From: Calothrix sp. FI2-JRJ7
GTDB taxonomy: Bacteria; Cyanobacteriota; Cyanobacteriia; Cyanobacteriales; Nostocaceae
Length of the DNA: 64,000 bases
NCBI GenBank assembly: GCA_019359675.1
Contig: JAHHGX010000065.1
Coordinates: 62,001-126,000, forward strand
Reading direction: 5' to 3'
The notes under the pieces: model-generated
Told to the model about the DNA's origin: nothing
Databases searched by the model: none
The model's input: the letters and a program-made list of their open reading frames with translations, nothing else
Part shown: piece after piece, positions 1-64,000 of the stretch
Position numbering within the stretch: the first letter of the stretch is position 1
How the letters are laid out: every line of letters starts with the position of its first letter
Program-made: the position numbers and the translations under genes

Positions 1-349
1 GTTCGCTAACCCAACTTTCAATAACATTATCAGTTTGCGCGCGTTCGTTACAAAGTTCCGTAAAATCACTATATAGTTCTTTCCCCAAAGACTCAACGTC
101 AAAAATTAGCTTTGCATCTTGTAGAGATTTAAACTGATGACAAGTACTAGTCGCAAACCTTCCTAACCAAGTTCTGTCAGCTAAAAGAGTATGATTCAAT
201 GTACCATGAATCGAATCAAAAAAAGCTCCAAGATTGCGGCGCCGTTCTTCCGGAGTTAGTGATGCCACAAGTTCGTAAATTTGATTATTGACCCACGTAT
301 TATATTGTGCCATCAAGCGAAACTGTTTAATATGAGTAGATTCTGCCAT
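1..349 (-). CDS. DinB/DfrB-like four-helix protein, 3' end outside window
   Basis: The reading frame runs from an ATG at 349 leftwards through the window edge without a stop, giving 116 codons of an incomplete protein. The N-terminal part carries AQYNTWVNNQIYELV, followed by GAFFDSIHGTLNHTLLADRTW and a WLGRF-type segment, which is the pattern of the DinB family (COG2318). These are four-helix-bundle proteins, several of which bind a metal through histidines or act as thiol-dependent transferases. The His in SIHGTLNH fits the first metal ligand; the later ligands lie beyond the edge. The family call is from sequence pattern; the substrate is unknown. Confidence 0.8.
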   Translation of the reverse strand, partial: MAESTHIKQFRLMAQYNTWVNNQIYELVASLTPEERRRNLGAFFDSIHGTLNHTLLADRTWLGRFATSTCHQFKSLQDAKLIFDVESLGKELYSDFTELCNERAQTDNVIESWVSE

Positions 350-767
350 AACTCACCTATCTTCATCTAATTAAGATAAATACATCTCTTGTGGAATGGG
401 CATCCCTGCCCGTTCCATCTTATAAAATACTAATAAAAATAATTATCTTACCACAGAGACATAGACTATAAAAATCCCCTTGAAACACCTTAAGTAGTTG
501 TTTGTTCTTCCAAAGTCAAAGTTGTAATGGCTGCATTTACAAAATTAATTTAGTTAATCAGCTGTGTAACAGTTGAATATTATCTTTGAAAAAGCAAGAA
601 ATGCTCAATATCTAGCACCAAAACAACTGTCTGCTAATTGCTCCGTTGCTGTTAGCACAGTCAAACCTATAATATTCACATCCTAGTAAAAGCACGCGGT
701 GTACATAAATATTGTAATATAGTCTCCTGTTGAAGTTACAATAGAGTTGTAGTTAGGTAAGCTCTCG
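350..767. other. intergenic region with dispersed hairpin
   Basis: No coding frame of substance is visible. It contains a hairpin at 393-416 (GGAATGGGCA pairing with TGCCCGTTCC) preceded by CTCTTGTGG, a member of the CCACAAGAG-linked hairpin family found at several other places in the window, and a CACAGAGACATAG stretch near 451 that belongs to another dispersed repeat. The rest is AT-rich leader for xisH. Confidence 0.6.
393..416. repeat. dispersed hairpin (GGGCA/TGCCC type)
   Basis: Ten-base arms GGAATGGGCA and TGCCCGTTCC, with one G-T wobble, flank a four-base loop. CTCTTGTGG lies just upstream, matching the CCACAAGAG tail of the other family members on the opposite strand. Confidence 0.6.
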
Positions 768-1183
768 ATGGCAGCTAGAGATCTTTTCCATGAGGCTGTA
801 AAAGCAGCTCTTCAAAAAGAGCAATGGATTATTACAGGCGACCCCTTGAAATTAGATGTAGGTGGCACTAAGCTAGAAATTGACCTTGGGGCTGAACGTT
901 TATTAGCAGCCGAACGTCAAGGTGAGAAAATCGCGGTTGAAATAAAATCTTTCCTGGGTGACTCACCTTTAACTGACTATCACGCAGCGCTAGGACAATT
1001 CTTGAACATGGACTCGCCTTAGAAATTCATGAGCCTGACCGCATTCTCTATCTAGCTATTCCTCTAACTGTATATGATGCTTTTTTCCAACGTGAATTTG
1101 CCCAACTATCAGTGGAACGTTATCAAATAAAACGTATTGTCTATGACCCAATTAATGAGGTGATTACTCAATGGATAAATTAG
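768..1183 (+). pseudogene. xisH: xisH, broken by a one-base frameshift
   Basis: XisH is named as an excision controlling factor of the fdxN element of heterocystous cyanobacteria, but XisH/XisI pairs are widespread and usually not next to any element. The first 80 codons give a canonical XisH with AARDLFHEAVKAAL, IDLGAERLLAAE and VEIKSF, a PD-(D/E)xK-like core (Asp39, Glu58, Lys60). After FLN (about 1005) the frame falls into a stop at 1020-1022, while the expected C-terminus (GLALEIHEPDRILYLAI to VITQWIN) continues in another frame to a stop at 1181-1183. The span is 416 nt, exactly one base short of 138 codons plus stop, which is about the family's usual length. The end overlaps the xisI start by 13 nt. 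It is either a real inactivating deletion or a sequencing error. Confidence 0.85.
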
Positions 1184-1506
1184 AGCGATATCGAGCAATG
1201 GTTCAAAAAGTTTTGACAGAATATGCTTCTGTTCCTGTTGCGTCGGGCGAAATTGATTCTCAACTTATCTTTGACAAAGAACGTGACCGTTATCAAGTTG
1301 TAAGCGTTGGTTGGGTAGGACACCGCCGCGTACATGGCTGTGTTTTACATCTGGACATTATCAATGAAAAAATTTGGATACAGCAGAATACTACCGAACT
1401 ACAAATCGGTCAAGAATTAGTTGCTACTGGAATTCCTAGGGAAGACATTATACTTGGTTTCCAAGCTCCCTATATGCGGCAATACACTGATTTTGGTGTT
1501 GCATAA
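1171..1506 (+). CDS. xisI: XisI family protein
   Basis: This 111-residue protein is full length for the XisI family, with the start MDKLERYR, the central WVGHRRVHGCVLHLDI and the C-terminal LGFQAPYMRQYTDF all typical. XisI is the partner of XisH; the biochemical role of the pair is not settled, and the nuclease-like fold of XisH together with the constant pairing makes a toxin-antitoxin-like or nuclease-partner function plausible (inference). Translation is probably coupled to xisH because the ATG at 1171 lies inside the last codons of the xisH frame. With xisH frameshifted, ribosomes would stop about 150 nt upstream, so expression of xisI may be reduced. Confidence 0.9.
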   Translation: MDKLERYRAMVQKVLTEYASVPVASGEIDSQLIFDKERDRYQVVSVGWVGHRRVHGCVLHLDIINEKIWIQQNTTELQIGQELVATGIPREDIILGFQAPYMRQYTDFGVA

Positions 1507-1588
1507 TAATTAGTATAAATTTTTAGCTTCCCGCGTGGAAGCTGCTGTGTACACACAAGTTTTGTAACGTCGTTTTGTATGATTTTGA

Positions 1589-3114
1589 TCAATTTTCAAT
1601 TTTAACTTGCCAAGTTTGTAAAGTTGTACCAAGAAACAGGTCTAAATTAGTTAAAGCGTTAAGGTATTGAATTGTAGCATCAAGTTCTGCATTTCTTGCT
1701 TGAGCGAGTTCGTTTTGCAATCTAATCAACTGAAAAACTGCATTCCCTCTACCTAGTTTTAATTTTTCCTGTTCAATTTCGAGTTGCTGTTGCGATAATT
1801 GAGTTGCTCGTCTAGCAAGCTCTAGTTGATTATAGCTTAAATTGGTGTTTCGCACTCGGTCTTGTAACTCAATATCTAGTTTTGTTTGTACATTTTTTAA
1901 TGTGTTTTCTGACTTCCGTAACTCAACTTGCGCGCGCTTAAATGCTTGTTCTAAATTTAAATCTCCAAAGGTATGACCAAAAGTTAAACCTAATCTTGCA
2001 TCTACAGCTTCATTTAAATTATTTAGCAAGGTGGCGTTTAAATTTAAATCCCAACGTTTGTTATCTTCCGCTACCATTAAATTTAGTTTAGTTTGATCTA
2101 CACTAAATTGTGCCTGTAAATATCCAGGTTGAGTAGAAAGCGCAATATTTCTCAGTTTCTCAATATCTAAAGTTACGGGTTTGACTGAAGGTATGGTTTC
2201 GGCTTCAATATTTGTATTTTTGTCAATATCTAAAATAGCTAATAATGCTAATCTTTTTGATTCTAAGTCGTTTTGAGCAGATAATAAAGATACTTGACGG
2301 TTAGCTATATCTGTTTGGTTTTGAATAATTTCAACAGGCGCCAGTCTACCTGCTTGAATCAAAGCTTGGTTAATTTCCAGAGAATCTTGAGCATTTTTTA
2401 GTGACAACTGCTCAATTTTGACTCGCTCTTGAGCGGAATTAATTCTCGATAGGCAATAATAGCTTCTGTAATAGTATTATTCAAAGTAGACTTTAAATTT
2501 TCTATATTCACTTTTTCAGTAATTCGTGCTAAATCAATAGAAGCTTGATTAATTCGTGTACCAGCATTCTTTAATAATGGTTGGCTTAATCGAAGTTCCA
2601 TATTTTGACGTAAACTATTATCAGTAATGCTGCTACTAAAATTATTCAGATTCGAGTTTAAATTTGAAGTTTGAGCATCTGCTGTCCAGTTAAAGGTAAC
2701 TTCTGCACCCGTAGGAATTCTCATCACAACTTTGGCGCCGAGATTAGTAGTTAACGAACCGGAACTAATCCCATTTCTACCCAGTTCATTCATATTGACT
2801 GATACAGTAGGAGTAAAATCTGGCGCAAATTTATCTTCTGCAACAGCTAAATCACCTTTCTGAGCAATTCTATCTAAATAAGCATTCTTAATACTTGTAT
2901 TATTCTCAATAACTAGATACACAACATTTGCCAGAGCAAGTTTAAGCTGTGGCTTTTTTGGTACTGATGTTTCTGTAGGCTGAACTGTAGGTTTAATAGG
3001 TACAGTTTCAAAAGTACGTGGGAACTGATTATTCGCTCCGGCGCCTGTCGAATAACCAACCCCAAATAATATAATTACAACTTGTACAAGTCTTGTTTTA
3101 ATTAAATACTCCAT
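1589..3114 (-). pseudogene. TolC-family outer membrane efflux protein, one-base frameshift
   Basis: Two overlapping frames form one TolC/OEP protein: an N-terminal half from 3114 (signal peptide MEYLIKTRLVQVVIILFGVG, then an OEP repeat) and a C-terminal half ending at 1589 (second OEP repeat). The join is at about 2437, where the first frame reads AYRELIPLKSESKL and stops at 2398, while the natural continuation AQERVKIEQLSLKNAQ lies one frame over. One added base would restore about 508 residues. I chose ATG 3114 over the GTG at 3150, since the 12 codons before it (ATDITDVTD) are only a translated copy of the ATCCGTTAC repeat. It is the outer membrane channel of the adaptor-permease set upstream, and probably inactive unless the frameshift is an error. 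Confidence 0.85.
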
Positions 3115-3120
3115 ACATTT

Positions 3121-3147
3121 ATCCGTTACATCCGTTATATCCGTTGC
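3121..3147. repeat. three tandem 9-bp ATCCGTTRY units
   Basis: ATCCGTTAC, ATCCGTTAT and ATCCGTTGC follow each other directly. The same triplet of units recurs at 16771-16797, 24767-24793 and 54532-54549, always within a few bases of a gene end. Here it lies between the stop of the permease (3150) and the likely ATG of the TolC gene. Confidence 0.85.
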
Positions 3148-3149
3148 CA

Positions 3150-4325
3150 CTAACCTTCACGCAAAGCTTTAACAGGGTCAAGTTGCGACGCACGCACAGC
3201 AGGGAAAAAGCAAGCTCCAACACCTACTAATAAAGCAGCACCTAAAGATAAAACTGCTGTTTGAACTTCTAATTGATAAGGAAAACTAAATATTTGAGTA
3301 ACGACTATAGTCACACAATTAACTGATATAATCGCTAACGTTCCCCCAACTAAACTTAAAAGAGCAGCTTCTAAAATAAATTGCAGTAAAATCTCAGATT
3401 TAGTGGCGCCAAGTGCCCTGCGTAAACCAATTTCAGGGGTGCGTTCAATCACAGAAGCGATTGTAATATTCGTAATTCCAACTCCACCAATTAATAATGC
3501 AATAATTCCCACAACATTTAGTCCGCGCGAAGCTAACTCAAAAGTTTGTTTTTGCATTAAAATATCTTGTATATTGCTATAGCCAAAAACTTCGGCGCCA
3601 GGAAAGCGCGACTTTAATAGTTTTTCAGCTTCTTCTTTCAAAGCATCCATATCTTCTTCTTTGCGAGGACGTATCCAAATAGATTGAAAATTTTGGCTAC
3701 CTGTCAATGCACTATATGTGGACATTGGCATCACTAATTGACCTTTTGGTTCTTCACCAAAGCTTTGTTTCGTTTCTACAATTCCAATAACTTGATAAGG
3801 TCTGTCTGAGCTAAAAATTAATTTTCCTAAAGGTTCTTCTCTTTTAAAAAGCTTATCGGAAAGAAATTTATCAATTACTACAACAGGTCGATAATTTTCT
3901 AAATCTGCTGCATTAAAGTATCTTCCTTTAATTAGTCTTCGACCTGTAGCTGGTAAATAATCTTGAGTTACAGCCAGCATCATTGGTTTCCCTTCTTCAC
4001 CTTGATAAAGTACAGAATCAGATAAACCCACAAAGTTAGAAGCACTAATTAGCTGATAATTCTTTAAACGTCGGCGCAGAAATTCTAAATCTTCTAATTT
4101 TGGTTCCCTACCCTCTGATGAATAAACACTAAGGGATACTTGGGGTGCGTCTCGTTTGGCAAGTTGCTGCTTAATTAACGCGCGACTAATATCTCCAACT
4201 TGAAGTGTGGCATTTACTGCTGCTACGCCCATAAATACACCTAAACTAGTTAATGCAGAGCGCACCCAATTTCCTGTTAATGATTTACAGGTAACAATAA
4301 TTAAGTCTTGAGGTGAAAGAGACAT
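3150..4325 (-). CDS. MacB/FtsX-type ABC transporter permease
   Basis: This 391-residue inner membrane protein has a first membrane segment at about residues 20-45, a long periplasmic MacB_PCD-like domain (about 45-250), and three C-terminal segments of the FtsX domain (about 270-385) with the conserved ERTPEIGLRRALGAT loop that contacts the ATPase. It lacks the N-terminal ATPase that MacB carries, so a separate ATP-binding subunit is needed; none is adjacent. It starts 14 nt after the adaptor's stop and ends right where the TolC repeat begins, so the three genes form one transcript. The likely role is export of a lipid, peptide or small molecule driven by periplasmic mechanotransmission; the substrate is unknown. 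Confidence 0.85.
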   Translation of the reverse strand: MSLSPQDLIIVTCKSLTGNWVRSALTSLGVFMGVAAVNATLQVGDISRALIKQQLAKRDAPQVSLSVYSSEGREPKLEDLEFLRRRLKNYQLISASNFVGLSDSVLYQGEEGKPMMLAVTQDYLPATGRRLIKGRYFNAADLENYRPVVVIDKFLSDKLFKREEPLGKLIFSSDRPYQVIGIVETKQSFGEEPKGQLVMPMSTYSALTGSQNFQSIWIRPRKEEDMDALKEEAEKLLKSRFPGAEVFGYSNIQDILMQKQTFELASRGLNVVGIIALLIGGVGITNITIASVIERTPEIGLRRALGATKSEILLQFILEAALLSLVGGTLAIISVNCVTIVVTQIFSFPYQLEVQTAVLSLGAALLVGVGACFFPAVRASQLDPVKALREG

Positions 4326-4339
4326 AAAATTAAAAATTA

Positions 4340-6079
4340 CTATGATTTATCTGGTATTAGCTGTGGTGCTGCATCTGGTGGCGCCTCTTTAACTGCTTTT
4401 CCTGGCTCTAAGGTAGTGTCGGCGCCAGGGAGTATAATTTTGTCACCAGCTTTTAAACCAGATTTAATTTCAACCTTGGTAGTCGCTTCGAGTCCAAGAG
4501 CGACTTTTTGCTTCTGTGCTTTACCTTGTTTATCGCGTATCCAGACAAATGGCTCACCTTCGTCGCGTTGAACAGCTTCTAAATTTACAGCAACAACATT
4601 TTTTCGCTGCTCAACAATAATTTCTACACTGACTTGGCTACCAGGTATTAGAGTACGAGTTGGTTTATCGAGTAGTACAGTTGCCGGAACTTTTGCTTGG
4701 GTTGATGAACCACCACCTAAAGATGCTCCACTTCCACCTTCTCCACTAATTGCTTGGGGTTGCACTTCTTGGACTTTACCCGTATATTCTTGAGAGTTAG
4801 GCCCAATAACTTTTATCTTTGCTGGTTGACCCACCTTGACCTTAGCTGCATCAAGCGTCCCAATTTGTAGATTTACGAGTTCTTGTGATGGGTTGCCCAA
4901 GGTAATTAAAATATCTCCTGATTTAATACCATCACCATTTTTAGCTTTGACATTAAGTATTTTTCCAGTAATTGGCGCCGTAACAAAATTATTTTGAACT
5001 TGCGTCTCTAAATTTTTGCGGTCGAGTGCTAACTTTTGGAGTTCGCTAATTTGAGTTTCAACATCTGACTCAGCATTCCGAACTTCTGCACGCGCGTTTA
5101 AAAGTTTTTCTTGGAGTTCAGTTTGGCGTTTATTTTCAATTTTCAAACGTTGAAATTCCAAGGTTTTAGAATTTAAGTCTGACTGAGCATCTTTCAATGC
5201 TGTTTGTGCCTCTAATACCTTTGTTTGAGGTTCTGTCGCGCGTTTAGCCTCTAAAATTTGACGTTTAAGGTCAATAGTTTTAGTGCGAACATCAAACTCT
5301 GCTTCTCTTACAGTAACTTGTGCATCGCGAACAGATGCTTGTTGTCTTACTAACTCGTCACCGGGAATAAAGCCTTTTTGCGATAAAACTTCTAAATTTT
5401 TTAATTCTCTTTGTTGAACAGCAAGCTTTTCTTTTGTTTCTGTTATTTTCTCACGACTGCGTGTAAGTTCTAACTCTGCTTTTTGGATATCAAATACTTG
5501 TTTCGCTGGAGATAGTGCTTCTTCCTTTGCGGTCGCAAGCTTTTGTCTTGCTTCGATAATTTTTTCGCGACTGCGTGTAAGTTCTAACTCTGCCTTGCGA
5601 ATATCAAATTCTTGTTTAATAGGTTGCCTGAGTTCTTGTTGCACTACCGCTAGTTTATCTTTGGCTTCTGTAACTTTCTCTTGACTGCGTGCGAGAGTTT
5701 GCTTTTGTTTACGAATAGCCAAATCTTGATTTGCAACAGTACTTTGCTGCTCTTTATTGCGGAGAACTAATAATCGTTGTCCAGCTTGGACTGTATCTCC
5801 GACTTTAACTAACACTTTATCTACCGTAACCTCCCCTGGAGACTTCAAGTCTCGTTGTCCTCCGAGTTGCATAGCACCACTTTCATTAATTGTTATTTCG
5901 ATGTCTTCTCGGTCTGCGGTCATTATAGGTAAAGCGACAGCATTTGATGATTTACCGGAATTTTGAATGTAAAACCACCATCCACTACCACCTAGCAAAG
6001 CTAAAAGTCCCGAACCTAAGAGTAATTTCAGTCCGATTTTTAGCCTCTTTTTACTTTTGACAATTTGTGTTGAAGCCAT
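4340..6079 (-). CDS. HlyD/MacA-family periplasmic adaptor (membrane fusion protein)
   Basis: The start ATG at 6079 gives a 579-residue protein beginning MASTQIVKSKKRLKIGLKLLL with one N-terminal membrane anchor (about residues 18-38). A biotinyl-lipoyl half-motif (LVKVGDTVQAGQRLLVL) is followed by an unusually long alpha-helical hairpin of about 260 residues containing several copies of KAELELTRSREKI, then the second lipoyl half (FVTAPITGKIL) and beta-barrel and membrane-proximal domains. An upstream TTG (6094) would add only five residues. It is the first gene of the exporter operon, 71-86 nt from the divergent AraC-type gene. The duplicated coiled-coil heptads make the hairpin longer than in MacA, as expected for reaching across a thick cyanobacterial periplasm (inference). 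Confidence 0.85.
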   Translation of the reverse strand: MASTQIVKSKKRLKIGLKLLLGSGLLALLGGSGWWFYIQNSGKSSNAVALPIMTADREDIEITINESGAMQLGGQRDLKSPGEVTVDKVLVKVGDTVQAGQRLLVLRNKEQQSTVANQDLAIRKQKQTLARSQEKVTEAKDKLAVVQQELRQPIKQEFDIRKAELELTRSREKIIEARQKLATAKEEALSPAKQVFDIQKAELELTRSREKITETKEKLAVQQRELKNLEVLSQKGFIPGDELVRQQASVRDAQVTVREAEFDVRTKTIDLKRQILEAKRATEPQTKVLEAQTALKDAQSDLNSKTLEFQRLKIENKRQTELQEKLLNARAEVRNAESDVETQISELQKLALDRKNLETQVQNNFVTAPITGKILNVKAKNGDGIKSGDILITLGNPSQELVNLQIGTLDAAKVKVGQPAKIKVIGPNSQEYTGKVQEVQPQAISGEGGSGASLGGGSSTQAKVPATVLLDKPTRTLIPGSQVSVEIIVEQRKNVVAVNLEAVQRDEGEPFVWIRDKQGKAQKQKVALGLEATTKVEIKSGLKAGDKIILPGADTTLEPGKAVKEAPPDAAPQLIPDKS

Positions 6080-6165
6080 ATATGGGCTATACAAAATATT
6101 AGTTAGATTTTTCGTATCTATGTAATTTTTCGTAATAATCTAGCATTAGTTGCTTACCGAATACC

Positions 6166-7035
6166 ATGTCCGACGTAAAACCGTCAATAATTGACTTCAA
6201 AAAGCACAACCCTAGCGACTTACTTTTACCCCGTCCTCCTATTCTGTCTACTCATACCGCGCGCTGGGATGGGTTTGTGTTTGAGCATCATTGTCAACCA
6301 GCAGGAGACAGTGATGAAGTTAGTATTATTAACGGACATGCAGTACTAATTTTTACACATAAAAATAAGCGAGTTCATGCCGAACGTAAGCTGGATGGTA
6401 AATTACGCGATGACCCCGTTCAAGAAGGGGATGTAATAATTATTCCTCAAGGAGTTGGGCATGGAGTACGCGCGTATGATGAAGCTGAATTCTTTGCTTT
6501 GGTAATGGCGCCTGCTAACTTTGAATCTCAATTAACACCTCATTTCGCCACTTCTGACCCACTGCTGTACCAAATAGGATTAGCAATGAAAACAGTGTTA
6601 ACTTCAGATTTGACAGGAAGTCGTTTATATGCCGAGACAATGGTCAATGCAGTAACAGTTCACTTAATGCAACACTATGCAACTAAAAAGCCTATCGTAC
6701 ATAACTACAAAAGTGGTTTATCACCAAGTCAGCTAAAATTAGTAATCGAGTATATAAATGAGCATCTAGACCAAGATTTAAGTTTAAACGAACTCAGCGC
6801 ACTAACACAAATAAGCCCACATTACTTCTCACAACTTTTCAAACAAGCAACAGGTGTACCACCACATAAATATGTAATTAGCTGTCGAGTCACCCGCGCG
6901 AAAGAGCTATTGCAAAAAGGTGAGTCTATATCTCAAGTTGCCCAGCAAGTAGGTTTCGCAAACCAAAGCCATTTGAACTTACATATGAAGCGACAGCTTG
7001 GCGCCACACCCAAGCAAATATTGAAAAATCGGTAG
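6166..7035 (+). CDS. AraC-family transcriptional regulator
   Basis: 289 residues. The N-terminal half (about 20-140) is a cupin-like sensor with IIPQGVGHGV, and the C-terminal half (about 190-289) is a standard AraC double helix-turn-helix: LSLNELSALTQISPHYFSQLF, ATGVPPHKY and QVAQQVGFANQSHLNLHMKR. It diverges from the exporter operon across a short spacer, the usual arrangement for a local regulator, so control of the adaptor-permease-TolC operon is likely but inferred. The ligand is unknown. Confidence 0.88.
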   Translation: MSDVKPSIIDFKKHNPSDLLLPRPPILSTHTARWDGFVFEHHCQPAGDSDEVSIINGHAVLIFTHKNKRVHAERKLDGKLRDDPVQEGDVIIIPQGVGHGVRAYDEAEFFALVMAPANFESQLTPHFATSDPLLYQIGLAMKTVLTSDLTGSRLYAETMVNAVTVHLMQHYATKKPIVHNYKSGLSPSQLKLVIEYINEHLDQDLSLNELSALTQISPHYFSQLFKQATGVPPHKYVISCRVTRAKELLQKGESISQVAQQVGFANQSHLNLHMKRQLGATPKQILKNR

Positions 7036-7085
7036 AACTTACAAAAAATCGGAAAAATTTAGAAGACATACTGCCTTTACTAAAT

Positions 7086-7139
7086 GTAGGTTGGGTGTAA
7101 GCAAAGCTTTCCCGAAGGGTAGCGTAGCGCAACCCAACA
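7086..7139. repeat. GTAGGTTGGGT...ACCCAAC dispersed repeat
   Basis: The arms GGTTGGGT and ACCCAAC enclose a variable centre containing AAGCTTTCCCGAAGGGTAGCG. Relatives occur at 16721-16752 and 25962-25993. It lies just upstream of the gene starting at 7153. Confidence 0.65.
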
Positions 7140-7152
7140 AAAACTAACCTTT

Positions 7153-7980
7153 ATGAAACAAGAAAAATCATTACCATCAGAAATCTTTTATTCATTATTT
7201 TCGCTAGTAAAACCTCGTAAAGCTCAAAATACTATAACCACTTCTAACGAATGGGAATCACATATATTACCTCACAGTCCCATTGAAGAACTGGCGCCAA
7301 ACCTCTGGCACGTTACAGGTATTTTACCAGCTAGCGGACACCCACCAAGGGAAATGATACTTTATAAACTACCCGATTCTACATTATTAATTCATAGCGG
7401 CATTGTATTAGATGAAGCCACAATGACGCAACTAGAATCATTAGGTACACCCAAAATAATGATAGTACCTAACCGCATTCATCGACTCGACGCGCGCGTA
7501 TTCAAACAGCGCTACCCTGAATTAATAGTAGTTGCTCCCGCTGCTGCCATACCTTACGTTGAGCAAGTCGTTCCAGTAGATGCAACCGCAGAAGAATTTT
7601 TACCTCAATACGGTATAGTTTGTCATCAACCAATTGGCATTCGTCCCCAAGAATTAGCATATGAATTACAACTACCAACAGGGAAAGCATTAATTTTTAC
7701 AGATATCTTATTCAATTTAACCGAGTCTTATTTAGATAAATATGCACCCGAAAGTAAATTGCCTGTAGGTATACTAGGCGCCAGTGGTTTCTTTGGTATT
7801 ACCAGATTAGGAAAAATGTTTTACATGACCGGTAGAAATGCCTATCGCCAGTGGCTAGAATCTTTGGCAGATAATATTACAGATTTACAAGTAATCTCAG
7901 TTGCACACGGTGAACCAATTGTGGCTAATTGTACCCAAAAATTACATGAAGCAGCCGCAAGATTAAACACTCATAAATAA
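7153..7980 (+). CDS. DUF4336-like, metallo-beta-lactamase-fold-related protein
   Basis: 275 residues. The core runs LAPNLWHVTGI, REMILYKLPDSTLLIHSG, GTPKIMIVPNRIHRLDARVFKQRYPELIVVAP, then TGKALIFTDILFN and VISVAHGEPI. This is the layout of DUF4336 proteins, which look like metallo-beta-lactamase folds but lack the HxHxDH motif; a few ligand candidates remain (His in RIHRLD, Asp in FTDIL, His in AHGEP). The function is unknown. It stands alone, convergent with the Uma2 gene, with a strong inverted repeat between them. Confidence 0.7.
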   Translation: MKQEKSLPSEIFYSLFSLVKPRKAQNTITTSNEWESHILPHSPIEELAPNLWHVTGILPASGHPPREMILYKLPDSTLLIHSGIVLDEATMTQLESLGTPKIMIVPNRIHRLDARVFKQRYPELIVVAPAAAIPYVEQVVPVDATAEEFLPQYGIVCHQPIGIRPQELAYELQLPTGKALIFTDILFNLTESYLDKYAPESKLPVGILGASGFFGITRLGKMFYMTGRNAYRQWLESLADNITDLQVISVAHGEPIVANCTQKLHEAAARLNTHK

Positions 7981-7987
7981 AAATCTT

Positions 7988-8055
7988 CTCTTGTGGAGCG
8001 GGCATCCCGAACCGCCCACTGATATAGGACGGGCAGGATGCCCATCCCACAAGAG
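7988..8055. repeat. inverted repeat between convergent genes
   Basis: The outer arms CTCTTGTGG (7988-7996) and CCACAAGAG (8047-8055) are perfect complements, and inner GGGCATCCCG and CGGGCAGGATGCCC form further stems. Lying between two gene ends it could act as a bidirectional terminator. It is a member of the hairpin family with a CCACAAGAT-like tail. Confidence 0.7.
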
Positions 8056-8061
8056 AAATAG

Positions 8062-8799
8062 CTACAATGTATCTGGGTCTATACCCATTTCTCTTAACTT
8101 TTGCGCCAGTGCTTGCGCGCGTTGGTCAGATAGAGATGCGCGTTGTTCAGCATCTTGCGCGCGTTGTTCGGCAACTTGCGCGCGCTCATCACCAGTAGGC
8201 AAAACAGTACCATCTTGATAACACCAGCGTAACCAAGTATCCTGCCTACCTTCAAATTGTCCATCCCAGAGGGTAACGCCTAATTTTACTTGATCAAGCC
8301 AAGTGTCTGAAGTCTCGAAATAGCGCATTGCTCTAAGTTCGTAAATATATAACTCTTTATCTCCTAATTGTTTTGTTGGGTCATACACTATGTAGTAACT
8401 TACCCGCATTCGCTGATAGATTTTCAGCTTTTCCCCTAGTTCGTCACCTTCTTTGTTAGAAACTATTTCAATTGCTACTTCTGGGGGTTTACCAAACTTC
8501 CACACCATGTAGCAACGATTTTGCTTTTCCCACCAATTCGTTGGTACTTGCACATCTAAGCTAAGAAAGACATCGGGTACTATAGGAGGTTTTGAGTCTG
8601 CATAATAAATACCGACATTAGCTGAGGCTAAAAATATTTGATTTTGTAAAGAGCTATAAGACGAACCAACTAACAAGCGTTGTTGGACAGATGCAAAGTT
8701 ATCCACTGGTGTATCATCTTCAGTAACTAGCTGGTTGGCATCTGGTACGTAGGAGCAATCATCTTGTATTAAAAGTTGCTCAACCATGATTTTATCCAT
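8062..8799 (-). CDS. Uma2 family (DUF820) PD-(D/E)xK nuclease-like protein
   Basis: 245 residues. The central part holds PDVFLSLDVQVP and PPEVAIEIVSNKEGDELGEKLKIYQRM, the family pattern with a predicted restriction-like active site (Asp in PDV, Glu in AIEIVS, Lys in SNK). The C-terminus is a heptad-rich, repetitive coiled coil (about 205-240) built from AEQRAQ units. Uma2 genes are present in dozens of copies in many cyanobacteria and their role is not established. The ATG at 8787 is an alternative start. Confidence 0.85.
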   Translation of the reverse strand: MDKIMVEQLLIQDDCSYVPDANQLVTEDDTPVDNFASVQQRLLVGSSYSSLQNQIFLASANVGIYYADSKPPIVPDVFLSLDVQVPTNWWEKQNRCYMVWKFGKPPEVAIEIVSNKEGDELGEKLKIYQRMRVSYYIVYDPTKQLGDKELYIYELRAMRYFETSDTWLDQVKLGVTLWDGQFEGRQDTWLRWCYQDGTVLPTGDERAQVAEQRAQDAEQRASLSDQRAQALAQKLREMGIDPDTL

Positions 8800-9038
8800 A
8801 ATTCAAGAGCGCTACTTCAATATATAACACTTAAATTTGAGTAGAACACGATTCAATTATACGCTAAAATAGTCAAGGTTTTGCTTTGATCTGGTTGGTA
8901 ATGTGTGATTGAATATGCTTTGTACCCAAATTATTGAAGAATGGGAAGAGAAATTAGGCGCCAGCCTTAACTTGATGAGAATGTTACTAATTAATATTTT
9001 TGCAGAAGCTTTGCTTTGTCGTGGTATACATATAACTA

Positions 9039-9257
9039 TCACAGATTTTCGTACACTTCATCATCGTTACGCTTTCCAATACGAAAAACCTCTATTTCAT
9101 TTTCTGAAATAGTATAAAGGATACGATACTCACCTTGGTCAAGTCTATATAAGCCTTGATGTCCTTTGAGTTGCTTACAATCTTGAGGTCTTGGTTCTTC
9201 AGCTGAAAGCAAAATTTTGCCTATAATCTGCTTAAAAAACTTTGGTTGTAAATCGTG
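9039..9257 (-). pseudogene. RelE/ParE-type toxin relic, 5' end lost
   Basis: Reading leftwards from about 9257, the frame encodes LQPKFFKQIIGKILLSAEE, then RPQDCKQLKGHQGLYRL, GEYRILYTI and VFRIGKRND, ending at a TGA (9039-9041). This is the C-terminal three quarters of a RelE-family toxin, with the usual KLKG...YR...YRI.Y...V..IGKR pattern. An in-frame TAA at 9258-9260 precedes it and no start codon is available, so the N-terminal strand is gone. No antitoxin gene is visible next to it. Confidence 0.7.
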
Positions 9258-9292
9258 TTAAATATTTTTTTAAATAAATTATACTTACTAAA

Positions 9293-11122
9293 TCACGCAA
9301 ATTTATTTAAAGCTTCTTGAGCCATTTTGCTAACTATTGAACTGTTATCTTGTAAGCATCGATTTAACGCTTCTATTGCCTTTGGGTTTCTTAAATTACC
9401 TAAAGCCAGCACAACGCAAGCGCGAACATTTGGATTTTCATCATTTAGTACTTGAAGTAAAGCATCTACTACCCTTTCATCATTAATTTTTTCTAAAGCT
9501 TGAACTGCTTCCATGCGTACACGTACATTAATATCTTGCAAAGTACCTATTAGAGGTTCAATTGACTTCACATCTTGTCTTTCTCCAAGAGAACGAACGG
9601 CTGCTTTGCGTAAGAGAGCATCCTCATCAGATAACGCCAAGATAAGCATGTCAACTACCATTACATCAGGTATTTTAGTTAGTGCGGACAAAGTATCACA
9701 ACGAATTCGACGCTCTGAATCTTGAAGCAACTGAGTTAATATACTAATTAATTGAGGGTGCTTTCGTCTTAAAAATGTTTTAACTGCAATCTCAATTGTT
9801 TGATAAGATTCTTGCCAATAACTTCTGTTTGCTTGTAAGATATCTTCTCTAGCTGTCAAAACTTCAAGTAGAGCATTTGTTGTTCTATCGTCTTCAATTT
9901 TACTTAACGCTTCAATCAAACAGACTCTGACACGTTGGAAACTAAAAGCGTCTCTAAGATTTCGACCTTGGCTATGTAAAATTTCAATCAAAGGTTCTAT
10001 CGCTCTAGCATCAGCAAAATCTCCTAACGCCTCCGCAATGGCGCCGCAAGCTGTAGATTGGTTCTCAATTTTTAACGCCTCAATTAAAGGTTCAATTGCT
10101 TTTATATCTTTTAATTGAGCAAGTGCCCTTGCCGCAGCTACTCGCACAAAAAAGTCTGAATCCTGCAAACACTGGATTATTTGGTCAACAACTCTCACAT
10201 CACCTAATTTAGTTAAGGCATCAATTGCATTTACCCGTACCTCACTAGAATTATGATTAAGTGCTTGTAAAAGTGGTTCAATAGCCCTTTTATCTCCCAA
10301 CTCACCTAGCTTTTTCGCTGCTAAAGCATGACCAGCCCCATCATGAATCATATTTTGTAATGCAATAACAAGCGGTTGGGCGCCAGCTTCTTCAAATAAA
10401 CCTGAATTTGCAAGGTTTTCTAAAGTATTAGCAGCCATTACTTGTTGAATTCTGGCATCACTGTTTAAAGGGTCTGCATTCAATGCCTGAGTCAGCTGCT
10501 CTAAAGCATCCGGTTCTGAAACATTTATTTGGCTAGCAACTGTTGGAGGATAAGGGTCATAAGCTTGATTTGATGTAACTTGTTCAGTTCCTCGATAATT
10601 ATACTTACGTTGAATCTTAATAACTCTCTGTTCGTCTTCTTTTAAATATCCTTCTTCGTCAATGTAATAGGCGCCTGTCTCATAACACTCTGCTGCTGCT
10701 AAAAATAAGTCCGTAAGGTTATCCCAACGAATTTCTTCAATGCCACACTCTGGGTCAATATGCCAAACAGGGGCTGTTTCTTCTCCCACAGTAATTGCAT
10801 ACCTATAATCGCCATTCCCGTCTAATATCGGCAACCAATGAGGATTCCACCGCTCCCAGCTTAACCAACTTTGGTAATTTGTTAAAACTTCTTTTAAAGG
10901 GAAAAAATTATCATAAAAAGGAATTATATAGCCAAAACTATTACACCCGTTGTGCCATTCGTAAAACTCATACAGTTCTTGTGTAAGTTGAAATTGAAAA
11001 TCTTTAACAATCTCATTAATTTCTGCGCGCGTTAGTCCTGGCTGTAAGCCCAAAGCGAATTTTGGGTCATTTCTCACAATCCAAGTTTCTATCCGATTAA
11101 GTGCGTCTGTTAAGGGTGACAT
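9293..11122 (-). CDS. SUKH (SMI1/KNR4) domain fused to HEAT repeats
   Basis: 609 residues. The first 150 form a SMI1/KNR4-type SUKH domain (LTRAEINEIVKDF, ELYEFYEWHNGCN, AVWHIDPE and a tryptophan-rich core). Residues about 225-609 are ten or more HEAT/PBS-lyase-type repeats (DKRAIEPLLQALN, DVRVVDQIIQCLQD, NPKAIEALNRCLQD). SUKH domains are known as immunity proteins against nuclease toxins in polymorphic toxin systems, and HEAT arrays bind proteins. The gene lies 59 nt after a barstar-like gene on the same strand, itself preceded by a barnase-like RNase, so an immunity or accessory role for this protein is a reasonable inference. Confidence 0.85.
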   Translation of the reverse strand: MSPLTDALNRIETWIVRNDPKFALGLQPGLTRAEINEIVKDFQFQLTQELYEFYEWHNGCNSFGYIIPFYDNFFPLKEVLTNYQSWLSWERWNPHWLPILDGNGDYRYAITVGEETAPVWHIDPECGIEEIRWDNLTDLFLAAAECYETGAYYIDEEGYLKEDEQRVIKIQRKYNYRGTEQVTSNQAYDPYPPTVASQINVSEPDALEQLTQALNADPLNSDARIQQVMAANTLENLANSGLFEEAGAQPLVIALQNMIHDGAGHALAAKKLGELGDKRAIEPLLQALNHNSSEVRVNAIDALTKLGDVRVVDQIIQCLQDSDFFVRVAAARALAQLKDIKAIEPLIEALKIENQSTACGAIAEALGDFADARAIEPLIEILHSQGRNLRDAFSFQRVRVCLIEALSKIEDDRTTNALLEVLTAREDILQANRSYWQESYQTIEIAVKTFLRRKHPQLISILTQLLQDSERRIRCDTLSALTKIPDVMVVDMLILALSDEDALLRKAAVRSLGERQDVKSIEPLIGTLQDINVRVRMEAVQALEKINDERVVDALLQVLNDENPNVRACVVLALGNLRNPKAIEALNRCLQDNSSIVSKMAQEALNKFA

Positions 11123-11181
11123 ACAAGGGTATAGGTATATATATGTTATATACTTCCCCTTATTGGCACCAAAATTTACAC

Positions 11182-11583
11182 TTAATTTAGTAGAAAAACA
11201 TTTAGTGGTATGTTTTTTGCTTGCCAGTATTCTTCAGCTGCACGCAAAATATCCAGTGCTGTTTGCCAACCAGTAGGGTCAGCTTGTGCAAATATATCCG
11301 GACGTTCGTATATTAAAACATATTTTTCAGCAGGATACCATGTTAAATCAGTAATACATTCCTCGAAAGCATCCCAGTTGGCGCCAAAATATGAAGGAAA
11401 GTTCATTGCCATAGCAACTTTTCCCAAAAAAGTTTCTTTATTATAAATATCTTTACCATCAAGGTAAAAAACTTGAATCCCTTGTCCAGACAAAGCTTCA
11501 ATAACTTTTTCTACTGTTGGTTGTCGGTTAGCTGCAACCTCTGGTTTAGGTTGAGATGTCATAAAAGCTACGTGTTGGTTCAT
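11182..11583 (-). CDS. barstar-family ribonuclease inhibitor
   Basis: 133 residues, of which about 35-133 form a barstar domain: IQVFYLDGKDIYNKETFLGK, then FPSYFGANWDAFEECI and YVLIYERPD. The segment YFGANWDAFEEC aligns with the barnase-binding helix of barstar (YGENLDALWDC); Asp71 matches barstar Asp35 and Glu75 replaces the critical Asp39. The N-terminal 30 residues are an extension. Its start lies 27 nt behind the stop of the barnase-like gene, which strongly supports a toxin-inhibitor pair. Confidence 0.88.
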   Translation of the reverse strand: MNQHVAFMTSQPKPEVAANRQPTVEKVIEALSGQGIQVFYLDGKDIYNKETFLGKVAMAMNFPSYFGANWDAFEECITDLTWYPAEKYVLIYERPDIFAQADPTGWQTALDILRAAEEYWQAKNIPLNVFLLN

Positions 11584-11610
11584 TTAAAGATCCCTTTTAT
11601 TTAAACTGAT

Positions 11611-11889
11611 TCAAATAATTTCTTGAAAACTATTGTAATGGTCAGGCGTATAATATAGTTCTGCATTATTCCCAGTTATAAGGCGCCGACTACCTCTATC
11701 AGCCACGCCTGGGGTATCGACTGTATACTCTCGGTAATATCCTGAAGATTGTATGGGTAATAATCCTTCGCGGTTTTTAAATTCAGTGCCATCTTTAGGG
11801 TAGGTGAACGGCCCACCTTTCGCTACTAAGTTAACAGTCGTTTGAACTTCAGGAGGTAATTGACTGATGCCAACCTGTGATATACCCAT
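11611..11889 (-). CDS. barnase/RNase N1-T1-like ribonuclease domain protein
   Basis: 92 residues, essentially a bare microbial RNase domain: PPEVQTTVNLVAKGGPF, FKNREGLLP, YYREYTV, RGSRRLITG and YYTPDHYNSF. The residues that catalyse RNA cleavage in barnase are all present by alignment: Glu54 (barnase Glu73), Arg68/69 (Arg83 region), His84 (His102) and Arg40 in NREG. Secreted barnases carry a signal peptide; this one has none, so it would act in the cytosol or be released by a non-Sec route. Transcribed first in the cassette RNase, barstar, SUKH-HEAT. Confidence 0.85.
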   Translation of the reverse strand: MGISQVGISQLPPEVQTTVNLVAKGGPFTYPKDGTEFKNREGLLPIQSSGYYREYTVDTPGVADRGSRRLITGNNAELYYTPDHYNSFQEII

Positions 11890-12357
11890 AATTTATTTTA
11901 TCTCTTCTGACACAGCCCTGGCTGTTTTTCATGATATTTAGATAAAAAGTACTACCCGTTGCTTGTAAATAGATAAGATGCCACTATTCTAAGTGGCATA
12001 TGTAAAAATATCTTTTTATATTACTCTCGCTTTTTTCGTCTTACAAAGTTTGATGAGTTAGCATCAACTCCAAAACTCTTTTCTCTGCGCCTCTGCGTCT
12101 CTGTGGTAAAAATAAGCTATGTTATATCTTGCACATCTACGTATAAAGAATTAATTAAATATTTATATGTTTTTAATATTACTTTAATCCTTAGTCCATT
12201 TTAATGGATTTAATCTATTAGCCTATAGCTTGCAGCTATAGGCAGGTATGGGCGTAATTACATAATTAGTAAATAATATTACATGGAAGAATGCAGCATA
12301 AGATGTAAACCATAGCACAATTAAAATGCACAGGCGAGACGCCTGTGCCACAACCTG
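11890..12357. other. intergenic region with three dispersed repeats
   Basis: No gene is seen. It holds the CTCTGCG...CTCTGTGGTAAAAATAA repeat at about 12082-12115, a perfect 9-bp palindromic hairpin CCTATAGCT/AGCTATAGG at 12222-12242, and a GCACAGGCG/CGCCTGTGC hairpin at 12328-12348 directly behind the hemN stop. The promoter of the RNase-barstar cassette should lie in the right half of the first 150 bases. Confidence 0.6.
12328..12348. repeat. GCACAGGCG/CGCCTGTGC hairpin behind hemN
   Basis: A perfect nine-base stem with a three-base loop, followed by CCACAACCTG and starting 10 nt beyond the hemN stop (12358). The same hairpin with a slightly different stem is found behind gltB at 26966-26986. 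It could serve as a transcription end or mRNA 3' stabiliser. Confidence 0.7.
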
Positions 12358-13740
12358 TTAAATCGCACGCGATAATTTTCTTTCGCGTGTGGCTTTATGC
12401 GCGTCAAAAATCACGGCGATATTACGAACAAGTAATCTACCTATCTCTGTCACCCCTATATACTGCTTTGATAAATTAACCAATCCATCATTTTCCAACA
12501 GATGTAATTGCTGGACTTCTGGAGCAAAATACTCATCAAACACGATGTTATATTTATGCTCTATTTCTTGTTTATTAACTTGCATACCTGACATTATGGT
12601 CATGACAACATCACGACGAAGCATGTCATCCCAAGTTAGTTTATAGCCTTTACAGGTTGGTAAATTACCTGCTTCTATGGCTTGGTAGTATTCTTTGAGT
12701 TGCTTATGGTTTTGAGCATAAGCTTCTTGCAGCATACTAACTGATGTGGCGCCAAACCCAAATAATTCAGCTTCTTGATGAGTCGTATAACCCTGGAAGT
12801 TACGTTTAAGCGCATTTTCGCTTTGTGCTATCGCAAGTTCATCATTGGGTTTAGCGAAGTGGTCCATACCAATAAACAGATACTTGCTGCTTGTTAGCTC
12901 CTCAATAGTCATTTGCAAAATTTCTAACTTTTCGGAAGGCGCCGGCAAAGCATTCTCATCTATATTCTTTTGTACAGGTTTTACCCAAGGTACATAAGCA
13001 AAGTTAAATACCGCTATTCTATCTGGGTCGAGGGCAATTGTTTTTTGAACCGTTTGATGGAAACTCTTTAAATTTTGATGCGGTAATCCATAAATTAGGT
13101 CAACATTGACACTCTCAAACTCAGCTTCACGAATCCAACCCATGAGATTAAATATCATATCTTCTGGTTGAACTCGATTCACAGCAGCTTGAACTTGCGG
13201 GTCAAAGTCTTGAAGTCCAAAGCTAATGCGGTTAAATCCAAGTTCGCGCAAAAAGAATATATAATCTCGGTCGATGTAACTAGGGTTTATTTCGATTGAA
13301 ACTTCAGCATTAGAATCAATCTTGAAGTTCTTCTCAATATGCTTCCAAATATACCCAACTTGCTCAGTACTTAGATAATTAGGAGTACCACCACCCCAAT
13401 GAATTTGTACAACTGGACGGTCAGAGTCGATTAATTTGGCACTTTGCTCGATATCGCGCGTTAAATACTCTACATAAGGTACTGCAATATTCTTATTCCC
13501 AGAAACAACAATATTGCAACCGCAGTAATAACAAGCGCTCTGACAAAAAGGTATATGAAAGTACAAAGAAAGCGGAGTTTTGCGAGAATTTGAAAGTGCA
13601 ATGGCATCTTTAAAATCTTGCTCGGTAAAGCTTTCGCTTAACTCAGTAGCAGGAGGATAACTAGTGTATCGAGGTGTAGGTGTATCGTATTTTTTGATTA
13701 AATTTAAATCAAACTTCACACCAGGTAATTGAAAGACCAT
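12358..13740 (-). CDS. hemN: oxygen-independent coproporphyrinogen III oxidase
   Basis: 460 residues, full length for HemN. This radical SAM enzyme converts coproporphyrinogen III to protoporphyrinogen IX without oxygen. The [4Fe-4S] motif FCQSACYYCGCN has Cys66, Cys70 and Cys73 as ligands and the HemN-specific Cys75; QIHWGGGTPNYL, GLQDFDPQVQ and the C-terminal HemN domain with the WDDMLRRDVVMTIM helix are present. It lies directly downstream of heme oxygenase on the same strand. In other cyanobacteria hemN, ho2 and chlAII/acsF form a unit induced in low oxygen by the MarR-type regulator ChlR; no ChlR gene is in the window. Confidence 0.95.
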   Translation of the reverse strand: MVFQLPGVKFDLNLIKKYDTPTPRYTSYPPATELSESFTEQDFKDAIALSNSRKTPLSLYFHIPFCQSACYYCGCNIVVSGNKNIAVPYVEYLTRDIEQSAKLIDSDRPVVQIHWGGGTPNYLSTEQVGYIWKHIEKNFKIDSNAEVSIEINPSYIDRDYIFFLRELGFNRISFGLQDFDPQVQAAVNRVQPEDMIFNLMGWIREAEFESVNVDLIYGLPHQNLKSFHQTVQKTIALDPDRIAVFNFAYVPWVKPVQKNIDENALPAPSEKLEILQMTIEELTSSKYLFIGMDHFAKPNDELAIAQSENALKRNFQGYTTHQEAELFGFGATSVSMLQEAYAQNHKQLKEYYQAIEAGNLPTCKGYKLTWDDMLRRDVVMTIMSGMQVNKQEIEHKYNIVFDEYFAPEVQQLHLLENDGLVNLSKQYIGVTEIGRLLVRNIAVIFDAHKATRERKLSRAI

Positions 13741-13770
13741 TTTATTAGTTACAAGGTAATGGGAACAAGA

Positions 13771-13860
13771 AACCTAACCCCCCAACCCCCTTCCCTACCA
13801 GGGAAGGGGGAGCAAATATACTCCCCTCCCCTCGTAGGGGAGGGGTTGGGGGAGAGGTTT
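13771..13860. repeat. large GC-rich inverted repeat between ho and hemN
   Basis: AACCTAACCCCCCAACCCCC at the left pairs with GGGGTTGGGGGAGAGGTT at the right, with an inner CCCTTCCC/GGGAAGGGG stem. It fills the spacer inside the heme oxygenase-hemN transcription unit and may cause partial termination or processing. Such C-rich/G-rich hairpins are dispersed repeats in many filamentous cyanobacteria. Confidence 0.75.
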
Positions 13861-13864
13861 TTAA

Positions 13865-14581
13865 TTACTTAACAGGCGCCACTTCAGTGCTACCTTGGTT
13901 ATGGCTACGAATGAGAGAGTTATACATAACTTGACCAATAGCTTGAATCAAACTACCTTCCATATCTTGCGCTGCCAAGTTATTCAAATGGAAAGCATAG
14001 TTTGCTTCTGCAACAACTCTATCAGCAGTCGCATCATCAAGTGGTAGCGCATTCAACGCTTGACGATATTTATCTTTGAACGCATTTTTATCAGGTATTT
14101 GCTCAAACTGATAAAAAGAAGTTCCTTGATAACCTTCGAGTTTTAACGCATTTTGAGCAATTTTTTGAAACATCTGACCACCCGAAAGGTCTCCCATATA
14201 TCGGGTGTAGGAATGCGCTAGTAATAATGCTGGTTCTGAAGCAGCAATTTCTCGAATACGGTTGATATAAGTTTGTGCTGCTGGTAATAATGAAATTTGC
14301 TTTTTCCAGTCTTTACCGTAGTAAAATTCCAAATCTTTCTCTAAGTTCGCTGTCCGGTTTAACTCTGGAAAGTAAAGCGGTTTGATAAATGGATGTTCCC
14401 TATGTTGCTGTAATGCTGCTTCGAGTTCGCTGTACACAAAATATAAGTTACCCAAGAACTTCGCAAAACATCCTCTATCTATGACACCTTTGAGAAAACA
14501 TTTTGTGAAACCTGCATTTTCCGCTGCTGTATGCGCTTTTTGTGTACCCGTGCGGAGTTTAATAGCTAAATTGCTACTCAT
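13865..14581 (-). CDS. ho: heme oxygenase (biliverdin-producing)
   Basis: 238 residues, the usual length of soluble cyanobacterial heme oxygenase. The enzyme opens heme to biliverdin, CO and iron for phycobilin synthesis using reduced ferredoxin. The proximal haem ligand is His17 in GTQKAHTAAE; the distal helix GDLSGGQ is present in YMGDLSGGQMFQKIA. Pairing with hemN on the same strand and a nearby acsF resembles the low-oxygen isozyme HO2 group rather than housekeeping HO1; that assignment is from context. Confidence 0.93.
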   Translation of the reverse strand: MSSNLAIKLRTGTQKAHTAAENAGFTKCFLKGVIDRGCFAKFLGNLYFVYSELEAALQQHREHPFIKPLYFPELNRTANLEKDLEFYYGKDWKKQISLLPAAQTYINRIREIAASEPALLLAHSYTRYMGDLSGGQMFQKIAQNALKLEGYQGTSFYQFEQIPDKNAFKDKYRQALNALPLDDATADRVVAEANYAFHLNNLAAQDMEGSLIQAIGQVMYNSLIRSHNQGSTEVAPVK

Positions 14582-14866
14582 GTTAAATACCTTAATAATT
14601 CTGATGCATTGCTAGAAACGCCAAGAACTTACACGAGTATTCCTAAATGAACGTGAGCGGAGAGTGTAGAGAGAGATAGTCTGTATCATGGCGCCTGACC
14701 ATTGACACAGATTCCAGCCATTGCTTAGTTTTACCAAAAATTTTAAGATATTTCTACATGCATAAACAAGCAACTATTCATATAGCTATTCATAAATATT
14801 TACATACATTGAATAGCAGGCACGATTGCTATACTGAGAATACAATTCCTTATTACCAATCTTACA

Positions 14867-15133
14867 ATGACCATCAAGGAACTGCTACTGCAAGAAATCG
14901 AAAGCACACCTGACGAACTTCTCAACGATTTGCTTGTTTTCTTGAAGTCGTTGAAGGCAACCCCCCATGATGCTACTGCTACCTATGCCGAACTGCTAGA
15001 AAGGATTGATTACTTAGAAGCAGTCGTTGGCATTCGCAAAGGATTAGAACAATTTGATCGCGGTGAAGGCATTTCTGCTTCGGAAGCATTTGAGCGTTTA
15101 GAGCGTAAGCTGAATATTCCACCCCGCTCATAA
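14867..15133 (+). CDS. DUF2281-like antitoxin
   Basis: 88 residues. The N-terminal MTIKELLLQEIESTPDELL with LLVFLKSLK resembles the N-terminal helices of DUF2281-type antitoxins, and the C-terminal FDRGEGISASEAFERLE resembles the toxin-binding tail of ParD/RelB-like proteins. It is directly followed by a RelE/ParE-family reading frame. The pair sits between heme oxygenase and acsF, splitting the tetrapyrrole gene set. Function by context; not tested. Confidence 0.75.
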   Translation: MTIKELLLQEIESTPDELLNDLLVFLKSLKATPHDATATYAELLERIDYLEAVVGIRKGLEQFDRGEGISASEAFERLERKLNIPPRS

Positions 15134-15192
15134 GCTACCAGATTATTATCCAGCCAACCGCCTTTCAAGAAATCGAAGACTCGTATCGTTGG

Positions 15193-15447
15193 ATGTGTGA
15201 TAATTTGAGTGCGGAAACTGCCGACGAGTGGTACTACCAGCTTCAAGATGCAATTTCGTCACTTCAAGAATTTCCGAACCGCTGTTCACTTGCGCCTGAA
15301 GCCCCTACAATTGGTCGCACAATTCGACAACTATGGGTTGGTAAACGTAGAAAGTACCGAGTTTTGTTTGTAATTGAGGAAGATGTTGTCGCAATTCTCC
15401 ATGTCCGGCACAGTCATCAGCCCCCTTTGAGCGATGGGTCAGTATAA
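15193..15447 (+). CDS. RelE/ParE-family toxin, normal start codon apparently lost
   Basis: From the ATG at 15193 the protein has 84 residues: RSLAPEAP-like middle, TIGRTIRQLWVGKRRKYRVLF and VVAILHVRHS, the family's strand-rich core with the usual arginines. The family's N-terminal part is also encoded upstream in frame: SYQIIIQPTAFQEIEDSYRW runs from 15133 to 15192. There the sequence at the antitoxin end is TCATAAGC; a single G in place of the A at 15132 would give the classic ATGA overlap with ATG AGC TAC as start. As it stands the first in-frame ATG is 15193, which would remove about 21 N-terminal residues, or ATA would have to serve as start. Confidence 0.75.
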   Translation: MCDNLSAETADEWYYQLQDAISSLQEFPNRCSLAPEAPTIGRTIRQLWVGKRRKYRVLFVIEEDVVAILHVRHSHQPPLSDGSV

Positions 15448-15547
15448 TCATTAAATCAATTTTAAAATTTATTTGACAAATTATAGAAATAAAGAATTGA
15501 ATATGATTAGATGGCTATGTGGCAATCAATCATAGTGAAGGTTTTAT

Positions 15548-16639
15548 ATGGTTCAGTCAAGCACAGTTTCACAAACAGGAAAGTTAAAATCAGGTGTAAA
15601 GGCACCAGTTCAAGAGACACTATTAACACCTCGGTTTTACACTACTGATTTTGAAAAAGTCGCGCAAATGAACTTGTCAGCGGACGATAAGGAATTGCGG
15701 GCAGTAATTCAAGAGTTAAAAGCAGATTACAATCGTCACCACTTTATCCGTGATGAGGAGTTTAAACAAAGTTGGGAACACATCGATGGACAAACGCGAC
15801 TCGCATTTATTGACTTTTTAGAGCGTTCATGCACCTCTGAGTTTTCAGGATTTTTGCTGTTCAAGGAGCTAACACGGCGCCTCAAAAACAAAAGTCCGTT
15901 ATTATCAGAAGCATTTGAATACCTAGCACGCGATGAAGCACGTCATGCTGGGTTTATCAACAAAGCAATGGCGGATTTTAACTTGTCACTCGACTTAGGT
16001 TACTTAACCAAAAATAGAACCTACACCTTTTTTCCACCAGAGTGGATAATATACACCGTTTATCTATCTGAAAAAATAGGTTACTGGCGCTACATTATCA
16101 TGTTCCGTCATCTAGAAAAACGTCCAGACTATCAATATTATCCTTTGTTCCGTTACTTCGAGAACTGGTGTCAAGACGAAAACCGTCACGGAGACTTTTT
16201 CAAAGCACTACTACGTTCTCAACCTCAACTTTGGGATAACTGGAAAGCACGCTTATGGGCACGTTTTTTCTTAGTAACAGTATTTGCTACCCACACACTC
16301 ACAGTACTCGAACGGGCAAACTTTTATAAATCTCTCGGTATCGACGCGCGACAATATAATATTCAAGTTATCGAAGAAACAAACAAAACCTCAGCGCGTG
16401 CGTTTCCCGTCATCTTAGACACCCAACACCCAGCATTTATCCCAGCAATGGAACGCTGTTCCAACCTCAACCTACAGTTAAAACTGTTAGATATTAAATA
16501 CAGTAATAGACCTGCTATATTTAATGTCTTAAAATTCTTCCACAAACTGCCCCTAATGCTAGGTGTCACTTGGTATATGCTACGACTATTCATTATTAAA
16601 CCAATTGACGCTGAAGCTACACGTCAACAAGTTCATTAA
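15548..16639 (+). CDS. acsF: Mg-protoporphyrin IX monomethyl ester (oxidative) cyclase
   Basis: 363 residues. AcsF/ChlE forms ring E of chlorophyll using oxygen at a di-iron site. Both family signatures are present: DEARHAGF and ENRHGDFF, together with FIRDEEFKQSWEH and SEFSGFLLFKELTRRL. Being next to heme oxygenase and hemN points to the low-oxygen paralogue (ChlAII) of the two cyclases usually found in cyanobacteria (inference). It is divergent from ho, with the toxin-antitoxin pair lying in what would be their shared regulatory region. Confidence 0.95.
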   Translation: MVQSSTVSQTGKLKSGVKAPVQETLLTPRFYTTDFEKVAQMNLSADDKELRAVIQELKADYNRHHFIRDEEFKQSWEHIDGQTRLAFIDFLERSCTSEFSGFLLFKELTRRLKNKSPLLSEAFEYLARDEARHAGFINKAMADFNLSLDLGYLTKNRTYTFFPPEWIIYTVYLSEKIGYWRYIIMFRHLEKRPDYQYYPLFRYFENWCQDENRHGDFFKALLRSQPQLWDNWKARLWARFFLVTVFATHTLTVLERANFYKSLGIDARQYNIQVIEETNKTSARAFPVILDTQHPAFIPAMERCSNLNLQLKLLDIKYSNRPAIFNVLKFFHKLPLMLGVTWYMLRLFIIKPIDAEATRQQVH

Positions 16640-16720
16640 GGATAGGCGCCTGTAATTAGTTATATTTAGAATTCTCTGCGTAAATTTTCTTTTATATTAT
16701 TATTGCTTAGTATATTTATG

Positions 16721-16752
16721 ATGTTGGGTTCCGCTTGCGCTCCACCCAACCT
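16721..16752. repeat. TTGGGTT...ACCCAAC dispersed repeat
   Basis: GTTGGGTTCCGCTTGCGCTC leads into CACCCAACCTAC, a hairpin with TTGGGT and ACCCAA arms. Same family as 7086-7139 and 25962-25993. Confidence 0.7.
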
Positions 16753-16770
16753 ACATAAATTATATAAACC

Positions 16771-16797
16771 ATCCGTTACATCCGTTACATCCGTTGC
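16771..16797. repeat. three tandem 9-bp ATCCGTTAC units
   Basis: ATCCGTTAC, ATCCGTTAC and ATCCGTTGC; the last base is the last base of the stop codon of the LOG-family gene on the minus strand. Confidence 0.85.
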
Positions 16798-17540
16798 TAA
16801 ATTTCACAACCCTGTAGCCACTGAGAGTGGTGTTTTCTCAGTACAGATGTAGCCTCAGCAAAATTATTCACACAATAGGGAATTTGCATATCTTTAGGAC
16901 TGGCAAGTTGATCTTGCACATTGACCATATACTTATCTGCCCAGTCTACTAATTCTGACCACATTTCCCCAACTAAAATAAAAGGCATATTATTCAATTT
17001 ACGAACTTGAAGTAATTGCCATATCATTAAAGCTTCCAAGGTAGTACCAATACCACCAGGGACTACAACAAACGCATTAGAGAGCAAAACAAAGTGATGT
17101 AAGCGCGTGAAAAATGTTTGGTGCTGATACATTTGTTCGACAAAGGGATTAGCGCTTTGCTCGAAGTCTAAGTTTATGCGAATACCAATAGAATTAGTTA
17201 AGCGCTCTTTATCGGCTAAAAAGCTACCTTCATTTGCTGCTTGCATTAAACCAGGCCCACCACCTGTCACAATGTCGCAACCCATTTTTGTGAGTTCACT
17301 AGCAAAATATTTCACACCATTATATAGTGGGCTATCTGACTGTAAGCGCGCGGAACCAAATATAGTCACGCGGTAGCGCTCACAACGTGGAGGTTGGATG
17401 CTAGTTAAGTTATTTAATACTTGCCAAAGTCCTAATATAGACTCTTCTATTACTTTATAACTGCTATCCGCATTATATATACTTGTGTTGCCTGATACTT
17501 TGGGGACACTATATCCATTTAGGTTTTCGTCATTAGTCAT
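16797..17540 (-). CDS. LOG family protein (TIGR00730, Rossmann fold)
   Basis: 247 residues. The two LOG signatures are visible: VTGGGPGLMQAANEGS (about residues 91-106) and PGGIGTTLE at 161-169, inside a nucleotide-binding Rossmann fold starting VTIFGSAR. LOG proteins are phosphoribohydrolases that release free bases from nucleoside monophosphates, including cytokinins in plants and microbes; the physiological substrate here is unknown. Divergent from the fructosamine kinase family gene (53 nt spacer). Confidence 0.9.
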   Translation of the reverse strand: MTNDENLNGYSVPKVSGNTSIYNADSSYKVIEESILGLWQVLNNLTSIQPPRCERYRVTIFGSARLQSDSPLYNGVKYFASELTKMGCDIVTGGGPGLMQAANEGSFLADKERLTNSIGIRINLDFEQSANPFVEQMYQHQTFFTRLHHFVLLSNAFVVVPGGIGTTLEALMIWQLLQVRKLNNMPFILVGEMWSELVDWADKYMVNVQDQLASPKDMQIPYCVNNFAEATSVLRKHHSQWLQGCEI

Positions 17541-17593
17541 AATTGAATTTTAGATATTAGATAATAAATCCTAACAAGATAAATTTATAAATC

Positions 17594-18454
17594 ATGTGGA
17601 CTGAAATAGATACCCATATTAGCCAGGTAACAGGTACAAAATTTCAAACAGGAACAAAACGCTCGATTGGTGGCGGTTGTATCAATCAAGGTTACGCTGT
17701 TTCTAATGGTCAGGATACCTACTTTATCAAAATAAACCAAGCTTCATATAGTAGCATGTTTTCGGCGGAGGCTTTAGGTTTACAGCAAATGTACGATACA
17801 GCTACTATTCGTGTTCCCAAACCAATATGTTATGGAACTGCTGGTAATAACTGTTACCTAGTATTAGAGTGGTTAGATATTGGTGGTGGAGGTAATAAAG
17901 CTTGGGAAGAAATGGGGTGCCATCTTGCAGCAATGCATAAAGTCAAACAAAATAGATTTGGCTGGGATGTAAATAATACTATTGGCTCAACTCCACAAAT
18001 AAATACCTGGACAGATAATTGGGTTGAATTTTATACTCAGCATCGTTTAGGATATCAATTTAAATTAGGGCGTCAAAAAGGTGGACATTTTCAAGGTTCA
18101 GAAGAATTACTCGCTGCTATTCCTGAACTATTGTCAGGTCACGAAGTACAACCATCATTAGTCCACGGTGACTTATGGGGAGGAAACGCAGGATGTACAA
18201 GCGATGGTACACCTGTTATCTTTGACCCAGCTACATATTATGGCGATAGAGAAGTCGATATTGCCATGACTGAATTATTTGGAGGATTCTCACCTGGGTT
18301 TTATCGGGGTTACAACGAAGTGTTCCCTTTAGATGAGGGGTACGAGAAGCGGAAAGTACTTTACAACCTGTACCATATCGTTAATCATTTTAATTTATTC
18401 GGTGGTAGCTATGAATCGCAAGCAAATCGAATGATTTCCCAAATTTTACGTTGA
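17594..18454 (+). CDS. fructosamine kinase family protein
   Basis: 286 residues, full length. The fold is aminoglycoside-phosphotransferase-like: GGGCINQGY near the N-terminus, a nucleotide-binding FIKIN lysine (residue 46), the hinge YLVLEWLD, and the catalytic loop HGDLWGGN (191-198) with FDPATYYGDREVDIAMTELFGG. Family members phosphorylate ketosamines (glycated amines), starting protein deglycation. No metabolic partner is adjacent. Confidence 0.92.
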   Translation: MWTEIDTHISQVTGTKFQTGTKRSIGGGCINQGYAVSNGQDTYFIKINQASYSSMFSAEALGLQQMYDTATIRVPKPICYGTAGNNCYLVLEWLDIGGGGNKAWEEMGCHLAAMHKVKQNRFGWDVNNTIGSTPQINTWTDNWVEFYTQHRLGYQFKLGRQKGGHFQGSEELLAAIPELLSGHEVQPSLVHGDLWGGNAGCTSDGTPVIFDPATYYGDREVDIAMTELFGGFSPGFYRGYNEVFPLDEGYEKRKVLYNLYHIVNHFNLFGGSYESQANRMISQILR

Positions 18455-18501
18455 GACTGCTTTTAAAATATAAGAAAGTAAATCGTAAGAAGTGAGAAAT
18501 T

Positions 18502-18768
18502 ATGAACGTGCAACTCAAGCCTGAACATGAGCAATTCGTCCAAGCTCAAATTGCTATAGGTAGATATACTAATGCTGATGAAGTAGTTGATACAGCTTTT
18601 AGACTGCTAGAAAAGTTACATTCTGAATATGCTGAATGGGTTGAAGACACACGACAAAAAGTAGATGTGGCTATTGCTGAACTTGAACGTGGCGAAGGTT
18701 TGGATGGCGAAACTGTGGTGATGGAGATACTAGAAAGATTCCAAAAAGCACGTGAGGTGCAGGAATGA
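18502..18768 (+). CDS. ParD-type antitoxin
   Basis: 88 residues. The first 45 form a ribbon-helix-helix domain (MNVQLKPEHEQFVQAQIAIG, then YTNADEVVDTAFRLLEK), and the acidic C-terminal part (ELERGEGLDGETVVMEILER) is the usual toxin-binding tail. The stop overlaps the toxin start by ATGA at 18765-18768, so the two are translationally coupled. Confidence 0.9.
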   Translation: MNVQLKPEHEQFVQAQIAIGRYTNADEVVDTAFRLLEKLHSEYAEWVEDTRQKVDVAIAELERGEGLDGETVVMEILERFQKAREVQE

Positions 18769-19070
18769 GCCGTTATATAGTCTCACCGTCTGCTAGTAGG
18801 GATTTAAATAGTATTGCTGATTACTTTTTAACATGTAATCTAGAAGCAGGAGAAAAAATATTCAGAGAATTTAACAAAAAGTGCGAGAATTTAACCAAAT
18901 TTCCGAATATGGGACGTAGCTATGCTCATATTAGACCCTCTTTACGTGGCTTACCCCTTGATGGATATATTATTATCTATCAAATTCTTGATGATGGAAT
19001 TGAAATATTGCGGGTAGTTAATGGTCGTCAAAATTTAGCATCTTTATTTGCAGACTGGGATGATGATTAA
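18765..19070 (+). CDS. ParE/RelE-family toxin
   Basis: 101 residues with the complete fold: SRYIVSPSASRDLNSIADYF, then NLTKFPNMGRSYAHIRPSLRGLP and YIIIYQILDDGIEILRVVNGRQN. The basic residues of the last two strands are intact. Family members block gyrase (ParE) or ribosomes (RelE); which applies is not readable. Unlike the pair at 14.9 kb, both genes here have normal starts. Confidence 0.9.
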   Translation: MSRYIVSPSASRDLNSIADYFLTCNLEAGEKIFREFNKKCENLTKFPNMGRSYAHIRPSLRGLPLDGYIIIYQILDDGIEILRVVNGRQNLASLFADWDDD

Positions 19071-19241
19071 AATTCAGTAATCTCCCAATACTGCGAACGC
19101 GAGTGAGTTTTTGTAGGTTGGTGTCGAGGAACAAAACCCGACAAAAAGCTCATTGCTCTAGTGATGGAGATATCTTTTCTCTGTGTCCTAATAGTCTCTG
19201 TGGTAATAATTACAAATATTTTTCAAGTTTATTAGTATATT

Positions 19242-19310
19242 AACGGGCAGGATGCCCGTTCCACAAGATAAGCTTGTTCCACAAGATAAGCTTGCTCATT
19301 ATATATAGAT
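19242..19310. repeat. hairpin plus tandem TTCCACAAGATAAGCTTG
   Basis: AACGGGCA and TGCCCGTT form a perfect 8-bp stem with loop GGA at 19242-19260, followed by two tandem copies of TTCCACAAGATAAGCTTG. It ends just before the start of the methyltransferase and fills its leader. Confidence 0.75.
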
Positions 19311-19312
19311 AT

Positions 19313-20053
19313 ATGGAAAAAGACTTTTATTTTCAATATGCGGCAGTTGAAGACAAACATTGGTGGTTTATCGGGCGCCGTCGTATACTTGACAAGGTAA
19401 TTCGCCAACTTAACTTACCCAGCAATGCCAAAATTCTGGAAGCAGGTTGTGGTACTGGTGGTAACTTGCAAATGTTAGCACGTCACGGGCAAGTTGAAGC
19501 AATGGAGTTAGAAGAGACTGCGCGTACATTTGCCAACCAACGTCAAGTAACTACAGTCAAAGCCGGAAGCTTACCTGATAAAATTCCTTTCGAGTACGAA
19601 AAATATGATTTAATTGTTGCGTTTGATGTTATAGAACATATTGATGATGATGTCGCAGCACTCGAAGCTTTGCGAACTCATCTAAAACCTGGTGGTTGGT
19701 TAGTACTAACTGTTCCAGCATTCCAATTTTTATGGAGTCACCACGATGATATTAACCATCATCGGCGCCGTTATCATTTGAAAGGTTTACAGCAAGTTGT
19801 CCGTAAAGCTGATTTTGCCGTGCATTACAGTACCTACTTTAATACCTTCCTGTTCCCTGTCGTTGCGGCAGTACGCAATGCCCAAAAATTGTTAAAAATT
19901 GATAATAAATCTCAGATTAGCAGTGATTTAACATTGCCATCGGCGCCTGTAAATAAATTTTTGACTATTCTATTTGCTACTGAACGTCATTTAATCAATA
20001 AGTTTCGTTTACCATTCGGTGTATCGGCGTTACTGGTAGGGCACAAAATATAA
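19313..20053 (+). CDS. class I SAM-dependent methyltransferase
   Basis: The ATG at 19313 gives 246 residues starting MEKDFYFQYAAVEDKHWWFI, a typical start for this glycan-linked methyltransferase group; an upstream TTG would only translate the repeat. Motif I is ILEAGCGTGG (41-50), followed by ELEETA and the DLIVAFDVIEHIDDD stretch. It heads a plus-strand series with a GT2 glycosyltransferase, a small multidrug-resistance-like membrane protein and a mannosyltransferase-like membrane protein, suggesting modification of a lipid-linked sugar. Confidence 0.88.
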   Translation: MEKDFYFQYAAVEDKHWWFIGRRRILDKVIRQLNLPSNAKILEAGCGTGGNLQMLARHGQVEAMELEETARTFANQRQVTTVKAGSLPDKIPFEYEKYDLIVAFDVIEHIDDDVAALEALRTHLKPGGWLVLTVPAFQFLWSHHDDINHHRRRYHLKGLQQVVRKADFAVHYSTYFNTFLFPVVAAVRNAQKLLKIDNKSQISSDLTLPSAPVNKFLTILFATERHLINKFRLPFGVSALLVGHKI

Positions 20054-20138
20054 AAAAGCAAATCTTAATTATCTATATATATAGTGATAGTGATTGCAAA
20101 AACCAGTTGAATACTAGTACATATATTTTGATTTTACC

Positions 20139-21116
20139 GTGACTCAACCAACTTACTCAATAGTGATCCCCATCTTCAACGAAGAAGACAATATTCACGA
20201 GATGTATCGGCGCCTAACTGGTGTAATGCAACAGTTGGATGGTGATTGTGAATTAATATTAGTCGATGATGGTAGTAGAGATAGTTCACTAAGTGCTATT
20301 CGCGAACTTCAAATGTGTGATAGTCGAGTTCGCTATATCAGCTTTGCTCGTAATTTTGGGCATCAAGTTGCTGTCACGGCAGGGTTAAACTTTGTGCGTG
20401 CAGTCGGCGCTGTTGTGGTTATGGATGCTGACTTGCAAGACCCACCCGAATTAATTTTGGGCATGATTGAAAAATGGCGCCAAGGATATCAGGTTGTTTA
20501 CGCACAGCGCACTTCACGTAAAAAAGAATCTATTGTAAAAAAATTTACGGCTTATGCTTTTTACCGTATCCTCCGAAAACTAGCTGATGTAGATATTCCT
20601 TCGGATACTGGTGATTTTTGTTTGATGGATAAACAAGTGGTTGACGTTCTCAATACAATGCCAGAACGCAACCGTTATATTCGTGGACTGCGTGCGTGGG
20701 TTGGTTATCGTCAAACTTCCGTGAAATTTGAACGTGATCCCCGCTTTGCTGGTAAAGAAAAATATACCTTTGGAAAATCGTTTGCACTAGCCATTAACGG
20801 TATTGTCTCGTTTTCAAGAGTTCCTCTACGTGTAGCTACTTACTTAGGAATGTTATCTGCCGTTATTGCTGTACTGATGATGCTACTCATTGTTTACTGG
20901 CGCCTATCTGACCGCGCTACACCTTTGGTAGGTTATACATTAATCGCTGTTGCTCTATTTTTCTTAGGCTCTGTACAGTTGTTTTGTATTGGAATTTTAG
21001 GAGAATACATCGGTCGCATCTACGAAGAAGTCAAAGGGCGCCCAATATATACAGTTAAAGAAATTAGTGGTGTAACATCACAACAGAAACCGGGTTTCTT
21101 TGTCGATAGCTTGTAA
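20139..21116 (+). CDS. family 2 glycosyltransferase (polyprenyl-phosphate glycosyltransferase type)
   Basis: 325 residues with a GTG start. The GT2 nucleotide-sugar site is clear: IPIFNEEDN (11-19), VDDGSRD (42-48), DADLQDPP (96-103) and RPIYTVKEI near the end, with two membrane segments at about 230-255 and 265-290. This layout is that of DPM1/GtrB-like enzymes, which load a sugar onto undecaprenyl or dolichyl phosphate. The last residues ([10 protein letters not shown]) are encoded by a copy of the dispersed AGAAACCGGGTTTCT palindrome, so the C-terminus was probably reshaped by that repeat. Confidence 0.9.
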
Positions 21117-21151
21117 TAAAAACAAAGATTTGCTCTAGAAACCCGGTTTCT
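21085..21151. repeat. paired AGAAACCGGGTTTCT palindromes
   Basis: AGAAACCGGGTTTCT (21085-21099) and AGAAACCCGGTTTCT (21137-21151) are near-perfect palindromes and inverted copies of each other. The first lies in the GT2 coding sequence, the second behind its stop. A second such pair is at 42980-43053. Confidence 0.8.
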
Positions 21152-21207
21152 TTAAATAAACTTAATATACTTTATATATCTCTGAAACTGCCTAGGTAAT
21201 TACTCTC

Positions 21208-21573
21208 GTGAACCTAAAAGAATTCGCTTTACTGTTGCTGTCTATCCTTTCGAGCGTAGCAGGACAGTTTTTCCTAAAAATGGGCGCCGCAAAACTAGGT
21301 AAAGTAGATTTGTCCAACGCACTCAATCAAATTATTTCCATAATTAGTATACCTGAATTACTAATCGGATTATCGTGTTATGGTGTAGGCGCCATCGCTT
21401 ACATTCTAGTCTTAACCCGCGTCAACTTGAGTGTAGCTGGTCCTGCGGCTTCACTAGTGTATGTATTTTCGGTTCTACTTGGTTTATTTGTATTCAAAGA
21501 ATCAATCCCTATAGGACGTTTGTTCGGACTTGGTTTTATAGTTTGCGGTGTTATTTTAGTTGTTTGGAAGTAG
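21208..21573 (+). CDS. EamA/SMR-like four-helix membrane transporter
   Basis: 121 residues with a GTG start and four hydrophobic segments (about 5-25, 48-68, 72-92, 99-118). The C-terminal VYVFSVLLGLFVFKESIP with LFGLGFIVCGVILV is the typical EamA/SMR half-transporter pattern, as in ArnE/ArnF, which flip lipid-linked aminoarabinose. Between a polyprenyl-phosphate glycosyltransferase and a membrane glycosyltransferase, a role as flippase of the lipid-linked sugar is the best inference. The stop codon TAG is contributed by the start of a dispersed inverted repeat. Confidence 0.82.
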   Translation: MNLKEFALLLLSILSSVAGQFFLKMGAAKLGKVDLSNALNQIISIISIPELLIGLSCYGVGAIAYILVLTRVNLSVAGPAASLVYVFSVLLGLFVFKESIPIGRLFGLGFIVCGVILVVWK

Positions 21574-21631
21574 GGTGCGTGACGCTATTACAAATCTTGA
21601 ATTGTATTAGGAACTAGTAGCGTCACGCACC
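21574..21631. repeat. GGTGCGTGACGC inverted repeat, copy 1
   Basis: The arms GGTGCGTGACGCTA and TAGCGTCACGCACC enclose about 30 variable bases. The element begins with the TAG that ends the upstream gene. Further copies are at 34558-34616 and 59769-59826. A partial extra right arm (TCACGCACC) follows at about 21635-21644. Confidence 0.88.
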
Positions 21632-21686
21632 ATCATCACGCACCATCATCACGTATAAAACATAAATCAAAAAATTGTGTTCAAGC

Positions 21687-22943
21687 ATGAGCAACCTAGC
21701 AAGAAAGTACAGGTTTCCAATATTAATGTGGCTATCAAGTCGGCTACTAATTATATTTATGATGTTTGCTGTGATGCCGAGCATTGCCAAAACATCAAAT
21801 ATCGTAATTAATAAATACGGTTGGTGGGATGTATTATTCGCATGGGACAGCGTATGGTATTACAAAATAGCCACAAGCGGTTACAACTACGGCCCTGATG
21901 TGGTGCATAACCAATATGCTGTAGCTTTTTTCCCGTTATATCCTTTACTAAGTTGGATATTAATGCAGCTTGGGTTATCGTTCCCCGTTGCTGGAATGCT
22001 TATTAATAACCTTGCTTTTTTAGGCGCCTTAATTATATTCTATATTTGGGTTAAAGAAATTGGAAGTGAAGATTCTGCTCGCTGGGCAACTGCTGCACTC
22101 GCATGGTGTCCCTATTCTTTATATGGAACAGTAATTTACACCGAAGGGTTATTTTTGCTGTCTAGTATATCTGCTCTACGCGCATTTGATCGAAAAGAGT
22201 ATATTTGGGCTGGACTATGGGGAGCATTATCTACCGCAACTAGAATTACAGGAATAGCACTTTTACCAGCTTTCTTTTTGACTGCCTGGAGACAACGGCG
22301 CCCACCAATAGCTTACATTACAAGCATTACCATTCCTTTAGGAGTAGTACTTTATAGCTTGTACTGCTTGTTGAAGTTTGGCGATGCCTTAGCATTTCTT
22401 CATGCTCAACGTGGATGGCGTAGTTCGGCAGGGTTTACACTTTCTGGTTGGCTGTTAATGCTCAAACAAATCGTTATTGGCGTCAAGAATACACAACTTG
22501 GTTATATTCAAGACTACCTTCATCCGATAAAGTTTGCTATTGTGATAGTGAGCGGTTCGTTGTTATATTGGCTCCGAAACTTAATTGGTCATGAGCTTAC
22601 ACGCTACGCATTTTTTGCTTTGTGGATTGCTTTGTGGATGTTGGCTAATGACCCATTAATCCAAATCGTTTGGATTTTTGGCGGTTTATATCTAGTTTGG
22701 CACTATCGCTCATCCTTACCCTTGGTTGCAGCTATCTATGCTTTTTTCTCATATGCAATTGCCTTGAACACAGGACTAACCATGTCTGTTGACAGGTATG
22801 TATATGCCATAGCACCTGTATTTATCGCTTGCGGATTTTTATTTGCAAAATATCCGCGATGGGGTTATGCTGTTATGGCATTTTGCGGTTTTATTCTTAC
22901 TCTTTATTGCGTTCGCTTTGCTCAAGATTTATGGTTGGCATAA
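21687..22943 (+). CDS. PIG-V-like membrane mannosyltransferase
   Basis: From ATG 21687, 418 residues with about ten membrane segments. The N-terminal loop FAWDSVWYYKIATSGYN is the WDxxWY-type acidic motif of GT-C glycosyltransferases of the PIG-V/DUF2029-related group, followed by FFPLYPLLSWI, TATRITGIALLPAF and a C-terminal SVDRYVYAIAPVF. These enzymes transfer sugar from a polyprenyl-phosphate donor at the outer face of the membrane, fitting the donor-making GT2 and the flippase-like protein just upstream. The acceptor is unknown. Confidence 0.85.
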   Translation: MSNLARKYRFPILMWLSSRLLIIFMMFAVMPSIAKTSNIVINKYGWWDVLFAWDSVWYYKIATSGYNYGPDVVHNQYAVAFFPLYPLLSWILMQLGLSFPVAGMLINNLAFLGALIIFYIWVKEIGSEDSARWATAALAWCPYSLYGTVIYTEGLFLLSSISALRAFDRKEYIWAGLWGALSTATRITGIALLPAFFLTAWRQRRPPIAYITSITIPLGVVLYSLYCLLKFGDALAFLHAQRGWRSSAGFTLSGWLLMLKQIVIGVKNTQLGYIQDYLHPIKFAIVIVSGSLLYWLRNLIGHELTRYAFFALWIALWMLANDPLIQIVWIFGGLYLVWHYRSSLPLVAAIYAFFSYAIALNTGLTMSVDRYVYAIAPVFIACGFLFAKYPRWGYAVMAFCGFILTLYCVRFAQDLWLA

Positions 22944-23791
22944 ATTAAAATACTTTCTGCGTAAATAGCTGAATATGATTATTATTTAACTGATATTTAG
23001 TTGTAATTTATACTTGTCTCGACTAAATCAATTGGGTATATTAAGTATTGAATATTACTCTTTACTGTAGGATAAAATGCTTAAATATTACTTAAATTCC
23101 ATTTATTGAATAAGATATAGCAAAGTGAATAGTGTAAAATACAGTAAACCAGTATTTTTACGGTTAGCATTAGTATTATTTTATAGTATTAATGTAGTTA
23201 GTGGTATATTTTATTATGGGTGCCAGTTTGCTAGTTTGTTATTTGTATTTTCGACAAATCGCTAAAAATATATTTAGTAAACAGCTTTAATTTATGTGTA
23301 AAAAAATAAATATATTAAATTGGGAGAAACTATACATAAAGAAATTGCGTCTAACGGTTCAGTATTTACAGAATTAAGCAGTAAGTATTAAAAAACTTAA
23401 AGTTTTCTTTCAATGAATGGAAAATTCTAAGAAATAAAATATACTTTAGCTAGGAATAAGACTCCTGCATAATACTTAGCGATAGTAAATACATCGTTGG
23501 GTATATAGTTAAATATTAGACTAAGTAATTAGTTAATGGCAAGGATAATAATTATACAGCAAGGGTGCTAAGTAGATAATTGAAAGCAAATCAAAAGCGA
23601 TACCGAAATTTTTTGAGTTAAGCTGAGATTAAAAAAGATATTCTATACTGCTACAAATCCTAACTAAATAAACATTACAAGTGTAATTATTAGTTCTTAG
23701 CATCTGAGAGTGAGTGTATTTAATTAAAGTATTAGTCTTATGAAATACCGTGTTTCGGTAATTGCAGGTTGTGCCGTGAAGGAGCTGTGAA
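22944..23791. other. very AT-rich 850-bp intergenic region
   Basis: I find no protein of recognised family. A 46-codon hydrophobic frame from GTG 23125 to 23265 exists but has no clear ribosome binding site. There are no strong hairpins and, unlike most of the window, no GGCGCC. It probably contains the promoter and a long leader for the polysaccharide deacetylase that starts at 23792. Confidence 0.55.
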
Positions 23792-24688
23792 GTGGAGAAC
23801 AACAAGTCTTTTGGTTGGTCGCAAGGTGCATTAATTGCGTTACTAGGGTTAGGAGGGTGTCTAACTTTAGGTTTAATGTTACCCGTTATGCCAAATAACG
23901 GAAAAAGTACGCAGACGATTAATATTAAAGAATTAACGCTCAAACCAATGACCGAAGAGCGAATAGAAAATTTCAAGTCATCAATTGTCACAAGTTGGCA
24001 TAAAGTTGCTGTGCAGAAGGGTTTAAGTGAGGTTCCAGCTAGGTTTCGTGGTGCAACAATTGCCGAAGCAAATCTGGCGCCGAGCGAGAAAGTGATAGCA
24101 TTAACATTTGATGATGGACCCTGGCCGCAAAGCACACCTGCCGTACTTGATATTCTTAAAAAAAATAATATAAAAGCAACATTTTTTATAGTTGGGCAAA
24201 TGCTGAAAGAGCATCCCGATATGGGTAAACGTGTTGTTGCCGAAGGACATGTAATTGCGAATCATACGTGGCACCACTGGTACCATTATATGAATCCGCA
24301 AGCTGCTGCTTTTGAAATCGACAACACAAGCAATTTGATTTATGAAGTTACAGGTGTGAGAACAACTTTGTTCCGACCACCTGGTGGAATTAAAACAAAT
24401 GGCCCATACGCTTACGCTAAGAATCAAAAGTATGCCACTATCATGTGGTCTTCTGATTCATCTGACTATGCACGACCTAGTGTCCCAAAACTTATAAGTA
24501 ATGTTATGCGGGAAGCAAAACCTGGTGGAATTGTGCTAATGCACGATGGTGGTGGAAACCGCTCGAACACCGTAGCAGCTTTGCCCGAAATTATTAATAC
24601 TTTTAGAAAGCAAGGTTATCGTTTTGTAACAGTACCTGAGCTTTTAGAGATGCAGGATAAACAGTTACAAGTTGCTAGTAAGAAGTAG
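23792..24688 (+). CDS. polysaccharide deacetylase (NodB/CE4), copy 1
   Basis: 298 residues with a GTG start preceded by AAGGAG. An N-terminal membrane anchor (about 12-35) holds the enzyme in the periplasm. The NodB domain has motif 1 TFDDGP (105-110, catalytic base and metal Asp), motif 2 HTWHH (158-162, metal His), motif 3 RPPGG, then WSSDSSDY and VLMHDGGG. CE4 enzymes remove N- or O-acetyl groups from peptidoglycan, chitooligosaccharide or exopolysaccharide. A paralogue follows 355 nt downstream. Confidence 0.93.
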   Translation: MENNKSFGWSQGALIALLGLGGCLTLGLMLPVMPNNGKSTQTINIKELTLKPMTEERIENFKSSIVTSWHKVAVQKGLSEVPARFRGATIAEANLAPSEKVIALTFDDGPWPQSTPAVLDILKKNNIKATFFIVGQMLKEHPDMGKRVVAEGHVIANHTWHHWYHYMNPQAAAFEIDNTSNLIYEVTGVRTTLFRPPGGIKTNGPYAYAKNQKYATIMWSSDSSDYARPSVPKLISNVMREAKPGGIVLMHDGGGNRSNTVAALPEIINTFRKQGYRFVTVPELLEMQDKQLQVASKK

Positions 24689-24691
24689 TTG

Positions 24692-24793
24692 ACAACGGAT
24701 GATGAACGGATGTAACCGGGAAGAGTGATTTTAATTAATCATATCTTTGTTTGTAACAGATAACTCATCCGTTACATCCGCTTTATCCGTTGC
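24692..24793. repeat. inverted pair of ATCCGTTAC repeats
   Basis: The left arm CAACGGATGATGAACGGATG (from 24694) and the right arm ATCCGTTAC-ATCCGCTTT-ATCCGTTGC (24767-24793) are complementary, with about 50 bases between. It starts a few bases behind the deacetylase stop. Same architecture as 54460-54549. Confidence 0.82.
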
Positions 24794-25043
24794 AAAATTT
24801 ATTCATTTCGCTATATAACCATTATCCAATATTGGAGTTTGGTTATGGTTCCTATAGTGGATTATGTTGCTTTTATCTTTTTGTTCAAAGTAATTTCTGT
24901 TACCCTGTAGTTAAATTTTAATGATTTGCTCAAAGTAGCTATGAAGATTATTTTGAGAAACGGATAATTGGCACCGCCATATATATACATGTATTTCTAT
25001 ATATCTATGGATAGGTACTATCTACAGGTGAAGGAGTTATGCA

Positions 25044-25958
25044 ATGAAAAAGCTGATAAAAGTTAGAAAAGTTAAAAATAAGCCTTTTAGAATTACAAAG
25101 TTTTTTTGGTTAGGTGTAGCTGCCTTAGTCATGATTGTTGGCATAGGTATGATAATACCGTTTAAACCATCAGCAAATACGCTTGAACTAGCAGTTAACG
25201 CTAGTAGTTTAAAAACGATAGATACTAAAGGGCAGATTGAAGGTTTCAAAACGCAAATGCTCGATAGTTGGCAAGAGGAAGCCAAACAAAAAGGTATACT
25301 AGAAATTCCAAAACGCTATCAAGGTGTGACGCTAAATGCAGTCAAACCAAATAACAAAGATAAAATTATCGCCTTAACATTTGACGATGGTCCCTGGCCT
25401 AAATATACAGAGCAGGTATTAAATATTCTCAAAGCCAATAACGTCAAAGGAACATTCTTTGTTATTGGTAAAAATATGAAAAATATGCCAGAAGTTGGCA
25501 AACGCATCGTTACTGATGGTCATACCATTGCCAACCATACATGGAACCACTGGTATCATCGCTTGAGTCCCAGTATTGCAGCCAAAGAAATTAACGATAC
25601 CGAAGAAATTATTTACAAAGTCACAGGTGTCAGAACAAATTTATTTAGACCACCCGGTGGAGTTCTAGGTAATGGGCCTGCTGCATATGCTCGTAGTAAG
25701 AAATACTCAGTAATTATGTGGTCAGCAGACTCACACGACTACAAACGTCCTGCTGCATCAAGACTGCTTGGAAACGTGATGCGATTTTCTAAACCTGGTG
25801 GTATTGTCTTAATGCACGATGGTGGTGGTGTTCGCGACAGCACAGTCAAAGCATTGCCTGACATGATTAAAAAATTCAAACAACAAGGTTATCGTTTTGT
25901 AACAATACCCGAAATGCTAGAACTCGAAGACCAGCAACTAGCACTCGCATCAAAATAA
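25044..25958 (+). CDS. polysaccharide deacetylase (NodB/CE4), copy 2
   Basis: 304 residues, ATG preceded by AAGGAGTTATGCA. An N-terminal basic stretch and one membrane anchor (about 20-40) precede the NodB domain: TFDDGP (112-117), HTWNHW, FRPPGG, WSADSHDY and VLMHDGGG. It is clearly a tandem duplicate of the upstream gene, sharing also the linker QIEGFKTQMLDSW/RIENFKSSIVTSW and the end YRFVTIPEMLELEDQQL. Both copies keep all catalytic residues, so they may differ in timing or substrate. Confidence 0.93.
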   Translation: MKKLIKVRKVKNKPFRITKFFWLGVAALVMIVGIGMIIPFKPSANTLELAVNASSLKTIDTKGQIEGFKTQMLDSWQEEAKQKGILEIPKRYQGVTLNAVKPNNKDKIIALTFDDGPWPKYTEQVLNILKANNVKGTFFVIGKNMKNMPEVGKRIVTDGHTIANHTWNHWYHRLSPSIAAKEINDTEEIIYKVTGVRTNLFRPPGGVLGNGPAAYARSKKYSVIMWSADSHDYKRPAASRLLGNVMRFSKPGGIVLMHDGGGVRDSTVKALPDMIKKFKQQGYRFVTIPEMLELEDQQLALASK

Positions 25959-25961
25959 CCC

Positions 25962-25993
25962 GTAGGTTGGGTGGAGTGCAAGCGTAACCCAAC
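25962..25993. repeat. GTAGGTTGGGT...ACCCAACAT repeat
   Basis: GTAGGTTGGGTGGAGTGCAA continues into CGTAACCCAACAT, starting four bases behind the deacetylase stop. Family member of 7086 and 16721 with TTGGGT/ACCCAA arms. Confidence 0.7.
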
Positions 25994-26123
25994 ATATACG
26001 TTGTGTATTTAGACGATAATCATTAAGAATTATAGAGGTGCCCATTGAATGAAGGCGCCTTTATCATTTTAATTCTGATGAGTTAGCTGGCAACTTTGGA
26101 GCGCGGATGTAACGGATAAACAA

Positions 26124-26453
26124 CTAAAACTCCGGTTTAATATACATATCCCAGATATTTTTCAAATTCTGTGCATCAGTTTCAGAAATCCTACCAACTT
26201 TGGCTCGTAATAAAGACTTTTCTAAACAAACTAACCGAGATAAACGTACTGTTGACTCTACACGCAAACCACTTTCAAACCAATTATCTAAGATTACATC
26301 GGTTCGAGTACGCGGTTGAACTGATGTAATAGCTGCGGATATAACATCATCTCCATCTAGCCATAGTATTAAAACTGGGCGTTTCTTGCTACCAGTACCA
26401 GTGCTAAATTGAATATTTGCTATCCATAAATCACCAGCTTTAATAGTCGTCAT
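26124..26453 (-). CDS. PemK/MazF-family endoribonuclease toxin
   Basis: 109 residues: KAGDLWIANIQFSTGTGSKKRPVLIL at the N-terminus with the GSKKRPVL loop, a middle with AAITS, and VRLSRLVCLEKSLLRAKVGRIS. This is the MazF/PemK fold, whose members cut mRNA at short motifs. It overlaps the end of the upstream small gene by 14 nt, the usual antitoxin-toxin arrangement. Confidence 0.87.
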   Translation of the reverse strand: MTTIKAGDLWIANIQFSTGTGSKKRPVLILWLDGDDVISAAITSVQPRTRTDVILDNWFESGLRVESTVRLSRLVCLEKSLLRAKVGRISETDAQNLKNIWDMYIKPEF

Positions 26454-26703
26454 ACAACCCTTCGTCTTCTGGTGCGTAGCTATTTAAAAAAGCGTCGTAG
26501 GTTCGGGTTATTTCAGAGGGTTGTCGTCGAATTGTAATTACCCAGTGCCCAGGACTTAAATGATTTGTCAATGACTCTGGTAAAGTTAATTTCTCTCCAG
26601 GTTTTAATTCTGTCTCATAGGTTAGGTCAATTATTCTATTTTCTGTACTGTCAAAGTTTGTAACTTGAGCATCATGTAAATTGAATTTTGGTGCTTCAGG
26701 CAT
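26440..26703 (-). CDS. putative antitoxin of the PemK/MazF module
   Basis: From the ATG at 26703 the protein has 87 residues (MPEAPKFNLHDAQVTNFDST to EDEGLYDDY). I prefer this start to the one at 26781, because the longer N-terminus is not antitoxin-like and the shorter one begins at a conventional spot. No named family is recognised; the acidic C-terminus and the overlap with the toxin support an antitoxin role. Confidence 0.75.
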   Translation of the reverse strand: MPEAPKFNLHDAQVTNFDSTENRIIDLTYETELKPGEKLTLPESLTNHLSPGHWVITIRRQPSEITRTYDAFLNSYAPEDEGLYDDY

Positions 26704-26812
26704 AGTTTTTGCGCTCTTAAAGTTAACTATATCTATATAGCTAAATACTAGCGTACTTGTGGCAAAGTCTAATCCATGCAAACAAAGGTACTGTTTTAAT
26801 TATTTTAATGGC

Positions 26813-26909
26813 TAGTGGTTCGTGTCATAAGTTTTGGTAAGTTAGCGCCTCCCGTAAGGTGGGCAGTGCCCACCCTACAACCTGCCAAAACTTATGACAC
26901 GGACTACTA
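26813..26909. repeat. 97-bp MITE-like imperfect palindrome
   Basis: CGTGTCATAAGTTTTGG (26821-26837) pairs perfectly with CCAAAACTTATGACACG (26885-26901), 17 bp. The outer TAGTGGTT/GGACTACTA parts pair with few mismatches, and a nested GGTGGGCA/TGCCCACC stem occupies the centre. Palindromic ends and nested stems are typical of miniature inverted-repeat elements. No transposase is present. Confidence 0.75.
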
Positions 26910-26965
26910 GGTGCCTCTCTTCTCTGTGTCCTAATAGTCTATGTGGTAAAAATAATAACTTGAAA

Positions 26966-26986
26966 GCACAGGCAGGATGCCTGTGC
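26966..26986. repeat. GCACAGGCA/TGCCTGTGC hairpin behind gltB
   Basis: A perfect nine-base stem with loop GGA, followed by CCACAAGATG and ending 10 nt from the glutamate synthase stop. Same family as 12328-12348, but with a co-varied stem base pair. Confidence 0.75.
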
Positions 26987-26996
26987 CACAAGATGA

Positions 26997-29900
26997 TTAA
27001 ACAGAACTGAGTTGTTTTTCTTGCTCTTGAGAAGCTTCAGGACTATCAGCTTCAGAAGGAGGAACTAACTGCCAGAACTTAGGTAAATATTGTTGCCAGT
27101 TGTTCAAAATCATTTGTGCTTTAGGCGAATTAGTACGCTGTGCATGTGCAGCAATTAAATCACGTAATTGTTGTTCACCTGCACTCGATGTAACTCGCTG
27201 AATTTTGACGATTTCTTTATTAACTAACTCAGGGAAATTTCCAGATTCGTCCAAGAAATATCCTAAACCGCCAGTCATACCAGCCGCGACGTTACGTCCA
27301 ACTTTACCCAGCACGACTACAACACCACCAGTCATATACTCACAGCAGTGATCCCCGGCGCCTTCAATAACTGCTGTAGCTTTAGAGTTACGAACAGCAA
27401 AGCGTTCACCAGCTAAACCATTAGCATACAAAAACCCACCAGTGGCGCCATATAAACAGGTATTGCCAATAATCACGTTTTGCGCTGGGTCATAATTAGC
27501 ATTACTCATGGGTTTAATAATAATCTCCCCACCGTTCATGCCTTTACCAACGTAATCGTTAGCTTCTCCTTCCAAAGTCAGAATCATACCTGGAAGGTTA
27601 AAAGCACCGAAGCTTTGTCCAACGCTACCGTTTAAATTGAGGTTAATTTGACCCTCAAAACCATTATCGCCGTATTGTGATGCAATTCTTCCAGCCAAAC
27701 GGGCGCCAACTGTTCGGTCGGTATTGACTATATTTATAGTCTTAGTAACGGCAGATTGGTTATTAATCGCAGCTTGAATTTCAGCGTCGGCAATTAATTC
27801 ATCATCTATAACAGTACCGTTACTATGAACTTCCTCATGTTGCAACCACTCACGGTTATCTCGCGCATCAGGTAAATTTAATAAGCAGTCGAGGTTGAGC
27901 GCTTGTGTTTTTGTTAGATGCGCTTCAGCACGTGTCGTTAACAAGTCCGCACGTCCAACAACTTCCAACAACGAACGATATCCTAAACGTGCTAATAAAC
28001 TGCGAACTTCTTCAGCGATAAAGTAGAAGAAATTTACCACATGTTCAGGCATTCCATTAAACCGCTTCCGCAGTTCTTCTTTTTGCGAAGCGACGCCAAC
28101 AGGACAATTGTTAGTATGGCAAATTCGAGCCATTATACAACCTTCGGCAATCATCGCAATAGAGCCAAATCCAAATTCTTCGGCGCCCATTAAAGCACCC
28201 ATTAGTACATCCCAACCGCTCTTTAAACCACCATCAACACGCAAAATTACCCGGTCGCGCAATTGATTTTGCATTAACACACGGTGAACTTCGCTTAAAC
28301 CGAGTTCCCACGGTGAACCAGCGTGCTTAATCGAACTTAATGGAGAGGCGCCTGTACCCCCATCATGTCCAGAAATTTGAATGATGTCAGCATTTGCTTT
28401 TGCCACACCCGCAGCAATAGTCCCAATACCAATTTCGGCAACTAATTTAACAGAGACTTGGGCTTTGGGGTTAATTTGGTGCAAGTCAAAAATTAACTGC
28501 GCCAAATCTTCGATGGAATAAATATCGTGATGCGGTGGTGGAGAAATTAAAGTTACACCCGGTTTCGAGCGTCGCAACATCGCGATGTATTGGCTAACTT
28601 TGGGTCCAGGTAGTTGTCCACCTTCACCTGGCTTGGCGCCTTGAGCTATTTTAATTTCGATTTGCTTGGCGCTCATTAAGTACTCAGGTGTTACCCCAAA
28701 TCTTCCTGATGCGACTTGTTTAATCGAACTGGTTGCTCTATCTCCATTACGTAAACCTTTGAGGTGAGGTAAAGTTGGCGATAAACCTGAAGCATCAACG
28801 TCATCTAAGACTTTGTAACGTACTGGGTCTTCTCCACCTTCACCCGAATTAGACTTACCACCAATACGGTTCATCGCAATAGCGAGTGTTTCATGCGCTT
28901 CTCTAGATAAGGCGCCTAGCGACATTCCACCCGTACAGAACCGTTTGACTATATCGCTTACAGATTCAACTTCTTCAATAGGTATAGGTTGTCTATCACT
29001 TCGGAAATCTAGCAAATCGCGCAATGCTGCAATTGGTCGGTTTTGCAGGTGCTTTTGGTAAACTTCGTAGTGGTCATATTGTTTGCCATCGACTGCTTTA
29101 TGCAGCGCTTTCGCAAGTTCTGGGCTGTTCATGTGGTACTCACCACCTGGACGATATTGAACGAAGCCCAAGTTTTCGAGTTTCTTGACGCTGAGTTCAG
29201 GAAAGGCTTTGGAGTGGAATGATAATACTTCTTGAGCGAGTTCTTTTAAACTCAGTCCACCAATACGTGAAGTTGTGCCTCGGAAACCTAACTCTAACAA
29301 ATCTGCACCAATACCAATTGCCTCAAAAATTTGTGCAGCTTGGTAACTTGAAAGCAACGAAATTCCCATTTTCGAGAGAATTTTGAGTAAGCCAGCTTCA
29401 ATCGCTTTACAGAAATTACTTTGTGCTTTCTCTAAAGTCATTGCGGCAATTTTACCGCGCTCCATAAATTGTTGGGTTTTAGGGTCTGCCCACCAATCTT
29501 GAACTGTCTGCAATGCCATGTAAGGACAAACCGCATCGACTCCGTAGCCAATTAGACAAGCAAAGTGGTGTGTACTCCAGCACTGGGCAGTATTTACTAC
29601 TAATGATGCTTTTGTCCGTAATCCTTGACTAATTAAGTAGTGATGAACGGCGCCCACCGCTAATAATGGCGGTATATAAGTATGGCTTGTACCAATAGCG
29701 ACGTTATTATGCTCACGGTCACTAAGTATCAAAATTTCGGCGCCACGAGTTACAGCTTTTGCGGCTTTGATTTGTAAATCATGAACTGCTGCTTTTAAAC
29801 CATCTGGCCCAGATGCAATTTCAAACAGCGTTGATAACTCAACAGTTTTGAACGAAGAATGCTTAATAACTTCTAACTCAGCATTTTTGAGAATAGGTGA

Positions 29901-31709
29901 GTCTAACTTTAAGCGACGCGCATATTCGGGTTTTGGGTCTAACAAATTACCGCGTCCACCCAATTCGACTTTTAGCGACATTACCAAACTTTCGCGCAAA
30001 GGGTCAATAGCTGGGTTAGTTACCTGCGCGAACCGCTGCTTGAAGTAATCATATAAAAGGTGTGGTTTAGAAGAAAGAATAGCTAGGGGAATATCATCAC
30101 CCATACAGAAAGTAGCTTCTTTACCTTCCTGTGCCATTGGCTGGATAACCATTTCTACATCTTCGGTAGTATAGCCAAAAGCTATTTGCTGTCTTAATAA
30201 GCTTTCACGGTCTATACTTTCTTGATTAACACTCGTGCTGCCCTTACCATTCCCGTTGCCGTTGCCGTTACCGTTACCATTACTCGAATTGGCGCCTTTT
30301 AAAGACTTTAAATCTTGACGGTGATTATTTAACCACTCTCCATAAGGGTTACGAAGAGCAATACGCTGTTTAATTTCCCAATTTTTGAGTATTTCATTCG
30401 TTTCTAGGTCAACGGCAATCATTTGACCTGGACCCAAACGACCTTTTTCGATGATACTTTCTTCTGGGAAGTTTACTACACCAGCTTCGGAAGCAACAAC
30501 AATATAGTTATCTTTTGTAATGCAGTAACGCGCAGGTCTTAAACCGTTACGGTCGAGAGTGGCGCCAACTTTACGTCCATCACCAAATACTAACAGCGCT
30601 GGACCGTCCCAAGCTTCCTGCATTCCACTGTAATATTCGTAAAAATCAACTATTTCAGGATAGTCATTTAAAGAAGGTTGATTATTATACGCCTCTGGAA
30701 CCATTATCATCAACGCTTCCAACGGGCTGCGACCTGAACGTACCAACACTTCTAAGACATTATCTAAAGTTGCAGAGTCGCTATTATCAACTTGAACAAA
30801 CGGTTTCAGTTCATCGAAACGCGAACCCCAAACAGGATGGCTCAAACTTTGTTCCCGTGCCATCATCCAGTTGATATTGCCTAACAAAGTATTGATTTCA
30901 CCGTTATGCCCCAATAAACGCATTGGCTGCGCTAAAGGCCATTTTGGCATTGTGTTGGTACTAAAGCGACGGTGATATACTGCGAAAGAACTTTTGTAAG
31001 CGGGTTGTTTCAAATCAGTATAAAATTCGCCCAAAACCGCCGAACGTACCATCCCTTTGTAAACGATAGTACGACTGGACAACGAAGCAATATAAAAGTC
31101 TTCGGATGATAGACTTTGTACAACTTTGTTTTGTACAGCTTTGAAAATGCGGCGCCGAGCAAGATAAAGCTGTTGCTCTAATTCATTACCGCTAAATTCT
31201 GAAGTTAATACAACTTGCTCGATACGAGGAAGATTCTCGCGTGCTTGTATACCGAGTAAGTCTGGTTGTACTGGCACTTCTCGCCAACCCAGTACAGTTA
31301 GTTTTTCTTGAAGTGCAATTTTTTCAAAAATTTCACGTGAAGCTTTAGCCGCTTGAGTTTCTTGCGGTAAGAAAACCATGCCAACGGCACATTTATTAGT
31401 ATTTTCTAACTGAAACGAATGGAACAATTCCCAAGGGATAGCGGTCAAAAGACCTGCGCCATCACCAGAGTCAGAGTCTGCGCTGCATCCACCACGGTGT
31501 TCCAAACAGGTTAAAGCTTGCAGAGCTTTTTCCACTAATTCGTGACTTGCTTTATTTTGACGTTGGGCAATAAAACCCACGCCACAAGCATCACGTTCTT
31601 CTACCAACCACCTTTGTCCCTCGTATGTACACCTATTAGGAGTATCCGAATTACCTGAAAAAGCCGAATTTGCCATACTGCCAGATTGATTAATTGCATC
31701 GTTGCTCAT
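26997..31709 (-). CDS. gltB: ferredoxin-dependent glutamate synthase
   Basis: 1570 residues, the single-chain ferredoxin-type GOGAT of cyanobacteria and plastids (also called glsF). It makes two glutamates from glutamine and 2-oxoglutarate, completing ammonium assimilation. The N-terminal nucleophile domain begins at Cys42 in RDACGVGF after a 41-residue propeptide, which must be removed for activity. FMN and 3Fe-4S domain signatures follow: [13 protein letters not shown] and [11 protein letters not shown]. The C-terminal beta-helix has the repeated GxGxxGG turns. Between the amidotransferase and central domains (about residues 475-495) lies an Asn-Gly dipeptide run (NGNGNGNGNG) not usually this long. 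The gene stands alone. Confidence 0.97.
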
Positions 31710-32448
31710 AGACTGTCCCTGATACAGGTTTTTGTTATTTTTACGCCTTTTACTTTACGAACCTTCCTAAATCAAAACTTCTGAGAAATACAGAATCATT
31801 TCGGATTTAGAAAAAAAAATTCTAACTTCGGGTTCAATTTAATTTTTCACCCGTGTTAAAATTATACGTATTATTTTTTTTACATCATACTGAGTTGGAC
31901 AAGCTACTTGTTCACCTGATAGTAGTTTTTTGCTTATGGCAGTAAAGTAAACGTGTTTTTTTAACTTTATTTTTAATGAATCAACAGAGTATAGTGTTTG
32001 ACTTTACTGTGCAGAACTCATATTTTATACTTTACTGGTTGTAAAACGGGAAAAGTCTTATCTATGGACAAAATTCAGCGTATTACAATATATACCCATT
32101 TGACAATTACTCACTATATCTTTTATTGCTCCACCGAATTCATTACATGAGTGTAATTAATACTACCAAATTCACCGAAAGTTACACAGGTGCCTATCAC
32201 TTTCGATACCGTCAGAGCAATCGATAGTCAAGAATGAGCGTGATTGCTGTTTACAAACGCTTTCGATACGCGGTTCGCTTTACCTGTACTGCTAGTGAAA
32301 TTACTGGTTTGGCTTATAGAGATAAAAGCCCATATTTACATTATCACGTTATTGGTAAAAAATAATGTCAAAATTTTTTGACAAACAACGGAAATTTTTA
32401 ACATGGTTCGTCCCAACCGAATTAATAAATATTAAGTAGTAAAAAATA
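31710..32448. other. 740-bp intergenic region between divergent genes
   Basis: It should contain the gltB promoter on the left and that of the phosphodiester glycosidase on the right; the left 150 bases are very AT-rich. I could not identify a convincing NtcA box (GTA-N8-TAC). The only candidate gene is a 43-codon frame at 32234-32365, listed separately. Confidence 0.5.
32234..32365 (+). CDS. possible 43-residue small protein
   Basis: ATG 32234 to TAA 32365 encodes MSVIAVYKRFRYAVRFTC followed by ITGLAYRDKSPYLHYHVIGK. It is basic and aromatic-rich, with a balanced codon use unlike the surrounding AT-rich spacer. There is no good Shine-Dalgarno and I recognise no family. It could be chance. 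Confidence 0.3.
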   Translation: MSVIAVYKRFRYAVRFTCTASEITGLAYRDKSPYLHYHVIGKK

Positions 32449-34557
32449 ATGCGTAACCAGAAAAATTACTTAGCCCAAAATGATTATTCAACGGTAATAA
32501 AAGCTTCAAATAAAGCTATTATCAAGCTTTTTTGGGGTTCAATATTCACCATACTTCCAAGTGTCCTATGTTTAATAACAAACAGTAGCGGTGCCTTCGC
32601 ACAGTCACAAATAACATTACCGTCCCCGACACCTGTACCAACACCCGTACCACCTAACCCCATACCTGTAACACCTGTAAGAGGCGCCACAGCATATGGC
32701 AATCAAATTTCTCTAAACGGTCGAATTGTTTCAGGCATCTGGTTTACCAAGGCAGCAAGTAAAAGTCAATTCACCACACATATCGCAGATGGAACATTAC
32801 GTCAACTAATTGGCGTAGACTTGCTAGACACAAACAGCCCAACAAAGCAACCTATAGGATGGTTTTCATCTTACGCCAAACCACAAATTCTTAACGCCAA
32901 GCTAACAGGAAATTATCGCTACTTAGATGTTACACAATTAGCCTCTACATCAAGATGGCTTCTTACCGTCCAAGGTAACATATTAACCATTGTTACTCCT
33001 ACCGCCAAAGTAACAGATATTCGTGAAAGCCAATTAGCCTTTCCACAACCTCCAACTAACCCACAAACAAACCCAGTACCAAGGGTACCAATAAGCGGCA
33101 AAGCACTTACTATTAACCTCGACCGTCCAACACCTTGGGTTGTAAGACAAGAACCACCACAAAAGCGCGTCGTAGACCCTGATGCAGTTAACCCTCAACC
33201 AACAGCACCCCCAGGTCGCGAGTGGACAATTATTTTAGATGGTGTTGCAGACCCTGCTTTAGTTCAACGCTATACACCAGTACCAGTTCCTATTCCAGCA
33301 CCCGTACCAAACCCAGCAATACAACTTCTTAAACAATTACCATTACCATTACCACTCCCAAAACCAAACACACCAACATCACCACCTGTACCAGAACCGA
33401 CAATCAAACAAGTTGAGGTAATTAATAATCAAACTTTAGTTCGTATAAACGTTCCCTTTGGTTTTGCACCTCGTATTCAACCGAATGCAGCTAATAGCCT
33501 GACTGTTGAAATTCGTCCTGACGCATTAGTGCCTCGTAGCATAGCATGGGCGCCAGGGTTAGTTTGGAGGCAGCAGTGGGTAAACTTGGGGCAAGAAAAA
33601 TTTCCAATAGTTTCTCTAGAAATAAATCCTCGCAATGTTGATATCAGACCGATAGTTACCAACCCGAATACACTCATCGGTACGGCGCCTTTGATTCAAA
33701 CAGCCCAAAATTATTTAGCTGTAGCTGGAATTAATGGTGGTTATTTTAACCGTAATAATCGATACCCCCTTGGTGCAATTCGCAGTAATGGACAATGGCT
33801 ATCGAGTCCCATATTAAATAGAGGCGCCATCGCTTGGAATAATTCTGGTCAGTTTTACGTAGGTAGACTTACTTTAGAAGAAACATTAACCACTAGTACT
33901 AATCAACGTTTGCCAGTACTTTTTGTGAATAGTGGTTATGTACAAGCAGGAATAGCACGTTACACTCCGGCTTGGGGTTCTACGTATACTCCGATAACAA
34001 ATAATGAAATAATTATCGTTGTTCAAAAAAATCAAATTACCAATCAATATTCGGCACCAAAAGCTGGTGAAACACCTGTTCCAATACCTGCTGATGGTTA
34101 TTTGCTGACTTTACGTGGAAATGCATCGAGTAATCTTAGCTTTTTACCAGTAGGCGCCACATTAAATATTACCAGTTCAACAATACCACCCGACGTATTT
34201 AATCGTTTTCCCAATATTATCGGCGCCGGACCATTGCTCGTACAAAATCGTCAAGTAGTTCTCGATGCATTAGCTGAAAAATTTAGCGATGCTTTTATTG
34301 CGGAGAAAGCAGTTCGCAGTGGTATTTGTACAACAGCAACCGGAAAAGTAATGATAACTTCAACTAGTAACCGTGCTTTGGGTGCAGGTCCAACGTTAGG
34401 TGAACACGCTCAACTAATGCAGCTTTTGGGATGTGTTAATGCCTTAAATTTAGATGGAGGTAGCTCCACAAATATTTACCTGGGAGGCCAAATTATCGAC
34501 CGTCCCCCCAATACTGCCGCGCGCGTCCACAACGGTATAGGCATTTTTTATAAGTAG
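32449..34557 (+). CDS. phosphodiester glycosidase (NAGPA-like) exported protein
   Basis: 702 residues. An N-terminal signal region (IKLFWGSIFTILPSVLCLIT, ending near AFAQ) is followed by a long proline-rich part with PTPVPTPVPPNPIP-type segments, and by two short beta-domains (about 70-190 and 310-370). The C-terminal catalytic domain (about 415-700) is of the NAGPA/DUF2233 family: VAGINGGYFNRNN, NIIGAGPLLVQNR and NALNLDGGSSTNIYLGG. NAGPA enzymes remove N-acetylglucosamine from phosphodiesters; bacterial members are cell-envelope proteins of unclear substrate. The stop codon belongs to a GGTGCGTGACGC repeat. Confidence 0.88.
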   Translation: MRNQKNYLAQNDYSTVIKASNKAIIKLFWGSIFTILPSVLCLITNSSGAFAQSQITLPSPTPVPTPVPPNPIPVTPVRGATAYGNQISLNGRIVSGIWFTKAASKSQFTTHIADGTLRQLIGVDLLDTNSPTKQPIGWFSSYAKPQILNAKLTGNYRYLDVTQLASTSRWLLTVQGNILTIVTPTAKVTDIRESQLAFPQPPTNPQTNPVPRVPISGKALTINLDRPTPWVVRQEPPQKRVVDPDAVNPQPTAPPGREWTIILDGVADPALVQRYTPVPVPIPAPVPNPAIQLLKQLPLPLPLPKPNTPTSPPVPEPTIKQVEVINNQTLVRINVPFGFAPRIQPNAANSLTVEIRPDALVPRSIAWAPGLVWRQQWVNLGQEKFPIVSLEINPRNVDIRPIVTNPNTLIGTAPLIQTAQNYLAVAGINGGYFNRNNRYPLGAIRSNGQWLSSPILNRGAIAWNNSGQFYVGRLTLEETLTTSTNQRLPVLFVNSGYVQAGIARYTPAWGSTYTPITNNEIIIVVQKNQITNQYSAPKAGETPVPIPADGYLLTLRGNASSNLSFLPVGATLNITSSTIPPDVFNRFPNIIGAGPLLVQNRQVVLDALAEKFSDAFIAEKAVRSGICTTATGKVMITSTSNRALGAGPTLGEHAQLMQLLGCVNALNLDGGSSTNIYLGGQIIDRPPNTAARVHNGIGIFYK

Positions 34558-34616
34558 GGTGCGTGACGCCTGTAGATTATTCGTTTTGTTTCAGGATTGT
34601 TATAGCGTCACGCACC
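34558..34616. repeat. GGTGCGTGACGC inverted repeat, copy 2
   Basis: The arms GGTGCGTGACGC and GCGTCACGCACC enclose about 35 unrelated bases. The preceding AAGTAG, containing the stop codon of the glycosidase gene, is the same as at copy 1 (21574), so the element begins at the same point relative to the stop. Confidence 0.88.
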
Positions 34617-34826
34617 CCACAATCGACCTTTTTAGAAACTTCATAAAGACTTAGTGTAGATACCGTGAAAATATAACGGATTGAATACACCGTCTGCTGA
34701 GGTTTTGCTATCTTTACCAAGGGGGCTGAATTGCTGAATTCTACGGTTGCGATATTGCACTATATTTTTTCATCAATAGGTTAGAAAGTAAAAATTTTGT
34801 CTATGTCTCCTAAAAAAGAGGTTTTT

Positions 34827-35249
34827 ATGGCTACTGAAGCAACACACGTCAATACTCTACCCTTACCTCCAGCAGTTAACTCGCGGGGTGTGGCAGCAAC
34901 AGAGTTACGTCCTTGGGGTTCGTTCACAATTTTAGAAGAAGGTCGCGGTTACAAAATCAAGCGGATTGAAGTTAAACCCGGTCACCGTCTCAGCTTGCAA
35001 ATGCACCACCACCGTAGCGAACACTGGATTGTTGTTTCAGGTACCGCTAGAGTTGTTTGTGGAACAGAAGAAATTTTACTTGGCAATAACCAATCTACTT
35101 ATGTTCCTCAATGTACTGCACACCGTTTAGAAAATCCTGGGGTTATACCTTTGGTACTAATTGAAGTGCAAAATGGAGAATATTTAGGCGAAGACGATAT
35201 TATTCGCTATCAAGACGACTACGCACGCACCGAAAAGCCCAGCCAGTAA
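34827..35249 (+). CDS. cupin, mannose-6-phosphate isomerase type II domain
   Basis: I choose ATG 34827 (MATEATHVNTLPLPPAV), which has AGAGG at a good distance, over TTG 34797 and ATG 34803; this gives 140 residues. The single cupin domain shows RPWGSFTILEEG, PGHRLSLQMHHHRSEHWIVV and NQSTYVPQCTAHRLENPG, the metal-binding histidine/glutamate pattern of the C-terminal cupin of GDP-mannose pyrophosphorylase/phosphomannose isomerases. As a stand-alone domain it could be the isomerase itself. Not obviously linked to neighbours; a terminator hairpin follows. Confidence 0.85.
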   Translation: MATEATHVNTLPLPPAVNSRGVAATELRPWGSFTILEEGRGYKIKRIEVKPGHRLSLQMHHHRSEHWIVVSGTARVVCGTEEILLGNNQSTYVPQCTAHRLENPGVIPLVLIEVQNGEYLGEDDIIRYQDDYARTEKPSQ

Positions 35250-35287
35250 TAATCAAAAACTTTAGTTTTTAAATCAAATCGCCCTCT

Positions 35288-35317
35288 AACCCATCTTAAA
35301 ATTAAAGATGGGTTTTT
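35288..35317 (+). terminator. rho-independent terminator behind the cupin gene
   Basis: AACCCATCTT and AAGATGGGTT form a perfect 10-bp stem with a seven-base loop, followed by TTTTTGAG. It lies 39 bases after the stop at 35249. Confidence 0.85.
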
Positions 35318-35343
35318 GAGTTTAGTTTTTGAGTTTAAAAGGT

Positions 35344-35706
35344 ATGATTCACTTAAGTCCAGCAGCTACATCTGAAATTAAACGATTACAGTCAAACTTC
35401 CTTCGAGGCGCCTTTCCCAAAGAAGATATTACATCAAAGCTAGAACCGCTTTGGTTTCGAGTCGCGGTAAAAGCAGGTGGTTGTTCGGGATTATTTTACG
35501 ATATGTCGTTCGAGCAAGATATAAACTACAACGATACAACTTTCGAGGTCAATGGCATTCAAGTTGCTATTGATAGGCAAAGCGAAACTTATATTAATGG
35601 GTTAAGGCTTGATTACTCAGAAGACTTGATGGGTGGCGGTTTTCGCTTCCATAACCCCCAAGCAACATCAAGCTGTAGCTGCGGTAACTCTTTTGTGGTT
35701 TCCTGA
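35344..35706 (+). CDS. HesB/IscA-type iron-sulfur cluster assembly protein
   Basis: The ATG at 35344 (MIHLSPAATSEIKRLQSNF) gives 120 residues. The three cluster-binding cysteines are present: GGCSGLFY in the middle and SSCSCGNSF at the end, with the usual FHNPQA before them. A-type carriers deliver [Fe-S] or iron to apoproteins. It is upstream of rpsL on the same strand, and no isc/suf partner is adjacent. Confidence 0.9.
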   Translation: MIHLSPAATSEIKRLQSNFLRGAFPKEDITSKLEPLWFRVAVKAGGCSGLFYDMSFEQDINYNDTTFEVNGIQVAIDRQSETYINGLRLDYSEDLMGGGFRFHNPQATSSCSCGNSFVVS

Positions 35707-35803
35707 GTTCCATCAAAAATCATTTGACAGGAATAATAATAAAAAGATATAATCAGGATTTGTTAAAAGTTAGACCACACGCAGCTTTACACGCTCATCC
35801 TTA

Positions 35804-36187
35804 ATGCCAACAATACAGCAGCTTATAAGAAACGAACGCGAACTCGCGCGTCAGAAAACAAAGTCACCTGCCCTAAAACAATGCCCGCAACGTCGGGGAG
35901 TTTGTACTAGGGTATTTACGACTACTCCTAAAAAACCTAATTCGGCGCTTCGTAAAGTCGCGCGGGTACGTTTAACTTCTGGTTTTGAGGTTACAGCGTA
36001 CATCCCAGGAATTGGGCACAACTTACAAGAACACTCAGTTGTCATGATTCGTGGTGGTCGGGTTAAAGACTTACCAGGTGTGAGATATCACATCATTCGC
36101 GGCACATTAGATACAGCAGGAGTTAAAGACCGTAAGCAAGGTCGCTCCAAGTACGGAACTAAGCGTCCAAAAGCTGCTGCTAAGTAA
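35804..36187 (+). CDS. rpsL: 30S ribosomal protein S12
   Basis: 127 residues, full length. It has the [10 protein letters not shown] start, the decoding-centre loop [19 protein letters not shown] and [22 protein letters not shown] with Lys and Pro at the positions where streptomycin-resistance changes occur in other bacteria. First gene of the str block rpsL-rpsG-fusA-tuf-rpsJ. Confidence 0.98.
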
Positions 36188-36724
36188 TTGAGGTAAGCAA
36201 TGCGTTTTCAAGCTATTCATTAAGCTTGAAATTTAAATTGCTGAATTCTATCCTTTTGGGAAATCGAACGCTCGCATTGCTTAAATGAACCGAAGAGAAT
36301 GCCTTTTCTTTTACCCAGCAGTCTGAGCGGGCAGGTTGATAATTTTGACTTTTGCCTCTCAGATTTGCTATTTGGGGTTGGGTTTATCGCTATGGTCGCG
36401 CGTCGTTAAGGCGCCTTCACTTAAAGTTTCGACTGTATCATGGTCAAATGGCTTTATTGTTTGTTAAATTAGTAAAGCAAAAGCAGTCCTGGGCGCCGTT
36501 TGCTGTCCGAGGTGGTTTGATACAGGCATCACACAGTTTAATTTCTGCATAAATTGTATTATAATGTCGCTTTGTCTGTCTTTCAGGAAAGACAGTTTGG
36601 AATCAGGGTCGCTGCGTATATGTAGTGAGAACTGAGAATTTGAAGCGCTAATAGTGAAATTTTCACTTGTTTAAGTAGCTATGAATTGTATTCGTGTTGA
36701 AGGTTTTATTTAAGGGTAAAGTCA
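36188..36724. other. unusually long spacer between rpsL and rpsG
   Basis: 537 bases with no convincing gene; a 66-codon frame at 36352-36552 has no recognisable family. Near the left end GCAATGCG and CGCATTGC are inverted copies about 90 bases apart, which could fold into a long arm. A TATAAT box at 36560-36565 could give rpsG its own promoter, and CTGTCTTTC/GAAAGACAG at 36576-36595 is a perfect hairpin just below it. Confidence 0.55.
36560..36565 (+). promoter_or_regulatory. possible -10 box of rpsG
   Basis: TATAAT at 36560-36565 has only a weak candidate -35 (around TTTAAT, 17 bases upstream). A CTGTCTTTC-AG-GAAAGACAG hairpin starts 10 bases after it, so any transcript would begin with a stem-loop. 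Confidence 0.35.
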
Positions 36725-37195
36725 ATGTCTCGTCGTGGTGTTATTCAAAGGCGCCCTGTTCCGCCTGATTCTGTATTTAATAGTCGGTTAGTTAGTATGA
36801 TTATTCGCCGGATTATGCGTCACGGCAAAAAATCACTAGCAGCACGCATTGTTTATGATGCAATGAAAACGATTGGCGACCGCACAGGCGCCGACCCTCT
36901 CGAAGTATTTGAGAAAGCAGTACGCAACGCAACACCACTTGTTGAAGTAAAAGCGCGTCGTGTGGGTGGTGCAACTTATCAAGTACCAATGGAAGTTCGT
37001 AATGAACGCGGTACAACCCTAGCTTTACGCTGGTTAGTACAATATTCTAGAGCGCGTCCCGGTCGAACAATGGCTGCTAGATTGGCTAACGAATTAATGG
37101 ATGCTGCAAACGAAACAGGAAGCGCAATCAAAAAGCGCGAAGAAACTCATCGTATGGCAGACGCTAACAAAGCTTTCGCGCACTATCGTTATTAA
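36725..37195 (+). CDS. rpsG: 30S ribosomal protein S7
   Basis: 156 residues, standard bacterial length: [20 protein letters not shown] at the start, then [15 protein letters not shown], the RALRWLV-like [14 protein letters not shown] and [15 protein letters not shown] at the end. S7 nucleates the head of the 30S subunit and contacts tRNA in the exit site. Confidence 0.98.
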
Positions 37196-37379
37196 TTAGA
37201 CGTTTAAACCTCTATCTGAGGATATAAATTATTCGTCAAAGGCAAGAGCCGATATATCGTGTTTAAGTACTGCGATATATCGGGAATTTGTTCATAATGT
37301 GGCGGTTTTCCGTAAGGTATATAAACTTAACAAAGTGTAATATACAAGATATATGAGGCGAAAACTCTAGGAGGCTCCT

Positions 37380-39461
37380 GTGGCACGTACTATCCCGCTA
37401 GAAAAGGTACGCAATATAGGGATTGCGGCGCATATAGACGCGGGCAAAACAACAACAACAGAGAGAATATTATTTTACTCTGGGATTATTCATAAAATTG
37501 GTGAGGTTCACGAAGGTACTGCTGTCACCGACTGGATGGAACAGGAACGGGAACGCGGTATTACGATTACAGCCGCAGCAATTAGTACAAGTTGGAAAGA
37601 TCATCAAATTAATATTATTGACACTCCGGGTCACGTAGACTTTACTATTGAAGTTGAACGTTCGATGCGGGTACTTGATGGTGTAATTACGGTTTTGTGT
37701 TCAGTTGGTGGTGTTCAACCACAAACGGAAACCGTATGGCGCCAAGCTGACCGCTACAAAGTACCTCGGATTGTATTTATCAATAAAATGGATCGCACAG
37801 GCGCCAACTTTTATCGTGTTTACGAGCAAGTGCGCGACCGTTTACGTGCGAATGCTATTCCCATTCAGTTACCAATAGGAGCTGAAAGCGAATTTTTGGG
37901 CATAGTCGATTTAATCAAAATGCGTGCTTATATCTATACCAACGATAAAGGTACTGATATTCAAGAACAAGATATTCCCGCAGATATGCAGGAATTAGCT
38001 GAGTCATATCGAACAAAATTGATTGAAGCAGTTTCTGAGACCAGCGACGAATTAATGGCGAAGTACTTCGATGGTGAAGAACTAACCGAAAAGGAAATTA
38101 CTACAGCTTTGCGAAAAGGCACTGTGGCTGGTACGATAATACCGATGTTATGTGGTTCTGCCTTCAAAAACAAAGGTGTACAGTTACTGCTCGATGCAGT
38201 TGTAGATTATTTGCCATCACCTCCAGAAGTTCCAGCTATTCAAGGAACACTGCCATCAGGTGAAGCCGTCGAACGTCACGCCGATGACAACGAGCCGTTG
38301 TCTGCTCTTGCGTTTAAAATTATGGCTGACCCATACGGGCGCCTAACCTTTGTACGTGTTTATTCAGGAATCTTGAAAAAAGGTAGTTATGTATTAAATG
38401 CTACTAAAAACAAGAAAGAAAGAATATCGCGATTAGTTATATTAAAAGCAGACGAACGGCAAGATGTAGACGAATTGCGGGCGGGCGATTTAGGAGCAGC
38501 TTTAGGATTAAAAGATACATTAACTGGCGATACAATAACGGATGAGAATTCACCAGTAATATTAGAATCTTTATATATTCCAGAGCCTGTCATCTCGGTT
38601 GCGGTAGAACCCAAGACCAAGAACGATATGGATAAGCTATCAAAAGCTTTGCAGTCGCTATCAGAAGAAGACCCAACTTTTAGGGTTAGTGTTGACCAAG
38701 AAACCAACCAAACCGTGATTGCTGGGATGGGTGAATTACACCTAGAAATTCTGGTTGACCGGATGCTACGCGAATTTAAAGTGGAAGCAAACGTCGGGGC
38801 GCCGCAAGTAGCTTATCGCGAAACAATTCGTAAGCCTGTTAATAGAGTCGAAGGAAAATTTATTCGTCAGAGCGGTGGTAAAGGTCAGTACGGTCACGTA
38901 GTTATTAACCTTGAACCAGGTGAGCCTGGAAGTGGATTTGAATTTGTCTCTAAAATAGTCGGTGGTACTGTACCGAAAGAGTACATAGGCCCTGCTGAAG
39001 CTGGAATGAAGGAAAGTACTGAGTCTGGTATATTAGCTGGCTACCCGCTAATTGATGTTAAAGCAACATTGATTGATGGGTCGTACCATGATGTAGACTC
39101 TTCAGAAATGGCTTTCAAAATCGCCGGAAGTATGGCGATGAAGGAAGCTGTAATGAAAGCTTCGCCTGTACTGTTAGAACCGCTGATGAAAGTTGAAGTC
39201 GAAGTTCCCGAAAACTTCCTTGGTGATGTAATGGGAGACCTTAACTCTCGTCGTGGGCAAATCGAAGGTATGGGGTCAGAAGCTGGTCTTGCGAAAGTAA
39301 CTGCTAAGGTTCCCTTGGCAGAAATGTTTGGCTATGCTACTGACATTCGCTCGAAGACCCAAGGACGTGGTATCTTCTCGATGGAATTTAGCCATTACGA
39401 AGAAGTGCCTCGCAACGTTGCTGAGGCAATTATCGCAAAAGCAAAGGGAACGCATAACTAG
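37380..39461 (+). CDS. fusA: translation elongation factor G
   Basis: 693 residues with a GTG start behind a perfect AGGAGG with five-base spacing. GTPase motifs: G1 [14 protein letters not shown]2 [10 protein letters not shown]3 DTPGHVDFT and G4 NKMDRTGA. Domains II to V are complete, including the AYRETIRK and [19 protein letters not shown] signatures. EF-G moves mRNA and tRNAs after peptide transfer and helps recycle ribosomes. Confidence 0.98.
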
Positions 39462-39479
39462 AAAAGGAAACGAGTATTC

Positions 39480-40709
39480 ATGGCACGCGCAAAGTTTGAA
39501 CGGAATAAACCACACGTCAATATCGGTACCATTGGTCACGTTGACCACGGTAAAACCACATTAACAGCAGCTATTACCATGACCCTTGCGGCTTCTGGTA
39601 ATGCCGTAGCTAAAGCATACGACCAAATCGATGCTGCTCCTGAAGAAAGAGCGCGTGGTATTACAATTAACACCGCTCACGTAGAATATGAAACCGCACA
39701 ACGTCACTACGCTCACGTGGACTGTCCAGGTCACGCTGACTATGTCAAAAACATGATTACTGGTGCTGCTCAAATGGATGGCGCCATTTTAGTAGTATCA
39801 GCAGCAGACGGTCCAATGCCCCAAACTCGCGAACATATTTTGTTAGCGAAGCAGGTGGGTGTACCAAGCTTGGTTGTCTTCATGAACAAAGAAGACATGG
39901 TAGACGACGAAGAACTACTTGAACTCGTAGAATTAGAAGTTCGCGAACTTCTTTCTAGCTACGACTTCCCAGGTGATGACATTCCCATCGTCAAGGGTTC
40001 CGGTCTACAAGCACTTGAAAAAATGACCTCGGCGCCAAAAACACAGCGTGGAGAAGACAAGTGGGTAGATAAAATCTACGAACTTATGGATGCTGTAGAT
40101 TCCTACATTCCAACTCCCGAACGTGATATTGACAAGCCTTTCTTGATGGCGGTAGAAGACGTATTTTCAATCTCAGGTCGTGGTACAGTAGCTACCGGAC
40201 GTATTGAGCGTGGAAAAGTAAAAGTAGGCGACAACGTAGAGTTAGTAGGTATTAAAAATACTCGCGCCACCACAGTAACCGGTATCGAGATGTTCAAGAA
40301 GAGTCTCGAAGAAGGTATGGCTGGAGACAACGCAGGTCTACTGCTACGTGGTTTAAAGAAAGAAGATATTGAGCGCGGAATGGTATTGGCAAAGCCCGGT
40401 TCCATTACACCTCATACTGACTTTGAAGGTGAAGTTTACGTATTAACCGAAAAAGAAGGCGGTCGTAAAACACCTTTCTTCGCAGGATATCGTCCTCAGT
40501 TCTATGTACGTACAACTGACGTTACAGGCACCATCGAAGCATTTACCTCAGATGACGGTAGTGCAGCAGAAATGGTAATGCCTGGAGACCGTATCAAAAT
40601 GACAGTGAAGCTAATCAGCCCAATCGCAATTGAGCAAGGAATGCGCTTCGCAATTCGTGAAGGTGGTCGTACCATCGGTGCAGGTGTTGTTTCCAAAATT
40701 GTTAAATAA
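39480..40709 (+). CDS. tuf: translation elongation factor Tu
   Basis: 409 residues, 18 bases behind fusA and so probably co-transcribed. It has [36 protein letters not shown] and NKEDM (the cyanobacterial variant of NKCDM), and the C-terminal [16 protein letters not shown]. It delivers aminoacyl-tRNA to the ribosome. A terminator hairpin follows. Confidence 0.98.
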
Positions 40710-40734
40710 TACCTTGCGCTTTTAATTAAAAACC

Positions 40735-40769
40735 GAGCGGAGATGATATAATACGTCTCTGCTCTTTTT
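40735..40769 (+). terminator. terminator hairpin after tuf
   Basis: GAGCGGAGATG and CGTCTCTGCTC form an 11-bp stem (two G-U wobbles) with an AT-rich loop, followed by TTTTTA. It separates fusA-tuf from rpsJ. Confidence 0.8.
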
Positions 40770-40791
40770 ATGCCCACAAAAGTACAAAAGT

Positions 40792-40848
40792 AAGGGCGGG
40801 TTTACTAATATCCTAAATCGTAAATTTGATATTTCTAAACCCGCCCTT
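40792..40848. repeat. AAGGGCGGGTTTA inverted repeat
   Basis: AAGGGCGGGTTTA (40792-40804) and TAAACCCGCCCTT (40836-40848) are perfect 13-base complements. A relative with the same GGGCGGGTT arms and partly shared interior (CTAAATC) lies at 53158-53211. It sits in the 169-base spacer between tuf and rpsJ. Confidence 0.8.
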
Positions 40849-40878
40849 GCGAAATAAACCGAACCAGGAAAACCGAAA

Positions 40879-41196
40879 ATGGCAACGCTACAACAGCAAA
40901 AAATCAGAATTCGCTTGCAAGCTTTTGACCGCCGCTTACTTGATACCTCTTGCGAGAAGATAGTAGACACCGCAAACCGCACTAACGCTACAGCAATTGG
41001 CCCAATTCCTCTGCCAACCAAACGTAAAATTTACTGTGTATTGCGCTCACCTCACGTTGACAAAGACTCTCGTGAACACTTTGAAACCCGGACGCATCGC
41101 CGAATTATCGATATTTATCAACCTTCGTCCAAAACAATCGACGCGCTGATGAAGTTAGACTTGCCATCCGGTGTTGATATTGAAGTTAAATTGTAA
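40879..41196 (+). CDS. rpsJ: 30S ribosomal protein S10
   Basis: 105 residues: [20 protein letters not shown] at the start, [35 protein letters not shown] in the middle (the NusE loop region) and a [20 protein letters not shown] end. It is part of the small ribosomal subunit and, as NusE, of the antitermination complex. In cyanobacteria it follows tuf rather than heading the S10 operon, as here. Confidence 0.98.
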
Positions 41197-41229
41197 TATC
41201 TAAGCATAAACTTTGTGTAATTGTTTACT

Positions 41230-41261
41230 AGCCCTTGAGGAATATTTCTCAGGGGCTTTTT
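41230..41261 (+). terminator. terminator hairpin after rpsJ
   Basis: AGCCCTTGAG and CTCAGGGGCT form a 10-bp stem (one G-U), followed directly by a T tract (TTTTT). It lies 34 bases downstream of the rpsJ stop. Confidence 0.85.
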
Positions 41262-41353
41262 ACTTGCCGCAAAACAAGGTGATAATATTTAAGAAAGAAT
41301 ACGGGAATTAGAAAGTTTTAACAGTTAAAGAGTAAATTTATACCAAAAAAACA

Positions 41354-42004
41354 ATGTCATCTTCATCTAAAATTGCGGTTCGTGAACTGCCTTTGTTCCC
41401 GTTACCAGAAGTAGTCTTGTTCCCCACCAGACCCCTACCACTACACATTTTCGAGTATCGCTACCGAATCATGATGAACACGATTTTGGAAGGCGACCGT
41501 CGGTTTGGCGTACTGATGGTAGACCCAAATCAAGGCAAAATTGCCAATGTTGGCTGTTGTGCGGAAATAATTCACTATCAGCGTTTGCCTGATGACCGAA
41601 TGAAAATGGTAACTTTAGGACAGCAACGCTTCCGAGTTCTTGAATATGTTCGCGAAAAACCTTATCGAGTTGGTTTGGTCGAATGGGTTCAAGACGAGGC
41701 GCCTTCCAAAGATTTGCAGCCAATCGCCACAGATGTCGAACATCTTTTACGCGATGTCGTTCGTTTATCTGCTAAATTAACCGACCAAAACATTGAACTT
41801 CCCGAAGATTTGCCCGACTTACCTGTCGAGTTATCCTACTGGGTAGCGCACAATCTCCACGGGGTTCCACACGAGCAGCAGTCACTTCTAGAAATGCTAG
41901 ATACAGCCGCACGTTTAGAACGCGAAGCTGAAATTTTGACGACAACTAGAAATCATCTAGCTGCCCGTACTGTTCTCAAAGACACATTCAACCAAAAGCT
42001 GTAA
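41354..42004 (+). CDS. Lon protease N-terminal (substrate-binding) domain protein
   Basis: 216 residues beginning with the signature ELPLFPLPEVVLFPTRPLPL and HIFEYRYRIMM of the Lon substrate-binding domain (PUA-like fold), then DRRFGVLMVD, and ending with a helical part (EILTTTRNHLAARTVL). It has neither the AAA nor protease domain. Stand-alone members are common in cyanobacteria and plastids; the role is unknown. Confidence 0.88.
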   Translation: MSSSSKIAVRELPLFPLPEVVLFPTRPLPLHIFEYRYRIMMNTILEGDRRFGVLMVDPNQGKIANVGCCAEIIHYQRLPDDRMKMVTLGQQRFRVLEYVREKPYRVGLVEWVQDEAPSKDLQPIATDVEHLLRDVVRLSAKLTDQNIELPEDLPDLPVELSYWVAHNLHGVPHEQQSLLEMLDTAARLEREAEILTTTRNHLAARTVLKDTFNQKL

Positions 42005-42025
42005 TTATAATTGGCAATTGGCTTG

Positions 42026-42928
42026 CTACATCTCCCTAGTAGACAAAACATTATAACTGCCAAAAATCTTTAGAACTTCGGTATAAGTTGATAGTTCTTT
42101 AAGTGCAGCGGCTAATCGCTCATCTTGAATGTCAGCTTCCAAGTCAATAAAGAATAGATATTCGCCTAATGAGCGCTTGGTAGGACGTGACTCAACACGA
42201 CTCAAGTTTATATTTAGTTGAGCAAATATTTGTAGAGCTTTAACCAACGCTCCAGGTATATTTGCTCTTAAGCTAAACGCCAAAGATGTATGTCGCTTAT
42301 TCGTAATAAGTTTTAAATCTTGATTCAAATCTTGATTCAAATCTTGACTGAAGTTTTGAGTACTACCAAGACTTACAACCCAAAAGCGAGTGCAGTTATC
42401 AGGGTGGTCATTTATACCAGCAGCTAGTATTGGTAGATTATATAACTGCGCCGCACGCTGTGAAGAAATTGTTGCGGCGCCTTCTTCAGTTTCGAGTTTT
42501 TCTAATGTTTCGGTAGTTGAATTAGTAGCAATTAACTGTACATCAGGAAGAAAACGTTCTAACCATGCTTGGCATTGTGCTAAAGCTTGTGGGTGCGAAT
42601 AGACAGTTTTTATACTGTCCAAACTCGAAGCACAAGATATTAGTACATGAACAATCGGCATAACCAAAGCTAACTGGATGTGTAAGCTATCAAGTTGCCA
42701 CATCGCATCCATTGTCATTGTGACGCTGCCTTCAATCGAATTTTCCGCAGGTACAACAGCTAACATCGCACTTTCTTGAGCAACGGCTTTTAAAGATTGT
42801 GCGATGCTAGGATGAGGAAATAAAACTGCTTGTTGTGATTGTGCTTTAGCTAGCCAATTCACATAAAAAAGCGCAGCTTGTTCACTATAGTTTCCTGAAG
42901 GTCCTAAATGCGCTATCGATAAATTCAT
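42026..42928 (-). CDS. pheA: prephenate dehydratase
   Basis: 300 residues: dehydratase domain (about 1-190; LGPSGNYSEQAA, ENSIEGSVTMTMD, ATNSTTETLEK and NHPDNCTRFWV-like DHPDNCTRFWVVS) and a C-terminal ACT domain (about 210-290; FSLRANIPGALVKALQIFA and the phenylalanine-binding ESRPTKRSLGEYLF). It converts prephenate to phenylpyruvate and is feedback-inhibited through the ACT domain. The linker has three in-frame QDLN-type repeats from a 12-base tandem unit (about 42315-42350), an unusual local expansion. Confidence 0.95.
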   Translation of the reverse strand: MNLSIAHLGPSGNYSEQAALFYVNWLAKAQSQQAVLFPHPSIAQSLKAVAQESAMLAVVPAENSIEGSVTMTMDAMWQLDSLHIQLALVMPIVHVLISCASSLDSIKTVYSHPQALAQCQAWLERFLPDVQLIATNSTTETLEKLETEEGAATISSQRAAQLYNLPILAAGINDHPDNCTRFWVVSLGSTQNFSQDLNQDLNQDLKLITNKRHTSLAFSLRANIPGALVKALQIFAQLNINLSRVESRPTKRSLGEYLFFIDLEADIQDERLAAALKELSTYTEVLKIFGSYNVLSTREM

Positions 42929-42979
42929 ATTAACTACCTATACTGCAAACTTAATGGTGATAAACTACAATATGCTTTA

Positions 42980-43053
42980 GGAAACCGGGTTTCTATGCAA
43001 ACTCTTGTTATTATTACAATTTATAAATTTAGAAACCCGGTTTCTGGGTTTCT
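42980..43053. repeat. GAAACCGGGTTTCT palindrome pair
   Basis: GGAAACCGGGTTTCT (42980-42994) and AGAAACCCGGTTTCT (43031-43045) are inverted copies, followed by GGGTTTCT. They lie between the divergent pheA and DUF1997 genes. Same family as 21085-21151. Confidence 0.8.
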
Positions 43054-43184
43054 AAATTTATATACCTCGAAGTCGATGAATATTCAAGCAAATTGTTTTT
43101 TAATGTAAAGAATATTTGTGTTTGCACAGGCGCCAAATTATCTCAGTAAAAAATATTATTATCAAAGAAGGTATAAAAAAGCTC

Positions 43185-43766
43185 ATGGCTACTAAGTTTA
43201 CTGCCTCTCAATCAGTTGAAATTGCTGTTCCAGAGCAGCCGGTACCCATTCAACATTACCTACGTCAACCTCGACGCTTAGTTAATGCCTTGGTAGACCC
43301 TACCCGCATTCAACAAATTTCAGAAGAAGTATTTCGTTTAAGAATGCGTCCTTTAACTTTTATGTCACTTAGTGTTCAACCTACCGTAGACATGAGAGTG
43401 TGGGCTGAATCAAATGGTACTATTAGGGTTCAATCTGTCGCTTGTGAAATTCTTGGTTTTGAGTATATTAACCAACGTTTTGCACTCTCATTGCAAGGAT
43501 TTTTGGCGCCAGAACAAGTTAAATATTGCACTCGACTGATAGGACGAGCAGATTTGCAGGTAGAAGTAGACTTTCCACCCCCATTTTGCTTTACTCCTAA
43601 ACCTATTTTAGAGACAACTGGTAATAGTTTATTAAAAAGCGTGTTACTAACTGTTAAACAAAGATTGTTACATCAGCTACTTGCTGATTACTCTAATTGG
43701 GTAAAATTACCAGAACAGAACCTATTAATTCTACCTAATGAATTACCGATATTAAATATCGAATAA
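43185..43766 (+). CDS. DUF1997 family protein
   Basis: From ATG 43185 (MATKFTASQSVEIAVPEQPV) 193 residues. I prefer this to the upstream ATG 43116, whose first 23 residues would lie in the repeat-rich spacer. The body (VDPTRIQQISEEVFRLRMRPL, then VQPTVDMRVWAES and FALSLQGFLAPEQ) fits DUF1997, a family found in cyanobacteria and plants. The function is unknown. The end overlaps the rnhB stop by 15 bases, convergently. Confidence 0.83.
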   Translation: MATKFTASQSVEIAVPEQPVPIQHYLRQPRRLVNALVDPTRIQQISEEVFRLRMRPLTFMSLSVQPTVDMRVWAESNGTIRVQSVACEILGFEYINQRFALSLQGFLAPEQVKYCTRLIGRADLQVEVDFPPPFCFTPKPILETTGNSLLKSVLLTVKQRLLHQLLADYSNWVKLPEQNLLILPNELPILNIE

Positions 43767-44417
43767 TTGTAATTGCAATTGGCAAGGTGAGAAAGATTTG
43801 CGATGCAAACGCGAGGCGCCATATTCTTGTAACGCAAGTAAATGGCGCCGACTACCATAACCTTTATTATGTATTAAATCATACATTGGGTATTTAGTAG
43901 CGAGTCGCAGTATTAAATCATCGCGCCATACTTTTGCAACGATGCTGGCAGCAGCAATAGCGATAGATGTAGAATCACCTTTAATAATAGTTTGTTGTGG
44001 CATAGGTAAACCGAGTACCATCTGATTACCATCAATCAAACACATATCAGGCTGCACTGAAAGTTTGAGTACAGCCCGCTTCATCGCAAGTAAAGATGCC
44101 TGTAATATATTTAATTGGTCAATTTCAGCAGTTGTTGCATAACCAATTTTCCAATCGGTACAAACAAGACAAATTTGCTGTGCTAGTAGTTTTCTTTTAC
44201 TAAGCGACAATTTTTTACTGTCATTGATTTGATTCGTAACTAATTGTGGCAAAGCACTGTTTGGTAGTATAACTGCTGCTGCCACAACTGGCCCAAATAA
44301 GGCGCCTCGACCAACTTCATCAACACCTGCTCTTTGAATTTCGCTTTCAGGCATAGATAATTCTAGCCAGCGAGTACCATTAGGTGATGAATTTGTTGTG
44401 TCGAGTCGCGTTACCAT
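43752..44417 (-). CDS. rnhB: ribonuclease HII
   Basis: 221 residues. The catalytic carboxylates are visible in AGVDEVGRGALFGPVV (Asp and Glu), KRAVLKLSVQPDMCLIDG (Asp) and the later LIHNKGYGSRRH. It removes RNA from RNA-DNA hybrids and single ribonucleotides from DNA. It follows rne on the same strand with 26 bases between and is probably co-transcribed with it, a conserved cyanobacterial order. Confidence 0.95.
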   Translation of the reverse strand: MVTRLDTTNSSPNGTRWLELSMPESEIQRAGVDEVGRGALFGPVVAAAVILPNSALPQLVTNQINDSKKLSLSKRKLLAQQICLVCTDWKIGYATTAEIDQLNILQASLLAMKRAVLKLSVQPDMCLIDGNQMVLGLPMPQQTIIKGDSTSIAIAAASIVAKVWRDDLILRLATKYPMYDLIHNKGYGSRRHLLALQEYGASRLHRKSFSPCQLQLQLFDI

Positions 44418-44443
44418 AGGTTTTTCGCAAAATTAACTATTCG

Positions 44444-46618
44444 CTAATAATCTGAGTCACTATCTGTTGCAGAAGAACGACGACGCCGACGTCGGGTAGT
44501 AATTTCGTTCGCTGCATCATCGTTATAACTAGGTTGAGCAGTTTGTACTGGTGGCGGTTGTACAGGTTGTACAGATGGTACAGATTGTACAGATTGTATT
44601 GGTGGCACTACTTTCCTTGGTATTGGAGCAGGTGTAGAAACTGGTTCAACTAGTGGTTCACCCCAAGGTTCTGGTGAGTTATCAATTGGTTGAATACGCT
44701 CAATGCGCTCAACACGCTCAACTCTGGGCCTAGGTAAAGGTGTTGTAGAAGTTGTTGGAGGCGCCTCAACTTCATAATTAGATGTTGAGGGTACTTGTCC
44801 AGGTAAGGTAACGTTGACAATTACCGATTTTTGATTTTTAACTTCGCGGTTGAGACGTATTAATGGTGAAACTCCCATCAACGCATAAACATCCTGCTCA
44901 TCAGGACTCATTTCGACCGAGACAATTTCTGGCGGTTCGACTACTGGCTTAATCGGGTCAAGCTTTGATATCTTACGCTCACCTCGCTCTGCCCAATGCG
45001 GTTTTGAACTCATTTGTGATGGAAGTCCAGGATTATTGTCCATTTCTCCATCTGTTTCGATGTCCATGTCTGAGTCAGGTGTATATGACACGGGACTAGT
45101 TGGCATACGCGGTTCCGAAGTACCATTTGCTCCTGGCACACCAATTCGCTGACGGCGCCTAACACGACGATTTTTATCGCCAATTTCGTGATAGCTAGGA
45201 TGATTTAAACCTACAGAACCATATTCTGATTCTTGCTCCAATGATGATTCAGAAAATCCTTCATAGCTGTCTCTGGGTTCAGCGACTCTTGCCGCTGGCA
45301 TTCGTGTTTCTCGAATTGGTGTTGATGCCACAAAACGGTCGGGTACTTCCGTTGGTGCAGGTGGTGCTATGCGTGGTTCGCTGTCTCCTGGTAACTGCAC
45401 AATATGCCCTAAACCGCCACAAGTAGGACAAGTATGTCCAAATAGTTCGTATACGTTTTGACCCTGACGTTTACGTGTTAGTTCAACTAAGCCTAACTCG
45501 GTTAATTGAGCGATTTGCGGGCGCGCTTTATCAGCTTTTAGTGCTTTATTAAAGTGTTCAAGAACTTGAAGCTGGTCACGTCGTGATTCCATATCGATGA
45601 AATCCACTACAATTACACCAGCAATATTACGTAAGCGTAATTGACGAGCAATTTCGGTTGCAGCTTCGCAATTCGTCCATAGTACGGTTTCGCGAGCAGT
45701 CGCCGAGCGTGTGAACGAGCCAGAGTTTACGTCTATAACTGTTAATGCTTCGGTTGGCTCAATAATTACATAACCACCCGAAGGTAAATCAACTCTTGGT
45801 CGAAGAGCTTCTTTAATCGCCGCATTAACACGGAAGTATTCTAAAATGGCGGTTCGGTCGCGGTGGTGGTCAATTAATAAACCTTGAGGAGTTTGACCTC
45901 CACTCCAGTTTTGTAAATATTGCTTAACTCGTTTTAATCCGGTACTCGAATCAACGACAATACGGTTAACATCGGCGCCGTACATATCGCGAAGCACACG
46001 TTGAATGAAGTCATCATCGCGATTAAGCAAAGCAGGAGCGCGTGTTGATTGTGCTTCAAGTTGAATAGCTTCCCACTGTTTTTGTAGTGCTTCTAAATCT
46101 TCGATTATTGCTTCTTCTGGTTTGCCTTCAGCTTCGGTACGAACTAACAAACCCATTCCCGCAGGTTTGATTAAAATCGCTAGTGCCCGCAAGCGGTTAC
46201 GCTCGTTTTCGTTACGGATACGACGCGATAAATTTACGCCTCTACCATAAGGCATCAATACTACATAACGACCAGGAAGTGTAATATTTCCTGTTAAACG
46301 TGGTCCTTTGGTGCCTGTAGGTTCTTTCATGACCTGCACCAAGACTTTCTGCTGTGGCGTCAACAACTCGGTAATTGCTGATGCTGCACGCTTTAATCGT
46401 AACGGCCCCAAGTCTGTGACGTGAATAAATCCATTTCGTTCGGGGTCACCAATATTGACGAAAGCTGCGTCAATACCAGGTAATACATTTTCTACAACAC
46501 CTAAGTAAATATCACCAATTTGGTGATGTCCTGTAGCAACAACAAGCTCTTGTATCTGGTCTTCAGAAAAGACAGCAGCTATTTGATGCTGCTCGGCTAT
46601 AATAATTTGTTTTGGCAT
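44444..46618 (-). CDS. rne: ribonuclease E/G family endoribonuclease
   Basis: 724 residues. S1 domain at about 35-120 (GDIYLGVVENVLPGIDAAFVN-type), RNase E core with IDVNSGSFT and VVDFIDMESRRDQL, and the zinc-link CPTCGG at about residue 405. The C-terminal 300 residues are disordered and end with RRRRRRSSA followed by an acidic tail. In Anabaena this arginine-rich nonapeptide recruits polynucleotide phosphorylase, so a cyanobacterial degradosome can be expected. A long AU-rich leader precedes it. Confidence 0.96.
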   Translation of the reverse strand: MPKQIIIAEQHQIAAVFSEDQIQELVVATGHHQIGDIYLGVVENVLPGIDAAFVNIGDPERNGFIHVTDLGPLRLKRAASAITELLTPQQKVLVQVMKEPTGTKGPRLTGNITLPGRYVVLMPYGRGVNLSRRIRNENERNRLRALAILIKPAGMGLLVRTEAEGKPEEAIIEDLEALQKQWEAIQLEAQSTRAPALLNRDDDFIQRVLRDMYGADVNRIVVDSSTGLKRVKQYLQNWSGGQTPQGLLIDHHRDRTAILEYFRVNAAIKEALRPRVDLPSGGYVIIEPTEALTVIDVNSGSFTRSATARETVLWTNCEAATEIARQLRLRNIAGVIVVDFIDMESRRDQLQVLEHFNKALKADKARPQIAQLTELGLVELTRKRQGQNVYELFGHTCPTCGGLGHIVQLPGDSEPRIAPPAPTEVPDRFVASTPIRETRMPAARVAEPRDSYEGFSESSLEQESEYGSVGLNHPSYHEIGDKNRRVRRRQRIGVPGANGTSEPRMPTSPVSYTPDSDMDIETDGEMDNNPGLPSQMSSKPHWAERGERKISKLDPIKPVVEPPEIVSVEMSPDEQDVYALMGVSPLIRLNREVKNQKSVIVNVTLPGQVPSTSNYEVEAPPTTSTTPLPRPRVERVERIERIQPIDNSPEPWGEPLVEPVSTPAPIPRKVVPPIQSVQSVPSVQPVQPPPVQTAQPSYNDDAANEITTRRRRRRSSATDSDSDY

Positions 46619-47399
46619 TCAATTTCCTCAAAAAAACCGCAGCACAAATTCTGGAGGTCAATCAGCCGATAACTTCAACGAACACGGTCTGAACTACTTG
46701 TAATTTATACTGCTTTATTCAAGCTCGTATCGCTATACATTAAAGGAATTATCGGAATGACGAACTCCACACTCCTCGTTCATTATGAGGTCACTTTCAT
46801 CGTAAGCAAGAGTAGGAGTATCGCCCTTATATTAAGAATAAACGTTCCAGAACGGCTGACATAAATTAAGCAATAAAAATCATTCGTCCTTGGTCAATTT
46901 TGATACAATGCTTCATCTGCATGATTACATTCTAAAAGTTCTGCTCGATACAGTCGTGCGAAAAGCAAAAATCTTTGAGCCGAAAGCTAAACTAAAAAGC
47001 AACTTAATAGTTATGTTGCCCAATTTACAAAACTCGTTACAAAATGTAATAGAGTCTGCACTTCGAGAACGTAAAGTGTCGAAGTAACCGTTCGGAGGGG
47101 GCCTGCGCTTACGACTGCATTAAAAAACATAGCTAGAGATTTCTGACGGAGCCTACAATTAGCAAAACTGATTCGCGCTTATACTCGCGGTAGCAAGAGT
47201 GTTTTTGCTCTTTACACAACTTTGTCTGGGAAAAAATGCGCGCGATAGACACTCCAAGTTCATATAAGGCAAGCTGCCCTGATATCAGGGTAACGAATCA
47301 GCAGTTCTCACATGCAGCGCCAGAAAATTCCTCTTCATATCATTCTAACGCAACCTTGTCAAAAATCAATTCTTTCAAATTAATTTAGTAGTAGTACTA
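46619..47399. other. long leader of rne and downstream region
   Basis: No reliable gene; a 65-codon frame at 46890-47087 has no recognised family. The 300-450 bases next to the rne start are AT-rich, and in other cyanobacteria the rne mRNA has a long leader that its own product cuts for autoregulation, so this is probably the same. GGCAAGCTGCCCTGATATCAGGG and CTGATATCAG near 47270-47290 form short palindromes. I see no match to tmRNA, RNase P RNA or 6S RNA. Confidence 0.5.
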
Positions 47400-49982
47400 C
47401 TATTGCAAGCCAAGACAAAGACGATGAATGTGCTGCAATTGATATTCGTCACTAGTAACTTGCTCTAGCATAAACAGAACATGTTCAGGACGCAACAGCA
47501 TACCATCGTTACGACAACTACCAACATATCGCAAAGTGGCGACATTATCACCGAGGCTTGTATCAATTAGTTCCAAATCTAACAAGCGTTCGCGTAAATT
47601 AATTTGTTGCTGTTTGCCTGACTTGGTTGTTTGTTCGTACCAAATTTCTGCTTTTGACTTAATTGCGTTAAGTGCTTCACTCAAAGTTGAAAAGGATATA
47701 TCCTTTTCGGTTGCCACAGTAATTAAATACTCAGCAGTTTGTAATAGAGCAGCAGCAGCAGGCGCCTTTAAGTCGATTTCAACGACTTTATATATAGGTA
47801 TATCACTGGGCAGTACTTCAGAGAGTTTAGTTTTAAAATCCTCTACATCTACAGGTTGCGTTAATTCAAAATCAACGATTTCACCATTGCTAGTGGCGCC
47901 TAATGGTAAAGCACTAGCGAGAGAAATTCGAGGTAAAGGATGAAAACCACCAGTAAATGCAACTGGTAAACAAGCTCGACGAACCACACGGTCAAAAAGA
48001 CGCATTAAATCCAAATGACTAACCAATGCCATATTCCCAACTTTACCAAACCAAAGCCGCAAACGTTGCACTTTGTTTGTATTAGGAACAAATTGTCCAT
48101 CAAAAGGAGGGCATTCTACAGGTTTGATTACTATATTATGACCAAAGTCGGTACTACAAACGCCACAATGAGAACATTCTGCAAAAGAACAGTCTGGAAC
48201 TGTAGCAGCTTCCATTGCACGCTGTAAATCCTCAACCAACCATTTTTTATCGATACCAGTATCGATATGGTCCCAAGGGAAAGCAACATTCAGAAGTGTA
48301 TCAGAATTTTGACATTCCATCACATTCCATTCACCATTTTCAACTTGGCGATACTTCCAAGATAAATTGGCTTCGGTAATTGCTTGACTCCAGGCAGCAA
48401 ACGCACGTTCAACACTGTCGTACCATGAGTCCATGCCGGCGCCTAATTGCCATGCTCGTAGTAAAACTTTACCTAAACTACGGTCTCCTCTACCAATAAA
48501 ATCTTCCATAGCAGAGAGGCGAACATCAGTATAATTTACTTTTATACCGCGCAAACGACGAAATTCTTGACGTAAAAGTTTTTGCTTACGGTCAAATTCA
48601 GCAGTTGCAACTGAATGCCATTGAAATGGGGTATGAGGTTTGGGAGTGAAGTTAGAAATAGTTAAGTTGAACTGTATAGGTTTTCTACCTTTACCTCGAC
48701 ACTCGCGTTGTAGCCAAGCAACAGTTTCAACGATACCAACTACATCGGCATCAGTTTCGCCTGGTAAGCCAATCATAAAATAAAGCTTAATTTTATCCCA
48801 GCCTTTTTCCCAAGCTGTTTTGATACCACGTAAAAGTTCTTCGTTGGTGAGACCTTTATTAACGATATCGCGCATTCGCTGAGTGCCTGCTTCTGGGGCA
48901 AAAGTTAAACCACTTTGTCGAGTTCCACCCAGTATATTAGCGATATTTTCATCAAACCTGTCTACCCGTTGGCTTGGTAAAGAAAGCGAGATATTTTCAT
49001 CCTTTAAGCGGTTTTTTATTTCCATCCCAACTGCGGGCAAAGAAAGATAATCAGAACAGCTTAGTGATAGTAAAGAAAATTCATTATAACCTGTGAAGCG
49101 CATCCCCTTTTCAATCGCTTCTACTACCTTCGATGGTTCAACATCGCGCGCAGGACGGGTAAGCATTCCTGGTTGACAAAATCGACATCCCCTTGTACAG
49201 CCACGACGAATTTCGATAGTTAAACGGTCGTGAACAGTTTCAACGTAGGGCACAAGTCCAATTGAATACGCAGGAATTGGGGTGGCAACTCGGCGTAAAA
49301 TTCGTGTCGGCACATCTGGACTTAAAGGACGTACCGAACCGTCAGTAGCTTGCTCATAAAATCTGGGTACGTATACACCAGGTATTTGAGCAAGGTCTAA
49401 TAATAATTCTTCACGATTGAGACTTTGCGCTTTGCCTTCTTCCAAAACCATACCAATTTCGGGTAACAGTTCTTCGCCATCGCCAAGGGCAACAAAATCG
49501 AAGAAATCCGTATATGGTTCAGGATTCGACGTTGCGGTTTGTCCACCAGCAAAAATTATTGGGTAATGGGTATTATCTCGTTCGCTTGAAGTTAGAGGGA
49601 TACCTGCCAAGTCAAGCATTTCGAGAATATTCGTGGCGCCTAGTTCGTAACTAAGACTAAAACCAAGAATATCAAAATCAACGAGCGACCGTTTAGACTC
49701 GACAGCAAACAACGGCGTTTGGGTTTGACGCAGTTTTGCTGCTAAGTCTGGTGCTGGTAAATAAGCGCGGTCGCAAAGGATGCGAGGTTGGGCGTTCAGA
49801 ATGTTGTATAGGATAATATGTCCTAAATTTGAGGCGCCAACTTCATAGATTTCTGGATAGGTGAGACAAAAGCGAACATTGGCTGAATGCCAGGGTTTGT
49901 GTATTGCTCCCAACTCGTTACCGAGGTATCGGGCTGGTTTAAGAATATCCGAAGTTATTAATTCTTGTACTGCGAAAGCCAC
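47400..49982 (-). CDS. TIGR03960 family B12-binding radical SAM protein with DUF2344 C-terminus
   Basis: 860 residues. An N-terminal B12-binding-like region, then the radical SAM cluster site RRGCTRGCRFCQPGMLTRP, GLTFAPEAGTQRMRD and YFMIGLPGETDADVVGIVET. After a cysteine-rich linker (CSFAECSHCGVCSTDFGHN) comes a DUF2344/TIGR03936 domain (from about 650; RLRLWFGKVGNMALVSHLDLM). The fusion is common in cyanobacteria and often adjacent to rne, as here. A tRNA/rRNA modification role has been suggested from gene context only. Confidence 0.92.
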   Translation of the reverse strand: MAFAVQELITSDILKPARYLGNELGAIHKPWHSANVRFCLTYPEIYEVGASNLGHIILYNILNAQPRILCDRAYLPAPDLAAKLRQTQTPLFAVESKRSLVDFDILGFSLSYELGATNILEMLDLAGIPLTSSERDNTHYPIIFAGGQTATSNPEPYTDFFDFVALGDGEELLPEIGMVLEEGKAQSLNREELLLDLAQIPGVYVPRFYEQATDGSVRPLSPDVPTRILRRVATPIPAYSIGLVPYVETVHDRLTIEIRRGCTRGCRFCQPGMLTRPARDVEPSKVVEAIEKGMRFTGYNEFSLLSLSCSDYLSLPAVGMEIKNRLKDENISLSLPSQRVDRFDENIANILGGTRQSGLTFAPEAGTQRMRDIVNKGLTNEELLRGIKTAWEKGWDKIKLYFMIGLPGETDADVVGIVETVAWLQRECRGKGRKPIQFNLTISNFTPKPHTPFQWHSVATAEFDRKQKLLRQEFRRLRGIKVNYTDVRLSAMEDFIGRGDRSLGKVLLRAWQLGAGMDSWYDSVERAFAAWSQAITEANLSWKYRQVENGEWNVMECQNSDTLLNVAFPWDHIDTGIDKKWLVEDLQRAMEAATVPDCSFAECSHCGVCSTDFGHNIVIKPVECPPFDGQFVPNTNKVQRLRLWFGKVGNMALVSHLDLMRLFDRVVRRACLPVAFTGGFHPLPRISLASALPLGATSNGEIVDFELTQPVDVEDFKTKLSEVLPSDIPIYKVVEIDLKAPAAAALLQTAEYLITVATEKDISFSTLSEALNAIKSKAEIWYEQTTKSGKQQQINLRERLLDLELIDTSLGDNVATLRYVGSCRNDGMLLRPEHVLFMLEQVTSDEYQLQHIHRLCLGLQ

Positions 49983-50256
49983 GTTATGCTATCTTACTCG
50001 TACTTTAATTTACAGCTATACCACCTCCAACATAGCATTTATTAGGGTTTTCGAGATATCTCAAATATAATCCTAGTGCCAGAAGGCAGAAGATAGCAGG
50101 CAGAAGGCAGAAAAAAGATTCCTTACTTGATAAGCTTTGTAGCTTTTTCTAACTGGATAGTTATTTTAGCCATGCTGCACTAGTAACTGGGCGTTGGTGT
50201 ATTTGGTGCAGGGCAAGCTGCAATTGGACAAAAGCGTTTCTTAATCCTACAAGGAA

Positions 50257-50586
50257 TTACACGCTTGTCAATGCAGTTTCGTCTGCCAATATTTCAAATA
50301 CACCATCAAGCTGAGTTAATTCAAAAATAATACGTAATGCGGGAGATACACAGCAAATGCTGAATCGTTTATTGGTAGCTTGAGCAACCTTGAGGGCAGA
50401 AACTAAAGCCATCAACCCTGCGCTATCCATCGACTCAACTGATGCTAGGTTAACCAGCATAGCACCATATTCGTCTTGTCTTAAAGCTGCTGTTAAATCG
50501 CGTTCAAACTCTAGAGCGTTAGCTGCGTTCAAGCTACCTTGGGGACGAATTACAGACAATTTACGATTACTAAGTACTGCTTGCAT
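50257..50586 (-). CDS. STAS-domain anti-sigma factor antagonist
   Basis: 109 residues, one STAS domain: PQGSLNAANALEFERDL, then MLVNLASVESMDSAGLMALVSALK and a C-terminal helix IFELTQLDGVFEI. Ser in DSAG is the position phosphorylated by anti-sigma kinases in SpoIIAA-like proteins. No kinase or phosphatase gene is adjacent. Confidence 0.9.
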   Translation of the reverse strand: MQAVLSNRKLSVIRPQGSLNAANALEFERDLTAALRQDEYGAMLVNLASVESMDSAGLMALVSALKVAQATNKRFSICCVSPALRIIFELTQLDGVFEILADETALTSV

Positions 50587-51115
50587 ATTTAAATCCTTAT
50601 TACCTAATTTAAAGCACTCAAACTTTAAAGATAGATGTATTTGACCATAAACCTTTTCTCATCGCATCGACCATTCGTATTACATCTCTTTGCTGAATCT
50701 TTATTTAGTAACCCCCAACGCTTAAAGATTACCAAAACCTTAAATAATTCTGTATTTAATTATACTTTTATCAGAAAATTATTGATTAAATTTTACACAG
50801 CGGAGTTTATTTACTTGACCTTAACCTTTATTTAATGCCGTATACAGCAAGTCATTAGTTATGATAATGGAATTCATTTATTAAGCTTTATGAACTAAGC
50901 TTCAAGCAAAGCGTAAAGCATAAAAAACAAATATTTCACTCTTAAGACAGATGAGCCTTTAATAAAATACCACACTTGATGATTACATATGAACCTGAAA
51001 ATGACTCTTGGTGCCTGTTGTGATTTTAATCACTGATGGGCATACACCTCTATCACTTTTTATACAAACCCGCGCCTGGGATAATAACTAACATTAGAAT
51101 TAGGATTGTGCGAAA
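50587..51115. other. AT-rich intergenic region
   Basis: A hydrophobic 66-codon frame at 50635-50835 has no family features and I take it as chance. There are no strong repeats, apart from AAGCTT-rich stretches near 50885-50925 that can fold weakly. It should carry divergent promoters for the STAS gene and the 64-residue protein. Confidence 0.5.
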
Positions 51116-51310
51116 ATGAGAACCAAGTACGCGATTCGTCAACTGGTAGAACAAGCTCTGAATATAAAAAAACTCACCCCAGAGATAGAAAACGAGATTA
51201 ATTACGAATTAACAGAGATGGGTTATATTTCGGATGTAGATTATGAAGCATTAGAATTGCTTATGGCTGAGATGGATGCGGGTCGAATTAAGTTGGTAGC
51301 TAGCTACTAA
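51116..51310 (+). CDS. conserved-looking 64-residue protein of unknown function
   Basis: Acidic, mostly helical: MRTKYAIRQLVEQALNIKKL, then EIENEINYELTEMGYISDVDY and LLMAEMDAGRIKLVAS. It has no recognised family and no membrane segment. A strong terminator 46 bases behind its stop and a clear ORF with normal codon use suggest a real single-gene unit. Confidence 0.7.
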   Translation: MRTKYAIRQLVEQALNIKKLTPEIENEINYELTEMGYISDVDYEALELLMAEMDAGRIKLVASY

Positions 51311-51355
51311 ATTGTTGTGTCAGTTAATATGAGTGTCATGGATAACCAAAAACGA

Positions 51356-51385
51356 AACCCTTCACGCTATTTGTGAAGGGTTTTT
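51356..51385 (+). terminator. strong terminator after the 64-residue gene
   Basis: AACCCTTCAC and GTGAAGGGTT form a perfect 10-bp stem with a seven-base loop, followed by TTTTTAAATT. Confidence 0.88.
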
Positions 51386-51459
51386 AAATTATTTATTTTA
51401 GTGTAAAATTAATTTCTATTTTTGATTTAGAATTTTGATTTAGAATTTTAATCATATAA

Positions 51460-51816
51460 TTATGACTTTAGAGAATCAGTTTGTTGATTCCAAAGGCGTT
51501 GAATAAAACTATGAAGTCGTTGTTTTGCAGTAATTTCGAGGTTTAGCTGGGATTCTTTAGCAAAAATTTCGCTGAAAAAGGAAATCACCTCAACATCCAA
51601 AGCGGGTTGAAATAAATTTATTGACCAGAGTAAATCGGAACTCGAACGTAAATCGGTAACTTTAGGAGGTTCAATATCAAAGTCAGCGAGCAACAAAGGA
51701 CGCACCCAGCATAGCTGACGCTCTTTCACAATTTGAATGAGTTCAGTATATAAGCGCTCTTGACCGCATTGCAAAAATAAAATTTGTCCTGTTTGAAAAT
51801 CTAGGTTTTTATTCAT
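51460..51816 (-). CDS. hypothetical 118-residue protein
   Basis: It starts MNKNLDFQTGQILFLQCGQ and continues with RLYTELIQIVKERQLCWVRPLLL and NLFQPALDVEVISFFSEIF. No catalytic motif, membrane segment or family is recognised, though such proteins are seen in other cyanobacteria. It is divergent from clpS (about 210 bases). Confidence 0.65.
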   Translation of the reverse strand: MNKNLDFQTGQILFLQCGQERLYTELIQIVKERQLCWVRPLLLADFDIEPPKVTDLRSSSDLLWSINLFQPALDVEVISFFSEIFAKESQLNLEITAKQRLHSFIQRLWNQQTDSLKS

Positions 51817-52025
51817 ACCTACCTAGTTACGTATGCAAAAATATCAATCAAAAACACTTTAGTATTGACGATTACCATTATATCGTGCATATCACCCCAT
51901 AGGCGTAATAATTTCAAGCTTTGAGACCATTCGCTATCTCGTTACGCTAAAATAGGTAAACAAGTGTTAAGCTTTCTCCGTATAGAGTCTCATTTGTAGT
52001 ATTTGAATAAACGATTCTTAGAACT

Positions 52026-52307
52026 GTGTCAGTAGAAACCATTGAAAAACCTTCAACTACCCGGAAGCTGGCGCCTCGATACCGCGTCTTGCTTCACAAC
52101 GACGATTTCAACTCAATGGAACACGTAGTGCAATCGCTCATAACTACAGTACCGGGTCTCACACAACCGCAAGCTGTTAGCATAATGATGGAAGCACACA
52201 CCAACGGTCTTGCTTTGGTCATTACCTGCGCGTTAGAACACGCTGAGTTTTATTGTGAAACTTTAAAAGGTCATGGGTTGACTAGTACTATAGAGCCAGA
52301 TGAGTAG
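52026..52307 (+). CDS. clpS: ATP-dependent Clp protease adaptor ClpS
   Basis: 93 residues with a GTG start. The N-degron-binding core is intact: YRVLLHNDDFNSMEHVVQSL, then EAHTNGLALVITCALEHAE. ClpS brings N-end-rule substrates to ClpC/ClpAP. It is followed 36 bases later by a membrane protease gene on the same strand. Confidence 0.93.
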   Translation: MSVETIEKPSTTRKLAPRYRVLLHNDDFNSMEHVVQSLITTVPGLTQPQAVSIMMEAHTNGLALVITCALEHAEFYCETLKGHGLTSTIEPDE

Positions 52308-52343
52308 TTTTGGTGGGACAGCTGGGGACAGCTGTTTCACAAG

Positions 52344-53174
52344 ATGAGCATGAAAATTAATATAAGTTGGTTAGCTAAATATTCAGCCCCAGTGCGAATT
52401 ACTGGGTTTTTGGTATGTTTAGCAATAGTTTGGCTACCTGTTGCGGCGCCAATATACTTACTGGTACGCGATGCTAATTTAGTCACTATTTTAACAATGG
52501 GGCTATTAGCACTCGAATTTTTTATATTTTTGCCATATTGGAGTACAAAAGTACATCAACAGCCAAGAATATATAAACATGTAGGTTTAGAGTTTTCCAA
52601 AAAGAATGGATTTGAGCTATTGCGGGGTTTGGCGATAGGGTTAATAAGTATTGAGTTATTATTCCTTGTGCAAGGAATATTAGGTTGGTTAGAATGGCGC
52701 CAAGCGAATTCTGGAGTATTGAGATTTATTATTGAAGCTATACCCACAGCATTTGGAACAGGGATAGCAGAGGAATTATTCTTTCGTGGTTTTTTATACA
52801 ACGAATTAGAACGCGACTATAAACCAAACGTGGTACTTTGGGGAGTTGCAATAATATTTCCCGTATCGCACTTTATAAAACCGATACCAGAGATAATTCG
52901 TACATCACCACAATTTTTAGGTTTATTGCTTTTGGCATTAATATGTATATGGGCAAAACGCAGTTGTAACGGACGTTTAGGTTTAGCAATAGGTATTCAT
53001 GCTGGATTAATTTGGGGATGGTATGTTATTAATGTCGGAAAATTAATTACATATACAGGCGCCGTGCCAGTATGGGTAACAGGAGTAAACGATAATCCCC
53101 TAGCAGGCATAATCGGATTAAGTTTTTTAGTAGTATTAGCGTTACGAATGTACCGTAGGGGCGGGTTAACCTAA
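52344..53174 (+). CDS. CPBP-family intramembrane metalloprotease
   Basis: 276 residues, seven or eight membrane segments. The catalytic motifs are EELFFR (143-148), the His of SHF (about 176) and a C-terminal LAIGIHAGLIWGW, the family's HxxxN/H. CPBP proteases cleave prenylated or membrane proteins and can confer bacteriocin immunity; the substrate is unknown. The last codons, RRGGLT and stop, are encoded within a GGGGCGGGTT repeat, so the C-terminus is repeat-derived. Directly behind clpS. Confidence 0.88.
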   Translation: MSMKINISWLAKYSAPVRITGFLVCLAIVWLPVAAPIYLLVRDANLVTILTMGLLALEFFIFLPYWSTKVHQQPRIYKHVGLEFSKKNGFELLRGLAIGLISIELLFLVQGILGWLEWRQANSGVLRFIIEAIPTAFGTGIAEELFFRGFLYNELERDYKPNVVLWGVAIIFPVSHFIKPIPEIIRTSPQFLGLLLLALICIWAKRSCNGRLGLAIGIHAGLIWGWYVINVGKLITYTGAVPVWVTGVNDNPLAGIIGLSFLVVLALRMYRRGGLT

Positions 53175-53211
53175 ATCCTCAAATTCATTACAATAGAACT
53201 AAACCCGCCCC
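53158..53211. repeat. GGGGCGGGTT inverted repeat at end of the CPBP gene
   Basis: GGGGCGGGTT (53158-53167) pairs with AACCCGCCCC (53202-53211); a further CCCGCCCC follows. The stop TAA (53172-53174) lies within the element. Related to 40792-40848. Confidence 0.8.
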
Positions 53212-53254
53212 ATAACCCGCCCCAGCACAGATTAAATTGCATCAGGAATAATAA

Positions 53255-54337
53255 TCACAAAGGATTACGAATAAAACCACATTTCCCACTGACACAAACA
53301 TTCGCCACTCCTTCAGAAAAGCGGCGAACCTCATCAAACTGTGGTTCAATAACTAATTGACCACCTTTATTGATATAACCCCATTTGACGCCGACTTTAA
53401 CTTGAGCTAACCCTTCACTAAAAGCAGTAGCATCTTCAAACTGTGGTTCAATAATAATTTTACCTTCATGGTTTATGTAGCCATACTTATCGCCAACTTT
53501 AATTTTTGCTAAATCATCTCTAAACTCAGAGGCGCCATCAAACTTAGCGGCAATTACAAACTTACCCTGTTTATTAATAAAACCATATTTCTCACCCATC
53601 TTTACAGGTGTTAGTTCATCTCGAAAGAAATTTGCCTCATCAAACTGCGGTTGAATAACAAACTTACCGCTCTTATTAATAAATCCCCACTTCCCACCAG
53701 ATTTTACCGCAGCTAAACCATTTTTGAATAAAAAGGCGCCTTCAAACTGTGCGGGAATTGCAAATTGACCCCGTTTATTTATATAACCGTATTTTTCATC
53801 TAACTTAACAGCAGCTAAACCACCCTCAAACCCAGAGGTAACTTCAGTGAACTGCGGTTGAATAACAACTTTACCTTGTCGATTAATAAATCCGTACTTA
53901 TCGCCAACTTTTACAGACACAAGTCCATCACTAAAAAAATCGGGCTGCTCAAGTTGCGGTAAAATCTTAAATCTACCTTCTCTATTTATATAACCCCATT
54001 TAGAGTCCAGCTTGACTGCTGCTAAACCCTCAGAAAAATCTAACACCTCTTCAAAATTAGCTTGAATAACAAGTCTACCGCTTTTGTTGATAAAACCGTA
54101 CTTTTTACCAATACGAACAGGCGCCAAACCTTCAGAGAACTGTGAACCGTTGTAAAATCTAGCTGGTATACGGTAACGGGGAATTTTTCGACCTTGGTCT
54201 TGGGCTTTAGTCTCGAACGAGATGGGAGTATTCGCTAATGTAGATGATAAAGTCGTTAGGGGAACGGTAGCAGCGATAAATCCTGTTATCCCTAGCTGAA
54301 ATGTTTTAAGTAGTATTTGTTTGTAAACAGGTGCCAT
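53255..54337 (-). CDS. WG-repeat exported protein
   Basis: 360 residues with an N-terminal signal peptide (MAPVYKQILLKTFQLG, cleaved near NTPISF). Residues about 65-350 are eight tandem KWGFINKxGKxVIxPQF-type units (KYGFINKSGRLVIQANF, KWGYINREGRF and others), WG-repeat beta-structure. A final CVSGKCGFIRNPL brings two cysteines. WG proteins are thought to be beta-propeller-like scaffolds outside the cytoplasm; no partner is apparent. Confidence 0.9.
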   Translation of the reverse strand: MAPVYKQILLKTFQLGITGFIAATVPLTTLSSTLANTPISFETKAQDQGRKIPRYRIPARFYNGSQFSEGLAPVRIGKKYGFINKSGRLVIQANFEEVLDFSEGLAAVKLDSKWGYINREGRFKILPQLEQPDFFSDGLVSVKVGDKYGFINRQGKVVIQPQFTEVTSGFEGGLAAVKLDEKYGYINKRGQFAIPAQFEGAFLFKNGLAAVKSGGKWGFINKSGKFVIQPQFDEANFFRDELTPVKMGEKYGFINKQGKFVIAAKFDGASEFRDDLAKIKVGDKYGYINHEGKIIIEPQFEDATAFSEGLAQVKVGVKWGYINKGGQLVIEPQFDEVRRFSEGVANVCVSGKCGFIRNPL

Positions 54338-54459
54338 GATATACAGATATTAAATATACACCTAGCTTGGCACAAGGTTACACAAAATATTTGAGTGATT
54401 ATTCGTATATAATTATGTATTTTTTTTAACTTATTAAAGATTTAACAGACGGAAGTTAG

Positions 54460-54549
54460 CAACGGATGATTGAACGGATGTAACGGATAGCTAATTTTAT
54501 AGAGCAAGAATTTGTTCGCAGTCAACAACTCATCCGTTACATCCGTTGC
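54460..54549. repeat. inverted ATCCGTTAC repeat at the end of the pentapeptide gene
   Basis: The left arm GCAACGGATGATTGAACGG to GTAACGGAT (54460-54488) pairs with ATCCGTTACATCCGTTGC (54532-54549) across a 43-base loop; it lies just behind the stop at 54555. Same architecture as 24692-24793. Confidence 0.85.
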
Positions 54550-54554
54550 CAAAT

Positions 54555-55187
54555 TTATTTTTGGGCAAATGTTCCGGTAAGGCAGGCTTTATCTAGGTTG
54601 GCGCCGTTTAGATTGGTGCCTTCTAGTTCGGCACAAAGTAAGTTGGCGCCAGTTAGGTTGGCTCCTGCTAGGTTTGCTCCACGCAGGTCTGCTTCTTCGA
54701 GGTTGGCTTCATTTAAATTGGCGCCTTGTAAATCTGCACGGCTTACGTCTGCACCTTTTAGGTTGGCGCCTGTAAGGTTTACACCGCGCAAATCTGCACC
54801 ACGTAGGTCTACTCCTTGTAAGTTGACGTTCATCAGGTTGGCGCCACTTAGAAATGCACCTGCAAGTGATACATCAGTGAGTCTAGCACTCATTAAATTT
54901 GCACCGCGTAAATTGCTACCACGCAAGTCAGCACCTGTTAAATCGGCTTGCATTAAATTGGCGCCCATTAAGTTTGCCCGTAAGTCGGTTTGCTTGAGGT
55001 TGGCGCCCATTAAATTTGCTCCCTCTAAGTGCCCACCTTCAAGTTTAGAATTTTGAAAGTTAACTCCTACTAAGGTGGCGCCCATTAAAGAAATGCGCGT
55101 TAAATCTAGATTAGATAAATCCTCGTCTTCTAAATCACTACCTGCAACATTTTTGAGTGTGCCGTTACGAATTGCTTCTATATTCAT
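54555..55187 (-). CDS. pentapeptide-repeat protein
   Basis: 210 residues, nearly all A(N/D)LXX repeats from about residue 25 to the end (for example GANLMGANLKQTDLRANLMG), which fold as a right-handed quadrilateral beta-helix. No enzymatic site is visible; some family members mimic DNA and protect gyrase, but this cannot be read from sequence alone. The gene has at least eight GGCGCC hexamers, as the GAN codons GGC GCC AAC provide them. It starts seven bases from the stop of the DICT gene on the same strand. Confidence 0.9.
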   Translation of the reverse strand: MNIEAIRNGTLKNVAGSDLEDEDLSNLDLTRISLMGATLVGVNFQNSKLEGGHLEGANLMGANLKQTDLRANLMGANLMQADLTGADLRGSNLRGANLMSARLTDVSLAGAFLSGANLMNVNLQGVDLRGADLRGVNLTGANLKGADVSRADLQGANLNEANLEEADLRGANLAGANLTGANLLCAELEGTNLNGANLDKACLTGTFAQK

Positions 55188-55194
55188 TTGCGAT

Positions 55195-56571
55195 TTACAT
55201 ACGAGAAATTATTTCTTGGCTTGCTTTATTTTCACTTTCTAAACGAGAATCGAGCAACCACATGCCAGCACTAGTTTTTGGTGCCAATAAAGGTATTTCG
55301 AGTCCTTGTTGTAAACCCATAACTAGTAAAGTTAGAGCTTCGATTAATTTTGGGTCAAACCGTGTCGATTGTTGGTGCCTACATTCTTCTAGTGCTTGAG
55401 TAAATATCTCTTGGGTATTTATACCATCAATAGATTTTTTATGATTTATTCTCAACTGAAAGTCTGATAATAAAGCCAAAATTCTTGATTCTAAAGGAAT
55501 TTCATCACCTATTAACCCTGCTGGTTCACCAGTACCATTCCACCATTCGGTTTGATGGGCGATAATTTGGGCTATGGCACGTAACCTTGGCATAGTTCGT
55601 AATACTTGGGCGCCAGGTATTAGTGGGCAAGTCAGGGGACAACTTGGTGCATCTTCTTGGTAGCGATGAAAGCTTGTTGTCAAAACACTTTGGGCACGTT
55701 GTAATGGGTCAATACGATGTAGTAAAGCAGCAAGACGCAAACGCTTAATTTGCCATGCTGGTAAATCGAGTAATTGCGCCATTGTTTCAGCGAGTGCCAC
55801 AACTTCGGATGCTGCCATTGGGTTTGTGATATCCGAGAAGTCCATTATTTGCGCCATCCGTAGAAACGCTTGGATTTCGTTGGACACCAAGTTATTGTCT
55901 AGAAGTTGGGCTTTGGTATTTTTCTGCTCTGTTTGTAAATAGTCAACGACGCGCGAGACAACTGCATTTAAATCTTCGGGTGTAGGTGGGTGTGTCTGAA
56001 TTGCGTTTTGATATTCAAATAACTTTTGTCCTAGCTCGGGGTTATAGCTATTTATATGAGAAATTGCTACCTCGGCAGTTTCTTTGACTAATTCTGGCTC
56101 AAATGTCCACAACCCGTAAAACTTTCTTTCCAAATCGCTTTGAGGAATTCCCGCTACTCCATAATCTGACTCAGAAAGTTCTTGACAAAGAACCATTGCT
56201 GTGTAGTTAGGAGAAAGAATAATTAAGTGCCATTCTTCTGACACTGGGTCTTTGGGGTCGAGTTCTACTAAGTCAAGATTAGGTAGTTGGCTGGTGGAAT
56301 GTTCTGCCCATCCACCCGAAGGCGCCGCCATAATTACAACATGTCCAGCGTTTTTGGTAATATCTGCATATCGTTCTGCTTCTTGCAGGTACCATTTACC
56401 CTGCTGGAAAGCCGTAATTACCAGAGGTTTGCTCTTATCGTTTAATATATGGTCTTCTAGAGCATGACATAGCGAAACTAAGGTGTTTTTAAAATACACA
56501 CCGAATCGTATCGGTCGTTTACTATGACGATGATTCGCTTCAAGTTTTTGTAAAATAGAGCCTTCGAGCAT
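55195..56571 (-). CDS. DICT sensory domain with degenerate HD-GYP-like C-terminus
   Basis: 458 residues. The N-terminal part (about 25-210) has the DICT pattern (RPIRFGVYFKNTLVSLCHAL, then KPLVITAFQQGKWYLQEAERY and SEEWHLIILSPNYTAMVLCQ). The C-terminal half (about 240-420) aligns with HD-GYP proteins, but its motif positions are changed: the HD pair reads LLHRIDPL and the HH..GYP region reads HQTEWWNGTGEPAG. So it may bind but not hydrolyse a cyclic dinucleotide. It lies directly upstream of the pentapeptide-repeat gene. Confidence 0.83.
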   Translation of the reverse strand: MLEGSILQKLEANHRHSKRPIRFGVYFKNTLVSLCHALEDHILNDKSKPLVITAFQQGKWYLQEAERYADITKNAGHVVIMAAPSGGWAEHSTSQLPNLDLVELDPKDPVSEEWHLIILSPNYTAMVLCQELSESDYGVAGIPQSDLERKFYGLWTFEPELVKETAEVAISHINSYNPELGQKLFEYQNAIQTHPPTPEDLNAVVSRVVDYLQTEQKNTKAQLLDNNLVSNEIQAFLRMAQIMDFSDITNPMAASEVVALAETMAQLLDLPAWQIKRLRLAALLHRIDPLQRAQSVLTTSFHRYQEDAPSCPLTCPLIPGAQVLRTMPRLRAIAQIIAHQTEWWNGTGEPAGLIGDEIPLESRILALLSDFQLRINHKKSIDGINTQEIFTQALEECRHQQSTRFDPKLIEALTLLVMGLQQGLEIPLLAPKTSAGMWLLDSRLESENKASQEIISRM

Positions 56572-56706
56572 GGTGGTAATAAAAATAACCTTTATAGGGG
56601 CGCCTGGGATGTATATAGATAACTATAAACGTTCTTCACTGATGAAACAATATTATATATACTGAGCCTACTGCTATTGCATGTAATTAATTTTGATACC
56701 CGTACT

Positions 56707-56722
56707 AAGCACTTTAGTGCTT
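56707..56722. repeat. AAGCACTTTAGTGCTT palindrome
   Basis: Seven-base arms AAGCACT and AGTGCTT. The same sequence in opposite orientation lies at 61976-61991, upstream of the ABC ATPase. Confidence 0.75.
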
Positions 56723-56885
56723 CATATTCATAATGAATTGTTTCTTATTAACCCATCAAAATTAATTAAATAAAGCACTGCTTTCTATAAAATAGCTACA
56801 ATACTCTAATCAATTAGAATATCAAGCTTGAATTCTTAGCTAAACATAAGTATTCGCGCAGCAAACTATCGCGAAAATAACCCAA

Positions 56886-57078
56886 ATGCCAGACTATTTG
56901 GTAAAAGAAGTAAGTGAGTATATTGACTACTTACTTTTGAAACACGCTAAAGAAGATACTTCTGATTCACTTTATTTAAGTGCGTCTCAAGAATTGGTAA
57001 AGGCAGATTTTTCTGATTATTTATCCAATGAGTGAAGATTATGAAAACCGTTTGGCGAATGGAGAAATTCAATGGTAG
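56886..57078 (+). pseudogene. small antitoxin-like gene broken by one extra base
   Basis: ATG 56886 opens MPDYLVKEVSEYIDYLLLKH and DFSDYLSNE, stopping at 57035; the second frame, from 57028, gives SEDYENRLANGEIQW and a stop at 57078. Read together, with one base dropped near 57030, they form a 63-residue protein of the cyanobacterial antitoxin-like type that ends DYE.RLA.GEI.W. I recall that ending from many small cyanobacterial proteins beside toxins, so this identification is from memory. No toxin gene is adjacent. Confidence 0.6.
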
Positions 57079-57206
57079 ATATAAGCGTTCAAATCAATTC
57101 TTTAACTTAATACAGTTAAAAGTTCTGTATTATCAATATAGGCAGCAAACAATTCATTCAAAATAGATTAATGGAGACGTGATAAATCACGTCTCTACAT
57201 TTAGGA

Positions 57207-58814
57207 TTAAACACCTACTAATTGTTTTTGTTTGTTTTCGATAGGCGCCGAGAGTGCTTCTTCTAGAGGGGCACATCCTAAGCGTTCTTCTAGAATTTTC
57301 ATAACTTCGCGTCCGAAGTCATTGGGGTTACGGTTCCAAGCTTGTAAGCAAACTTCACCGAAGAAGGAACCAAGCGGTTCGGGGTTCCACAGCAGTTTCT
57401 TGGCTGTCCACGGCATTAAGCTCATGGGGTCGTAACCTGGTTGAAGAATATTTTCTTTGAAAGCATATTCTTCTAGGTGGGTATGAGGTTGTAAACCAAT
57501 AAAGAATATAGCCGGTTCGACTTTATCGGCGCCAAATATTCTTTCGAGTTCACGATGATATGCAATGGTTTGACGAATTGTTTCGGGACGTTCGTCAATG
57601 ACGTTGAATGAGTAGTTGACGGATACTAGGTCATTGAAACCAGCAGCTTTTAAATCGCGACAGTTTTGTAGAACTGTACGTAGGTTATAACCCATTCGCA
57701 TTTTCCGCACGAGTTCTTGGGAACCACTAGTTATACCGATTTCAAAATAATTCATTCCGGTCTTGACCATCAAGTCAGATAATTCAGGTGTAACATTATC
57801 CGCACGAATGTATGCTGCCCAATTAATATCGGTCATTCCAGAATCTACGATTTTCTGTAATAACTCGATAGCATCATCAATAAATCTACGTGCAGGAATA
57901 AATTGGGCATCGGTAAACCAGAAGTTACGAACTCCTCTGTTATATAGCTGACGCATTTCAGCGACTACTTCGTCTGCTGGGTTAATACGTACTTGCTTGC
58001 CTTCGACTACGGTGTACACACAGTAACAGCAGTTATGTGGACAACCGCGTTTAGTTTGAACACCTATATAAAAGTCTTTCTCTGACAAGTAGTAGTTAAA
58101 CTCAGGCCAAATAGTTTCTATATAGTCGTAATTGCAAGCTGTTTTTTCGAGTGGAGTTGGTTGTTCGTGAATTAACCGTTTTCTAGGCGCCTGTTCTCCA
58201 ACAACGTAACATCTCTCGTCGCGGAATTCTCCACCACTTAATAATTTACTAAGCAGTGTTTCACCTTCACCAATAGAAACAATTGTTCCATTTGGTAGAC
58301 TTTTATTAAGTTGCTCATAAAATACACTAACGGCGCCACCACCGACCATAGCTCTGGCTTCGGTATGATATCGCTGTGCGCGCTTTAACCCGCGCTTAAC
58401 GAGTCCGAGGTTACGCCATAACTCGACGTAGTAAGCGATAAAAATTCGTAAACCACCCAAGGCGCCGCGTAATTTGATAAACGGATTTTTAGCATAGTAA
58501 AATTCAAAGGCGTTTTGGAGTGGGTTACCACCACGTCCACCAACTGGAGCATAAATTTGAATATCGCGCCATGAAAACACGAGCAAAGTCGGTTTAAACT
58601 CATCAATACAGCGGTCTAACGCCGAGGTGTAATCCAAAGGTGGTACAGTACCCAAGTCAAAAATCCGCTGTTCGATATTGGGAAACTGCTTGTGAACATG
58701 GTCTGATAGATAAACAACCCCAATAGGGAAGATGGGGTTACAAGGAAGGCGAACGTAAAGTATTCGCTCGGATGTATGTTGCTGGGTTTTAACTTCCATC
58801 TTGCCGTAGGTCAT
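57207..58814 (-). CDS. B12-binding/radical SAM protein (PSII high-light acclimation group)
   Basis: 535 residues. The N-terminal region (about 15-130) resembles the cobalamin-binding flavodoxin-like domain (RILYVRLPCNPIFPIGVVYL, then FKPTLLVFSWRDIQIY). The radical SAM site is RGCPHNCCYCVY, followed by FEIGITSGSQELVRKMRMG and VNYSFNVIDERPETIRQT. The family is named in databases as photosystem II high light acclimation radical SAM protein; the chemistry is not known to me. It stands alone. Confidence 0.83.
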   Translation of the reverse strand: MTYGKMEVKTQQHTSERILYVRLPCNPIFPIGVVYLSDHVHKQFPNIEQRIFDLGTVPPLDYTSALDRCIDEFKPTLLVFSWRDIQIYAPVGGRGGNPLQNAFEFYYAKNPFIKLRGALGGLRIFIAYYVELWRNLGLVKRGLKRAQRYHTEARAMVGGGAVSVFYEQLNKSLPNGTIVSIGEGETLLSKLLSGGEFRDERCYVVGEQAPRKRLIHEQPTPLEKTACNYDYIETIWPEFNYYLSEKDFYIGVQTKRGCPHNCCYCVYTVVEGKQVRINPADEVVAEMRQLYNRGVRNFWFTDAQFIPARRFIDDAIELLQKIVDSGMTDINWAAYIRADNVTPELSDLMVKTGMNYFEIGITSGSQELVRKMRMGYNLRTVLQNCRDLKAAGFNDLVSVNYSFNVIDERPETIRQTIAYHRELERIFGADKVEPAIFFIGLQPHTHLEEYAFKENILQPGYDPMSLMPWTAKKLLWNPEPLGSFFGEVCLQAWNRNPNDFGREVMKILEERLGCAPLEEALSAPIENKQKQLVGV

Positions 58815-59299
58815 GAAGGTAAAGTGAGTAATCTTATATAAAAGTGTAAATATATTTTGATTTGTGTCGGATACTTCTATCTTAGTTGACTAATCAACAC
58901 GGCGCCGATTATTAATCCCGATTGCTGCGTACATCAACCAATGAAAGTTAGGTACAGTCGCGCTTACTGCTACACCCAGAGACATTAGAACTAATCGTGA
59001 CTCAACACTCGCTACACTCAATACTTGGAATAGGTAAATTCAATGTATTGAAAGTGATTTTTACGTTGGTTAAAAATCTGTAGCATATAGTGTATAATTG
59101 CGGAAAAGGCATATATTTTTACGAAAATTTCATAAATATAGTTCCACCAAGACAGGTAGTTTAAGTGTAATACATGTCTTTAGGTAGATATGTCGTAGAA
59201 AATTTAAGTTGGTATTCACAGTTACAGCATGTGGGGATCACCCAGTGTTAGCTTGACAGGTGTAATGTAAAATTGTGGCGTAAAGCATCGAGCGCGATT
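58815..59299. other. intergenic region between divergent genes
   Basis: AT-rich; contains one GGCGCC but no hairpin with long arms and no convincing gene. It should hold promoters for the radical SAM gene (left) and the DUF1830 gene (right). Confidence 0.5.
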
Positions 59300-59671
59300 A
59301 TGGCTCAAATATTAGACTCCTTACCACCTGAGCAGCCTGGAAAAATTCTCTGCTGCTACGTCAATGCCACTAGTAAAATGCAAGTGGCACGCATTAGCGA
59401 CGTTCCGAACTGGTACTTTGAAAGAGTTGTCTTTCCTGGACAAAGACTAGTTTTTGAGGCGCCACGTGAAGCTCACTTAGAAATTCACACGGGAATGATG
59501 GCAAGCGCTATTTTATCGGATAACATCCCATGTAATAGTCTTTCTGTTGAGGACGCAGTTGATGCCAGTGACTCACAACCTGTTGATAGCACTATCAATA
59601 TTAAAACAAATGTACCAACGATTTTAACAAAACCTGAAGAAACAGCAAAAATTTTAAAAGCGCTTGTTTAG
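59300..59671 (+). CDS. DUF1830 family protein
   Basis: The ATG at 59300 (MAQILDSLPPEQPGKILCCY) is preferred to a GTG 27 bases upstream; 123 residues. The centre KILCCYVNATSKMQVARISDVPNWYFERVVFPGQRLVFEA is the DUF1830 signature, a cyanobacterial and plastid family of unknown role. A strong hairpin follows. Confidence 0.85.
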   Translation: MAQILDSLPPEQPGKILCCYVNATSKMQVARISDVPNWYFERVVFPGQRLVFEAPREAHLEIHTGMMASAILSDNIPCNSLSVEDAVDASDSQPVDSTINIKTNVPTILTKPEETAKILKALV

Positions 59672-59707
59672 CATCAAGTTGTTTTAAAAATGATTTTTAA
59701 AAATTAT

Positions 59708-59730
59708 GGGTTGCTATGCTTAAGCAACCC
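59708..59730 (+). terminator. terminator after DUF1830
   Basis: GGGTTGCT and AGCAACCC form a perfect 8-bp stem followed by TATTTTATTTATTTTT, 36 bases behind the stop. Confidence 0.8.
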
Positions 59731-59768
59731 TATTTTATTTATTTTTATTATTAACTCCTAACTAGTAA

Positions 59769-59826
59769 GGTGCGTGACGCTACTAGTTCATTGGTTTTAC
59801 TTTGCGATTGTATGGCGTCACGCACC
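59769..59826. repeat. GGTGCGTGACGC inverted repeat, copy 3
   Basis: The arms GGTGCGTGACGC and GCGTCACGCACC enclose about 34 bases with a different interior. Here it lies in the leader of the next gene rather than at a stop. Confidence 0.88.
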
Positions 59827-59854
59827 CTACCTCCTAACTCCTAACTTTTTTTAT

Positions 59855-60328
59855 ATGAATTTGCCTTCGTTTATTTGGTTGTGGAAAATAGCTGCTTGGT
59901 CAATGGGGTTATCCGTACTGGCTTATTTTTTCCTGGCAGTATCGGGTGCGTGGATGTTTTACACTCGCACGGCACAAAACCCCCCATTTAGCAATGCTTT
60001 TAGTAATATATTTACTGATAAAGCAGGGGGTATGCGTTTATTTCATTATGTAATGGGCGCCTGTATGGTCGCGCTTGTGCTATTACTTTTAGCAATTGGT
60101 ATAGTTGGCACACTAGGACACTTTGGAACGCTTGGACATTCTTCGCACCTAGTCGCTGGACTAATAGTAGTGTTTTTAGTATTAATTTCTGCTTTTAGTG
60201 CAACTCAAATTGGCGCCAACCGTAATTGGGCAAGACCTTTACATATAGGCACCAATTTTATTTTATTTGTTGGCTTTGTCTGGGTTTCTGTGACTGGTTG
60301 GGATGTAGTACAAAAATATTTACCCTAA
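59855..60328 (+). CDS. DUF4079 family membrane protein
   Basis: The ATG at 59855 (MNLPSFIWLWKIAAWSMG) gives 157 residues; the upstream extension would only read through the repeat. Four membrane segments are seen (about 12-32, 65-88, 95-115, 130-150). A cyanobacterial family of unknown function, with resemblance to cytochrome b561-like membrane bundles. Its stop overlaps the convergent SH3 gene. Confidence 0.8.
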   Translation: MNLPSFIWLWKIAAWSMGLSVLAYFFLAVSGAWMFYTRTAQNPPFSNAFSNIFTDKAGGMRLFHYVMGACMVALVLLLLAIGIVGTLGHFGTLGHSSHLVAGLIVVFLVLISAFSATQIGANRNWARPLHIGTNFILFVGFVWVSVTGWDVVQKYLP

Positions 60329-60639
60329 CGAGAGTCACCACATAAGAAACTAGCAGGTGCCCAGCCAAGTTTACCTTTGTAGGAAACATGCCACCACCAT
60401 TTACTATCTTGGGCATATTTCCCACCCTTTAATGAAACTTCTTCACCATTGGGAATTTCTCGAATTTGCTCATAATTTTGTCCGGGGCCAGTACGTAGAA
60501 ACAAACTACCAGTGTCACAGTTAGTACATACTGTTGCTGAACCTTGGATGCGTGATGCAAAGCTTGTAGTACGTCCCATTCCTGGCCCCATTCCGGCACT
60601 TGCTGGTAATGCCGCTGTCAGTTGATAAATTACCTGCAT
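60325..60639 (-). CDS. SH3-domain protein
   Basis: 104 residues. The C-terminal 65 residues are a bacterial SH3b domain (GSLFLRTGPGQNYEQIREIP, then EVSLKGGKYAQDSKWWWHVSY and LGWAPASFLC). The N-terminal part lacks a classical signal peptide, though SH3b proteins usually bind the cell wall. A CTNCDTG segment and a terminal Cys may form a disulfide. Confidence 0.8.
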   Translation of the reverse strand: MQVIYQLTAALPASAGMGPGMGRTTSFASRIQGSATVCTNCDTGSLFLRTGPGQNYEQIREIPNGEEVSLKGGKYAQDSKWWWHVSYKGKLGWAPASFLCGDSR

Positions 60640-60925
60640 GTAGAGACGTAATATATTACGTCTTCATAATGTTTATATAATGAATATATCACTTCCATCT
60701 AAATAGCTAAAATCAAGACATAGACAGAAGTTTAGTCGCATTTTCCTTTGCTGGAAGTAAAACGCTAGTAGTAATTAATTACTTATGTATTTTTTATGAA
60801 ATTTAAGTATTTAAAGTGACGAATAAAGTTTTGCATAAGCTATAAAAAACTCATAATCAACAGGGAGTTACAGCAAAGTCGTTACGATATATATATAGAG
60901 CAGCGACTTAGAAGCAATTTTGATT

Positions 60926-61489
60926 ATGACGACAACTAACTCTACAACTACACAAACAACGATTTTTCGCCTATCACCCTTAATTAGAATTACTCTTTTG
61001 TCCTTGTATGTAGCGCTTACGGTTCCTTTACCTTTTTTGGCTCAAGCAACTAAGGCGCCAACACCTCCCGCATTACTATGGGTAGGAATTAGTATTGGTT
61101 TAGTAGGTTTGTACGCAGTATTGTGCGAACGGGTTATTGTTGACGACGAATCAATTCAAGTAACATACCCAAATTGGGTACCACGCTTTTTCCGCAAAGG
61201 TTGGTCGTTACCGTGGTCACAAGTCAAAGAATTAAAACCCCGCACTACTGGTCAAGGTGGTTTGGTTTATTATTTTCTTAGTAAAGAAGGTCAAGCTTAT
61301 TTATTGCCAATGCGGGTAGCTGGTTTCGCGCGTTTGGTAAAATTAGTACAAGAAAAAACTAGTATTGATACAAAAAACGTGTATCCGCTCGCACAACCTT
61401 GGATGTACGCTATTTTATTAGGATTTACAACGCTACTTCTATTAGTAGATGCTTGGACAATCACAACCGCTTTGGGACAACCGTTGTAG
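60926..61489 (+). CDS. PH-like-domain membrane protein, cyanobacterial
   Basis: From ATG 60926 187 residues (MTTTNSTTTQTTIFRLSP). Two membrane segments near the N-terminus (about 22-38, 50-68), a soluble bacterial PH-like part (ERVIVDDESIQVTYPNWVPRFF, then WSQVKELKPR) and a C-terminal membrane segment (165-182). No recognised function. It is not convincingly part of an operon. Confidence 0.7.
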   Translation: MTTTNSTTTQTTIFRLSPLIRITLLSLYVALTVPLPFLAQATKAPTPPALLWVGISIGLVGLYAVLCERVIVDDESIQVTYPNWVPRFFRKGWSLPWSQVKELKPRTTGQGGLVYYFLSKEGQAYLLPMRVAGFARLVKLVQEKTSIDTKNVYPLAQPWMYAILLGFTTLLLLVDAWTITTALGQPL

Positions 61490-61640
61490 CATAGGTGTCT
61501 CGCCTGTGCAGTTGAAGTAATTATTTTTACTAGAGACTCGCAGAGAACACAGAGAAAGAGGAATAAGGCGCCTATTTTTTGAATATTGGTCAAAAACCTC
61601 TTCTTTGCGTGCTTTGTGGTTAGTTTTCAAACGTTCAAAA

Positions 61641-61805
61641 TCTGACGCTATTTACCAATCTCTTAAGGCACAGCGTATTCGTATAGGTACTCAAGATTTA
61701 CGTATTGCCTCTATTGTCCTAGCAAACAACGCTATTCTTTTGACAAGAAACCTACAAGATTTTAACAAAGTTCCAGAACTAATCATTCAACATCGGACTA
61801 TTTAG
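61641..61805 (+). pseudogene. VapC/PIN-type toxin relic
   Basis: The last 54 codons of a PIN-domain toxin are readable: SDAIYQSLKAQRIRIGTQDL, RIASIVLANNAILLTRNLQD and a FNKVPELII end, including the conserved acidic residues of QDLRIA and TRNLQDF. The N-terminal half is missing and replaced by CTTTGCGTGCTTTGTGGTT, a dispersed cyanobacterial intergenic repeat. No antitoxin is visible. Confidence 0.75.
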
Positions 61806-61859
61806 CTAACTATTCTTTAAACAATTTATTCCGAAATGGCGCCGAAAAGAGCAAATCTC

Positions 61860-61948
61860 TCTTACTCCCCTCTCTCTGTGTACAGACGCGTTCACATAGT
61901 GTCCCACAGGGAATAATTGCGTCTCTACGTGGCTCTGTGGTAAAAAGA
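61860..61948. repeat. CTCTCTGTG...CTCTGTGGTAAAAA repeat
   Basis: CTCTGTG and TCTGTGGTAAAAAGAAT flank a short insert containing an imperfect palindrome (CACATAGTGTCCCACAGGG). Relatives of the same CTCTGTGGTAAAAAT sequence are near 451, 12100, 19195 and 26935. Confidence 0.6.
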
Positions 61949-61975
61949 ATTACTATTAAAGTTTGTTTTTAGGTT

Positions 61976-61991
61976 AAGCACTAAAGTGCTT
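61976..61991. repeat. AAGCACTAAAGTGCTT palindrome
   Basis: The same 16-base palindrome as 56707-56722 in the other orientation, ending 9 bases before the ATG of the ABC ATPase, so it overlaps its ribosome binding region and could affect translation. Confidence 0.75.
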
Positions 61992-61999
61992 ATTACGAA

Positions 62000-62749
62000 A
62001 TGCACACCATCCTTCGGCTTGAACAGGTTAGCTTGAATGCAAAACTAAATGTTAATACTAAAGAGAATCTGCCAGGATACTCTATTCTTAAGGATATTTC
62101 ATTTGAGGTACCTACAGGCGCCCGCGTTGCAATTGTTGGGGCAACTGGTGCAGGTAAGACATTTTTACTACGTTTATTAAATCGTTTAAGTGAACCAACT
62201 AGCGGTAAGATTTATTTTGATCATCAAGATTATTCTCTAATACCTGTACAAAAGTTACGTTCTGAGATTGTATTGGTACCCCAAGAGTCGAGGTTATTGG
62301 GTATGACGGTAAAAGATGCTTTGTCTTACCCTTTGGTTTTGCGTGGTTTACCCAAAACTGAAATCACTCAACGTGTAAGTCAGTGGGTTGAATTGTTACA
62401 AATACCTGATGATTGGTTGGGAAGAGGTGAGGTACAACTTTCTTACGGTCAAAGGCAGTTGGTTGCGATTGCACGCGCTTTGGCTATTCAACCCAAAGTT
62501 TTATTGCTCGATGAACCAACTTCTAACCTTGATGTTGGTACTACACAAAGATTATTACAAACGTTTAAAAAGCTAGTAGATACAACTGTTTTAATCGTTA
62601 ATCATCAACTCGATATTGCTTCGAGTTGTGACAACGTTATTCATCTATCACAAGGGCGCCTGATCTCAAATCAACGCGCTTGCGATATAAACTGGGAACT
62701 ACTAAAAGCATCTATTATTCAAGCCGAAGCTGAAGATGATTTTATTTAA
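62000..62749 (+). CDS. ABC transporter ATP-binding protein
   Basis: 249 residues, full ATPase domain: Walker A GATGAGKT (47-54), Q-loop VPQESRLLGM, signature LSYGQRQ (147-153), Walker B LLLDEP (168-173) and H-loop IVNHQLD. Similar to stand-alone exporter or iron-type subunits (FetA/YbbL-like). There is no permease next to it. The FtsX-type permease at 3150-4325 also lacks an ATPase, but the two genes are 58 kb apart and any link is speculative. Confidence 0.9.
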   Translation: MHTILRLEQVSLNAKLNVNTKENLPGYSILKDISFEVPTGARVAIVGATGAGKTFLLRLLNRLSEPTSGKIYFDHQDYSLIPVQKLRSEIVLVPQESRLLGMTVKDALSYPLVLRGLPKTEITQRVSQWVELLQIPDDWLGRGEVQLSYGQRQLVAIARALAIQPKVLLLDEPTSNLDVGTTQRLLQTFKKLVDTTVLIVNHQLDIASSCDNVIHLSQGRLISNQRACDINWELLKASIIQAEAEDDFI

Positions 62750-62771
62750 GAAAGTAGTTTATTTTAATTTA

Positions 62772-63578
62772 TTACCTGGGTACACTTACTGTTGATGCTT
62801 GGACTGGGAAAGAGCGCTCTTTTGCTACTTTGGAGTGCGAATTCGTCAAACTCGTATTCAATAATTCCATATTAAATCTATACCCTACGTTGCGGATTGT
62901 TTGAATTAAACTTGGCTGACGTGGGTCGAGTTCAACTTTTTTCCTCAGTGATAATACGTGTGTGTCAATGGTGCGGGGATTGTCGATGGCATCGGGCCAT
63001 GCACGACGTAGTAATTCAGAGCGACTTAGTGGTACACCGCTAGCTTGTGCTAGAACATACAGCAAGCTAAACTCTTGGGGTGTTAAGTCAATGAATTCCC
63101 CCTGAAACCGAACTCGACGCTGGACTAAATCGATTTGCAGTGACCCGTAGTCTAAATATGCAGGCGCCACAGGAGTGCGCTTGCGACGAATCAAAGCTTC
63201 GGTGCGTGCAAGAAATTCTTGCATTCCAAACGGTTTGGATAAGTAATCATCGGCGCCGGCTTTAAGACCTGCGACAACATCACCTTCAGCACTACGGGCA
63301 GAAAGCATTAGAATTAACGGTTGCTGCTGACGAGTTAGCCAGCGACAAAATTCCATACCATCACCATCAGATAAATCAGCATCGAGAATAATTAGCGTTG
63401 GCTGGTGACTGAGAAAAACTTCTCTAGCCTGATAAATACTCGCAGCTTGATGCACTCGATAGTCAAGCTGTTGCAAATGCCAACCTAGCAAAGACCTCAA
63501 GTGCGGATTCCCCTCAACAATTTCGATACATACCGAACCCACAGTGGCAAGACCCCTAGCGCGTCTATAGAGTTTCAA
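62772..63578 (-). CDS. OmpR/PhoB-family response regulator
   Basis: 268 residues: receiver domain (about 16-130) with phospho-acceptor Asp66 in LIILDADLSDGDG, Ser93 and Lys115 (LSKPF), and a C-terminal winged helix (about 145-245; LTPQEFSLLYVLAQA and RTIDTHVLSLRKKVELDPRQP). The usual Asp-Asp acidic pair near the start of the receiver reads Glu22-Gly23 in IVEGN, which should weaken Mg binding, so phosphorylation may be atypical. No kinase gene is adjacent. Confidence 0.9.
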   Translation of the reverse strand: MKLYRRARGLATVGSVCIEIVEGNPHLRSLLGWHLQQLDYRVHQAASIYQAREVFLSHQPTLIILDADLSDGDGMEFCRWLTRQQQPLILMLSARSAEGDVVAGLKAGADDYLSKPFGMQEFLARTEALIRRKRTPVAPAYLDYGSLQIDLVQRRVRFQGEFIDLTPQEFSLLYVLAQASGVPLSRSELLRRAWPDAIDNPRTIDTHVLSLRKKVELDPRQPSLIQTIRNVGYRFNMELLNTSLTNSHSKVAKERSFPVQASTVSVPR

Positions 63579-64000
63579 GGTATCAAAGCCTTGTATAAAG
63601 GTTTTGTAACCGTTGTTACTTCAGTTGTAAATTATTCAATAATAACTGCCTAAAATTAGCGTTGAGTTATGTATCAATCCCTTGCCGACACAGGGATTTA
63701 TCCCAATTGTTAAATTTTTGTGACACCAGCACGCTCATTCTCGGCTCTTGTGGGTGAAATTGGACAATTATGACTCAATATGGCGCAGCGAACGTTGTTT
63801 TTAACACCAAAGCTTACGCATTTAGCACCTGGATACATATCAACCACGTTAACCGCCCAGAAAAAAAGTTACAATTATTCCATAATATTATCGATGCAAG
63901 AAACGATTTTCCATGCATAATAATAAAAATAACTTTGCACTCATGTCTGTTCCCATACTTCTGGAATAGGATGGGAATAGACTGTAGCTTATGGTAAGTG
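63579..64000. other. right-edge region without a recognised gene
   Basis: A 75-codon frame at 63770-63997 begins MTQYGAANVVFNTKAYAF but has no family features and ends in AT-rich chance-like sequence; I do not call it. The left part is the leader of the response regulator. Confidence 0.4.

Follow-up and report, generated by a model that had tools for sequence, protein, structure and literature searches.

Highly iterated palindromes (HIPs) of cyanobacteria include words other than HIP1 (GCGATCGC). GGCGCC was described by Elhai in 2015 as the alternate HIP of Calothrix sp. PCC 7103, a congener of the filamentous strain FI2-JRJ7 studied here, and alternate HIPs were argued to be sporadic and not to persist in clades (PMC4390886). 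The replacement of HIP1 by GGCGCC has been known from that strain since then; new relative to the 2015 report are the loss of the endonuclease and the decay of GGCGCC by C-to-T changes, both described below. Among the enzymes acting on GRCGYC, M.BsaHI methylates the central C, and in methyltransferases of its group the TL motif is preceded at set distances by an Arg and a Gly/Ala (PMC2413257).

Iteration of GGCGCC in the window and in the genome

In the window, i.e., the whole analysed stretch of 64,000 nt, 116 copies of GGCGCC (one per 552 bases; starts 238 to 63252, unstranded) and no copy of HIP1 were counted, close to the approximately 115 and none counted by hand in the sequence-only reading. 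With a G+C content of 39.7%, base composition predicted 3.9 copies, as the estimate of about four at roughly 40% G+C had anticipated, and first- and second-order Markov models predicted 6.5 and 5.6. A maximal-order Markov model gave an expectation of 59, and the resulting O/E of 1.96 was rejected as the true excess because the motif feeds its own sub-words and so inflates the expectation. When the motif was masked, a second-order model applied to 464 kb of genomic sequence that took in the window yielded 803 observed copies vs. 19 expected, a 43-fold excess.

The whole genome (8,663,394 bases) contained 14,889 copies of GGCGCC. HIP1 occurred 31 times in 8.66 Mb, its reversed-word control 51 times, and no iteration of the HIP1 octamer was found in this genome. 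The genome-wide counts, in which GGCGCC near the Markov expectation or abundant HIP1 would have overturned the sequence-only reading, upheld it. Three features of an alternate HIP, namely the gross genome-wide over-representation of a G+C-rich palindrome, low or nearly absent HIP1 and an encoded methyltransferase for the word, were found here, the last of them as a prediction (enzymes P0002 and P0001, see below). CCGCGG, the reversed control for GGCGCC, was present in only 8 copies; it is not a neutral control because the genome carries an Eco29kI-family endonuclease gene, and the target of this family is CCGCGG.

The copies were spread over coding and non-coding DNA, as had been noticed, with 104 located in ORFs of at least 100 codons and 12 outside. 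The conserved gltB-type gene (26997..31709, minus strand; glutamate synthase domains in Pfam) had 12 copies between 27357 and 31151, and Pfam domains confirmed the gltB, rpsG, fusA and tuf genes named earlier as carriers. The densest cluster of the window was found in a pentapeptide-repeat gene (PF00805; 54555..55187, minus strand), with 8 copies starting at 54600, 54645, 54720, 54765, 54840, 54960, 55002 and 55077; the protein repeat adds to this local count. Two AT-rich spacers, 22944..23791 (G+C 0.27) and 31710..32448 (G+C 0.32), both unstranded, had been pointed out as nearly devoid of the word. They did contain 0 copies, but this absence is not significant and says nothing, because at the density of 0.87 per kb outside ORFs in the window zero copies are expected with a probability of about 0.25; the spacers were rejected as evidence. 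The spacing of the copies in the window was near random (CV 0.93). The flanks, which the sequence-only reading had proposed to inspect, revealed no extended consensus around the hexamer and a single bias, the avoidance of G at -1 (0.10), and a longer consensus containing GGCGCC was rejected.

The excess acts on DNA

The excess could also be made by composition, codon usage or Gly-Ala protein sequence, the word itself not being acted on. The 849 ORF copies were distributed over codon phases 0, 1 and 2 as 452, 162 and 235, which favours phase 0 as such an explanation predicts, and 61 of the 104 ORF copies of the window were in phase 0 (Gly-Ala), so the codon contexts are not arbitrary as had been claimed; the 8 copies in the single pentapeptide-repeat gene point the same way. 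However, 30 synonymous shuffles of the same proteins gave a mean of 51 copies and a maximum of 60 vs. the 849 observed, and every codon phase was 10–22 times above the shuffle. The excess therefore acts on DNA and not on protein, in line with the earlier statement that protein sequence does not explain it. Together with the density of 1.23 copies per kb outside ORFs (flank analysis) and the 43-fold excess over the motif-masked model, this leaves the compositional explanation practically untenable.

GGCGCC replaces HIP1 throughout the genus

All seven genomes of the genus searched had 7,475–20,380 copies of GGCGCC (1,150–1,720 per Mb; one per about 550–900 bases), whereas 29 other genomes of the family had 3–530. 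Conversely, HIP1 was represented by 31–163 copies in the seven genus genomes vs. 535–7,721 in the 29 others. The iteration was kept through the genus over 18% nucleotide divergence. Since 7/7 genomes share it, the switch is clade-wide rather than sporadic, which is new here. A scarcity of HIP1 is not enough to bring about the iteration of GGCGCC, as three genomes combined low HIP1 with few GGCGCC copies (535 and 326, respectively, in G341; 134 and 343 in G007; 206 and 5 in G018). GGCGCC is very probably the alternate highly iterated palindrome of this genus and linked to a methyltransferase.

An orphan methyltransferase and its missing endonuclease

An orphan m5C methyltransferase assigned by homology to the BsaHI/HindVP (GRCGYC) group was present in 7/7 genus genomes; it fits the different methyltransferase that the sequence-only reading had suggested, its specificity being predicted. 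Orthologues of P0002 were identified in 6/6 congeners (81–98% identical), formed a single clade with a support of 100/99 in a tree of those of 41 loci that passed the motif filter (12 were left out), and had the same chromosomal neighbours in six of seven loci. Weaker m5C matches of the homology search were set aside. P0002 and P0001 both possess the m5C motifs and a TL motif preceded by Arg eleven and Gly/Ala nine residues before it (R221/G223 and R211/A213, respectively), the places being counted by NNN-x10-TL spacing (PMC2413257). In the relatives, the gene preceding that of the enzyme was RE_HindVP, encoding a HindVP/BsaHI-type endonuclease (GRCGYC), in 5/5 cases scanned, and most of the five endonucleases examined had the HindVP-family motifs WGKNQF, ExK and SPERRFD. 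Homology, the relatives' neighbour gene and the motif residues suggest that P0002 and P0001 are able to methylate GGCGCC, which is a prediction only. The view that GGCGCC stands in for HIP1 and that a fitting methyltransferase, of predicted specificity, is encoded is supported by these data. Searching plasmids (at least 5,000 records listed) and phages with the methyltransferase provided no information on specificity, no relative of known structure was found for HindVP, and a literature search for HindV returned nothing.

A HindVP-family endonuclease was found in 0/7 genus genomes and in 6 of the other 53 genomes searched; a complete BsaHI/HindVP restriction-modification (R-M) system was accordingly not found in the genus. 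In one congener (locus L078), a remnant of the 3' part of the endonuclease gene, about 20 codons long and including the stop, lies directly before the methyltransferase gene. This putative fossil alone scored E 0.027 and is convincing through its place, not its score.

A second copy of the enzyme seems not to be required, because G320 and G323 had no full-length one among the matches listed. Nor is the orphan enzyme sufficient for the iteration, as Tolypothrix brevis (G303) encodes a 69% identical enzyme with no HindVP, yet has 6,611 copies of HIP1 and 277 of GGCGCC. In G327, a 68% identical methyltransferase fragment with a stop was observed.

GATC is depleted in the same lineage

The GATC O/E was 0.09–0.24 in samples of the seven genus genomes vs. 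0.52–0.80 in samples of seven relatives. In FI2-JRJ7, the one genome examined in this respect, a DpnII-family gene adjoins a D12 methyltransferase gene. This DpnII-type pair is a plausible cause of the HIP1 loss, which would have come about through GATC restriction.

Decay, conservation and gain of GGCGCC

Substitutions, gains and losses were counted in congener alignments of at most 320 kb, at sites aligned in all five taxa (loss and NNCGNN counts) or in at least four (trinucleotide-control counts). The NNCGNN and trinucleotide-control counts covered both strands, one CpG cytosine being one chance, and hexamers free of indels; G320 and G325 were left out of the gain-loss counts as having too few aligned bases. 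Among single-lineage losses, 26 of 38 led to GGTGCC/GGCACC, which is what deamination would yield if the central C carried the methyl group placed there by enzymes such as M.BsaHI. At this position, GGCGCC changed 27 times to T and 0 times to A/G, whereas the corresponding numbers for other NNCGNN were 144 and 53 (P 5e-4). The C-to-T decay bias falls at the predicted methylated base and is an indirect sign of its methylation. C-to-T was not more frequent at GGCGCC (43/1468) than at GGCG with a different continuation (10/379).

Decay to GGTGCC/GGCACC is also the substrate needed by Vsr-type very-short-patch repair, which would raise the count by reverting GGTGCC to GGCGCC. The Vsr family was nevertheless found in 0/7 genus genomes and 0/60 genomes searched, with 5/14 control genomes positive, and GGTGCC was not depleted (O/E 0.90–1.68 in genus samples); Vsr repair was rejected as very unlikely, although a nickase of an unrecognised kind may exist.

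Selection for a function of the word, e.g., in chromosome organisation or recombination, with the methyltransferase secondary or serving that function, would agree with the persistence of GGCGCC through the diverged genus, with the absence of transversions at the central C (0 vs. 53 of 11,180 in other NNCGNN) and with the rarity of G-to-A at position 1 (2/924 vs. 20/2061) and position 2 (5/924 vs. 49/2691). In trinucleotide controls, however, the position-2 deficit vanished (9/1468 vs. 15/2481) and that at position 1 was weak (P 0.054). Taken as a whole, GGCGCC did not clearly exceed other G+C-rich CpG hexamers in conservation (tip change of 0.082 vs. 0.089), and its spacing is random. Selection is rather unlikely on this evidence. 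A repair bias is preferred over it as the source of the copies, with about an even chance of being right.

Conserved one-off neighbours offered 114 strand-counted chances for a gain of GGCGCC, and none had occurred. A simple gain-loss model, which ignores rate differences among sites, preferred net loss over a steady state, stationarity being rejected by 44.3 log units and the absence of any gain by 27.6. Very high back-mutation at steady state, considered from neighbour counts, was dropped in view of the 0/114 gains and the rejected stationarity. The block insertion of GGCGCC, suggested by multi-base differences between congeners, was rejected as well, the 14 places inspected being mostly diverged, indel-rich or repeated stretches.

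Proposed history of the iteration

An ancestor would have had a BsaHI/HindVP-type R-M system with the target GRCGYC, including GGCGCC. The endonuclease gene was presumably lost and the methyltransferase remained as an orphan, so that GGCGCC would be uncut yet still methylated in vivo at its central cytosine. Strong avoidance of GATC in the same lineage may have removed HIP1, and GGCGCC would then have climbed to about one per 550–900 bases and become stable through the genus. A process tied to methylation may have produced and preserved its copies, possibly mismatch repair retaining mutations that create GmeC sites, as proposed by Elhai (PMC4390886). The R-M-decay history of the iteration is likely, and the explanation as a whole, an alternate HIP after R-M decay with an orphan methyltransferase and GATC avoidance, seems somewhat less secure, being fairly probable. 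More tentatively, the genus could have switched from HIP1 to GGCGCC upon the decay of the restriction system, with GGCGCC doing the job of HIP1 (e.g., as a mismatch-repair strand signal), and the word, stable over this divergence, set by the resident cytosine methyltransferase; this is possible, though doubtful.

The purpose of HIP sequences has long been open. A genus with a changed word, the enzyme, a lost endonuclease and HIP1-keeping relatives is a natural experiment tying the word to a methyltransferase, and cultured strains exist (Calothrix PCC 7103 and PCC 7716, Dulcicalothrix desertica PCC 7102). The genus-wide counts speak against the view, put forward in 2015, of alternate HIPs as sporadic words that do not last in clades.

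Comparison with known systems

The closest system is the alternate HIP of Calothrix PCC 7103 and Calothrix D253 (PMC4390886), with the same hexamer, nearly absent HIP1 and GATC depletion; a DpnII-type GATC endonuclease gene and GRCGYC methyltransferases are found there and likewise here. PCC 7103 (G324) is 94% identical over the aligned window. Like HIP1 (PMC4390886), GGCGCC is a G+C-rich palindrome occurring about once per kb in genes and spacers and tied to a cytosine methyltransferase; unlike HIP1, it is another word of six bases without flank extension and with another methyltransferase group. The BsaHI/HgiDI/HindVP R-M group, acting on GRCGYC (PMC2413257), shares the methyltransferase residues at the TL motif and differs from the genus, in which the endonuclease was found in none of the seven genomes. 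Of the four GRCGYC words, one is iterated in the genus, GACGTC (0.00–0.15) and GACGCC (0.16–0.44) being rare.

Excess of GGCGCC in the window and the genome

The window (G+C 39.7%) contained 116 copies of GGCGCC and none of HIP1 (GCGATCGC), the usual cyanobacterial iterated octamer, while 3.9 copies of GGCGCC were expected from base composition and 6.5 and 5.6 under first- and second-order models, respectively. The sequence-only reading, which had counted about 115 copies and no HIP1 against a chance value of about four, was thus confirmed. The whole genome (8,663,394 bases, 91 contigs) carried 14,889 GGCGCC versus 31 HIP1, and in 464 kb of it GGCGCC exceeded a motif-masked second-order model 43-fold, so the excess held genome-wide as well. 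Under the same model, the runner-up palindromic hexamer was CGCGCG (4.3-fold). The copies in the window were spaced approximately at random, and a consensus looked for in the extended flanks of the hexamer, as the earlier reading had proposed, was absent. Eight copies lay within a pentapeptide-repeat gene (Pfam; window 54555-55187, minus strand), most of them spaced by multiples of 15 bases.

The contribution of coding was evaluated in a 598-kb sample (the window with loci L024-L043 and L194-L200), from which 385 stop-to-stop ORFs were taken. These ORFs contained 849 GGCGCC, and 30 synonymous shuffles gave a mean of about 51 and a maximum of 60. The enrichment over the shuffles was 22-, 10- and 16-fold in codon phases 0, 1 and 2; the excess therefore acts on DNA. 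Gly-Ala positions are nevertheless the easiest place for the motif, 452 of 857 such pairs being encoded as GGCGCC. The earlier claim that protein sequence does not explain the copies stood, but that of arbitrary codon contexts did not.

Other palindromes were also unevenly represented. CGCGCG, the second over-represented one, occurred 229 times in the 598-kb sample, mostly inside ORFs. The 464 kb contained no copy of GTGCAC, GTCGAC, GCATGC, GAGCTC, CGTACG or CCATGG, a pattern like that expected from restriction avoidance. CCGCGG was nearly missing (eight copies in the genome), which fits the presence of an Eco29kI-family endonuclease gene adjoining an m5C methyltransferase (L009:1462-3345, contig C61), as we take CCGCGG to be the target of this family.

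Distribution among relatives and loss of HIP1

The search covered 60 genomes, of which seven (the studied one among them) belong to the genus, 29 more to the same family and 24 to other families. All seven of the genus carried 7,475-20,380 copies of GGCGCC (about 1,150-1,720 per Mb) and 31-163 of HIP1. The corresponding ranges were 3-530 and 535-7,721 in the rest of the family, and 2-2,493 and 134-10,167 in the other families. GGCGCC is a real alternate HIP across the genome and the genus.

In a draw of 320 genomes of the order, taken outside the congeners, the studied genome had the top GGCGCC count. Genome G059 was denser per Mb (9,489 copies in 3.8 Mb), but its reversed control was high too, at 2,450, which a G+C-rich composition could account for. 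Moderately raised counts were found in family f9 (G170, 3,403, control 13; G008, 2,493, control 38). The genomes with raised GGCGCC elsewhere in the order (G170, G008, G037, G060 and G193 of f9, with few CCGCGG; G059; G116) are perhaps independent, weaker cases.

The observed/expected ratio of GATC was 0.09-0.24 in all seven genomes of the genus (samples of 42-598 kb each) and 0.52-0.80 in seven relatives (15-80 kb each). A DpnII-family endonuclease gene adjoins a D12 methyltransferase gene in the studied genome, and we infer that such a pair caused the GATC avoidance. Low HIP1 alone is not enough for GGCGCC iteration, as G341, G007 and G018 show. Neither is an orphan methyltransferase in a HIP1-bearing genome, as shown by G303, which has the enzyme and no GGCGCC iteration.

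The orphan methyltransferase and its probable lost partner

Nine m5C methyltransferase family matches were found in the genome, including two short BsaHI-group enzymes, P0002 (L006) and P0001 (L005), with 61% mutual identity. Both possess the residues of that group (an Arg and a Gly/Ala, each at a set distance before the TL motif; PMC2413257), whose member M.BsaHI modifies the central C of GRCGYC (PMC2413257). GRCGYC methylation is listed for H. influenzae Rd in PMC8565308. Orthologues of P0002 occurred in all six congeners (81-98% identity) and formed one clade with it (support 100/99). The suggestion of a different associated methyltransferase was thus matched by a predicted GRCGYC-group enzyme. 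The P0002-type enzyme was probably inherited vertically, because the same flanking genes, one RuBisCO-like (by Pfam) and one of 153 aa on the opposite side, are found in six of seven loci, HK-06 being the sole exception. HK-06 also had two contig-end fragments with 93-97% identity to P0002.

A second kind of enzyme (about 59-63% identity) was present, among the matches listed, in the studied genome, PCC 7716, NIES-4105, PCC 7103 and HK-06 (partial). Plasmids carried two copies in NIES-4105 and one, in two pieces, in PCC 7716, which had an additional copy on the chromosome. None was found for MAG C42_A2020_038 or Dulcicalothrix desertica PCC 7102 among the matches listed, which reached well below the relevant scores, so GGCGCC iteration seems not to need the second copy.

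In all five relatives scanned, RE_HindVP was the gene directly upstream of 63-69% identical enzymes. HindVP was found in none of the seven genomes of the genus and in six of the 53 others, each of which also encodes a methyltransferase of 62-69% identity; it was interrupted in two of these six (G340, two pieces; G270, two stops). In MAG C42_A2020_038 (L078), about 20 codons from the end of the endonuclease gene, reading RNPEIFDEFLKNI-stop, directly precede the methyltransferase (E 0.027), and the Rivularia counterpart (L083) ends in SNPEIFDETLKDI-stop. A second fossil end of HindVP lies before an orphan methyltransferase in a Rivularia MAG (L084:4906-4965, E 5e-4). The upstream position in relatives, the absence from the genus and the L078 remnant therefore make it very likely that a HindVP/BsaHI-type system was the source of the orphan. 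HindVP of H. influenzae proved inactive, which was put down to its lack of an ExK motif (PMC2413257), whereas the five predicted endonucleases examined in relatives have EIK at a like place. The six HindVP-bearing genomes had 3-88 GGCGCC, a low number that is uninformative because relatives without the enzyme are likewise poor in the motif.

Turnover of GGCGCC sites

Gene order in a 20-kb portion of the window was common to all six congeners (over two contigs in HK-06). Of the aligned window copies, 97/109 were kept in PCC 7102, 82/106 in PCC 7103, 65/80 in HK-06, 97/110 in PCC 7716, 66/96 in NIES-4105 and 39/90 in C42_A2020_038; GGCACC or GGTGCC accounted for 6/12, 13/24, 8/15, 8/13, 7/30 and 12/51 of those not kept, respectively.

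Turnover was counted over 320 kb (318 kb read) in five taxa, four of them ingroup. Losses in one ingroup taxon, with the other four taxa intact, affected 38 of 260 sites, and 26 of the 38 gave GGTGCC/GGCACC. The central C of GGCGCC changed to T 27 times and never to A/G in 924 chances, against 144 and 53 in 11,180 chances for other NNCGNN (P 5e-4). The C-to-T excess was 1.6-fold relative to the GCG context (P 0.014) and nil relative to GGCG followed by other bases (43/1468 and 10/379). This decay is consistent with methylation of the central C.

Under a gain-loss model, GGCGCC copies are gained as well as lost, because the version lacking gains was worse by 27.6 log units; in the same model losses exceed gains and stationarity was also rejected. 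GGCGCC was confined to one ingroup taxon at 14 sites, four of them within one repeated block. The motif may be kept up by a methylation-linked repair bias, and Elhai 2015 models GmeC-directed mismatch repair as fixing mutations that create GmeC sites (PMC4390886); selection may equally be the means of upkeep.

Comparison with known alternate HIPs

Homology, neighbourhood and decay pattern link GGCGCC to the orphan methyltransferase, and a genus-wide alternate HIP tied to that enzyme is, in our judgement, a fairly probable explanation overall. In Elhai 2015 (PMC4390886), GGCGCC is described as an alternate HIP of Calothrix PCC 7103 and D253; in PCC 7103 the GATC frequency is 16% of that expected, and the genome encodes two GRCGYC methyltransferases and a candidate GATC endonuclease. 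Among the open-licence literature matches listed, none after Elhai 2015 described GGCGCC as a HIP. The 2015 paper holds exceptional HIPs to be sporadic and not clade-bound (PMC4390886), and the genus-wide GGCGCC speaks against this view. The case is like that of PCC 7103, a congener, and is of a known kind, a further one in the genus of the first described.
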